Translations under genes and position numbers: made by a program
In this document: positions 1 through 34,189 of the stretch, piece after piece
Layout of the letters: the number at the start of each line of letters is the position of its first letter
Position numbering within the stretch: the stretch's first letter is position 1
Notes under the pieces: model-generated
What the model saw: only the letters and a program-made list of their open reading frames with translations
Told to the model about the DNA's origin: nothing
Database searches by the model: none
Assembly: GCA_937967805.1 (NCBI GenBank)
Contig: CALBTC010000225.1
Span: 1-34,189, forward strand
Length of the DNA: 34,189 bases
Reading direction: 5' to 3'
Origin: an uncultured Anaerolineaceae bacterium
GTDB lineage: Bacteria > Chloroflexota > Anaerolineae > Promineifilales > Promineifilaceae

Positions 1-125
1 ACCCCGGCCAGGAGGGAGAACCGGGGTCGAACACTTCTTTTGGCGACTTCTGATTGTGAGAATACCTTTCTTACTTAAACCAAACCTGAGATAAAGTTAA
101 ATAGTTCATAAGTGATGATCTGCAT

Positions 126-153
126 AGAGGATACAAGCTCCCCTCTTTTTTTC
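126..153 (+). terminator. Possible weak terminator for a gene left of the window
   Basis: AGAGG (126-130) and CCTCT (142-146) can pair over an 11-nt loop and are followed by a run of seven T on the plus strand. No gene is seen in 1-175, so this would end a gene outside the window, converging on the minus-strand gene at 176. The stem is short, so the call is weak. A 7-bp pair ACCCCGG/CCGGGGT also lies at 1-27, at the window edge, with no T-run. Confidence 0.3.
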
Positions 154-175
154 TCTGTGCCCACTGTGGCTAAAA

Positions 176-1423
176 TCAGCCGGCGAGTTGGAAGATGGTT
201 TGCAGCTCGCCAATTTGCAGCACGTCGCCGTCGTTGAGGGTGCGGGCACCGCAGATGGATTGCCCATTGAGCAGCGCCGGGAAAGCGTTGTCGAGGCGCT
301 CCAGATAGTAGCGTACCCGCGCCCGCCGGATGACAACGTTGCCAATGGTAATTTCGCCCGTTGACGGTAACTGTTGAGAGTCACGACGGCCGTCTGGCCA
401 TAAAAACGCCAGGCTGGGGCAAGGCTGAACGGGCTGCGGCGGAGAAGGAGCGACCGCCCGTCGTGGCTCCACCTGTGGCGCGCGTTTCTGTTTCTGGCTG
501 CCCATCCATCCTGCCAGCGCCAGCATCAAGCTGCCAATGACGCCCAGCAGAAGCGGCTGGACATTACCGGCCACAAATCGGGGCAGCCAACGCAGCGTGT
601 CAAAATGCCAGCGGTCGTTAAACGCTTTAGCCTGCCCGTATTGCTGCTCAAAATTGTCCAGCCAGGCAACGTCGGCATCAATTTGCTGCCCGGTGGCCCT
701 CATATTAGCGGGCAGGCCTTGCCAGGATTCAATGCTCTGGTAAATAAAATCGGCAAGCTGGGCAAATTCATTGGCAGCTTCAGGAGGTATCGCCCAGGAT
801 AAAAGGCCAGCGTCCCCGGCGGCAATGCTGGTTGCCGTAGCGCCGGCATCAACCAGCTCCTGTTGAATTGTCTCCAGTGCGGGCAGCTTCGTCACGGCAG
901 AAACGGCCGTCGCCACCTCATCCAGCCCCTCACTTACATCTGCCAGGCTGCGGGAAACAGGCCGACTCTGCTCATACAAATTTGCCAGAACCACATCACC
1001 CCGATCCAGATCATAGAAACGGAGCCGAGCTAAATCACCCGACAATGTTTCTGCCGCGGCAATCGATTCCAGATCGGCATCAAAGGCAGCAATTTTGTGC
1101 ACGGCCGTATCCACTCCGGCCACCGCAAATTTCACAGGGGCACGCAGTGGAACCCAGTCGAGCAGCCTTGTCACATTTGTGCGATCCAACCAATTGGCAA
1201 AAGCGGCCGCCTCTTCGGTGTGCAGCGTTTGGCGGTACTGCACCGCAAGGCTGCCATATGAATTCAGGCGCACAGCTCGCTGCGGCTCAGCCGCGATTTG
1301 CTGTATGAGATCTTCTGTGACAATGCGATACGGATCAAATAAATGGATAAGTTTGGCTCCCATGAATAAAGCCAAAAGAGCAGCCCCCAACAATAACCCG
1401 ACACGATACGCCCAACGGAACAT
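176..1423 (-). CDS. Two-TM membrane protein with degenerate FHA-like C-terminus
   Basis: 415 aa, function unknown. A hydrophobic segment lies at residues about 8-29, followed by an Ala/Leu-rich mostly helical domain (about 30-285), a second membrane segment (about 288-308), a Pro/Arg-rich linker (309-337), and a C-terminal part (about 338-415) that resembles the end of a forkhead-associated domain: an ITIGN strand, LLNGQSICG, and a TLNDGDVLQIG finish. The Arg and Ser-x-x-His that bind phosphothreonine in true FHA domains are not visible, so phosphopeptide binding is doubtful. Topology predicts a large extracytoplasmic domain with the FHA-like part inside. A purine-rich GGGAGG lies a few bases before the ATG. 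It is separated from the upstream hydrolase by a terminator, so it is probably transcribed on its own. Confidence 0.8.
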   Translation of the reverse strand: MFRWAYRVGLLLGAALLALFMGAKLIHLFDPYRIVTEDLIQQIAAEPQRAVRLNSYGSLAVQYRQTLHTEEAAAFANWLDRTNVTRLLDWVPLRAPVKFAVAGVDTAVHKIAAFDADLESIAAAETLSGDLARLRFYDLDRGDVVLANLYEQSRPVSRSLADVSEGLDEVATAVSAVTKLPALETIQQELVDAGATATSIAAGDAGLLSWAIPPEAANEFAQLADFIYQSIESWQGLPANMRATGQQIDADVAWLDNFEQQYGQAKAFNDRWHFDTLRWLPRFVAGNVQPLLLGVIGSLMLALAGWMGSQKQKRAPQVEPRRAVAPSPPQPVQPCPSLAFLWPDGRRDSQQLPSTGEITIGNVVIRRARVRYYLERLDNAFPALLNGQSICGARTLNDGDVLQIGELQTIFQLAG

Positions 1424-1484
1424 GTTATCCTCCCGGCTCCCCTGCCAAAACCGGCCCGATAAACTGATTTGTACCCGGCAGTAT

Positions 1485-1515
1485 AAATAAAAAACCTGGC
1501 CGATAACGGCCAGGT
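1485..1515 (-). terminator. Rho-independent terminator after the 1561-2478 hydrolase
   Basis: On the minus strand, ACCTGGCCG and CGGCCAGGT pair with a 4-nt loop (stem at 1494-1515) and are followed at once by a run of six T. It sits 46 bases past the hydrolase stop codon and about 60 bases before the next minus-strand start, so it separates two co-directional genes. Confidence 0.88.
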
Positions 1516-1560
1516 CCCTAACAGCAAACTGACAATTTTATTACAGCAGGTGCGCGGGAT

Positions 1561-2478
1561 TTACATCGGGCGTACCTGGGCCAAGATGTTGAGGATGTGG
1601 TCGCGCATGGAGGCGCTGTGCCACATGGCTGAAATGTGGCTGGCGGGGATGGTGACTAACGGCCGTTCCGCAAAAAGTTCTGCATGATTTTCCAGCCGAA
1701 AGAAGAGATCATTCTCACCTAACAGCGGAAAAACGCGATCCGCGGCACATTGTTCATAGTACGCTGTAAAGTCTAAATATTGACGCAGTTCCTCCTGCGT
1801 TAGCTGCATGGGTCGGTTAAACAAGTCAGAAATATCCCAAATGACCTGGGCCAGATTGGGGGAGGACAGCATGGGAATGACGGCCCGTGTTTGCTGCAGC
1901 AGTCCCTCGTACAGCAAGCTGGTAATGCCACCCCAGCTCACGCCGGCAGCCACGGTGTAAGCCGCGCCTTCTGCCTCAAACTGGCGCTGCACCAGCGCCA
2001 TGATCCGCAGCGAACCGGCAAAAATCTGGTAAACGTTCTGCACCGAGGCAAAACCGATTTGCGTGGGGTCTTGCCAGTTGTCATGGAAGGGGGCCTGGAC
2101 GCAAACGGTGTGTACCGGCAGAGAAACGGCCGTTGGGAAAAGCCGCCGCCAACTGTTGGTGTACGGGTACTCATTAAAGCCGTGATGAAACAGCAGCAGC
2201 GGGGCCGCCGGATCAACCGTCGGGCGCACCTGCACCCGGCAAACAATTTCGCCCGATGCCGTTTGCAAGGTGACAGCGTGTTCGCCAGGAGCAGTTAAAT
2301 GGTAAACGGCCGTTTTCTGCATATCTACCCTGGTTTGGGCCAGCACTTCTTCGAATGAAGGGGCGTCTGCTACACTGGTTTCTAACGAATCTGGTACGCG
2401 ATAGTTCAGGCCGTACAAAACCGCCTTATCCAGCTGCTGTACCATATGTTGTCGTAAATTGAAATTAAGTGAAAACAT
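1561..2478 (-). CDS. Alpha/beta hydrolase (esterase-like)
   Basis: 305 aa with alpha/beta-hydrolase signatures. An HHG oxyanion-type motif lies at 98-100 after a hydrophobic strand, the nucleophile elbow is GVSWGG with Ser181, a likely acid is Asp257 (in LLGENDLF), and a likely catalytic His is His281 or His287 in the PASHISAMWH stretch. No signal peptide is seen, so it is probably cytoplasmic. The substrate cannot be told from sequence. The chosen ATG has only a weak purine stretch upstream; an in-frame ATG at codon 12 is an alternative start. It is divergent from the broken DUF1990 gene and ends at a clear terminator, so it is likely monocistronic. Confidence 0.85.
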   Translation of the reverse strand: MFSLNFNLRQHMVQQLDKAVLYGLNYRVPDSLETSVADAPSFEEVLAQTRVDMQKTAVYHLTAPGEHAVTLQTASGEIVCRVQVRPTVDPAAPLLLFHHGFNEYPYTNSWRRLFPTAVSLPVHTVCVQAPFHDNWQDPTQIGFASVQNVYQIFAGSLRIMALVQRQFEAEGAAYTVAAGVSWGGITSLLYEGLLQQTRAVIPMLSSPNLAQVIWDISDLFNRPMQLTQEELRQYLDFTAYYEQCAADRVFPLLGENDLFFRLENHAELFAERPLVTIPASHISAMWHSASMRDHILNILAQVRPM

Positions 2479-2642
2479 GGACCAACCTTAACATCGTGCC
2501 GCACAATCGCCAACAAAATGGAACGCCTAAAAAAATTCACTCATCTTTCACTCTGTAACGGCCGTTTGTTATCGCTTATGTCAGATGTTCACCACATCCT
2601 GTGGTTGTTGCGGAATTTCTCACTTGTTAGAATATGACTAAG

Positions 2643-2676
2643 GAACGACCGTTCTTTTAGGCAGATTGTCTATAAT
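2643..2676 (+). promoter_or_regulatory. Candidate promoter and small palindrome, divergent region 2479-2725
   Basis: The 247-base gap between the minus-strand hydrolase and the plus-strand DUF1990 remnant holds no gene. It contains a consensus TATAAT at 2671-2676, about 50 bases before the ATG at 2726. No TTGACA-like box stands 16-18 bases upstream. Instead a short inverted repeat GAACG-AC-CGTTC (about 2643-2654) occupies that place, as an activator or repressor site might. An ACGGCCGT copy lies at 2558. Confidence 0.35.
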
Positions 2677-2725
2677 TTACGTATCGACGCTTGTTCGCAT
2701 GCCTGATGTAATAAAGAGGCACCTG

Positions 2726-3331
2726 ATGAAACTTTTTACCACAGCAAAACTAGATTGGTTCGACGATGGCTGCTGCGACGTAAAATATTTAGACGTCTGG
2801 AACAAGTCACCGCTGTCTTACAAACCAGGCCAGCCGATCGATGAAGGCTGGCATGTGGATACGTATGAACTTTCATTAGGGGTGGATGAAGACGGCCGTC
2901 TCTTCCGCAAAGCCGCCGACCTCCTCATGCGCAACCAGTTTTATCCCCACGATGTGCTCAGCCACACCAGCGACTTCAGCCTGTGGAACCGCTGGGCCTA
3001 GGTGTGCGATCGCATCGTGCAGCGCATTCACCTCTTTAAGCTTTTCGGTAAACCAATCATTGACGTGATCACCATGAACGAAGTGCGCCAGGTCATCACC
3101 GAACCACGCCGTTACGGCCTTACCTACGTCACCGTAGGCCACCACGTAGAGCAAGGCGAATGGTCCGCCTGCCTGGAATGGCACGATAACACCGAACTGG
3201 TACTCACCATTCACTCAATTTCCCGCCCTGTTCCCGAAGAGCCGGCCCGCAATTACAGCTTCATGCGCGCCAAACAAAAATCCGCCCACCAGCGTGGTTT
3301 GCAACATTTCAAACAAGCGGTCCTCACCTAA
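2726..3331 (+). pseudogene. DUF1990-family protein gene interrupted by an in-frame TAG
   Basis: One reading frame of 201 codons is cut at 2999-3001 by TAG; both halves are in the same frame and together look like one DUF1990 domain. The first part carries GRLFRKAADLLMRNQFYP. The second carries the typical RYGLTYVTVGHHVEQGEW run and the ISRP ending. The start is set at ATG 2726, which has AGAGG six bases upstream; a TTG at 2666 would add 20 unlikely residues. A GTG follows the TAG directly (3002), so translation could restart, but each half would be an incomplete domain. A C-to-T change of CAG (or G-to-A in TGG) is the simplest origin. A sequencing error or stop readthrough are alternatives. 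Confidence 0.75.
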
Positions 3332-3356
3332 AAGCAAACCACAAGAGTTTATCTAT

Positions 3357-3380
3357 CATTCCCGCACAGGCGGGAATCCA
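3357..3380. repeat. REP-like palindrome
   Basis: ATTCCCGC (3358-3365) and GCGGGAAT (3370-3377) pair perfectly over the loop ACAG. It belongs to the widespread intergenic TCATTCCCGCG-type palindromes. A near copy is at 5261-5286. It lies in the 134-base gap between the DUF1990 remnant and the exonuclease gene. Confidence 0.75.
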
Positions 3381-3453
3381 CAGGCCTAAACATTCGTTTT
3401 ATTCGTCCATTCGTCAAATTCGTGATTCGCATTTCCCATTCTGCCAAAACCGG

Positions 3454-3459
3454 TACAAT
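3454..3459 (+). promoter_or_regulatory. -10 box of a probably leaderless exonuclease III transcript
   Basis: TACAAT ends six bases before the ATG at 3466 and no Shine-Dalgarno sequence is present. The transcript would begin at or within a base or two of the start codon. A good -35 box is not visible. Confidence 0.5.
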
Positions 3460-3465
3460 GGCTGC

Positions 3466-4236
3466 ATGACAAAACTTTACTCCTGGAACGTCAATGGCCT
3501 GCGAGCCGCCTACAAAAAAGGGGTCCTGGATTGGCTGCACCAGACCCAGCCTGACATCCTGAGCCTGCAAGAAACCAAGTGCCACCCCGATCAGCTTCCT
3601 GACAAACTGCGCCAGCCGGATGGCTACCATACCTACTGGGCATGGGCCGAGAAAAAAGGGTACAGCGGCGTGGCCCTCTACAGCAAAACGGAGCCCAACA
3701 CCGTGCAAATTGGCCTGGGCATTGAGGAATATGACCGCGAAGGCCGCACCATCGTAGCTGAGTACGACGACTTTGTCTTCATCGGGGCGTACTTCCCCAA
3801 CGGCAGCCGCGACCACAGCCGGGTGCCGTTTAAGATGGCCTACAAGGCGGCGTTTTTGAAGTTCTGCAATGAGCTAATTGCCTCAGGCAAGTCGGTTATT
3901 TTTTGCGGGGATGTGAACACGGCCCACAAAGAGATTGACCTGGCACGGCCGAAACAAAACCGTAAAACGACAGGCTTTTTGCCGGAAGAGTGCGCCTGGC
4001 TGGATGAAATTGTGGACCAAGGCTACATCGACAGCTTCCGACATCTTTACCCGGAGCAAACGGGGGCGTACTCCTGGTGGACCTACATTGGCGGGGCACG
4101 CCAGCGTAACGTGGGTTGGCGGCTGGATTACTTCTTCACCAGCCCCGATTTAGCCCCACGCATCACCCAAGCCGCTATTCACACCGACGTGATGGGGTCG
4201 GACCATTGTCCGGTGAGTTTGACTTTGCAGATGTGA
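3466..4236 (+). CDS. xth: Exodeoxyribonuclease III / AP endonuclease
   Basis: 256 aa, full length for the ExoIII/XthA family of Mg-dependent repair nucleases that cut at abasic sites and trim 3' ends. Visible active-site motifs are SWNVNGLRA near the N-terminus, LQETK with Glu36 (metal ligand), GAYFPNGS (about 107-114), GDVNTAHKEIDL with Asp149 and Asn151, RLDYFF (219-224), and the closing GSDHCPV with Asp246-His247. The start lies six bases after a TACAAT box, so it is probably translated from a leaderless mRNA. The stop codon falls inside a five-copy octamer repeat that also supplies the stop of the convergent folK gene. Confidence 0.96.
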   Translation: MTKLYSWNVNGLRAAYKKGVLDWLHQTQPDILSLQETKCHPDQLPDKLRQPDGYHTYWAWAEKKGYSGVALYSKTEPNTVQIGLGIEEYDREGRTIVAEYDDFVFIGAYFPNGSRDHSRVPFKMAYKAAFLKFCNELIASGKSVIFCGDVNTAHKEIDLARPKQNRKTTGFLPEECAWLDEIVDQGYIDSFRHLYPEQTGAYSWWTYIGGARQRNVGWRLDYFFTSPDLAPRITQAAIHTDVMGSDHCPVSLTLQM

Positions 4237-4272
4237 CAAAGTGACAGGGTGAGGGGGTGAGGGGGTGATTAC
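4233..4272. repeat. Five tandem GTGA-octamers between convergent genes
   Basis: GTGA recurs exactly every eight bases at 4233, 4241, 4249, 4257 and 4265, as units GTGACAAA, GTGACAGG, GTGAGGGG, GTGAGGGG and GTGATTAC. The first unit contains the exonuclease stop TGA (4234-4236) and the last contains the folK stop (TTA at 4269-4271). This fills the whole 32-base gap between the two convergent genes. Confidence 0.85.
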
Positions 4273-4784
4273 ACTTTGGTGAGGGGGGAACGGCCGAACA
4301 CTTCCACCACCTCCGCCAACACCCTTTTTGCCAATTCTCCCAGCAGCTCTCCAGTTTCAGGATGCGGGAAATCAGGCAGCAAGTCGGCCACGGGCACGGC
4401 GACGTGGGCAAACTTGCTTAAATCAGGATCAGGGACAGGGCGTGAACGGCCGTCATCACCGTTATACTCAAACACCCCATCGTTAAACAGGACAATATCG
4501 GCATCAATGGTGCGCGGCGCGTTTTTGTCCGCCTGGCGTACCCGCTTCAGCTTCGTTTCGATGGAACCGATAATTTGCTGCTTGATTTCGCCGGCTGTGA
4601 GATCTGTCTGGATGAGAACGGCCGCATTCCAAAAATTGGGCTGGTTCAGCAGGCCAACCGGTTCTGTTTCGTAAATGGGGGAAACGGCCGTCACCACACA
4701 CATCTCCCGCAGCAGCGCAATTGCCCGCGGCAAATTCCGCTCCTTCTCAATATTCGACCCCAACGCAATAACCACTTGATTCAT
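4269..4784 (-). CDS. folK: 6-hydroxymethyl-7,8-dihydropterin pyrophosphokinase
   Basis: 171 aa. HPPK transfers pyrophosphate from ATP to hydroxymethyl-dihydropterin in folate synthesis. Family features seen: VVIALGSNIEKERNL at the N-terminus, TAVSPIYETEPVG (32-44), NAAVLIQT, and the signature NAPRTIDADIVLF (about 88-100) with the two Mg-binding Asp residues 94 and 96, then PHP-type ending PDFPHPETG. The start at ATG 4782-4784 places the conserved VIALGSN at residue 5; an upstream in-frame extension would be read from a repeat and is rejected. folB lies upstream on the same strand with a 93-base gap filled by a palindromic repeat, so the two are likely co-transcribed. Confidence 0.94.
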   Translation of the reverse strand: MNQVVIALGSNIEKERNLPRAIALLREMCVVTAVSPIYETEPVGLLNQPNFWNAAVLIQTDLTAGEIKQQIIGSIETKLKRVRQADKNAPRTIDADIVLFNDGVFEYNGDDGRSRPVPDPDLSKFAHVAVPVADLLPDFPHPETGELLGELAKRVLAEVVEVFGRSPLTKV

Positions 4785-4800
4785 TCGTTTATTAGAATGA

Positions 4801-4869
4801 ACCGCAAAGCGCGCAAAGATCGCAAAGGAAATTTTGAAAAATCTTTGCGCACTTTGCATCCTTTGCGGT
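4801..4869. repeat. Imperfect palindrome of CGCAAAG units between folB and folK
   Basis: ACCGCAAAG (4801-4809) pairs with CTTTGCGGT (4861-4869), and GCGCAAAGAT pairs with ATCTTTGCGC inside. The unit CGCAAAG occurs repeatedly on the left arm and its complement on the right arm, giving a long hairpin around an AT-rich loop. It fills the folB-folK gap. Confidence 0.8.
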
Positions 4870-4877
4870 GAAAATTT

Positions 4878-5240
4878 TTAGGCAAAGTCGGCGCGGGTGC
4901 GCTCAATTTCGATACCGACGGATTCGGCAAAGCGCAGGGCGCCCGGCTTTTCCACGCGCACCATCACCCGCTCCACGCCAAACTCGGTGATGACGATGCG
5001 AGCCAGGTCCGTCACCAGCTTCTCCACCAAAAAATCGGACGACGCTTCCACATGCTGGATCACCCGCTTGGTGATCGATTTGTAATCGACGGCGTCTTCG
5101 ATGGCGTCGCTGGACGCCGCCTGGCGAATGTCGGCCCAGATGACCATGTTGATAAGAATATCTTGCAGCTTCACGCGCTCATCGGGATTAATGCCGATAA
5201 TGCCCCGCAGCAGCAAATCGCGAATAATGATTTTGTCCAT
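4878..5240 (-). CDS. folB: Dihydroneopterin aldolase
   Basis: 120 aa, the usual FolB length. It cleaves dihydroneopterin to hydroxymethyl-dihydropterin, the substrate of the FolK encoded just downstream. Seen: IIIRDLLLRGIIGI at the N-terminus, VDYKSITKRV with the conserved Tyr53, the SSDFLVEKLVTDLA helix with Glu73, and VRVEKPGAL with the catalytic Lys98. The ATG at 5238-5240 is chosen because AAAAGAG lies about seven bases upstream and the protein then begins MDKIII as in homologues. An ATG at 5262-5264 lies in the REP-like repeat. No folP or folE is in the window. Confidence 0.93.
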   Translation of the reverse strand: MDKIIIRDLLLRGIIGINPDERVKLQDILINMVIWADIRQAASSDAIEDAVDYKSITKRVIQHVEASSDFLVEKLVTDLARIVITEFGVERVMVRVEKPGALRFAESVGIEIERTRADFA

Positions 5241-5260
5241 AATCTGCTCTTTTTTCATTG

Positions 5261-5336
5261 TCATACCCGCGCAGGCGGGAATCCATACCGTACCGTGCGT
5301 TGATAAAGTGGATGCCCATTTTTATGGGCATGACGG
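5261..5336. repeat. Compound REP-like element of two hairpins
   Basis: The left half (5261-5286) is a near copy of the palindrome at 3357, with arms around GCGCAG. The right half is ATGCCCAT (5312-5319) pairing with ATGGGCAT (5324-5331), then TGACGGG, which mirrors the TCATACCCG at the left edge. The whole can fold as a doublet resembling BIME or MITE elements. It lies between the lipase and folB, both on the minus strand. Confidence 0.7.
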
Positions 5337-5338
5337 GT

Positions 5339-6169
5339 TTATAAATGTGCCTCCAACCAATCTTCAATATCAGCAATGACCTGCTCGCGGTGGATGTCGT
5401 TGTGCGATTCGTGCACGCCGCCTTCGTACACAATCAGCTTTTTGTCTTCATGCGGCACTTTGGCAAAAAAGTTGCGGCTGGCCAAGACGTTGACAATGTT
5501 GTCGCTGTCGCCGTGAATCATGAGCAGCGGCGGTTTGAACTCAGCGGCGTGGGCCATGGCCCATTCGGCCGCGGCCGGGAATTCGACGCCAAAGCGAGGC
5601 GTGGCGAAGTCTTGCACGAGGGGATCGTCCCCGTAAGCCTGGGCTTCGACCGGATCGCGCGAAATGTCGCTGAGTTCCAGACTGGTTTTCACCTGCATCG
5701 CCGGGGCCAATCGGGATAAGATTTTGCTGATAAAGGCCAAAATGGGCGGCACGTCCAGCTTGCCCACGGCCGGAGCCGAGGCAATGATGCCATTGTACCC
5801 ATCGGGATGGCGCAGGACGTAGTTGAGCATAATGTTGCCGCCCATGCTGTGCCCGTACAGAAAAAACGGCTGTCCCGCCCACCGCTCCTTAACGAGTTTA
5901 ATAAACCTACCCAAATCATCCAGATATTCTGACCATTTATTCACAAACATGCGCTTGCCCGGCGAACGGCCGTGTCCCCGATGATCCGCCGCGTAAATCG
6001 CATATCCCAACGGCACCAGCGCATCTACCACGTGCGGATAGCGTCCGCCATACTCCCCCATGCCGTGCACAATGACAATCACCGCCTTCGGCTCGCCCGC
6101 CGGCAGCCAGTTCTGGAAATACAGTTCCAGGCCATCGGCACTTTTGAAGGTTCCTTCTTCGTGTCTCAT
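5339..6169 (-). CDS. Monoacylglycerol-lipase-like alpha/beta hydrolase
   Basis: 276 aa, matching the lysophospholipase/monoglyceride-lipase family (Hydrolase_4), which cleaves single-chain glycerides or lysolipids. Seen: VIVHGMGEYGGRY (about 33-44), AADHRGHGRSPGKR (60-73), the nucleophile GHSMGG with Ser108, the acid in IHGDSDNIV (about Asp221), and GGVHESHND with His253 as likely catalytic His. No signal peptide, so probably cytoplasmic or peripheral. GGGAAAGAAG directly precedes the ATG. Its upstream gap up to the promoter at 6308 carries a long inverted repeat. The actual substrate is not determined by sequence. Confidence 0.9.
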   Translation of the reverse strand: MRHEEGTFKSADGLELYFQNWLPAGEPKAVIVIVHGMGEYGGRYPHVVDALVPLGYAIYAADHRGHGRSPGKRMFVNKWSEYLDDLGRFIKLVKERWAGQPFFLYGHSMGGNIMLNYVLRHPDGYNGIIASAPAVGKLDVPPILAFISKILSRLAPAMQVKTSLELSDISRDPVEAQAYGDDPLVQDFATPRFGVEFPAAAEWAMAHAAEFKPPLLMIHGDSDNIVNVLASRNFFAKVPHEDKKLIVYEGGVHESHNDIHREQVIADIEDWLEAHL

Positions 6170-6187
6170 CTTCTTTCCCTTTTTTCA

Positions 6188-6262
6188 GTGAAAAGCGAAA
6201 AGTTAAAAGTGATAAGTGCCCCCTTCTTTTTGACTTTTCACTTACCACGTTTTCACTTATTA
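6188..6262. repeat. Inverted repeat rich in AAAAGTGA units, divergent intergenic
   Basis: The left part holds several GTGAAAAG/AAAAGTGATAAGTG units and the right part their complements (CTTTTCACTTACC, GTTTTCACTTATTA), giving an imperfect long hairpin. It lies between the minus-strand lipase and the plus-strand carboxylase operon. The design (short direct units arranged as an inverted repeat) recurs elsewhere in the window with other sequences. Confidence 0.75.
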
Positions 6263-6307
6263 CTGGTTTAGGTATTATGCGCTGCCAACCGCTCCACAAG
6301 CAAATAT

Positions 6308-6336
6308 CTGACAACTCTAAGCCAATCCTCTATAAT
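6308..6336 (+). promoter_or_regulatory. Promoter of the carboxylase operon
   Basis: CTGACA (6308-6313), a 17-base spacer and a perfect TATAAT (6331-6336) form a strong sigma-A-type promoter. The ATG at 6344 starts seven bases after the -10 box, so the mRNA should be leaderless. It would drive the genes from 6344 possibly to 12012. Confidence 0.78.
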
Positions 6337-6343
6337 TTTGGCA

Positions 6344-6763
6344 ATGAGTGGCCATTCTGCTCCAAACCGTCCCCGCAGCGTAACTATTACTTTTTGGAGT
6401 GTTATTTTTTTAGGAACATGGAATCTTGGGCGAGCCATCGCCATTGGCCAACAGCTCAATTTACAAAACGTTCTTGACCTTCAGCCAGACCCGCGCCTGC
6501 GTTTGGCAGCGGCGATAATTTTTACATTGTTATTTTTTGGCCTGGCGTGGCAGTTGAGGCGGAAACGGCCGTTTACCATCAACGCCATTCCGCTCACCAT
6601 CGCCGGGTACACGGTTTATGAAACGGCCGTGTGGCTGCTCTTTGCCCGGCCGCCGCGCAACTGGTCTTTGTGGCTGGTCACCAGCCTCATTTTAATCGGC
6701 AGCATTCTATTTACACGGTGGGCGCTCCGGCGCGCCACTCACACCTACTTTCATTCATTATGA
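6344..6763 (+). CDS. Small multi-spanning membrane protein
   Basis: 139 aa, not recognised. Three to four hydrophobic segments are visible: about residues 13-35, 55-71 ([15 protein letters not shown]), 82-99 and 106-124 ([16 protein letters not shown]), with Arg-rich loops (QLRRKRP, LRRATH) suggesting cytoplasmic sides. It is the first gene after a strong promoter and its TGA overlaps the ATG of the carboxyltransferase gene (ATGA at 6760-6763), so the two are translationally coupled. The coupling hints at a shared role, but nothing in the sequence matches the membrane subunits of sodium-pumping decarboxylases. Confidence 0.8.
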
Positions 6764-8304
6764 GCGATAAACTAGAGAAACTTCAGCAGCTTAGACACGA
6801 ATCACAGCAAGGCGGCGGGCCAGAGCGCATTGCCCGCCACAAAGAAAAGGGGAAGATGACCGCCCGCGAGCGGATCGAGCTCTTGCTGGACAAAGGCTCC
6901 TTCCGCGAGATCGACGCCTTTGTCACCCATCGCGAACGCAACTTCGGCATGGACAAGCAAAAATTCCTGGGCGACAGTGTGGTGACGGGGTGGGGGACAG
7001 TGGACGGCCGTCTCGTCTACGTCTTTAGCCAGGATTTCACCGTCTTTGGCGGCAGCCTCAGCCAGGTCCACGCCGAAAAGATTTGCAAAATCATGGACAT
7101 GGCCATGCGCAACGGCGCGCCCGTCATCGGCCTCAACGACTCCGGCGGAGCCCGCATTCAGGAAGGCGTCGTGAGCCTGGGCGGCTACGCCGACATCTTC
7201 CTGCGCAACACGCTGGCCTCGGGCGTCATTCCGCAAATCAGTGCCATCATGGGGCCGTGTGCCGGTGGCGCAGTTTATTCGCCAGCCCTCACCGACTTCA
7301 TCTACATGGTCAAAGAGAGCAGCTATATGTTCATCACCGGGCCGGACGTGGTCAAAGCGGTCACCGGTGAAGAAGTCTCCTTTGAAGAGCTGGGCGGGGC
7401 GATGACCCACAACGAGAAAAGTGGCGTGGCTCACATGGCCGCCGAAACGGAGGCCGATGCCCTCTATCTCATCCGCGAATTGATGGGCTACCTGCCGTCC
7501 AACAATATGGAAGACCCGCCCTTCGTCCCCACAAAAGACGACAGCCTGCGCACGGAATCGGCGCTCAACACCCTCGTCCCCGACAATCCCAACAAGCCGT
7601 ACGACATCAAAGATGCCATTCACCTCATCATGGACGATGGCGTTTTTTATGAAATTCAGGAGCATTTTGCCCAAAATATTGTCGTCGGCTTTGCTCGATT
7701 GGGCGGCTTTTCCGTGGGCATCGTGGCCAACCAGCCGATGGTACTGGCCGGCGTGCTGGACATCGCCGCCAGCGAGAAGGCGGGCCGCTTTGTTCGCTTC
7801 TGCGACAGCTTCAACATTCCTCTAATTGTATTTGAAGATGTGCCCGGCTTCTTGCCCGGCGTCAACCAGGAGCATGGCGGGATTATTCGCCACGGGGCCA
7901 AGCTGCTTTACGCCTTCTGCGAAGCCACCGTGCCCAAAATCACCGTTGTCACCCGCAAGGCGTATGGCGGCGCCTACTGCGTGATGAACAGCAAGCACAT
8001 ACGCGCCGACCTGAACCTGGCCTGGCCCACGGCCGAAGTGGCCGTGATGGGGCCGGATGGGGCGGTTAACATCATCTTCCGCCGCGAGCTGAACGGGGCA
8101 AATGATCCTGCTGCCCGCAAAGCGGAACTCGTGGAAGATTACCGCGAACAGTTCGCCAATCCATACGAAGCGGCCCGACGCGGCTACATTGACGACGTCA
8201 TCGAACCCAGCCAGACCCGCCCCCGGCTGATCAACGCCCTGAACATGCTGCAAAACAAGCGGGACCATAACCCGCCGAAAAAGCACGGGAATATTCCCCT
8301 TTAA
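6760..8304 (+). CDS. Acyl-CoA carboxylase carboxyltransferase subunit (PccB-like)
   Basis: 514 aa, normal for the PccB/MmdA family that moves the carboxyl group from biotin to acetyl- or propionyl-CoA. Seen: [15 protein letters not shown] near the N-terminus, [44 protein letters not shown] in the N-half, and [19 protein letters not shown] and the [16 protein letters not shown] strand in the C-half. In the usual YGGAYDVM motif the Asp is Cys407 here (YGGAYCVM). This position corresponds to the residue known to set acyl-chain preference in Streptomyces PccB, so substrate choice may differ from strict propionyl-CoA. The ATG overlaps the preceding stop; biotin carboxylase and carrier genes follow. 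Confidence 0.93.
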
Positions 8305-8305
8305 C

Positions 8306-8394
8306 CGTAATCAGTAATCCGTAAACGGTAATCGGTTAGCTTTTACTGATTACCGATCACCGTTTACGGATTACCGATCACCGATTACCAAAAC
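8306..8394. repeat. Long inverted repeat of GTAATC units between carboxylase genes
   Basis: A perfect 15-bp pair GTAATCCGTAAACGG / CCGTTTACGGATTAC (left arm at about 8314, right arm 8360-8374) is extended by further GGTAATCGG/CCGATTACC units. It fills the whole gap between the carboxyltransferase stop and the biotin carboxylase start. A related but different version lies at 23716-23806. It could form an mRNA hairpin that tunes expression or decay between cistrons; that is inference. Confidence 0.85.
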
Positions 8395-8395
8395 A

Positions 8396-9913
8396 ATGGC
8401 TACAGACAGTTTATTACCCAAACGATTCAACAAATTACTCATCGCCAACCGGGGCGAAATAGCGATGCGCATTTTGCGCGCCTGCCATGAGCTGGGCATC
8501 AGCACCGTGGCGGTTTATTCCGATGCGGACCGCAACGCGCTGCACGTGCGCTACGCCAACGAGGCGTATCACATCGGCCCGTCGCCGGCGCGCGACAGCT
8601 ACCTGCGCATGGAGAAAATCATCGACGTGGCGAAACGGTCTGGCGCAGAGGCGATCCATCCGGGCTACGGCTTTTTGTCGGAGCGGGCGGCGTTTGCCCA
8701 GATGTGTGTGGACAACGAGCTGGTCTTTGTCGGTCCGCCGCCGGAAGCGATTGAAATTATGGGGGACAAACAGACGGCGCGCGAAACGGCCGTTGCCGCC
8801 GGTGTTCCTGTAGTGCCTGGCGCCTCTGCCGGAACAGACGAAGAGCTGATCGAAGCCGCCAAAAGCGTCGGCTTCCCGCTGCTGGTGAAAGCGTCGGCCG
8901 GCGGGGGTGGCAAGGGAATGCGCCCGGTCTACAAAGCGCGCGATTTGCCGGATGCCCTGTCGTCAGCGCGTCGTGAGGCAGCAGCCGCATTTGGCGATGA
9001 CACCGTTTACCTGGAGAAATTGATTGAAAACGGCCGTCACATCGAAATTCAGGTCCTGGCCGACATGCACGGCAACGTCATCCACCTGGGTGAGCGCGAA
9101 TGTTCCCTGCAGCGCCGCCACCAAAAAGTGATCGAAGAAAGCCCCAGCTTTGTGGTCGATGAAGAGCTGCGCCAAAAGATGGGCGCTGTGGCCGTCGCTG
9201 CCGCCCAAGCCGTTGATTATGTCAGCGCCGGCACCATAGAATTTTTGCTGGACCGAGACAAAAATTTCTACTTCCTGGAGATGAACACGCGCGTCCAGGT
9301 GGAGCACCCTATCACCGAACTGGTCACTGGCGTAGACATCGTGCAGGAGCAGCTGCGCATTGCCCGCGGTCGGCGGCTGCGCTTTAAGCAAGAAGATATC
9401 AAAATGAAGGGGTGGGCCATCGAATGCCGCATCAACGCCGAGGATCCATACAACAACTACCTCCCCTCCACCGGCATGATCACCGTCAGCCGTTTGCCCA
9501 CCGGCCCCGGCGTGCGCATTGACACCGGCGTTTTTCCCGGCTACGAAATCACCCCTTACTACGACTCGATGATCAGCAAGCTCATCTGCTACGGCGAGAC
9601 GCGCGGCGAGGCCATCTTGCGCATGCGCCGCGCCCTGGAGGAGTATCGCATCATGGGGGTAAAAACCAACATCCCCTTCCACCAGCACATGATGGACAGC
9701 CATCGCTTTTTAACCGGCCAGTTCGACACCCACTTTGTAGAGGAGCGGTTTAAGATGAGCGACCGCGAAGCGCCGCTAACGATGGAAGCGGCCATTGTAG
9801 CCACGCTCATGGCCCACCAGCAGGGCCAGCAAGCCAGCCAGATTGTGGCTCCCGGCGAGCGGGACGTGAGCAACTGGAAATGGTACAGTCGCTGGGAGCG
9901 GCTGAGGAAGTAA
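8396..9913 (+). CDS. accC: Biotin carboxylase subunit of acyl-CoA carboxylase
   Basis: 505 aa. It carboxylates biotin with ATP and bicarbonate. Seen: LLIANRGEIAMRILRAC, EAIHPGYGFLSERAAFA, MGDKQTARE, the ATP-grasp glycine loop KASAGGGGKGMR, ERECSLQRRHQKVIEE, FLEMNTRVQVEHPITE with the metal and bicarbonate residues, and the C-terminal CRINAEDP. It is about 50 residues longer than typical AccC; the tail (about 455-505) resembles the start of the linker region in PccA, suggesting a PccA split into this protein and the next one. No Shine-Dalgarno is obvious; the ATG follows a hairpin. The stop TAA (9911-9913) lies at the edge of the next repeat. Confidence 0.95.
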   Translation: MATDSLLPKRFNKLLIANRGEIAMRILRACHELGISTVAVYSDADRNALHVRYANEAYHIGPSPARDSYLRMEKIIDVAKRSGAEAIHPGYGFLSERAAFAQMCVDNELVFVGPPPEAIEIMGDKQTARETAVAAGVPVVPGASAGTDEELIEAAKSVGFPLLVKASAGGGGKGMRPVYKARDLPDALSSARREAAAAFGDDTVYLEKLIENGRHIEIQVLADMHGNVIHLGERECSLQRRHQKVIEESPSFVVDEELRQKMGAVAVAAAQAVDYVSAGTIEFLLDRDKNFYFLEMNTRVQVEHPITELVTGVDIVQEQLRIARGRRLRFKQEDIKMKGWAIECRINAEDPYNNYLPSTGMITVSRLPTGPGVRIDTGVFPGYEITPYYDSMISKLICYGETRGEAILRMRRALEEYRIMGVKTNIPFHQHMMDSHRFLTGQFDTHFVEERFKMSDREAPLTMEAAIVATLMAHQQGQQASQIVAPGERDVSNWKWYSRWERLRK

Positions 9914-9976
9914 TTACTCAATTACTTAATTACCTAATTACAAATCGTAATTGAGTAATTAAGTAATTGGGCAATT
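9912..9976. repeat. AT-rich inverted repeat of AATTAC units
   Basis: The left arm is four spaced AATTAC units (TAATTACTCAATTACTTAAT and on) and the right arm, from about 9947, is the complement (GTAATTGAGTAATTAAGTAA and on). It begins with the stop codon of the biotin carboxylase gene and ends just before the carrier gene. The same design with similar units is at 29538-29604. Confidence 0.88.
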
Positions 9977-9985
9977 AAAAAGCCC

Positions 9986-10519
9986 ATGAAATACATAACA
10001 ACGGTAAAAGACGAAGAATTTATCATTGAAATTGAGCATAACAACCAGATTTTGGTCAATGGCGAGCGGTATGAGATCGATTTTCAGCATTTGCCTGAGG
10101 CCGATGCCTTATCGCTGCTGCTGAATAATCAGTCACTGGAGGCAGTGGTAGAGGCACGCGATGATGTTTGGGAAGTGCTGACTAAAGGTGAACTGTACAC
10201 CGTTAAGGTGCAAGATGAGCGCGCCTATCGGCTGGCCAAAGCCCGCGGCGTCGCCGGCGATGTGGCCGGGGAAGTGCAGCTCAAATCCCCCATGCCCGGC
10301 CTGATTGTGGCCGTACCGGTGGCCGAAGGAGAGTATGTCCAGAAAGGGGACAAGGTCATCATCCTGGAATCCATGAAAATGGAAAATGAACTGCGCGCGC
10401 CGAAGGATGGGATCGTGGCTCGGGTGAATGTGACACAAGGGGCCAGCGTGGAAAAGGACCAGGTGCTGGCAGTGATTATTGATGATAACGAAGATGCACT
10501 GGTTTCAGGGGAACAGTAG
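9986..10519 (+). CDS. Biotin carboxyl carrier protein of acyl-CoA carboxylase
   Basis: 177 aa. The C-terminal biotinyl domain (about 98-165) has PMPGLIVAVPVAEGEYVQKGD and the biotin site ILESMKMENEL with Lys131. The N-terminal 95 residues form a beta-rich region with IEHNNQILVNGERYEI and GELYTVKVQDERAY, like the region preceding the biotinyl domain in propionyl-CoA carboxylase alpha chains. Together with the preceding gene it would reconstitute a split PccA. The downstream methyltransferase starts 24 bases later, so co-transcription is likely. Confidence 0.93.
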   Translation: MKYITTVKDEEFIIEIEHNNQILVNGERYEIDFQHLPEADALSLLLNNQSLEAVVEARDDVWEVLTKGELYTVKVQDERAYRLAKARGVAGDVAGEVQLKSPMPGLIVAVPVAEGEYVQKGDKVIILESMKMENELRAPKDGIVARVNVTQGASVEKDQVLAVIIDDNEDALVSGEQ

Positions 10520-10543
10520 CCGGTACTCGGTGGTATGTAATCA

Positions 10544-11428
10544 GTGAAAAAGTCTAAGCAGGATATTTGGAAGGCGTGGCTGTTAGAACGACGTTTTGGC
10601 GGCGATCAGACGCTATTGGAACGGACGTTGCAGGAGTTTCTTTATCCGGTTCGCGACAAAATATTGGACAGGGCCAATCTGCAAGGGAACGAAACGGTGC
10701 TGGATGTAGGCTGTGGCGATGGGCTGGTGGCCTTTGGCGCTTTAGATCGATTAAAGTCGGGGCGGGTTATTTTTTCTGATATTTCGCAAGAGCTGTTGGA
10801 TCATTCGGCGCAGCTGGCACAGCAAATGGGTGTGGCGGATCGCTGTGAGTTTGTGCAGGCATCGGCCGAGGATTTGGCAACAGTTCCTGATGGTTCGGTA
10901 GACGTAGTGACAACGCGGTCGGTGCTGATTTATGTGGCGGACAAGGCGAAGGCGTTTCGGGAATTTTACCGGGTGTTGCGGGGAAACGGCCGTATCTCTC
11001 TCTTCGAACCGATCAACAGCTTTAGCTACCCGGAACCCCGTCACATTTTTGGTGGCTCCGATGTGACACCCGTCATGGAGATAGCCGATAAAATCAAGGC
11101 CGTTTATCTGGCCTTGCAGCCACCAGAAACAGACCCGATGCTTAATTTTGATGAGCGCGATCTCTTTTCCCTGGCAGAAGCGGCCGATTTTGCCGAAATT
11201 AATTTGGAGCTGAAACTGGAATTGGGCCCGTCACCAGAAAGATTAACCTGGGACAGCTTCCTAAATAGAGCCCCTAATCCCAAAGTCCCTTCTTTGGCAG
11301 AGGTAATGGCAGACGTTTTGACCGACAATGAAGCGAAACAGCTCATCTCCTGTCTGCGCCCTCAAGTTGAAGAGGGAAAAGGAACGATAAGAAGAGCCCT
11401 GGCTTACTTATGCGCGAAAAAAATCTAG
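10544..11428 (+). CDS. Class I SAM-dependent methyltransferase
   Basis: 294 aa. Rossmann-type motifs: motif I VLDVGCGDG (about 52-60), the acidic end of strand 2 in RVIFSDIS (about 74-81), AEDLATVPDGSVDVVTTRSV (motif II/III region), and FYRVLRGNGRISLFEPI, typical of Methyltransf_11/25 enzymes acting on small molecules. The part after about residue 165 has no recognised domain. The start is GTG 10544, with GGTGG upstream as a weak ribosome site. The 3' end overlaps the following CYTH gene by 19 bases in another frame, implying coupled translation. Substrate unknown. Confidence 0.88.
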   Translation: MKKSKQDIWKAWLLERRFGGDQTLLERTLQEFLYPVRDKILDRANLQGNETVLDVGCGDGLVAFGALDRLKSGRVIFSDISQELLDHSAQLAQQMGVADRCEFVQASAEDLATVPDGSVDVVTTRSVLIYVADKAKAFREFYRVLRGNGRISLFEPINSFSYPEPRHIFGGSDVTPVMEIADKIKAVYLALQPPETDPMLNFDERDLFSLAEAADFAEINLELKLELGPSPERLTWDSFLNRAPNPKVPSLAEVMADVLTDNEAKQLISCLRPQVEEGKGTIRRALAYLCAKKI

Positions 11429-12012
11429 AAATCGAGGTAAAGTTTTTGGTGCCGGACCTGGCAGCATTTCGCGAGCGGCTGCTGGCGGCAGGGGCAGAGC
11501 TGACAAAGCCGCGCATTTATGAGCGGAACTTGCGTTTTGATACGGCCGATGAGCGCCTGCTGAAGAAAGAATCGTTGCTGAGGCTCCGGGAAGATACGGC
11601 CGTCACCCTCACCTACAAAGGCACTCCAGAGAATCTCCCCAAAAGCGAAGCCAAAGTGCGCGAAGAGTTGGAAGTACAGGTCACCGACTTTGACACATTG
11701 TCCTTGATTTTCCAGCGGCTGGGCTTTGCCCCGGTGCAGGTGTATGAAAAGTACCGCGAAACGTTTGAATGGCAGGACGTGGAAATTGTGCTGGATGAGC
11801 TGCCGTACGGAAATTTTATTGAGTTGGAGGGGGAAGAAGCGGGGATTAAGACGGCCGTTGCCCACCTAAACCTCAATTGGCAAGACCGCATCGTAGACAA
11901 CTACCTGGGGCTGATGGCCCAACTCAAAGCCCACCACAACCTGCCCTTCAACGACCTCACCTTCGCCAACTTCACCAACTTGGATGTCTTCATTGCTGAC
12001 ATTTTGCGTTAA
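11410..12012 (+). CDS. CYTH-domain protein (class IV adenylate cyclase / triphosphatase type)
   Basis: 200 aa. The hallmark ExExK is present as EIEVK preceded by Glu7 (Glu7, Glu9, Lys11). Following strands carry alternating charges as expected for the triphosphate tunnel: YERNLRFDT, LLRLREDTAVTLTYKG, KVREELEVQV, YEKYRETFEW, VEIVLDELPYGNFIELEG. CYTH proteins bind triphosphates and act as inorganic triphosphatase, thiamine triphosphatase or CyaB-like cyclase; sequence alone does not choose. The gene begins inside the 3' end of the methyltransferase gene and is probably the last of the operon. No terminator is visible after it. Confidence 0.92.
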   Translation: MREKNLEIEVKFLVPDLAAFRERLLAAGAELTKPRIYERNLRFDTADERLLKKESLLRLREDTAVTLTYKGTPENLPKSEAKVREELEVQVTDFDTLSLIFQRLGFAPVQVYEKYRETFEWQDVEIVLDELPYGNFIELEGEEAGIKTAVAHLNLNWQDRIVDNYLGLMAQLKAHHNLPFNDLTFANFTNLDVFIADILR

Positions 12013-12045
12013 CCCCACACAGACCAATTCCTGACAAATTTTTGC

Positions 12046-12074
12046 TTGATTGCCTACAAAGCTTCTGCTATAGT
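12046..12074 (+). promoter_or_regulatory. Promoter of the 71-aa gene, leaderless type
   Basis: TTGATT (12046-12051), a 17-base spacer and TATAGT (12069-12074) are followed after six bases by the ATG at 12081. No ribosome-binding sequence fits in between. Confidence 0.65.
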
Positions 12075-12080
12075 CCGGTA

Positions 12081-12296
12081 ATGGAATCCAATGCTTTTTC
12101 TGCCAAGATAGATAAAACGGCATTCTCCGTCACAACTCTGGAAAATGACACAGATGACGATGTCTATTGGCAACAAAAGACCCTACAGGAGCGCCTTGCT
12201 GCGCTCGAACTAATGCGACAAATTGTTTATGGCTACGATCCAGCTATCTGCCGACTTCAAAGAGTTCTTACAGTTACTCAACTCTCAGAACTGTGA
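12081..12296 (+). CDS. Small conserved-looking protein, possible orphan antitoxin
   Basis: 71 aa. After an acidic stretch it has DDDVYWQQKTLQERLAAL, then ELMRQIVYGYDP and RLQRVL. From memory, the pattern (D/E)xxYW-x-KT-x-ERL-x-ALE-x-(M/L)RQ-x-x-YGY is seen in short proteins that precede nucleotidyltransferase-type genes in Chloroflexi and cyanobacteria, where they are thought to be antitoxin components. Here no partner follows on the same strand; a HEPN/MNT pair lies convergently. The ATG is chosen because a promoter ends six bases upstream; an earlier in-frame TTG at 12042 would overlap the promoter. Function is not established. Confidence 0.65.
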   Translation: MESNAFSAKIDKTAFSVTTLENDTDDDVYWQQKTLQERLAALELMRQIVYGYDPAICRLQRVLTVTQLSEL

Positions 12297-12349
12297 CATC
12301 AAATAGCTTGTTATAGTGTCAGGAAAGTTAAAGTTGAGATTCGCTTATC

Positions 12350-12733
12350 CTACATATTATCCCTTAGAAAGACTTCGCCAAATTCTAGAAACTGCTCTGC
12401 TCGTTCAATCTGTTGGGAAGCTTTTCGGCTGGAAAGGGTGGGCATTGGATCGTAGTCACCTATCAAACGACTATCTTGAGCCTCGATCAAATACCGGTGA
12501 AAGTGTGCAGGAGCACGGCCAGTTTTTACAAAATGACGACCAAACGCAGCAATCACGGCCGAATGTTTTGAGAAGTTTAACGAATCCTCCAACAAAATCG
12601 CCTCAGCTACATAAAACATGGCATAGTAAGCACGGGAGACAGCAAAATCAAAGAATTCCTCGCTTTCTAGCAGCTTTGCCGCGTTGATGCTGCTCTGGGC
12701 TTTCTGCAAAAGAGCTTCCTGTTCAGAGTTCAT
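12350..12733 (-). CDS. HEPN-domain protein of an MNT/HEPN pair
   Basis: 127 aa, all helical, full HEPN length. Typical features are AAKLLESEEFFDFAVSRAYY with the conserved SRAYYAMFY helix (33-41), LNFSKHSAVIAAFGRHFV, and AQDSRLIGDYDP (about 85-96), which matches the R-x-x-(A/G)-D-Y signature of the HEPN subgroup partnered with minimal nucleotidyltransferases. The catalytic R-x4-6-H of HEPN ribonucleases is not clear. The start ATG overlaps the stop of the MNT gene by 4 bases, so the two are one operon. Likely role: toxin-antitoxin-like stress or phage-defence module (inferred from family). Confidence 0.88.
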   Translation of the reverse strand: MNSEQEALLQKAQSSINAAKLLESEEFFDFAVSRAYYAMFYVAEAILLEDSLNFSKHSAVIAAFGRHFVKTGRAPAHFHRYLIEAQDSRLIGDYDPMPTLSSRKASQQIERAEQFLEFGEVFLRDNM

Positions 12734-13068
12734 ACTGCAATACCGTCGCGACGAATATTTAATAGAAGGGGGCTGTTTTCTTGAGTATATCGTTCCTCAG
12801 AGACATAGACACAGGAAATCACTATATCGTGTTCAAGAGATAGAGCGGCCGTAATTGGCGAAACCCGCTCAATTTCAGTCGCCGGATCGACCGGCCCAGC
12901 CAAAACAACGAGCACATCCACATCTGAACCGGGCATTGCATCACCACGCGCCTGCGAACCATACAACAGCAAACGAACTAATCGCGATCCATAAAGTTTA
13001 TTAAGCTGGCTGCGCAGCTCAGCTAAAACATAATTCAGCTTCTCTGAGGACAGTTTTTGCAATTCCAT
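12730..13068 (-). CDS. MNT-type minimal nucleotidyltransferase
   Basis: 112 aa. The pol-beta-type active site is intact: LLYGSQARGDAMPGSDVDVL (about 35-52), with the GS pair and the metal ligands Asp49 and Asp51. In known MNT/HEPN systems the MNT protein can adenylylate the HEPN partner and neutralise it. The gene overlaps the downstream HEPN gene by 4 bases. Transcription probably starts at its ATG, since TACAAT lies seven bases upstream and there is no Shine-Dalgarno. Confidence 0.9.
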   Translation of the reverse strand: MELQKLSSEKLNYVLAELRSQLNKLYGSRLVRLLLYGSQARGDAMPGSDVDVLVVLAGPVDPATEIERVSPITAALSLEHDIVISCVYVSEERYTQENSPLLLNIRRDGIAV

Positions 13069-13075
13069 AAATCAC

Positions 13076-13081
13076 ATTGTA
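13076..13081 (-). promoter_or_regulatory. -10 box of the MNT/HEPN operon
   Basis: On the minus strand TACAAT stands seven bases before the MNT ATG. A TTTACA lies 19 bases further upstream, a loose -35. This is the leaderless arrangement seen at several genes here. Confidence 0.45.
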
Positions 13082-13156
13082 CATGACAAGCAGGTGAAAA
13101 TGTAAAGAGTAATTCGTTGTCGGTCTTTACGGCCGTTCATCCGCACCATCAAAAGA

Positions 13157-13873
13157 TTATTTTTCCCAGGGTAACGGAGCATTGAAGTTTTCACAGGCAT
13201 TTTCCCTAAAAATCGAACCATCTGGTAAACGTGTGCATTCCAGATCTGCGCGATTTAATTGCGCTTGAGAAACAATTGCTCCTAACAAGTCAGCACCACC
13301 CAGATCAGCATTTCTCAAATCTGCATTCGTCAAATCTGCTTCAAGAAAGATTGCTCTATAAAGATCTGCGTCTCGGAAATTTGCACCTACTAAATTTGAA
13401 TTCGTAAAATTTGCATCGAATAAAATAGCATCTTTGAGTAAGGCATTCTGAAGTTTCGCATTTGTGAAATTTGCGCCACTTAAATAAGCGCGATTCATGT
13501 CATAACCCGAATAGTCTTGCCCGGCACCATCCAAAGTTGTTAACAAGTCAATAATTTGCGCCCATTTTTCATCTAATTTAGCATTTTCAACATTAGCATC
13601 TTCTAGCCAGGCAAGATCTAAATCTGCACCGGTAAGATCTGAATCACTTAGATCAGTATTGTATAGAGATGCACCTGTGAAGTCTGCGTCTTGAAGATTT
13701 TTTCCAGACAAATCCAAATCATTTAATGCACAATAGCTGAAATTTTTCCCAGGAAGATCTGTTTCTGATAATCCTTCATAGCACCACGAAGGATTATCAC
13801 AAGCCAAAGCTGGTAGAAAAAGAAAAGCGATAAATATTGCCCACTGGAACCCAACATACTGAAACTTTTTCAT
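13157..13873 (-). CDS. Secreted pentapeptide-repeat protein
   Basis: 238 aa. The N-terminus is a signal sequence (MKKF, hydrophobic 9-24, then ALAC at the likely cleavage site); Cys could be lipidated, although ALAC is an imperfect lipobox. Two blocks of A(D/N)LxX pentapeptide repeats follow (about 51-97 and 120-213), split by an insert without repeats (KWAQIIDLLTTLDGAG). Pentapeptide blocks fold into a right-handed quadrilateral helix. A Cys-containing segment closes the protein. Strong GGGGG ribosome site before ATG. The gene is clearly more AT-rich than its neighbours, has no ACGGCCGT copy and sits beside a toxin-antitoxin pair, which suggests later acquisition. Function unknown; an extracellular location makes a gyrase-protection role unlikely. 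Confidence 0.88.
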   Translation of the reverse strand: MKKFQYVGFQWAIFIAFLFLPALACDNPSWCYEGLSETDLPGKNFSYCALNDLDLSGKNLQDADFTGASLYNTDLSDSDLTGADLDLAWLEDANVENAKLDEKWAQIIDLLTTLDGAGQDYSGYDMNRAYLSGANFTNAKLQNALLKDAILFDANFTNSNLVGANFRDADLYRAIFLEADLTNADLRNADLGGADLLGAIVSQAQLNRADLECTRLPDGSIFRENACENFNAPLPWEK

Positions 13874-14000
13874 AGCATCCCCCTTTGTTGCTGGCTAAAA
13901 TATACCGTAACATTCTAACACACTCCCCTCCTCAATTAGCCAAACCCACAATTCATATTGCCGATTCCGCCTTCCCTCTCTATGATCAGGGCAGCAACAG

Positions 14001-14049
14001 CGAATTTGAGTAAGCAACGAATGAAAAATTCGTTGCTTACTCAAATTCG
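14001..14049. repeat. Perfect 22-bp inverted repeat
   Basis: The 22 bases at 14001-14022 are exactly complementary to 14028-14049, with the loop GAAAA. No T-run follows, so a terminator is unlikely. It lies 33 bases before the ATG of the GyrA-CTD-like gene, in a 209-base gap that otherwise shows nothing clear. It may shape the leader of that mRNA, or be a mobile-element scar; both are guesses. Confidence 0.9.
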
Positions 14050-14082
14050 TTGTCGTCACCAAAGAAACGAACGGGAGAATTT

Positions 14083-15120
14083 ATGGACCTGGAACGCCCT
14101 GATTTAAGCAACGTTAGCCCCGATGTGCGGGCCTACATCGAAGCGCTGGAAGCTGAGCTGAAAAGCGCCCAATCGAGCCAGACCCGCCGGCACAGCGCCG
14201 ACAGTGAACCCGCCGAACCGCCTACCACGCAGCAAGTCATCACCATCAGCCAGCGGGGGGTGGCCAAAAGGACGGCACGGCATTTATACGGCCGTCAGCG
14301 CCGCAGCGGTATCGGTGTGTTTGATCTGGATGTGGACGAGCATGACTACCCGGCTCATCTGGCCGTAGCCGATGAGAGCGCGCGCCTGCTGCTGTTTAGC
14401 AATTTGGGCCGCGTTTTTCCGCTGTCTGTGGCCGACATCCACCAAACCGAAGAGCTGCGCGCCCCTGGCGAAAGCATCGTCAGCCGCTTTCCCTTCCACG
14501 GCAATGAACACATCATCGGTGCCATTCCCGCAGAGGCAGGCCAGTACGTCATTTTGGCCAGCCAGCGCGGCTGGGTGCAGCGGGTGGCCGCCAGCTACTT
14601 TGGCAGGAGCCTCATCCCCGGTATGTCGTTTCATGACGTGAAGCAAGGCGGGCAGATTACGGCCGTTTGCTGGAGCAACGGCCGTGACGAAATTTTCCTG
14701 GCCACCCAGCAGGCACAAGGTATTCGCTTCCGCGAGACGCAGGTGCCGGCACGCGGCGGCTGCCTGGGGCTGCGCGTCGATCCCAGCGATGAGGTGGTGG
14801 CCGTGGCCAGCGTGACGGAGCGCAGCGGCGTTTTTGTGGTGGGGCACGACGGCAAAGGCACCATCCGCCAGATGAGCGGCTTTCGTATGAACAAAGCCCC
14901 GGGCGCAGGCGGCAAAACCATTTTCAAGAGCGATCAGCTCATCGGTGCCGTGACGGTGCAAGAAGATGATGACATCTTCATTTTGGCCCAGGATGGCAAA
15001 ATCATTCGCTTCCGAGCCGATGAAGTGCCGCCCAAAACAGGAGTGGTGCAGGGAGTCAATTGCATGGAAGTGCGCAATGATGTGGTAACGGCCGTTGCCG
15101 TCGCCACCCTGGAGAATTGA
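14083..15120 (+). CDS. Stand-alone GyrA C-terminal beta-pinwheel protein
   Basis: 345 aa. The N-terminus (about 10-32) is a short charged helix, followed by a Ser/Pro/Glu-rich linker and then, from about residue 50 on, repeating blades of the DNA gyrase A C-terminal type: ITISQRGVAKRT, LLLFSNLGRVFPLSV, VILASQRGWVQRV, IFLATQQAQGIRF, VFVVGHDGKGTIRQM and IFILAQDGKIIRF. A GyrA-box-like RQRRSGIGV is at 71-79. In gyrase this domain wraps DNA; here the breakage-reunion domains are absent, so it is a DNA-bending or gyrase-interacting factor by inference. The start ATG has GGGAG five bases upstream; a TTG at 14050 is rejected. Its stop overlaps the next ORF by one base (TGATG). Confidence 0.88.
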   Translation: MDLERPDLSNVSPDVRAYIEALEAELKSAQSSQTRRHSADSEPAEPPTTQQVITISQRGVAKRTARHLYGRQRRSGIGVFDLDVDEHDYPAHLAVADESARLLLFSNLGRVFPLSVADIHQTEELRAPGESIVSRFPFHGNEHIIGAIPAEAGQYVILASQRGWVQRVAASYFGRSLIPGMSFHDVKQGGQITAVCWSNGRDEIFLATQQAQGIRFRETQVPARGGCLGLRVDPSDEVVAVASVTERSGVFVVGHDGKGTIRQMSGFRMNKAPGAGGKTIFKSDQLIGAVTVQEDDDIFILAQDGKIIRFRADEVPPKTGVVQGVNCMEVRNDVVTAVAVATLEN

Positions 15121-15305
15121 TGACTGTTTTTGAAGATGGTGCAGAATATGGTGCCGATTTTCGCGGCGCACGCAATTATGCCATCGCTGCTGATCTGAAC
15201 ACGCTCAAGCAAGCCAAATTTTCGCTGCCCGAAGCAGTGGCGCTGCTGCACGGGCTGGACATCATTTTGGAGGACCAGTGTAGACCCCAGGACTGGCAGT
15301 CCTGA
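15120..15305 (+). CDS. Short hypothetical protein ending inside a repeat
   Basis: 61 aa, not recognised. The ATG shares a base with the stop of the GyrA-CTD-like gene, so translation is probably coupled. The body is mixed alpha/beta with KQAKFSLPEAVALLHGLDII. The last six or so residues and the TGA are encoded by the left arm of the inverted repeat at 15289, so the original C-terminus may have been replaced. It could also be an unexpressed ORF. Confidence 0.55.
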   Translation: MTVFEDGAEYGADFRGARNYAIAADLNTLKQAKFSLPEAVALLHGLDIILEDQCRPQDWQS

Positions 15306-15350
15306 ATTAAGAAATGTTGCAGTAAATTAAGAGTCAGGACTGCCAGTCCT
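15289..15350. repeat. Inverted pair of near-palindromes (AGGACTG-G-CAGTCCT)
   Basis: AGGACTGGCAGTCCTGA (15289-15305) is the perfect complement of 15334-15350. Each arm is also nearly self-complementary around one central base, so two small hairpins or one long one can form. Related designs with other sequences are at 21784, 25247 and 31375. It precedes the amidohydrolase gene by 29 bases. Confidence 0.9.
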
Positions 15351-15379
15351 CGACTCAATACATCAAAAAAGGACCCAAC

Positions 15380-16561
15380 ATGTTAGACAAAGCCAATGCA
15401 TTACACGATGAACTCATCCGGCTGCGGCGTGACATCCACGCCCATCCCGAACTGGGATTTCAGGAATTCAGAACGGCCGCACTCGTGGCCGATACCCTCA
15501 CTGAATTGGGTATCGACGTCAAAACCGGCGTCGGACGCACCGGCGTGGTGGGCCAGATTGGCACGGGCGACGGCCCTACCATTGCCATTCGCGCCGACAT
15601 GGACGCCCTGCCCATCCTGCAAAAGTCCGATGCGCCATATAAATCGCAAAACGAGGGCGTGATGCACGCCTGCGGCCATGATTCGCACACCGCCATGCTG
15701 CTGGGGGCAGCCCACCTGCTCAAGCAAAGCCTGGCCGACGGCGGCTGGCAGGGCAACGTGCGCTTCCTCTTCCAGCCTTCTGAAGAAGCATTTGACGAGA
15801 ACGGCATTAGCGGGGCTACCGCCATGATCGCCGATGGCGCGCTGGAGGACGTCGATGCCGTCATTGCCCTGCACGTCATCTCCAACCAGCCGGCCGGCCA
15901 GCTGCGCTTTCAGGACGGCTGCTCAATGGCCAATGTAGATTCATTTCAGGCCTGGGTACGCGGCGACGGCGGCCACGGCGCATACCCGCATACCGGCAGC
16001 GACCCGCTGCACATGCTCAGCCTGATTTTGCCGGCCATCTATGCCATTCCTTCGCGGCGTATCGATCCGCTGCGCGGCTGCGTGGTGAGTTTGGGCGAGA
16101 TCAGCGGCGGGGCTGCCCCGAACGTGATTCCCAATGAAGTGTACATCCAGGGCACGATCCGCTCTTTCCACGACGAAGTGCGCAAGCAGTTGTGGGCCGA
16201 GGTGGAGAATGCCTTTAAACTCAGCCAGCAGATGGGCGGCAGCTATGAGTTCAAGCTCAGCAAAGGGTATCCGGCGCTGTACAACGACGCCCAGGTGAAT
16301 GGCTGGCTGCGGGATGTGGCTCAGGAGATTGCCGGGGAAACGGCCGTAACCGACACCGAATTTGGCATGGGGGCCGAAGATTTTGCCTACATGACACGCG
16401 AAGCAAAAGGGGCTATGTTTATGCTGGGCGCGGCCATCGACGACGGCGTGCTGCGCCACCACCACACCGATATTTTTGACATCGACGAAAACGTTTTGCC
16501 CCTGGGTACGGCGATTCTAGCTGAAACCGCTCACCGTTTTGTTACTGGCAAAGTGCGCTAA
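15380..16561 (+). CDS. M20 family amidohydrolase / metallopeptidase
   Basis: 393 aa, the normal length for the M20D group (N-acyl-amino-acid amidohydrolase, hippurate or IAA-amino acid hydrolase). Seen: RRDIHAHPELGFQE at the N-terminus, AIRADMDALPI (about 69-79), the metal motif MHACGHDSHTAMLLGAA (Cys98, His100, His103), FQPSEEAF with the catalytic/metal Glu pair, a GHGAYPH dimerisation-domain motif, and FGMGAEDFAYM followed by a C-terminal HHHTDIFDID. It removes acyl groups from N-acyl amino acids or cleaves peptides; the natural substrate is not clear. AAAGGA lies just upstream of the ATG. No signal peptide, so cytoplasmic. Confidence 0.94.
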   Translation: MLDKANALHDELIRLRRDIHAHPELGFQEFRTAALVADTLTELGIDVKTGVGRTGVVGQIGTGDGPTIAIRADMDALPILQKSDAPYKSQNEGVMHACGHDSHTAMLLGAAHLLKQSLADGGWQGNVRFLFQPSEEAFDENGISGATAMIADGALEDVDAVIALHVISNQPAGQLRFQDGCSMANVDSFQAWVRGDGGHGAYPHTGSDPLHMLSLILPAIYAIPSRRIDPLRGCVVSLGEISGGAAPNVIPNEVYIQGTIRSFHDEVRKQLWAEVENAFKLSQQMGGSYEFKLSKGYPALYNDAQVNGWLRDVAQEIAGETAVTDTEFGMGAEDFAYMTREAKGAMFMLGAAIDDGVLRHHHTDIFDIDENVLPLGTAILAETAHRFVTGKVR

Positions 16562-16639
16562 AAAGTTTGACACAACGCCACAAATGTGCAGAATTTGTCA
16601 CAAAAGCGGCAAGCGCGTGTGAAGAATCTACGGATGTAT

Positions 16640-16645
16640 TATAAT
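16640..16645 (+). promoter_or_regulatory. TATAAT box upstream of the V4R gene
   Basis: The 208-base gap 16562-16769 holds no gene. It contains a perfect TATAAT, giving a leader of about 120 bases to the V4R gene. The -35 region is not consensus. A TTGACA at 16567 is too far away to pair with it. Confidence 0.45.
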
Positions 16646-16769
16646 AGCGCCGTCCTATTGAGAATTGAGAAGTTCTGGCTTTCTGTAAGAGCGGGAAACG
16701 CTTTGAAATTAAAAATCCTTATGCACCCGCTTTTACCCCCATTTTCATTCATGTCGTTGGAGGTTAGTT

Positions 16770-17402
16770 ATGGCAGGTCCTGCAAATGAAGATAAGTTTT
16801 ACCCAAACCGGTGGGTACGCATCATTTTAATTGCTACAGAAGAAATTGTAGGCAAGAATGGTGTGAACGCCTTACTCAACATGGGTCGCCTATCTCACTA
16901 CATCGACAATTATCCGCCTGACAATATGAAAAAAGAGGTCCCGTTTGCCCACGTAGGCCAGCTTCAGGAGGCGTTCTGGGATATGTATGGGGCTCGTGGT
17001 GCTCGGGCTTTTGCTGTACGCGCCGGCAAGAAAACCTTCAACGACGGCCTGGACAGTTTTGGCTCTGTGGCTACGGCCGCGCGCGCCGCCATGAAGATTG
17101 GTTCACTAGAACGACGCATTGGGCTTGGATTACAATTTTTTGCCAAATTTTTTAACCAGGTAAGTGACCAGGAAGTGTCGCTGACAGATGATGACAAATC
17201 GTGGTACTGGAACATTCTGGTTTGCCCCATGTGCACCAATCGCGACACCGACTCGCCGGTTTGCCATTTGGCCGTCGGCGTGCTGCAAGGCGCACTGGAA
17301 AACTTTGTCGATTCAGACAAACGCTTCAACGTTTCGCCAACCCAGTGTATTGGCCAGGGGGATGAGTTTGGCATTGTGGCTATCGACAAAGAACCCCTGT
17401 AA
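16770..17402 (+). CDS. V4R (4-vinyl reductase) domain protein
   Basis: 210 aa. The C-terminal third matches the V4R small-molecule-binding domain: CPMCTNRDTDSPVCHLAVGV, LQGALENFV, and TQCIGQGDEFGIVAI. Cys152, Cys155, Cys165, His166 and Cys193 are candidate metal ligands. V4R domains occur in BchJ-type proteins and in ligand-sensing regulators. The N-terminal part (about 12-110) is helical with RWVRIILIATEEIVG and LQEAFWDMYGARGARAFAVR, similar in style to stand-alone V4R proteins of Chloroflexi. A strong GGAGG precedes the ATG. It has its own promoter and terminator, so it is likely monocistronic. A sensor role is inferred; no DNA-binding domain is seen. Confidence 0.85.
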   Translation: MAGPANEDKFYPNRWVRIILIATEEIVGKNGVNALLNMGRLSHYIDNYPPDNMKKEVPFAHVGQLQEAFWDMYGARGARAFAVRAGKKTFNDGLDSFGSVATAARAAMKIGSLERRIGLGLQFFAKFFNQVSDQEVSLTDDDKSWYWNILVCPMCTNRDTDSPVCHLAVGVLQGALENFVDSDKRFNVSPTQCIGQGDEFGIVAIDKEPL

Positions 17403-17431
17403 ACCCTACAAATTCCGTACAGGTTTGCGAC

Positions 17432-17463
17432 AAAAGCGCCCCCTACAGGAGGCGCTTTTTTTG
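17432..17463 (+). terminator. Rho-independent terminator after the V4R gene
   Basis: AAAGCGCC (17433-17440) pairs with GGCGCTTT (17451-17458) and merges into a run of seven T. It lies 30 bases after the stop codon. Confidence 0.88.
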
Positions 17464-17515
17464 TTGGTACTCGTTCGGAACGGCCGTTCTATAGATATTT
17501 TCCCTCATTCTTATG

Positions 17516-17521
17516 TATAAT
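17516..17521 (+). promoter_or_regulatory. TATAAT box and long leader of the secreted repeat protein
   Basis: A perfect TATAAT lies in the 287-base gap between the V4R terminator and the ATG at 17690, giving a leader of about 160 bases. No consensus -35 is seen. The leader has no visible ORF of its own apart from an unlikely in-frame extension of the next gene, and ends with the perfect Shine-Dalgarno AAGGAGG (17678-17684). Confidence 0.45.
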
Positions 17522-17689
17522 GCCTTCACCGTATTGTCCGATTTGTTTCCTTATAAGAAGCAGGAGGGATTGGCGGCTTCGACCCAATTGCACGTGTCCT
17601 ATAAGTATCATCTGATCAGTCTGCGGCTTTTGTCCTGGAAGAGCGGTCTTGTCACTTGCACCCCTGCATCATTTCCGAAGGAGGTTTTA

Positions 17690-18769
17690 ATGTTTCATCA
17701 TAAATTATCTTTGGCAGCATTCGGCCGTTTCTGGCGAAATAAAGCCGGGGCTTTGGCGCTGCTTCTACTCGCTTTATTATTTGGCGCCGGCACGGCTGCT
17801 TCCAGTTCGTTGGCCATCCCGACGATTAGCATCACCAGCGTGAAGGCAGGCGAATCTGTGACCATCCAGACGCACAACTTTCCTGCCGGGCAAACGTTCA
17901 CCGTGCGCATGAACAAGATGGGCACGCTGGGCGCTGGCGGTACTATTGTCGGCACGCTGGATTCTGGCGCAGGGGGGTCCCTGTCTGCCACCTATACCAT
18001 CCCCGATGGCCTAAAAGGGGATGCCCAGGTGGCCATTCGCCTGGACAGCGCCCAGGGATATTACAGCTACAACTGGTTTTACAACAATACAGCACCCGGA
18101 CCTGGCCCAGCACCTGGACCGATTTACACCGGCATTCCCACCTTTAAGGTGACCAGCGTAACTGCCGGCGAAAGCGTCACGATCCAAACCAACAACTTCC
18201 CGGCCAACATGACCTTTTACGTGACAATGGGCAAGATGTATACGCGGGGTATCGGCGGCATCAACGTCGGCTCGCTGAATTCCGGCGCCGGCGGCACGCT
18301 CACGGCGACATTTGATATTCCCGAAGCTTTAGCCAACGATGCGCGCATCTCTATCCGGGCTCAAACGGCCCACGCCAATCCATTCTACGCCTATAACTGG
18401 TTCCACAACGCCACAGGCGGCGACGGTGGCCCCATTGGCGGCGGCGACCCGATTTACACCGGTATTCCCACCTTCACCGTTTGCAGCGTCACCAGGGATG
18501 GTGATGTCACCATCTTGACCAAAAACTTCCCCAAGAACCAGACCTTTGCTGTGACGATGGGCCCAATGTACACGCGCGGTATTGGCGGCACATCGGTAGG
18601 TACGCTGGCGTCTGGAGATAACAGCAGCGCCCGCTACACGTTCAACATTCCCGACGGACTAGACGGATCTGCGCGCATCTCCATCCGGGCCCAAACGGCT
18701 CACGCCAATCAGTTCTATGCTTACAACTGGTTCTACAACACAACCACAACGACGGATTTTTGTCCCTGA
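17690..18769 (+). CDS. Secreted protein of three tandem beta-type domains
   Basis: 359 aa. A signal sequence or membrane anchor lies at about 18-38 (ALALLLLALLFGAGTA). Three homologous domains of about 92 residues follow at about 43-134, 149-242 and 259-352. Each has IPT-(I/F), SV-x-x-G-x-x-VTI, NFP-x-x-x-TF-x-V-x-M, an IGG/AGG turn, VG-x-L, IP-x-x-L, IR and ends YNWF-x-N. Gly/Pro-rich linkers separate them. Domains 2 and 3 are closest (both have MYTRGIGG and RAQTAHAN), pointing to recent duplication. Only domain 3 has Cys (265), with another at the tail (358). From memory, similar domains occur in Chloroflexi secreted proteins but have no named function. Likely cell-surface or adhesive. The start is set by AAGGAGG. 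Confidence 0.87.
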   Translation: MFHHKLSLAAFGRFWRNKAGALALLLLALLFGAGTAASSSLAIPTISITSVKAGESVTIQTHNFPAGQTFTVRMNKMGTLGAGGTIVGTLDSGAGGSLSATYTIPDGLKGDAQVAIRLDSAQGYYSYNWFYNNTAPGPGPAPGPIYTGIPTFKVTSVTAGESVTIQTNNFPANMTFYVTMGKMYTRGIGGINVGSLNSGAGGTLTATFDIPEALANDARISIRAQTAHANPFYAYNWFHNATGGDGGPIGGGDPIYTGIPTFTVCSVTRDGDVTILTKNFPKNQTFAVTMGPMYTRGIGGTSVGTLASGDNSSARYTFNIPDGLDGSARISIRAQTAHANQFYAYNWFYNTTTTTDFCP

Positions 18770-18814
18770 TTTTTTAGTGGACGGTTCTCACCTTTAACTG
18801 GCAAAACTTTAGAT

Positions 18815-18850
18815 CAATCCCTGGAAACGGCCGTTTCCAGGGATTGTTTT
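18815..18850 (+). terminator. Terminator built on the ACGGCCGT palindrome
   Basis: Bases 18815-18846 form a perfect 32-base palindrome (CAATCCCTGGAAACGG and its complement) whose centre is AAACGGCCGTTT, followed by TTTT. It ends the secreted-protein gene. The genome-wide octamer here supplies the tip of the hairpin. Confidence 0.87.
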
Positions 18851-18878
18851 GAGCGTTCTCACCAATCCCTGCTAAACT
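18849..18878 (+). promoter_or_regulatory. Promoter of the ABC exporter locus
   Basis: TTGAGC (18849-18854), an 18-base spacer and TAAACT (18873-18878) are followed after eight bases by the ATG at 18887. The -35 box starts in the T-run of the preceding terminator. No ribosome-binding site is seen, so the mRNA is probably leaderless. Confidence 0.55.
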
Positions 18879-18886
18879 TAAGCTCC

Positions 18887-19558
18887 ATGATTGAGCTAAC
18901 CCAACTGCAAAAAGTGGTGCAGCAAAACACCCTCATTAACATTCCCAGCCTCATGGTGGCAGCAGGGGAAATCACGGCCGTTTCCGGTTTAGCAGCCGTG
19001 CACAAAGATACCTTCATCCAACTCATCACCGGGCTGACGCCGCCCACCGCCGGGCAAATTCGGCTGGCAGATATCGATCCCTATGAACACCGCACCCTTT
19101 TTGCCCAAAAAGTGGGCATTCTACCGGCGGAAAATGGCCTGTATGAACGCCTCACTGCCCGGCAAAACCTGGAATTTTACTGTCGCCTTTATGGAGTGCC
19201 GCTCAACAGAGCCGTTGAAATGCTCACCCTGGTCGGCCTCCAAGACCAAACCCAGGTCCGGGTACAGCATCTGGCACCAGAGCTGGCTCGCCGTTTGGCA
19301 CTGGGGCGTGCCCTTTTGCACCGACCACATATTCTCCTTCTTGTTGACCCATTTAATAAGAGTTCGCCTGCGTCCATATCGCTCATCAGCCAGGTGCTGC
19401 GCCAGCAGGCGGCTGATGGCACGGCCGTTTTGCTGATTGCTGACGAGAGTGCGGCGGTGACGGCCGTTTGCCAAACGATCATCATTATGAACCAGGGGCG
19501 ACTCAGCCACAGCTACACCCCCGGCGACCAGCCCACCCCGCAAAAATCCACCCTTTAA
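18887..19558 (+). CDS. Degenerate ABC ATPase (catalytic motifs lost)
   Basis: 223 aa with the overall layout of an ABC-2 type ATPase: a beta start MIELTQLQKV, LITGLTPPTAGQIRLADIDP, VGILPAENGLYERLTARQNL and a MNQGRLSHS end. The catalytic motifs are eroded. Walker A reads GLAAVHKDT (34-42; Lys40 kept, glycines lost), the Q-loop Gln is missing, the signature is LAPEL (129-133) instead of LSGGQ, Walker B HILLLVDPF keeps Asp154 but lacks the catalytic Glu, and the switch His is replaced (ADESA). The frame is nonetheless open and full length, so this looks like a maintained pseudo-ATPase. An intact ATPase and a permease follow; a heterodimer with one dead nucleotide site is a reasonable inference. 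Confidence 0.8.
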   Translation: MIELTQLQKVVQQNTLINIPSLMVAAGEITAVSGLAAVHKDTFIQLITGLTPPTAGQIRLADIDPYEHRTLFAQKVGILPAENGLYERLTARQNLEFYCRLYGVPLNRAVEMLTLVGLQDQTQVRVQHLAPELARRLALGRALLHRPHILLLVDPFNKSSPASISLISQVLRQQAADGTAVLLIADESAAVTAVCQTIIIMNQGRLSHSYTPGDQPTPQKSTL

Positions 19559-19596
19559 CAGCCGTGCCCGTTGGCAACTTAACTTATCGATTGCTC

Positions 19597-19617
19597 GTAT
19601 GGATACCGTCTCCATAC
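19597..19617. other. Small hairpin before the NatA-type ATPase gene
   Basis: GTATGGA and TCCATAC pair over a 7-base loop in the 111-base gap 19559-19669. No T-run follows. It may be an operator or a processing hairpin; there is nothing else clear in the gap apart from AAGGAAAG before the ATG. Confidence 0.3.
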
Positions 19618-19669
19618 TGAATCATCCTTACCAAATGAAGGCGTCCACATTCAAGTCAAGGAAAGAACA

Positions 19670-20440
19670 ATGATCGAGATTAGAAATTTGAGAAAATATT
19701 ACGGTGAAGACAACAGTATTAAAGCAGTTGACGACATCTCTTTTGTTTGCCCGGATGGGCAAATCACCGGCCTGCTCGGCCCCAATGGAGCGGGCAAAAC
19801 GACCACGCTGCGCATGATCTCCGGTCTTATCAAGCCAATGGGCGGCAACGTCATTGTGGATAACCACGACGTGATCAACGACCCGCGCGCCGTGCGCCAG
19901 GCATTGGGCGTGCAGGCAGATATGAACGGCGTGTATCCCCGGCTGTCGCCGCGTGAACAGTTTCGTTATTACGGCCGTTTCTACGGTCTCAAAGGTCAGA
20001 AGTTGGAATCCCGCATCCAGGCCATTATCGATGAGCTAAAAATGGATGAAATTGCCGACCGCCGCGCTGAAGGGTTTAGCCGGGGCCAGCGGCAAAAAGT
20101 TGTGCTGGGGCGCGCCCTGGTGCACAACCCGCCCAACATCATTATGGATGAGCCCACCAACGGCCTGGACGTGATGGCTGTGCGCGACACCCGCAACACC
20201 ATTCGCGACATGCGCGACCAGGGGCGCTGCGTCCTGTTTAGCACCCACTACATGGACGAAGCGGAACGACTCTGCGACAACATCGCCATCATTGTGAATG
20301 GCAAAATTATCGCTTTTGGCACGCCCATCGACCTCATGCAAAGGACCGGCAAGGACAATTTGGAAGATGCTTTTGTGTCGCTGGCCGGTCAGGTTGGGTT
20401 GGAACGGAGTGAATACGGCCGTCAGCAAATCAATGGTTAG
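19670..20440 (+). CDS. ABC exporter ATP-binding subunit, NatA-type
   Basis: 256 aa, intact ABC ATPase. Walker A is GPNGAGKT (37-44), the Q-loop region LGVQADMNGVYPRLSPREQ follows, the signature is FSRGQRQK, Walker B NIIMDEPTNGLD has the catalytic Glu, and the switch is STHYMDEAERLCD. The group (NatA/CcmA-like) drives ABC-2 exporters of sodium, drugs or polymers. It is followed by a matching permease. The stop codon TAG (20438-20440) lies inside the left arm of an intergenic inverted repeat, so the C-terminus may have been set by that repeat. Confidence 0.95.
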   Translation: MIEIRNLRKYYGEDNSIKAVDDISFVCPDGQITGLLGPNGAGKTTTLRMISGLIKPMGGNVIVDNHDVINDPRAVRQALGVQADMNGVYPRLSPREQFRYYGRFYGLKGQKLESRIQAIIDELKMDEIADRRAEGFSRGQRQKVVLGRALVHNPPNIIMDEPTNGLDVMAVRDTRNTIRDMRDQGRCVLFSTHYMDEAERLCDNIAIIVNGKIIAFGTPIDLMQRTGKDNLEDAFVSLAGQVGLERSEYGRQQING

Positions 20441-20504
20441 TGGTTGGTGGCTAGTGGCTGGTACAACTCATGAACCAACCACCAACAAACCATCAACTAG
20501 CAAC
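20435..20504. repeat. Inverted repeat of GGTTGGTGG/CTAG units
   Basis: The left arm GGTTAGTGGTTGGTGGCTAG (from 20435) and the right part with CCAACCACCAAC and CTAGCAACC (to 20504) are imperfect complements built from short related units. It contains the stop codon of the upstream ATPase and fills the gap to the permease. Confidence 0.82.
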
Positions 20505-20523
20505 CTAAAAACAGGAAAACATC

Positions 20524-21714
20524 ATGTTAAACAACATCTTAAACATCTGGCAAAAAGAACTGATGGACATCGTGCGTGACCGCAAAGGGTTGCGCCAGAC
20601 GCTGGTCGTGCCGCTCGTTTTGGGCATTTTTTACGCCGTGCTCAATCCATTACTGGGCAGCTTGGTCGATTCCCGCCAGGAAGACACGCTGGTGCTTCCG
20701 GTACAGGGATTGGAGTTTGCCGGCGACGAATTTATCGAAACCTTTGCCCAGTTCGGCATTGAGCTGGAACCGTTCAGCGGCGATCTGGAGGCAACCGTGG
20801 CGAGTGCCGAAGAAGCTGCCGGCCTCATCTTTACGCCCGGCTTTAGTGAAAACGTGGCCGAGGAACAGGAAGCCACCTTGATTGTGCGAACAAACAACAC
20901 CGCCGGTGGCCTGTTTGGCGGGGGCATTTCGTTGGGTCGGCTGGAGCTGGCGCTGAATGCTTACAACCAGCAAATTACGGTGCAGCGGTTAACCGAACGC
21001 AACGTCGATTTGTCGGTGCTGGCTCCTGTGACGCTGGATATGGAAGATTTGGCCTCGCCGGCGCAGCGGGCCGGAGCCGCAGCCGCCTTCTTCCTGCCCA
21101 TCTTGGTGGCGATTTCGGCCGTACAGGGTGGCATGTTTATCGCCATCGACGTGACCGCCGGCGAGAAAGAGCGGGGCACGCTGGAATCTTTGCTGGTTAC
21201 GCCCAGCAGCGATGTAGAGATTTTTGTAGGTAAGCTGGCATCCGTGTTTACGGTGACGGCCGTACCCATTGCCCTGACCCTCTTTGGTTTTTGGATTGCC
21301 AGTACGCTGCTGCCTGAATCCATGACCGAAGGCGCCGGCGCGCTGCCCGTGGCCGTGATTTTGCAGGCCATCCTGGTTTCTTTGCCGCTGGCCCTGTTTG
21401 CCAACGTCATCCTGATGATCATCAGCATTCGCACCAAGACGTTTAAAGATGCCCAATCTGCCTTAACCCCGGTTGTGTTTGTCGTGCTCTTTGTGGCCAT
21501 GGCTGCCGCCTTTGTTCCACCTACAGGTGCCAGTCTGACCTACTTGATCCCCGTGTACGGCACTTCGGCCGTCGTTGGCGTGCTGACGTTGGGTGGAATC
21601 GTTCCGGCAAACGCCGTCTTGTTTAGCATCATCGGCAATGTCGCGGGCACGGCGATTGGGGTTATATTCGCCATGCAAATCTTCAACCGCGAGCGACTAC
21701 TTTACAGTATGTAA
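20524..21714 (+). CDS. ABC-2 type permease, NatB-like
   Basis: 396 aa. Topology is as in NatB/YhaP: a cytoplasmic start (IWQKELMDIVRDRKGL, the typical QKE-x-x-x-x-RD entry), TM1 at about 27-45, a large extracytoplasmic domain (about 48-185) with acidic stretches, then about five membrane segments in the C-half (for instance AAFFLPILVAISAVQGGM, VFTVTAVPIALTLFGFWI, ILVSLPLALFANVILMII, PVVFVVLFVAMAAAFV). The motif GEKERGTLESLLVTP between TM2 and TM3 is the ATPase-contact signature of ABC-2 exporters. It works with the intact ATPase upstream and perhaps with the degenerate one. The exported substrate is not evident. Confidence 0.93.
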   Translation: MLNNILNIWQKELMDIVRDRKGLRQTLVVPLVLGIFYAVLNPLLGSLVDSRQEDTLVLPVQGLEFAGDEFIETFAQFGIELEPFSGDLEATVASAEEAAGLIFTPGFSENVAEEQEATLIVRTNNTAGGLFGGGISLGRLELALNAYNQQITVQRLTERNVDLSVLAPVTLDMEDLASPAQRAGAAAAFFLPILVAISAVQGGMFIAIDVTAGEKERGTLESLLVTPSSDVEIFVGKLASVFTVTAVPIALTLFGFWIASTLLPESMTEGAGALPVAVILQAILVSLPLALFANVILMIISIRTKTFKDAQSALTPVVFVVLFVAMAAAFVPPTGASLTYLIPVYGTSAVVGVLTLGGIVPANAVLFSIIGNVAGTAIGVIFAMQIFNRERLLYSM

Positions 21715-21783
21715 TGCGGCCTTATATGGACCGCGCCTCATAGCTTTAAAGAACAAATGATGCCGGGAGAGTTTTGATGAGAA

Positions 21784-21830
21784 GCCTGGCAGGGCTTGAT
21801 TACAACCTTTTTGCTTAAGCCCTGTCAGGT
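21784..21830. repeat. Inverted pair of near-palindromes (AAGCCCTGTCAGG type)
   Basis: GCCTGGCAGGGCTT (21784-21797) and AAGCCCTGTCAGGT (21817-21830) are complementary at 12 of 14 positions, and each half is nearly self-complementary. CTTTTA follows, so it may act as a weak terminator for the exporter locus. It lies in the 337-base gap 21715-22051, which holds no gene. Confidence 0.75.
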
Positions 21831-21925
21831 CTTTTAGGTTACACCACTATTTGTGTGTTGTTCGCATTCACCGTTTCCAGAATTTTATCTTCACCCTAAA
21901 TCCCCTTATCCCCTTATTTTGGGAG

Positions 21926-21955
21926 TTGACAACAACCGGGCGTTTTGTATATGCT
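21926..21955 (+). promoter_or_regulatory. Promoter of the TM2-domain gene
   Basis: A perfect TTGACA (21926-21931) is followed after 16 bases by TATATG or after 18 by TATGCT. The leader would be about 90 bases and ends with a GGAGG ribosome site. Confidence 0.6.
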
Positions 21956-22051
21956 TCAAGCGCTCACTTTTGTGCCAAAAAGAGCAATTTTTTTTCTCAC
22001 AATACAAATGTAGTTCTCGTAGTTCCAGTCTTACTCTCGGAGGTCAAACTC

Positions 22052-22489
22052 ATGGATGATTTTTTTGCTTCTGCATTTGGCTTAATGCTTTGCTTTGGCA
22101 TTCCCGCCATCCTAATAGCAGCATTAGCCTTTCTTGTTAACAAAACCAGAGAACAAGAAAAAAGAACTCAATTGGAGATCCAAAAGCTTGTGAATTCCTT
22201 GCCGGATGCAAGCCGTTCATCATTTTTGATTCAGTATAATGCTGAAAAGAAAAATCCTACAACGGCCGTTGTGCTTGCCTTGCTTTTAGGTGGGATCGGC
22301 GGCCATCAATTTTACCTTGGCAATACTGTGCTCGGTATTTTGTACCTTGTGTTTTCCTGGACATTTATACCGGCGTTTATTGCCTTTATCGAAGCTTTTA
22401 CAATCTCCCACACTGTGCATAAAATGAATCAAGATGTAGCCAGAAAAGCATCTGCATTACTTACAGGAGATGTGAGTGCAGTGCTGTAG
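22052..22489 (+). CDS. TM2-domain membrane protein
   Basis: 145 aa. One membrane helix near the N-terminus (about 9-28), a charged, probably coiled cytoplasmic stretch (NKTREQEKRTQLEIQKL), then a TM2 domain: KNPTTAVVLALLLGGIGGHQ, FYLGNTVLGILYLVF, and a second helix ending FIEAFTIS. The GGIGGHQFYLG turn is the hallmark of the family, whose role is poorly known. Start at ATG 22052 with GGAGG eight bases upstream; the longer frame back to 21851 is not supported. The gene and its leader are more AT-rich than the surroundings. Confidence 0.9.
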   Translation: MDDFFASAFGLMLCFGIPAILIAALAFLVNKTREQEKRTQLEIQKLVNSLPDASRSSFLIQYNAEKKNPTTAVVLALLLGGIGGHQFYLGNTVLGILYLVFSWTFIPAFIAFIEAFTISHTVHKMNQDVARKASALLTGDVSAVL

Positions 22490-22593
22490 TAAAGGCAGAA
22501 TTTACACAATCCTAACCGGTTTTCTCCAGGAGAGATTGCCTAAGTCCGGGACAAAAGAGGGTAACGGCCGTTTCCTCCTAAAAAAAGTGGCGG

Positions 22594-22599
22594 TATCAT
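22594..22599 (+). promoter_or_regulatory. -10 box of the channel-like gene
   Basis: TATCAT ends seven bases before the ATG at 22607, with no ribosome-binding site: the leaderless layout seen elsewhere. The -35 is not clear. Confidence 0.4.
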
Positions 22600-22606
22600 T
22601 TGGCTT

Positions 22607-23713
22607 ATGATCCTGCTGCGTACCTTCATATTCTTCGTTGGGTTCTTTTTGGCGGCCTACACCTTTATTTCTGCTACTCGTACCTTTGTGCTGCCCCGCA
22701 GTGCTTCAGTTAAGCTAACACGGATAGTATTTCTTTCAGTTCGCAGCTTGTTCAACCTGGTCATGAAACTGCTGCCCACCTACGAACAGCGGGACAGCTT
22801 GATGGCAATCTATGCACCCATCAGCCTGCTGTTAATGGTCCCAACCTGGTTGTTCATCACCACCGTCGGCTTTGCCTGCATGTTTTGGGCCTTGGGCACT
22901 ACCCCCTGGTCGGAAGCATTTCTGCTGAGTGGCTCGTCCATCCTCACGCTTGGTTTTGCCACAGCCGACACGATGGCCCAGACCGTTTTGGCCTTTATTG
23001 AAGCCACGGTAGGCCTGATTCTAGTGGCGATGTTGATCTCCTATTTGCCCACGATGTATTCTGCTTTTTCCCAGCGAGAAGAGGCGGTCTCCTTGCTGGA
23101 AGTGCGGGCCGGCTCGCCCCCAACCGCCCCAGAGCTTGTGTGGAGACTGCATGGTCTGGGGAATTTGCCCTCGTCGCTCAATTTTTGGGATTATTGGGAG
23201 CATTGGTTTACCCAAATTGATGAAACGCATACCTCCCTGGCCGCCTTAGCCTTTTTTCGTTCACCGCGGGCGCACCAAAGCTGGGTGGTGGCTGCTGGTG
23301 CCGTGCTTGATGGCGCGGCGCTCTTTCTTAGCGCCATCAAGCGGCCGGAAAACGAACCGCCCACACACGCCCTGGTTATTCGCGCTGGCAACATTGCCCT
23401 GCGCCACATTGCCGACATATTTTTGGTGCCGTACAATGACGATCCACACTTTCCGGACGATCCCATTAACGTCACGCAGGCTGAATTTAATGAGGCATAC
23501 GACCGCCTGCTAAGCCAGGGTGTGCCCATGCAGCCGGATCGTGAAGCGGCCTGGCGGCACTTTGCCGGGTGGCGGGTAAATTATGACAGCGTCCTGGTCG
23601 CCCTGGCCCGCCTGACAATGGCGCCGGAAACGCCATGGCTGTCTGACTTCACTTTTGTGCCGGCAAAGACGGAACTGGGGGAGACAAGCGGCCGTTTGCA
23701 AAAAGTTCGGTGA
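22607..23713 (+). CDS. Ion-channel-like membrane protein with soluble C-terminal domain
   Basis: 368 aa. Four hydrophobic segments in the N-terminal half: about 5-22, 66-95 (one or two passes) and 127-149. Between the last two is a re-entrant-looking stretch AFLLSGSSILTLGFATAD (about 104-121). It resembles the pore helix plus filter of two-TM potassium channels (S-x-T-x-G-x-G), but reads TLGFA instead of TVGYG, so potassium selectivity is doubtful. After about residue 155 follows a cytoplasmic helical region of about 210 residues with many Trp/His (DYWEHWFTQIDETHTSLAAL) and no recognised domain. From memory, similar proteins occur as uncharacterised two-pore-domain-like proteins. Function is inferred only. 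Confidence 0.75.
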   Translation: MILLRTFIFFVGFFLAAYTFISATRTFVLPRSASVKLTRIVFLSVRSLFNLVMKLLPTYEQRDSLMAIYAPISLLLMVPTWLFITTVGFACMFWALGTTPWSEAFLLSGSSILTLGFATADTMAQTVLAFIEATVGLILVAMLISYLPTMYSAFSQREEAVSLLEVRAGSPPTAPELVWRLHGLGNLPSSLNFWDYWEHWFTQIDETHTSLAALAFFRSPRAHQSWVVAAGAVLDGAALFLSAIKRPENEPPTHALVIRAGNIALRHIADIFLVPYNDDPHFPDDPINVTQAEFNEAYDRLLSQGVPMQPDREAAWRHFAGWRVNYDSVLVALARLTMAPETPWLSDFTFVPAKTELGETSGRLQKVR

Positions 23714-23715
23714 AC

Positions 23716-23806
23716 GGTAATCAGTAGGTCAGTTATCAGTATTCAGTGAGTCAGTAATCGGTTGTCTGTTTACCGATCACCGATTACCAATTACGGATCA
23801 CCGAAA
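23716..23806. repeat. Inverted repeat of GGTAATC/CAGT units overlapping a gene end
   Basis: ACGGTAATCAGT and AGTAATCGGT on the left face ACCGATCACCGATTACCAAT and TTACGGATCACCG on the right. Unit sequences resemble those at 8306-8394. The right part runs into the 3' end of the minus-strand kinase gene (stop at 23784-23786), encoding its last residues (SVIRNW) and its stop. Confidence 0.78.
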
Positions 23807-24734
23807 AGGCACGCTGAATGTAGGTAGCCAGCTTTTGCTCACCTTTCTGCTGCCAGTTTGGATCGCGCGGTGCGAGGCGTTCATCCTGGCCACGCGGGAT
23901 TTCGTACAGGGCGCGGGCCAAACGTGCCCCCCACCAAATGAGCATGAGCGGATAGTAGGTTTGGATGCGGGTGACGGCCGTTTCATCCCCACTCAATTCG
24001 GCATACAACCTCATCACCCAATCCCATCGCGCTGGCAGCACCGTGGCAAATTGAGGATGGGTCATCATGTCTGCCATCTCGAACGCCAGGTCGCCCCAAC
24101 CGCTGTTCTCCCAGTCCACCGAGGCCCAGGTGCCAGGACGCCGAATGAAATTGAGCGTGTTGGCATCCACCCGGCAGAGCGCAAGTAGTGCAGGCGGCAA
24201 ATTTGCTGGTAGGCGTTGGGCGGCCTGAACCAGTTCTCTGAGTGCTTTTGGCTGAGCTTCCAGTGGCATGGCAGCACATTGCTGTCGAATGTGGGTCAAT
24301 CCGCAGGCGACGCGGTTGAAGTTGAGCACGGCCGTTTCCAGCTCAACCTCCGTATTCCGTGGCGTAATTTTGGACAGAGTGGCATAGTGGGCAACCAACT
24401 GCCGCCACTCGGCATCACGTTGAGGCGGAACGGCCGTTACCTTTCCATCCAGCCACCTTTGCACAACTACCGGCTGCGGATAGCTGTCTTCGTCCAACAA
24501 AATCGGCTCAGGTGCGATGGCCAAACCGTGCGCTTGCAGCGCCGTCAGCGCCTGAAACTCGCGCCAGGCCCGGCGACGGCCGTCCCGCAGGGTAAACTTC
24601 ACGGCAAAAGTGCCATCTTTCCCTGAGACTTTGTACAAAATGTTGTTGGCCCCGCCGCCGATTTTTTGATAGGTGTGGGATTGGAAACGGCCGTTTCCCG
24701 GCCAGGCAGCTAAATGAGCGAGTAATTGGTCCAT
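23784..24734 (-). CDS. Aminoglycoside-phosphotransferase-fold kinase
   Basis: 316 aa of the APH/choline-kinase superfamily. Seen: a Gly-rich loop IGGGANNILYKV (25-36), TFAVKFTLR with ATP-binding Lys46, a FQALTALQAHG helix, VVVQRWLDG (89-97), the catalytic loop CRVDANTLNF with Asp190 and Asn195 (the usual HGD reads RVD), and the metal motif SVDWENSGWGDLAFEMADM with Asp207. Homologues phosphorylate small molecules such as choline, sugars or antibiotics; this sequence does not tell which. The ATG at 24732 is preferred over a TTG 12 codons upstream. The last codons and stop come from an inverted repeat, so the C-terminus is probably secondary. Confidence 0.87.
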   Translation of the reverse strand: MDQLLAHLAAWPGNGRFQSHTYQKIGGGANNILYKVSGKDGTFAVKFTLRDGRRRAWREFQALTALQAHGLAIAPEPILLDEDSYPQPVVVQRWLDGKVTAVPPQRDAEWRQLVAHYATLSKITPRNTEVELETAVLNFNRVACGLTHIRQQCAAMPLEAQPKALRELVQAAQRLPANLPPALLALCRVDANTLNFIRRPGTWASVDWENSGWGDLAFEMADMMTHPQFATVLPARWDWVMRLYAELSGDETAVTRIQTYYPLMLIWWGARLARALYEIPRGQDERLAPRDPNWQQKGEQKLATYIQRAFSVIRNW

Positions 24735-24757
24735 GATGAAAAAGTAACAAATCTCGT

Positions 24758-24763
24758 TATAAT
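24758..24763 (+). promoter_or_regulatory. TATAAT box of clpS
   Basis: A perfect TATAAT lies 47 bases before the clpS ATG in the divergent gap to the kinase gene. A -35 is not clear. Confidence 0.45.
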
Positions 24764-24810
24764 GAACCAACGCGATTTAGCGACGGGTTGCCAACGGAGC
24801 AAATGAATTG

Positions 24811-25170
24811 ATGGAACATGAGATGATCTGGCTGGGCTGCGTAAGCGCAAGCCAAACGGCCGCACCCTACAACACCGACGTCGAAAAAGAGCAAATCACC
24901 CACCAGGAAGAAGACCTCGAACCACTCTGGAAGGTGATTGCCCACGACGATCCCATCACCACGATGGAGTTTGTGGTGCGCATCATGGTGCAAATCTTCA
25001 AAAAGCCGCTTATCTTTGCCGAAGCGATCATGTGGCAGGTGCACAATGAAGGGCTGTCGGTGGTAGACACGCTGCCCAAAGCCGAAGCTGAACGGCGCGT
25101 CAAGATGGCCACGATGGCCGCCCGCCTGGAAGGCTTCCCCTTCCGCTTCACCCTCGAACCCGCCGATTAA
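24811..25170 (+). CDS. clpS: ATP-dependent Clp protease adaptor ClpS
   Basis: 119 aa. ClpS delivers N-degron substrates to ClpAP or ClpCP. The core is clear: PLWKVIAHDDPITTMEFVVR, containing the DDP-x-T-x-MEFV segment that forms the N-end residue pocket, then the helix KPLIFAEAIMWQVHNEG, and the closing VVDTLPKAEAERRVKMATMA. The N-terminal extension of about 38 residues is unordered and acidic (NTDVEKEQITHQEEDLEPL), longer than in Escherichia coli. No clpA or clpC is next to it. CGGAG upstream of the ATG is a moderate ribosome site. Confidence 0.93.
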   Translation: MEHEMIWLGCVSASQTAAPYNTDVEKEQITHQEEDLEPLWKVIAHDDPITTMEFVVRIMVQIFKKPLIFAEAIMWQVHNEGLSVVDTLPKAEAERRVKMATMAARLEGFPFRFTLEPAD

Positions 25171-25189
25171 CCTTTTGCCAAAAACCGCA

Positions 25190-25195
25190 TATAAT
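25190..25195 (+). promoter_or_regulatory. TATAAT box upstream of the MFS gene
   Basis: A perfect TATAAT stands 20 bases after the clpS stop and would give the MFS gene a leader of about 145 bases that includes the inverted repeat at 25247-25307. No convincing -35. Confidence 0.35.
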
Positions 25196-25246
25196 TCCGG
25201 CCAAGGAGCGATCGCGTTCATTTGGTAACCAGACGCCCCTGCCTAC

Positions 25247-25307
25247 AGACCCTAAGGGTTTTGCCTTACATCAAGCAAGCCTTGATACGACCAAACCCTT
25301 AGGGTCT
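25247..25307. repeat. Inverted pair of near-palindromes (ACCCT-A-AGGGT)
   Basis: AGACCCTAAGGGTTT (25247-25261) is the exact complement of 25293-25307, and each arm is itself palindromic around one base. The interior has a further ATCAAG/CTTGAT hairpin. No T-run. It lies in the leader of the MFS gene. Confidence 0.9.
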
Positions 25308-25348
25308 CTTCCGTAGCACATAAATATTTTTGCTTGCTGGAGAGTCTC

Positions 25349-26542
25349 ATGATTGCCAAACGTCGGGCGCGGCGTCCTATCGGGCCGGCCACCATTGGGG
25401 GCGCTTACTACGGTTTTTTCTGGCCAATGGTGGCTATGTATGCCCCTTATTTCAACGTCTATCTGCTGGAACTGGGCTTTAGCGGCACGCAGATCGGGGT
25501 GCTGGCGGCCGTTTTCCCCTTGTTTGCCCTGGTTGTTGCTCCAGCGCTTTCTGCTTTGGCCGACCGGCGCGGCTGGCGGCTGTGGCTGCTGCAAATCAGC
25601 CTGGTGGGCTGGGCAGCAGTGCTGCTCGTGTATCCGTTCGCCACCGCTTTTGCCACCTTTCTGCTGCTGGTCATTGTGGAATCTGCCATGCGCAGCCCCA
25701 GTCTCCCCATCGCCGACGGCGTCATTGCCCGCATGGCCGCGCGCCACCGGCTCAATTATGGCGATATGCGGCTATGGGGATCGTTTGGTTTTGCGGCCGT
25801 TTCCATTTTGAGCGGCATGGCCTGGCAGCAGGTTGGGTACCGCACCATGTTCCTGGCGGCGGCGCTGGCCGTGCTGCCGGCGCTGTTTGTTGCCCGCAAG
25901 CTGGAAGAGGGTGAATTGGCGGTGACAAACGGCCGTCGCTCCATTCTCTTTTTAGCCCAGGACAAAGGGTTGGTGATTTTGTATGTCAGCGCCTTCCTGC
26001 TGGGCATGGCCTTGTTTAGCACCTTCATCTTTGGCGGCGTTTTCATTAGCCAGCTAGGTGGCAGCGAAACAGATATCGGTCTCCTATTTGGCCTCTCTGC
26101 CTTGGCGGAGGTGCCGATCATGCGCCACAGTGGGGCAATCATCCGGCGGCTGCAGGGTCCCCAGGCGCTGCTGCTGGCCATGTTTTTCCTGGCAATTGGC
26201 CTGCTGGGTTTCGCGCTGGCCTGGTCGCCTATCGTCTTAATCATCGCCGGGGCTGTCAAAGGGGTTGGCTACGGCCTGTTGTTTGTGGTGATGGTGCAGT
26301 TGCTGAACGAGCGCGCCCCCGAAGGCTGGAACTCAACCGCACAATCTGTGTTTCAGGCTGCCTTCCTGGGGTTGGCCCCTTTGCTTACCTCGGCCTTGAG
26401 CGGCTACATTTATGATGTGTGGGGTGCCAATTTGCTCTTCGGCTTGATGACGGCCGTCATCGGCCTGAGCATCATTTTGCTGCTGTTTGCTTTACGCCAG
26501 AATTGGTTCATCCCACACGATTGGAAATTTGAAGAAAGTTGA
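25349..26542 (+). CDS. MFS transporter (MFS_1-like)
   Basis: 397 aa with about 12 hydrophobic segments, normal for major facilitator permeases. N-terminal features: AYYGFFWPMVAMYAPYFNVY, LGFSGTQIGVLAAVFPLFAL (TM2), and the loop 2-3 motif ALADRRGWR, which is the A-motif shape G/A-x-x-x-D-R-x-G-R. The second half has GLSALAEVPIM and the repeated RR-L motif IIRRLQG. The layout recalls the nucleoside or phenylpropionate permease group (YfcJ/HcaT-like). Substrate unknown. The ATG 25349 has GGAGAG four bases before it; the longer TTG start at 25334 is rejected. Confidence 0.9.
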   Translation: MIAKRRARRPIGPATIGGAYYGFFWPMVAMYAPYFNVYLLELGFSGTQIGVLAAVFPLFALVVAPALSALADRRGWRLWLLQISLVGWAAVLLVYPFATAFATFLLLVIVESAMRSPSLPIADGVIARMAARHRLNYGDMRLWGSFGFAAVSILSGMAWQQVGYRTMFLAAALAVLPALFVARKLEEGELAVTNGRRSILFLAQDKGLVILYVSAFLLGMALFSTFIFGGVFISQLGGSETDIGLLFGLSALAEVPIMRHSGAIIRRLQGPQALLLAMFFLAIGLLGFALAWSPIVLIIAGAVKGVGYGLLFVVMVQLLNERAPEGWNSTAQSVFQAAFLGLAPLLTSALSGYIYDVWGANLLFGLMTAVIGLSIILLLFALRQNWFIPHDWKFEES

Positions 26543-26639
26543 TCCTGGATTTCGAGGGGGTTTTCGTGATGTGTGAAACGTGATTTACCACGGGTCACTC
26601 ATAACGAGCCTATCAACATCCAAATATGTTTTCATCTCA

Positions 26640-26668
26640 TTGCGCATCACGTATGGCTGCGCTAAACT
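26640..26668 (+). promoter_or_regulatory. Promoter of the ubiA-mevalonate kinase operon
   Basis: TTGCGC (26640-26645), a 17-base spacer and TAAACT (26663-26668) lie in the 170-base gap after the MFS gene, giving a leader of about 37 bases that carries GGGAGAG before the TTG start. Confidence 0.55.
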
Positions 26669-26712
26669 CGCCACTTTTACAGGAACAGTTGTTGTTTTAG
26701 GGAGAGAACCAT

Positions 26713-27588
26713 TTGCTGTTACCCTTACTAAAAACGATGCGTCCCCGGCAGTGGACAAAAAACGGGTTTGTTTTTGTCGCTCTCTTTTTTGACGGCAAGC
26801 TGCTGGAAGTGGAATATCTACTGCCCACGATAGGCGCATTCATTTTGCTGTGTCTCATGTCCAGCGCCGTTTATATCATGAATGACCTGGCGGATATTGA
26901 AAGTGACCGCCAGCATCCTGTTAAGAAGAAACGGCCGTTACCTGCCGGAACCCTCAATCCCCAAATTGCGCTCATTGCCGCTATCCTCTTTGCTTTGGGC
27001 AGCCTGGCGGCCGGACTGCTGCTCAATTTATATTTTGGCCTGGTGCTGCTGGCCTACCTGTTGAGCCAGATCGCTTACTCCTTCTGGCTGAAGCACGTGG
27101 TACTGCTTGATATTTCTATTGTGACCGCCGGGTTTGTCCTGCGCATTGCTGCGGGGGTCACCGTTATTGACGTGCAGCGCTTTTCTCCCTGGCTTTACCT
27201 GTTTGGCGGTTTTTTGGCCCTGTTTATGGTGCTGGGCAAGCGGCGGCACGAGCTGACTCTGCTAGGCAATAATGCCGGCAGCCACCGCGCTATCCTCAAG
27301 GAATACAACCTGGACCTGATTGACCGGCTTCTGGGCATTGTGACCACCAGCGCCGTTGTTTCTTACAGTTTGTACACCTTTCTGTCCGAGGGGCTACCGG
27401 AAAACCATTTAATGATGCTGACCATTCCCTTTGTGCTGTATGCCATCTTCCGCTACCTTTATTTGATTCACGTGCGCGAAATGGGCGGCGCACCGGAAGA
27501 GATTTTGCTGCGGGACCGTTCGCTGCAGGTGACGCTGGCCTGCTTTGCCCTGGTGGTTTTCCTTACGCTCTACATATTTGGATCATGA
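26713..27588 (+). CDS. UbiA-family prenyltransferase (DPPR synthase-like)
   Basis: 291 aa, about eight to nine membrane helices. The first Asp-rich motif is MNDLADIESDRQHPVKKKRP (Asn57, Asp58, Asp61, Asp65), binding Mg-pyrophosphate of the prenyl donor. MRPRQWTKNGFVFVALFFDG at the N-terminus and the pattern D-x-SIVTAGFVLRIAAGV plus FMVLGKRRHEL resemble decaprenyl-phosphate phosphoribosyltransferases (DPPR synthase) more than quinone-synthesis UbiA. The start is TTG 26713 because GGGAGAG lies six bases upstream; an ATG at codon 9 is the alternative. The stop overlaps the mevalonate kinase ATG (ATGA at 27585), so the two are coupled. Confidence 0.88.
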   Translation: MLLPLLKTMRPRQWTKNGFVFVALFFDGKLLEVEYLLPTIGAFILLCLMSSAVYIMNDLADIESDRQHPVKKKRPLPAGTLNPQIALIAAILFALGSLAAGLLLNLYFGLVLLAYLLSQIAYSFWLKHVVLLDISIVTAGFVLRIAAGVTVIDVQRFSPWLYLFGGFLALFMVLGKRRHELTLLGNNAGSHRAILKEYNLDLIDRLLGIVTTSAVVSYSLYTFLSEGLPENHLMMLTIPFVLYAIFRYLYLIHVREMGGAPEEILLRDRSLQVTLACFALVVFLTLYIFGS

Positions 27589-28550
27589 ACGAATTGAGTG
27601 CTGTGACGGAGGCCACAGCTCCGGGCAAGATTATTTTGTTTGGCGAACATGCGGTGGTGTACGGCCGTCCCGCCATCGCCGCCCCCGTGTCCCAACTGCG
27701 GGCCAAAGCCACAGTTACCCCTTCACCCAGCAACTGCACCCTCATCGCCCCCGATTTAGGCCGGCACGACCGGCTGCAAGACGTGGCCGAAGACGATGCC
27801 CTGGCCATGGCCGCCCGGCTGGTGCTGAAAGCAGCCCAGATCGAAACCATTCCCAACGTGATGATTCACGTCAAGAGCCAGATTCCCATCGCCAGCGGCA
27901 TGGGCAGCGGCGCGGCGATTACGGCGGCCATCATTCGCGCCCTGGCGCAGCATCTCAACCGGCCCGACCTGCAAAGCAACGAGATGGTTTCCGCCCTCAC
28001 TTACGAGGTGGAAAAAATTCACCACGGCACGCCCAGCGGCATCGACAACACGGTGGTGGCCTACGAGCAGCCAATTTATTTTGTGCGTCAGTCGCCACAA
28101 AACCAGATTGAGCCGTTTAGCGTGGCCGCACCGCTGCGCTTTGTGGTGGCCGATACGGGTGTGCGCAGCAGCACCAGGCTGGCCGTGGGCGATGTGCGCC
28201 GCCAATATAATCAGCAGCCGGCCCAGTTCGCCCGCATTTTCGATATGTGCGGCCGTATCGCCCAGGCCGCCCGTCAAGCTATCGAAACGGGTGATACCAT
28301 ACTGGTAGGCCAACTCATGACAGAAAACCACGCCTGGCTGCAAAAAATGACCGTCTCATCACCGGAACTAGACAAGTTTGTAAACGCCGCTTTGCAAGCC
28401 GGGGCGTTGGGGGCCAAGCTGAGCGGCGCCGGCCGCGGCGGCAATATGATTGCTCTGGTAGCGGATGAAGGGATGGAAACGGCCGTCTGTCAGGCTCTTC
28501 AACAAGCCGGCGCCATCTCAACGCTTACGACCGTTCTGGAATCATTTTAA
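27585..28550 (+). CDS. mvk: Mevalonate kinase
   Basis: 321 aa, GHMP kinase. It phosphorylates mevalonate in the mevalonate route to isoprenoids. Seen: PGKIILFGEHAVVYGRPAIA (13-32) with Lys15, the ATP loop IPIASGMGSGAAIT (100-113), HHGTPSGIDNTV (146-157) with catalytic Asp154, VVADTGVRSSTR, and GAKLSGAGRGGNMIAL near the C-terminus. The motif TPSGIDN and the length favour mevalonate kinase over galactokinase or homoserine kinase. It overlaps the UbiA gene by 4 bases; other mevalonate-pathway genes are not in the window. Confidence 0.93.
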   Translation: MNELSAVTEATAPGKIILFGEHAVVYGRPAIAAPVSQLRAKATVTPSPSNCTLIAPDLGRHDRLQDVAEDDALAMAARLVLKAAQIETIPNVMIHVKSQIPIASGMGSGAAITAAIIRALAQHLNRPDLQSNEMVSALTYEVEKIHHGTPSGIDNTVVAYEQPIYFVRQSPQNQIEPFSVAAPLRFVVADTGVRSSTRLAVGDVRRQYNQQPAQFARIFDMCGRIAQAARQAIETGDTILVGQLMTENHAWLQKMTVSSPELDKFVNAALQAGALGAKLSGAGRGGNMIALVADEGMETAVCQALQQAGAISTLTTVLESF

Positions 28551-28553
28551 CCT

Positions 28554-29048
28554 ATGCAAAAAATTCCCGTTCACATCTGGCTGATCGTTTTCGGTTTGAC
28601 CCTGCTTGTCAGCGTCGCTGCAACCACCCTGCTGTTCACGCTGGGGCTTGTTTTGATTGAGTTTCTACTGTACCCGCTGGCTCTGGGAATTGCAGCGTTG
28701 TTGGCGGGGTTAACGGCCGTCTGGCTCAGCAATCGACTCAGCAGTGACAACTTACAAACGCCGGTTGCTGCTGTAGTGAGATGGTGTGAGGGAACGGCCG
28801 TTCTCCTGGCATTCCTCCTGATACTGGCAAACGCACTGGGTTGGCTGCCCTTTCTCCCTATTTTTGTTAGCGGTGGAACGGCCATCATTCTGGCTCTGGT
28901 TGCTACCTTCTCCGCCGCGCGGCTGCGTCAGGCGGCCCCAGCAGCCCAAACCCCAATGCGCCGCATCGTCACCTGGCTCATCATTGCTTTTCTGGCGATT
29001 CCACTGGTAATTTTTGTAGCATCGCTATTTGGCTGGGCTGGAGCCTAG
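28554..29048 (+). CDS. Small integral membrane protein
   Basis: 164 aa with about five membrane segments (about 8-31, 33-56, 76-96, 100-118 and 138-160). Mostly Leu/Ala/Ile, no conserved motif recognised. It starts three bases after the mevalonate kinase stop, so it belongs to that operon. Two ACGGCCGT copies lie within the gene (28713 and 28794). Function cannot be assigned. Confidence 0.75.
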   Translation: MQKIPVHIWLIVFGLTLLVSVAATTLLFTLGLVLIEFLLYPLALGIAALLAGLTAVWLSNRLSSDNLQTPVAAVVRWCEGTAVLLAFLLILANALGWLPFLPIFVSGGTAIILALVATFSAARLRQAAPAAQTPMRRIVTWLIIAFLAIPLVIFVASLFGWAGA

Positions 29049-29070
29049 ATGCCTTCCTAACAGGTTATGA

Positions 29071-29076
29071 TACAAT
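29071..29076 (+). promoter_or_regulatory. Candidate -10 box of the asp23-fakA cluster
   Basis: TACAAT lies in the 117-base gap after the membrane protein gene, about 90 bases before the asp23 ATG. No strong -35 box is visible. Confidence 0.3.
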
Positions 29077-29165
29077 TGCAGCTTCAGGCCAATGCCAAAC
29101 CAATTTTCTAACGAAACCGTCTCTTATGGCATTGGCAGATCTGCTGAAACAGTTCAGGAGTGACC

Positions 29166-29540
29166 ATGAGTGCAAATGAATTGGCTCAACAAAAAGGAAC
29201 CCTTGGCGTGATAGATATTTCAACAACGGCCGTTACCACCATCGCCAATCAGGCCGTCAACCAATGTTATGGTGTCGTTGGCATGGCCAACAAAAATTTG
29301 GCCAACGGCATCGCCAACCTGCTCTCCCGCGACAGCAAAAAAGGGATCGACGTGCGCATTGAAAACGATCAGATCAGCGTCGATGTCTACGTGATTGTAG
29401 AATACGGCGTCCGCATTCGGGCCGTGGCTGAGAGCATTCAACACACCGTGAAGTTCCACGTCGAAAAAGCATTAGGCATGACCGTCAGCGAAGTGAATGT
29501 TTTTGTCCAGGGACTGCGCATGGGGAAAGAGAACAGCTAA
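29166..29540 (+). CDS. Asp23/Gls24 family protein
   Basis: 124 aa. The Asp23/YloU family acts at the cell envelope and in stress tolerance in Firmicutes. Seen: GVIDISTTAVTTIANQAVNQ (the family start), CYGVVGMANK, VRIENDQISVDVYVIVEYGV, RIRAVAESIQHTVKFHVEKA, and VNVFVQGLRM at the end. No signal peptide or membrane segment. AGGAG five bases before the ATG fixes the start over GTG 29160. It lies directly before fakA, as yloU precedes yloV in Bacillus. The stop TAA sits at the start of the following inverted repeat. Confidence 0.92.
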   Translation: MSANELAQQKGTLGVIDISTTAVTTIANQAVNQCYGVVGMANKNLANGIANLLSRDSKKGIDVRIENDQISVDVYVIVEYGVRIRAVAESIQHTVKFHVEKALGMTVSEVNVFVQGLRMGKENS

Positions 29541-29604
29541 TTACCAAATTACCCAATTACTCAATTACAGAAAGGTAATTAGGTAGTTGGGTAATTGCGT
29601 AATT
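29538..29604. repeat. AT-rich inverted repeat of AATTACC units
   Basis: The left arm is four AATTAC(C) units, starting with the asp23 stop codon, and the right arm from about 29575 is the complement (GGTAATTAGGTAGTTGGGTA and on). It has the same design as 9912-9976, with changed spacing and bases. It fills the asp23-fakA gap. Confidence 0.85.
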
Positions 29605-29625
29605 CGCCTTTTGGAGAATTATTTC

Positions 29626-31365
29626 GTGACACAAACCCACACAAGCGAAGCCACGCAAACGGCTCCACCACCCAAATGGCTGCAATGTAACGGCCAGCAG
29701 CTAAAAAAATTGGCCCAGGCCGCGCTCGCCTGGCTGGAGCACAACCACCAACACGTCAACGCGCTAAACGTTTTCCCCGTACCGGACGGCGATACGGGGA
29801 CCAACATGCTGCTGACGATGCGCTCAGCCTATGACCGCATTAAAAACAGCGACGAAGAGCACGTCGGCAAAGTCGCTGAACAGTTGGCCCATGGCGCGCT
29901 CATGGGGGCACGGGGCAACTCCGGCGTCATCCTCAGCCAGATTTGGCGCGGATTAGCCAAGGGGCTCAAGGGCAATGAAACATTCGACGCACAAGACCTG
30001 GCCGAAGCATTTCAGGTTGCCTCCGACACCGCATACGGCGGGGTAATGAAGCCGGTGGAAGGCACCATCCTCACCATTATTCGCGAAGGAGCCAGCGAAG
30101 CCGCCGATGCCGCCAAGAAAAGCCGCGACCTGCGCTTTTTGCTGGAGCGCGTGCTGGAACGAAGCAGCCAGGCCCTGGAGCGCACGCCGGACCAGTTGGC
30201 CATCCTCAAGCAGGCAGGCGTGGTTGATTCTGGCGGGCAGGGGCTGGTTTACATTTTTGAAGGAATGCTGCGCTATGTTCACGGCAAGATGAACGAACTC
30301 AAGCTGGCGGCCACGATGGGCAGCAACAACGTAGGCCCGCAACACAAAATCACCGCCCAGGAATTGGCCATGCCCGATGGGGGCGAGATCGAAAATCCGT
30401 ATGACGTGCAGTTCATTTTGATGGGTGAAAATCTCAACGTAAACGAGGTGCGCAGCCGCATCGACGCCATGGGTGATTCCACCGTGGTCGTGGGAGATGA
30501 AACCACCATCAAGGTCCACATCCATGTAAAAGACCCCGGCGTGCCGATTTCCTACGGCATCAGCCTGGGCAAGATCACCGATGTGGTGGTAGAAAACATG
30601 CAGATGCAAATGGAAGAGATTGTGCACGTGCCGGACACACAAACGGCGGCGCAAACGGCGCAAATGGGCATTCCCAACCCATCCGTCATCAAACCAACCG
30701 TGCAGCCAGGGCAAATCGGCGTGGTGGCCGTGGCCGCTGGCGACGGATTGGCCGAAATTTTCCGCAGCATGAACGCATCCTTTGTCGTCAGCGGCGGCCA
30801 GACCAACAATCCCAGCATTGAAGAGCTGTTCCAGGCCATTCAGGATGTGCCCACCGACAAAGTGATCATCTTGCCCAATAATAAAAACATCATCCTGGCT
30901 GCCGAAGCCGCCCGCGATTTGAGCCCCAAAAACGTGGCCGTTGTGCCCACCAAGACGGCCCCGCAGGGTCTCAGCGCCTTGCTGGCGCTTGATCCCGATG
31001 GCGATTTGGAAGAAACAACCGCCGCCATGCTCGAAGCATCACGGGAAGTGTCTACCGGGGAGATTACCCGCGCTACGCGGACCGTGACGCTGGATGGCGT
31101 GGAGGTGAATGAGGGCGAGTTCATTGGATTGGTAGACGGCCGTCTTTGCAGCTCCGGTTCAGAATTAACGGCCGTGCTGACGGCCGTTCTCGCTGCCATG
31201 AAGATGGAAGACCGCGAACTGCTCTCCCTTTACTATGGCCAGGACATTTCTGAAGAGGAAGCAGGCGAACTCGCCAGCCAAATTGAAGAACAGTACGAAG
31301 AGATAGAAATTGAATTGCTCTCGGGTGGCCAGCCATATTACTTTTATATCTTGGGGGCAGAGTAA
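29626..31365 (+). CDS. fakA: Fatty acid kinase FakA (DAK2-domain protein, YloV type)
   Basis: 579 aa. FakA phosphorylates fatty acids carried by FakB/DegV proteins. The N-terminal DhaL-type kinase domain (about 21-225) has FPVPDGDTGTNM (50-61) with the Mg-binding Asp residues, GALMGARGNSGVILSQ, and VVDSGGQGLVYIFEGM. The middle and C-terminal parts (FakA central and DegV-like) include NPYDVQFILMG, VKVHIH-type strands, GDGLAEIFRSMNASFVVSGG and IILPNNKNIILAAEAA. Start is GTG 29626 with GGAG ten bases upstream; the frame can be extended to 29587 but that reads repeat sequence. DegV follows, so kinase and carrier are together. Three octamer copies cluster at 31136-31187. Confidence 0.93.
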   Translation: MTQTHTSEATQTAPPPKWLQCNGQQLKKLAQAALAWLEHNHQHVNALNVFPVPDGDTGTNMLLTMRSAYDRIKNSDEEHVGKVAEQLAHGALMGARGNSGVILSQIWRGLAKGLKGNETFDAQDLAEAFQVASDTAYGGVMKPVEGTILTIIREGASEAADAAKKSRDLRFLLERVLERSSQALERTPDQLAILKQAGVVDSGGQGLVYIFEGMLRYVHGKMNELKLAATMGSNNVGPQHKITAQELAMPDGGEIENPYDVQFILMGENLNVNEVRSRIDAMGDSTVVVGDETTIKVHIHVKDPGVPISYGISLGKITDVVVENMQMQMEEIVHVPDTQTAAQTAQMGIPNPSVIKPTVQPGQIGVVAVAAGDGLAEIFRSMNASFVVSGGQTNNPSIEELFQAIQDVPTDKVIILPNNKNIILAAEAARDLSPKNVAVVPTKTAPQGLSALLALDPDGDLEETTAAMLEASREVSTGEITRATRTVTLDGVEVNEGEFIGLVDGRLCSSGSELTAVLTAVLAAMKMEDRELLSLYYGQDISEEEAGELASQIEEQYEEIEIELLSGGQPYYFYILGAE

Positions 31366-31374
31366 CCCCAGACG

Positions 31375-31431
31375 TAACCTCCCGCAGGTTCCCGCTAAAG
31401 GTTAGCTGTAGACGAAACCTGCGGGAGATTA
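31375..31431. repeat. Inverted pair of near-palindromes (ACCTCCCGCAGGT)
   Basis: GTAACCTCCCGCAGGTTC (left) and GAAACCTGCGGGAGATTAC (right) are complementary with one mismatch and one inserted base, and ACCT/AGGT make each half partly self-complementary. It lies in the fakA-degV gap. Confidence 0.82.
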
Positions 31432-31455
31432 CAAGCAAACAAACGAACCTTCTCC

Positions 31456-32310
31456 ATGACGATAAAAATCGTAACCGACAGCGCCTGCGACGTGCCGCCA
31501 GAGCTGGCCCGCCAATTTGATATTTCTGTGGTGCCTGTTTACATTAACGTGGGCGAAAAGAGCTACCTGGAAGGGGTAGAAATCAGCCGCGAGCAGTTTT
31601 ATGAACGCCTGCCCACCTTTACCGATTACCCGACAACGGCCGCACCCGCCGTCGGCACCTTTACCCAGCTGTATGAGCAGCTAACGGCCGCCGGTGCCAC
31701 CCAAATTTTATCCATGCACATCGCCCATGATTTAAGCGCCGTTTTCAACACGGCCCGGATCGGTGCCGCCGCCGCCAAATCGGCCCCGGTGACTTTGTTC
31801 GACACGCGGCAGATTACCCTGGGGGCCGGACTGCTGGCGCTGCTGGCGGCCGAAGCCGCCGCCGCCGGCCATACAATGGCCGAAATCGTGGCCATGCTCA
31901 ATGAAAAGGTGCACCGCACCCGCGTCTTTGGCATGATCGACTCGCTGGAATCGCTGCACCGCAGCGGCCGTGTCAGTTGGGCGCAGTTTGGCATTGGCTC
32001 CCTGCTGCAGATTAAACCGATCATGATGATCACCGATGGCGTTATTTCGGCAGCGGCCAAAGTACGCACGCGCAAACGGGCTCTGGACCAGATGCTCAAA
32101 ATGGTGTCTGAACTGGCGCCTTTTGAGCGATTGGCCATCATTCACGTCAACGCGCAGGAAGCGGCCGAAGAATTGTGCCAGATGTCTGGAGAGCTGTTTT
32201 CCAGCCTGTCTGAAGCCACACCGATGATTCAGGGCGTCACCCCGGCCATTGGTACCCATTTGGGCGTGGGGGCGGTGGGGTTTGCGGCCGTTTCGGCCCA
32301 ACAAATTTGA
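31456..32310 (+). CDS. DegV family fatty-acid-binding protein (FakB type)
   Basis: 284 aa, full length. DegV/FakB proteins bind a fatty acid and present it to FakA. Seen: KIVTDSACDVPPELA (start), VVPVYINVGEKSYLEGV, the usual PTTSQP head-group loop here as PTTAAPAVG (about 58-66), MHIAHDLSAVFNTAR, VTLFDTRQITLGAGLL with the conserved D-(S/T)-R, and MIDSLESLHRSGRVSW and LLQIKPIMMITDGVI. The Ser of the TTSQP motif, a fatty-acid carboxylate contact in known FakB, is Ala here. It follows fakA and precedes recG. Confidence 0.92.
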   Translation: MTIKIVTDSACDVPPELARQFDISVVPVYINVGEKSYLEGVEISREQFYERLPTFTDYPTTAAPAVGTFTQLYEQLTAAGATQILSMHIAHDLSAVFNTARIGAAAAKSAPVTLFDTRQITLGAGLLALLAAEAAAAGHTMAEIVAMLNEKVHRTRVFGMIDSLESLHRSGRVSWAQFGIGSLLQIKPIMMITDGVISAAAKVRTRKRALDQMLKMVSELAPFERLAIIHVNAQEAAEELCQMSGELFSSLSEATPMIQGVTPAIGTHLGVGAVGFAAVSAQQI

Positions 32311-32336
32311 TTAAGCATCATCCCTTAGGATAAACT
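32307..32336 (+). promoter_or_regulatory. Promoter of recG, leaderless type
   Basis: TTGATT (32307-32312), an 18-base spacer and TAAACT (32331-32336) precede the recG ATG by seven bases. The -35 overlaps the degV stop. No ribosome-binding site is seen. Confidence 0.55.
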
Positions 32337-32343
32337 TTCTCCC

Positions 32344-34189
32344 ATGAAAAAAGCTTTAAGCAGATTGCAACGTGTATTGGATTTAGAAACCAGCCAGGGC
32401 TACAAAAACAAAGCCGTCGTGGGCGGCATTCGGCAGTTTGCCACCTTTTGGGTAGGCCAGGCGCGGGAAGAAGCGGTTACGGAAATGGACAAGGCATTGG
32501 TGGAGCAGGTGGCCGAGGTGCTGTCTGATTATGCGCGACTGCCCGGCACCGAAGCACGCGCCAAAGCGATTGAACAGCTAAAGAGCAAGGTGCAGCAGCG
32601 TCGGGCGCAGCAGCCAACCGCAGCACCGCAGGCCAAACCAACCCCATCCCAACCAGAACAGTCGCCGCAAAAATCCGCCCCACCGCCAACACCAGATGAA
32701 CCAACCGAATCGGCCGAAGAGAAACCGAAACCCACTTCCTTGAGTGAAGATGAACCAACCCCACGCGGTAAAAAAGGAACCAAATGGGACCGTCGCCCAG
32801 CCAGTCGCAAGCCGGTTGACCCCGATCCGGAAGGCCTGGCCCAATCGGTAACGGCCGTGCGCGGCATTGGTCCCAAGCTGGCCGAACATCTGGCCAAACT
32901 GGGCGTCACCACCATCGAAGACATGCTTTATCTCTTCCCCCGCCGCTTCGACGACTACACGCTGATGAAACCGATTCATAAGCTAGCCTACGGCGAAACC
33001 GTCACCGTGATTGGCACCATTTGGGAGACGCGCGCCCGGCGCACCCGCAGCAACCAGGTGTTGGTGCAATCGGTCATCAGCGACGGTACGGGTAAGGTGC
33101 AGGCCACCTGGTTCAACCAGCAGTGGCTGGTCAACAAGCTCAAGGCCGGCATGCAAATTGTTATCAGCGGCAAGGTGGAACAATATCTAGGCCGCCCCGT
33201 CTTTAACTCGCCCGAATGGGAACCGCTGGAGCTGGAGCCGCTGCGCACCCGGCGCATCGTGCCCATTTATCCGCTCACGCAAGGCCTCAGCAGCAACCGG
33301 ATGCGGGACATTATGCGCAACACGGTCAACTATTGGGCGCCCCGCGTGCCGGACCCGCTGCCGGAGAGCGTGCGCCGGCGGCAAAAGCTGGAGCCGCTGC
33401 CCGAAGCCATTCAGCAGCACCACTTCCCAGACAGCCAACACGCGCTGCATGAAGCCCGCCGCCGCCTCATTTTTGACGAGCTGTTTCTGCTCCAGCTGGG
33501 TATGCAGGGCTTCCGGCGTGAGTGGCAGTCGCAACCGGGGGTGGCGATTGGGGCGGATACGGCCGTACTCGACCAGTTCCAACAAAGCCTGCCCTACACG
33601 CTCACCAACGCCCAGCAGCGCGTCATCAAAGAAATTGCCGACGACATGGCCGACAGCGTGCCGATGAACCGCTTGCTGCAAGGGGACGTGGGCGCGGGCA
33701 AGACCGTCGTCGCCGCCGCTGCGCTGCTGCTGTCGGCCAAAGCCGGCTACCAATCGGCCCTCATGGCCCCGACCGAGATTTTGGCCGAGCAGCATTTCAA
33801 CGGCCTCCAGCCGCTGCTGGCGCCGCTGGGCCTGCGCATCTGCCTGCTCACCGGCAGCACCAACGACGCCGAAAAGGCCCGCATCTACGCTGATCTTGCC
33901 GCCGGCGAAATCGATCTGGCCATCGGCACCCATGCCCTCATTCAAGAAGCCGTGACATTCCAGAACCTGGCGCTGGCCATTGTCGATGAGCAGCATCGTT
34001 TCGGCGTGGACCAGCGGCAGGCGCTGCGCGACAAAGGACCATCTGGCGGCGAAACCAGCCCGCACCTGCTCACCATGAGCGCCACGCCTATTCCGCGCTC
34101 GCTGGCCCTGTCGCTTTACGGCGATTTGGACCTATCCATTTTGGACGAAATGCCGCCGGGCCGACAGGAGATCAAAACGCGCTGGATTC
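32344..34189 (+). CDS. recG: ATP-dependent DNA helicase RecG, 3' end cut by the window
   Basis: 615 codons are present and the frame is open to the window end. RecG remodels stalled replication forks. The first 80 residues are helical, followed by a Pro/Glu/Lys-rich linker (about 85-165, with PPPTPDEPTESAEEKPKP) that is absent from Escherichia coli RecG. The wedge domain begins with AVRGIGPKLAEHLAKLGV (about 170) and an OB fold with RSNQVLVQSVISDGTGKVQA. Walker A is GDVGAGKT (about 447-454), motif Ia MAPTEILAEQHF, motif II DEQHRFG (about 548-554) and motif III MSATPIPRSLA. The N-terminal extension is about 150 residues. The missing part should hold motifs IV-VI. Confidence 0.95.
   Translation, partial: MKKALSRLQRVLDLETSQGYKNKAVVGGIRQFATFWVGQAREEAVTEMDKALVEQVAEVLSDYARLPGTEARAKAIEQLKSKVQQRRAQQPTAAPQAKPTPSQPEQSPQKSAPPPTPDEPTESAEEKPKPTSLSEDEPTPRGKKGTKWDRRPASRKPVDPDPEGLAQSVTAVRGIGPKLAEHLAKLGVTTIEDMLYLFPRRFDDYTLMKPIHKLAYGETVTVIGTIWETRARRTRSNQVLVQSVISDGTGKVQATWFNQQWLVNKLKAGMQIVISGKVEQYLGRPVFNSPEWEPLELEPLRTRRIVPIYPLTQGLSSNRMRDIMRNTVNYWAPRVPDPLPESVRRRQKLEPLPEAIQQHHFPDSQHALHEARRRLIFDELFLLQLGMQGFRREWQSQPGVAIGADTAVLDQFQQSLPYTLTNAQQRVIKEIADDMADSVPMNRLLQGDVGAGKTVVAAAALLLSAKAGYQSALMAPTEILAEQHFNGLQPLLAPLGLRICLLTGSTNDAEKARIYADLAAGEIDLAIGTHALIQEAVTFQNLALAIVDEQHRFGVDQRQALRDKGPSGGETSPHLLTMSATPIPRSLALSLYGDLDLSILDEMPPGRQEIKTRWI

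Follow-up and report, generated by a model that had tools for sequence, protein, structure and literature searches.

The palindromic octamer ACGGCCGT occurs 53 times in the window (the whole analysed stretch of 34,189 nucleotides) and is almost certainly a word of the HIP type, and a HIP-like system with dialects exists outside Cyanobacteria. The best overall explanation, to which we give a probability of about 0.45, is that it is a double-stranded word recognised by a symmetric putative host reader, maintained by a bias at fixation and used as a mark of self DNA. The initial annotation had compared the excess with that of HIP1, a different word, and attributed it either to selection at the DNA level or to a bias in copying or repair; this holds after control-word and codon-aware tests.

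Copies of the word in the window

The exact count agreed with the earlier figure of about 53 copies in 34 kb, with the first copy at 386 and the last at 33559-33566 (Table 1). Less than one copy had been expected, and 100 dinucleotide-preserving shuffles indeed gave a mean of 0.59 and a maximum of 4. ACGGCCGT was by far the top palindromic 8-mer in the window; the runner-up, CGCCGGCG, was found 8 times against 2.55 expected. The copies lie in all three frames, in genes on both strands and in intergenic DNA (10 copies), as had been reported, and the called genes of the window hold 25, 16 and 2 copies in frames 0, 1 and 2, respectively. The extended form AACGGCCGTT accounted for 16 of the 53 copies. 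In the codon-aware check, the 43 copies in called genes were compared with 60 synonymous codon shuffles, which gave a mean of 5.2 and a maximum of 10. Across the window and four genomes, called genes held 81-93% of the copies, and the intergenic density was 1.25-1.46 per kb.

Two local claims fared less well. The copy at 18827, described as a terminator tip, does centre a perfect 32-bp inverted repeat, and the region around it folds at z = -5.0, but a consensus scan lists no terminator there. The carboxylase genes are not demonstrably poor in copies, since three (7004, 8786 and 9030) in ~3.2 kb against ~5 at the mean density of the window is within chance. Spacing was near random in three of four longer stretches (CV 0.92-1.02), with a CV of 0.84 in the window and of 1.32 in the G005 stretch, which contains one 7.4-kb gap. 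One-off variants showed observed/expected ratios of 0.95-4.84 at the outer positions; at core positions 2-7 the ratios were 0.02-0.70 for the four relatives and, in the small set from the window, 0-1.33.

Table 1. HIP copies in the window, all exact matches to ACGGCCGT; genic or intergenic status follows the gene caller used.
Position	Strand	Location
386..393	.	gene 176-1423(-)
903..910	.	gene 176-1423(-)
1101..1108	.	gene 176-1423(-)
1659..1666	.	gene 1561-2478(-)
2126..2133	.	gene 1561-2478(-)
2306..2313	.	gene 1561-2478(-)
2558..2565	.	intergenic
2892..2899	.	intergenic
4446..4453	.	gene 4269-4859(-)
4684..4691	.	gene 4269-4859(-)
5966..5973	.	gene 5339-6169(-)
6565..6572	.	intergenic
6623..6630	.	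intergenic
7004..7011	.	carboxyltransferase gene 6631-8304(+)
8786..8793	.	biotin carboxylase gene 8396-9913(+)
9030..9037	.	biotin carboxylase gene 8396-9913(+)
10986..10993	.	gene 10544-11428(+)
11596..11603	.	gene 11410-12012(+)
11851..11858	.	gene 11410-12012(+)
13129..13136	.	intergenic
14288..14295	.	gene 14050-15120(+)
14659..14666	.	gene 14050-15120(+)
14678..14685	.	gene 14050-15120(+)
15088..15095	.	gene 14050-15120(+)
16340..16347	.	gene 15380-16561(+)
17480..17487	.	intergenic
18827..18834	.	intergenic, centre of perfect inverted repeat 18815-18846
18974..18981	.	gene 18887-19558(+)
19421..19428	.	gene 18887-19558(+)
19460..19467	.	gene 18887-19558(+)
19971..19978	.	gene 19670-20440(+)
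20415..20422	.	gene 19670-20440(+)
21256..21263	.	gene 20524-21714(+)
22262..22269	.	intergenic
22564..22571	.	intergenic
23974..23981	.	gene 23784-24770(-)
24328..24335	.	gene 23784-24770(-)
24430..24437	.	gene 23784-24770(-)
24576..24583	.	gene 23784-24770(-)
24687..24694	.	gene 23784-24770(-)
25929..25936	.	gene 25334-26542(+)
26450..26457	.	gene 25334-26542(+)
26931..26938	.	gene 26713-27588(+)
27661..27668	.	mevalonate kinase gene 27585-28550(+)
28479..28486	.	mevalonate kinase gene 27585-28550(+)
28713..28720	.	gene 28554-29048(+)
28794..28801	.	gene 28554-29048(+)
29226..29233	.	gene 29160-29540(+)
31136..31143	.	YloV gene 29587-31365(+)
31168..31175	.	YloV gene 29587-31365(+)
31180..31187	.	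YloV gene 29587-31365(+)
32851..32858	.	intergenic
33559..33566	.	gene 33187-34065(-)

Genome-wide abundance, dialects and retention of sites

The window comes from a member of the Chloroflexota near Candidatus Leptofilum, in the order Promineifilales of filamentous bacteria. Among 56 Promineifilales genomes, 26 carry ACGGCCGT 5,600-15,200 times each, or about once per 600 letters. The genome-wide count proposed as a check upheld the excess against control words: 14 A-dialect genomes contained 2,984-15,031 copies, compared with 40-459 of a reversed-word control. Examples are G002 (11,512 copies in 7.3 Mb) and G007 (14,867 in 7.7 Mb), while G217, with 2,887 in 6.6 Mb, falls just under the HIP range of ~500-2500 copies per Mb given in PMC4390886. 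Relatives share the core CGGCCG with other flanks, namely TCGGCCGA (9,414 copies in G215 and 7,668 in G111) or GCGGCCGC (12,040 in G197), or have the core only. The flank switches are symmetric, both halves of the palindrome changing together, and by arithmetic on the counts resident-dialect words exceed their density in genomes with a different dialect by a factor of ~30-190. None of the tested words was at high copy in 18 of the 56 genomes, indicating that members of the order can lose or lack the system.

Comparison of positions between related genomes, also proposed earlier, showed that the word is retained in place. At 78% identity, 64/73 sites were intact versus 24% of control 8-mers, and the other three comparisons gave 64/78, 31/32 and 31/37, with 18-33% of GC-matched control 8-mers intact over all four. 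Rates estimated roughly as minus the log of the intact fractions indicated that word-breaking changes fell below control changes by a factor of 6-35 in the two larger comparisons and of 3-15 in the smaller ones. Within one dialect, 13/34 and 4/14 sites were in place at 55% and 49% protein identity; between dialects, only 3/65 were, the sites being re-placed after a switch. Protection from mutation alone is expected to give equal factors for loss and density, whereas a fixation bias near 4 is expected to give factors of ~13 and ~55, respectively. A fixation bias, not mutation bias alone, probably acts on the word, although a repair or gene-conversion bias that raised gains and lowered losses would mimic selection.

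The word has also left an imprint on the proteome. Thr-Ala-Val was spelled ACGGCCGT in 141/143 cases in G002, 183/186 in G003, 606/622 in G007 and 121/122 in G005 (97-99%), where codon usage predicts only 14-18%. The tripeptide itself was 6-8 times commoner than expected in these genomes (143 vs 22, 186 vs 27, 622 vs 88 and 122 vs 16, in the same order). Genomes with TCGGCCGA and GCGGCCGC each had their own tripeptide excess, so that proteome bias tracks dialect. Saturation was weaker in the T dialect, at 231/265 and 34/35 for one tripeptide class and 73/131 and 14/29 for another. In G084, classed as lacking the word, 14 of 21 Thr-Ala-Val were spelled ACGGCCGT where codon usage would give ~0.29, suggesting that a weak preference may persist. 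Peptide statistics in these genomes should be read with caution, as they carry this DNA-level imprint.

A putative reader and competing explanations

Under the favoured explanation, the word would be read on double-stranded DNA by a putative dyad-symmetric host factor, either an enzyme resembling an orphan methyltransferase or a protein that binds as a homodimer. Recognition of the CGGCCG core would be strong, whereas the flank would be free to evolve. Word-creating variants would be favoured and word-breaking ones disfavoured at fixation, with a scaled strength of ~4, wherever the protein tolerates it. Such a reader seems to act on cellular DNA generally and not on the chromosome as such, because a phage is denser in the word than the bacterial contigs read. 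This tailed phage, identified by its portal, terminase and capsid genes, carried 227 ACGGCCGT in 65.5 kb against one copy of the control word; four viral contigs with related capsids had 0 in 45.9 kb. The phage and three other viral-collection records had 2.2-3.5 copies per kb, compared with 1.7-2.2 in the A-dialect bacterial contigs read, which may not include the phage's presumed host. One dense record is a phage by its structural genes and four more are plasmid-like or unclassified; density in mobile DNA may partly reflect ascertainment, because the scans favoured dense copies. No viral contig dense in TCGGCCGA turned up in a corresponding scan for that word. The word very probably acts on other replicons too. 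Its most likely role would be a self-DNA mark by which resident DNA is protected or licensed and which phages had to adopt, a role we propose tentatively.

Repair bias is the main rival, though we consider it unlikely. In Elhai's model for HIP1, a core-specific methyltransferase marks the word and nicking steers mismatch repair to keep word-completing mutations, the word being a by-product. The density of ~1 per 0.6 kb is close to what the model needs (PMC4390886), and one-off variants are depleted in the core and not at outer positions, as the abstract of that paper reports for HIP1. The methyltransferase idea of the initial annotation received mixed support. A conserved orphan methyltransferase followed the flanked forms (26/28 A-dialect, 2/2 T, 1/1 G and 0/6 core-only genomes), but imperfectly: it was missing from the A-dialect genomes G013 and G017, the latter possibly incomplete because MutL is also lacking there, and was present in 14/18 genomes without a detected word. 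The m5C methyltransferases (PF00145) were patchy, occurring in 10/18 searched carriers of the word or a variant and 0/4 searched non-carriers, and absent from 8/18 carriers, seven of them with a CGGCCG-type word. Among 60 fetched loci (PF01555 matches covered only in part), no methyltransferase orthologue was common to all carriers, and none of those tested fits fully. MutL, as repair would need, was found in 23/24 genomes and so does not discriminate, and the spacing of the word is not regular. An L118-type methyltransferase is an improbable reader or writer. The word does not fit a restriction-modification target, in that neither PF00145, absent from 8/18 carriers, nor the 60 fetched loci gave a cognate methyltransferase shared by carriers.

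A less probable alternative is that the word serves an enzyme of replication or DNA topology from which every replicon benefits, for instance as a type II topoisomerase cleavage site or a primase or replisome signal. A palindromic, genome-wide word with near-random spacing that is also on phage would suit it, yet no result here points to such an enzyme, and no enzyme of this kind is known to have a strict, switching 8-bp specificity. Slightly less probable again is a chromosome or nucleoid organisation signal, a role that Xu et al. (2018) reportedly suggested for HIP1; the conservation of sites in place fits it, whereas the re-placement of sites after a dialect switch and the higher density in the phage and the three viral-collection records do not. 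For the same reason of phage density, the earlier suggestions of a chromosome-only segregation signal and of a DNA-uptake sequence are disfavoured. It is very unlikely that transformation drive maintains the word as an uptake sequence with dialects, of the type seen in Neisseria and Haemophilus. Dialects and proteome imprint resemble those of uptake sequences, and a ComEC-type gene was found in 23/24 genomes, but it does not discriminate because it was also in 5/6 tested genomes without a detected word, and a tailed phage would not be expected to accumulate the word through uptake drive. According to PMC1939737, uptake sequences are not palindromes, while ACGGCCGT is a perfect 8-bp palindrome whose flanks switch symmetrically. 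That the word merely follows from GC content or from the usage of codons or amino acids would agree with most copies lying in genes, but is refuted by the synonymous shuffles, the intergenic density and the reversed-word control.

Comparison with known systems

Like HIP1 (GCGATCGC), the word is an eight-letter palindrome built around a 6-bp core that is itself palindromic, and is present at ~0.5-2.5 per kb in genic and intergenic DNA; it agrees with the HIP kind in octamer excess, copies per Mb, codon independence and one-offs at the first and last positions. Cyanobacterial HIPs likewise have alternate flanks in relatives (TCGATCGA, GGGATCCC) and deviations concentrated at outer positions, according to PMC4390886. 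HIP1 is likewise abundant in some viral contigs, of which two of five checked have phage genes. Unlike HIP1 proper, the Promineifilales word has another sequence (ACGGCCGT), another core (CGGCCG) and a Chloroflexota host, together with nearly exclusive flanks in flanked lineages, a core-only clade and measured tripeptide saturation.

Among other systems, DUS/USS are short genome-wide words with dialects among relatives and a proteome imprint, but here the word is palindromic and denser in phage than in the bacterial contigs read. Chi is an over-represented 8-bp word able to mark self DNA against nuclease; it is non-palindromic and acts with orientation, whereas the halves of the Promineifilales word switch together. 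REP/BIME share many palindromic copies, but REPs are longer and lie between genes, whereas 81-93% of copies here are genic.

HIP1 was described in 1995 and is still not known to have an agreed function. It is conceivable, though rather doubtful, that both words are lineage-specific passwords: a symmetric factor would read CGGCCG plus flank as self, unmarked DNA would be disadvantaged, phages would have to adopt the word, and lineages would switch by rewriting about ten thousand sites, possibly via a relaxed core-only stage. A second HIP-like system in another phylum, with switching words, a visible amino-acid cost and a loaded phage, allows a comparative test, in that any reader has to act on the DNA of phages as well and has to differ between dialects. 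The word may also help to link phages to their hosts among uncultured filamentous bacteria, and the system provides a second, independent way into the old cyanobacterial HIP1 puzzle.

The palindrome in the window and across Promineifilales

We counted the palindromic 8-mer ACGGCCGT (the word) in the window and found 53 copies, where dinucleotide shuffles predicted 0.59 and a second-order Markov model 1.33, which bears out the excess reported in the initial annotation. The called genes contained 43 copies, whereas 60 synonymous shuffles averaged 5.2 and never exceeded 10, indicating that the excess survives a codon-aware background. The copies lay in frames 0, 1 and 2 (25, 16 and 2) and on both gene strands, and ten were intergenic according to a simple gene caller, as originally described. 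The copy at 18827, previously taken for a terminator tip, does lie at the centre of a perfect inverted repeat (Table), and the fold of 18790-18880 had a z-score of -5.0, but a consensus terminator scan of the window did not list this repeat.

Among the first 17 relatives, 14 carried 2,984-15,031 copies per genome versus 40-459 of the reversed control word; G014, G015 and G016 fell outside this set with 181, 14 and 1,189 copies. In a sample of 199 genomes from the class, five exceeded 1,000 copies. All 56 available Promineifilales genomes were classed by counting three words, each with its reversed control, over the whole genome; the core CGGCCG was judged from sample stretches (Table). The dialects, named A, T and G for ACGGCCGT, TCGGCCGA and GCGGCCGC, were sharp: flanked palindromes numbered A 305, T 0, G 3 and C 0 in 180 kb of G002 (A dialect), and T 420 and A 1 in 260 kb of G111 (T dialect). 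Other words may exist among the 18 genomes classed without one. Some of these are GC-rich with a mild core-word excess, and one, G084, contained 646 copies of TCGGCCGA versus 138 of its reversed control and 549 of ACGGCCGT versus 145.

Words with the mirrored core GCCGGC were almost absent from G167, G197 and G238-G241 (CGCCGGCG occurred twice in 8.0 Mb of G197), and G015 held its TGCCGGCA copies alongside few CGGCCG words. This avoidance may reflect restriction or form part of the dialect logic. In contig stretches, lineages also differed in the base just outside the word, with A in 56-60% for G002 and G003 and C in 37-40% for G005 and G007; this resembles a second, weaker flank dialect.

The YloV protein of the window shared 93% identity with Anaerolineae MAG L001 and 53-88% with 16 further Chloroflexota MAGs. 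G002, a close relative, has a methyltransferase with 85-86% identity to two proteins assigned by name to Candidatus Leptofilum, a taxon that NCBI lists under Promineifilales, Promineifilaceae, Chloroflexota. In a tree of 42 YloV proteins, the window grouped with G001 and G002; a fully supported node joined these with G003 and G004, and the four core-only genomes present formed one fully supported group. This tree does not settle how many dialect switches occurred, because its backbone was unresolved and it omitted G167 (no match) and G241 (partial).

Table. Word classes among 56 Promineifilales genomes, dense viral records and features of the window
Item	Position or extent	Copies	Remarks
Class A, ACGGCCGT	28/56 genomes	5,641-15,176 in 26; G012 2,984; G217 2,887	
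Class T, TCGGCCGA	2/56 genomes	G215 9,414; G111 7,668	
Class G, GCGGCCGC	1/56 genomes	G197 12,040	
Core CGGCCG, mixed flanks	6/56 genomes		G167, G238-G241, G016
Class TGCCGGCA	1/56 genomes	G015 3,665	
None of these words at high copy	18/56 genomes		
Viral record G246	whole record, 65.5 kb	227 (control word 1)	major head protein, portal, large terminase, head morphogenesis genes
Viral record G247	whole record, 100 kb	226	
Viral record G248	whole record, 46 kb	106	
Viral record G249	whole record, 33.5 kb	85	unclassified
Window, pentapeptide-repeat protein	13157-13873		top matches Alr5209 and HetL families, under their cut-offs
Window, 356-aa protein	14050-15120		match to GyrA restricted to C-terminal part
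Window, perfect 32-bp inverted repeat	18815-18846		centred on word copy

Retention of sites and imprint on proteins

Word sites were compared between relatives, with GC-matched 8-mers as controls. Between G002 and G003 (77.6% identity, 42.7 kb), 64/73 and 64/78 sites were intact versus 24% and 18% of controls; between G007 and G005 (82.1%, 16.5 kb), 31/32 and 31/37 versus 33% and 32%; and between G002 and G007 (68.5%, 3.5 kb only), 5/5 and 5/10 versus 7% and 6%. Window sites were intact at 11/17, 10/11, 11/17 and 7/9 positions in the loci L001-L004, compared with 24-28% of controls. In the two larger comparisons, one-mismatch sites made up 0-8% of word sites versus 29-35% of controls. One-off variants were depleted within the core and showed no depletion at outer positions; the null used here predicts too many of them, since shuffled word contexts contribute to it. 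Within the A dialect, 13/34 sites (55% protein identity) and 4/14 (49%) shared their place, versus 3/65 between the T and A dialects at 55.6% identity. We take this to mean that individual places count for little and that what counts is the supply of readable words.

We found no regular spacing of copies. A 35-bp exclusion zone between copies seemed clear in four contig stretches and partial in a replicate (contig G007:C1 was not depleted at 8-20 bp), giving a hint of such a zone. In stretches of G002, G003, G005, G007 and G111, pairs 14-38 bp apart reached 0.52, 0.65 and 0.37 times the expected number in three sets, with control words in excess; a protein footprint is a possible cause. Contig G005:C9 contained a single 7.4-kb copy-free stretch among copies about 450 bp apart, perhaps recently acquired DNA.

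The word also shapes proteins. In G002, G003, G005 and G007, Thr-Ala-Val (TAV) was spelled with the word in 97-99% of cases versus 14-18% predicted from codon usage, and occurred at 6-8 times the amino-acid-based prediction. This spelling, together with the synonymous shuffling of the window genes, rejects a codon or composition artefact. In G111, TAV showed no excess (35 versus 38 expected), and Ser-Ala-Asp/Glu occurred 265 times versus 50 expected, with TCGGCCGA spelling 231. For G197 the tripeptide in excess was Ala-Ala-Ala, at 38 versus 11 expected and 32 spelled GCGGCCGC; in the other genomes and the phage stretch it stood at 0.9-1.9 times expectation. The imprint thus tracks the dialect. 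A weaker T-dialect case was [FLIV]-Gly-Arg, spelled with the word in just 73/131 and 14/29. TAV was not in excess in G084 (21 versus 18), where 14/21 were spelled ACGGCCGT, reflecting either codon use in a GC-rich genome or a weakly persisting preference.

Phage and other mobile DNA

We scanned viral contigs for three clustered copies of ACGGCCGT and obtained 14 loci, four of which were dense throughout at more than 2 per kb (Table). A further scan yielded 15 new loci, among them two belonging to G246 and G247, seven at 1.1-1.8 per kb and one further dense record, L369, at 2.98 per kb. Such scans select for dense records and so bias the viral densities upward, but the few clustered copies of G246 do not account for its whole-record count. 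The word is also carried by a phage, and in 21 kb of G246, 21/21 TAV were spelled with it, where 4 were expected. The A-dialect bacterial contigs read, which need not represent the presumed host of G246, held 1.7-2.2 copies per kb. Four viral contigs with G246-related capsids (39-55% identity) had 0 copies in 45.9 kb. On G247 and G248 we found partition genes together with FtsK-like or terminase-like ones; either record could be a plasmid or a phage-plasmid. One scan of the same style for TCGGCCGA, aimed at a T-dialect phage, returned six loci, none dense. A plasmid search with the carboxylase region of the window returned distant relatives only.

Candidate readers and the proposed role of the word

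The estimates of strength bear on the kind of bias. In the two larger comparisons, word-breaking changes were by our estimate rarer than control changes by a factor of 6-35, and in the smaller ones, where computable, by a factor of 3-15; the enrichment of the word over genomes of another dialect came to about 30-190 times. Protection from mutation alone predicts equal factors; a fixation bias with a scaled strength of about 4 predicts about 13 and 55. These rough figures lean towards fixation bias, under which the word most likely evolves.

In the favoured reading, the word would mark self DNA and be recognised by a putative symmetric reader, a host factor. The reader, this role and the host of G246 are inferences, whereas lineage, excess, retention, dialects and the phage loaded with copies are direct observations. 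The main rival is a repair-driven origin of the word, and the strength figures are compatible with selection and with biased conversion alike.

Methylation of the word, suggested in the initial annotation, received partial support. An orphan methyltransferase (L118 type; about 660 residues, split PF01555, weak DUF1156) is a lead as candidate reader. It was present in 43/56 genomes (A 26/28, T 2/2, G 1/1, core-only 0/6, TGCCGGCA 0/1, word-less 14/18), with matches at E ~1e-4 in G013, G015 and G242 dropped as other methyltransferases. By presence it is neither necessary nor sufficient; G017, an A-dialect genome without it, may be incomplete. Its absence from the core-only group is compatible with a flank-reading role. 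Against this, most of the core-only genomes belong to a single clade, G013 does not follow the pattern, and the catalytic motifs are intact in carriers and non-carriers, word-less genomes included, wherever the aligned piece covers them (the pieces from G001 and G111 lack the second motif). The m5C methyltransferases (PF00145) occurred in 10/22 genomes searched, namely 10/18 with the word or a variant and 0/4 without; the other 8/18 carriers lacked them, among them G002 and G007 with contigs >500 kb, and this distribution rejects them as the common cause. Restriction-type N4/N6 methyltransferases formed a patchwork with no orthologue common to all carriers (60 loci compared) and were rejected. 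MutL and ComEC were nearly universal in 24 genomes tested and hence uninformative. The other proposed roles, a chromosome-only segregation signal and a DNA-uptake sequence, are disfavoured by the loaded phage G246 and the re-placement of sites between dialects.

The initial proposal of a HIP1-like DNA-level selection or copying/repair bias acting on another word agrees with the genome-wide excess, the retention and the dialects: this is a highly iterated palindrome (HIP) system outside cyanobacteria, with lineage-specific dialects. Our literature search on the word, HIPs and methylation in these organisms, with subscription journals mostly out of reach, found no such word for Chloroflexota among the papers listed. 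The Caldithrix palindrome described in PMC5317091 is different, longer and mostly intergenic. The same type of viral scan for HIP1, the cyanobacterial palindrome, returned 88 stretches; 44/80 loci examined exceeded 1 copy per kb, and 2/5 checked (L248 and L268, 3.4-3.6 HIP1 per kb) bore phage genes. HIP1 too thus sits on some phages, and these loaded viral contigs bear on the open HIP1 question.
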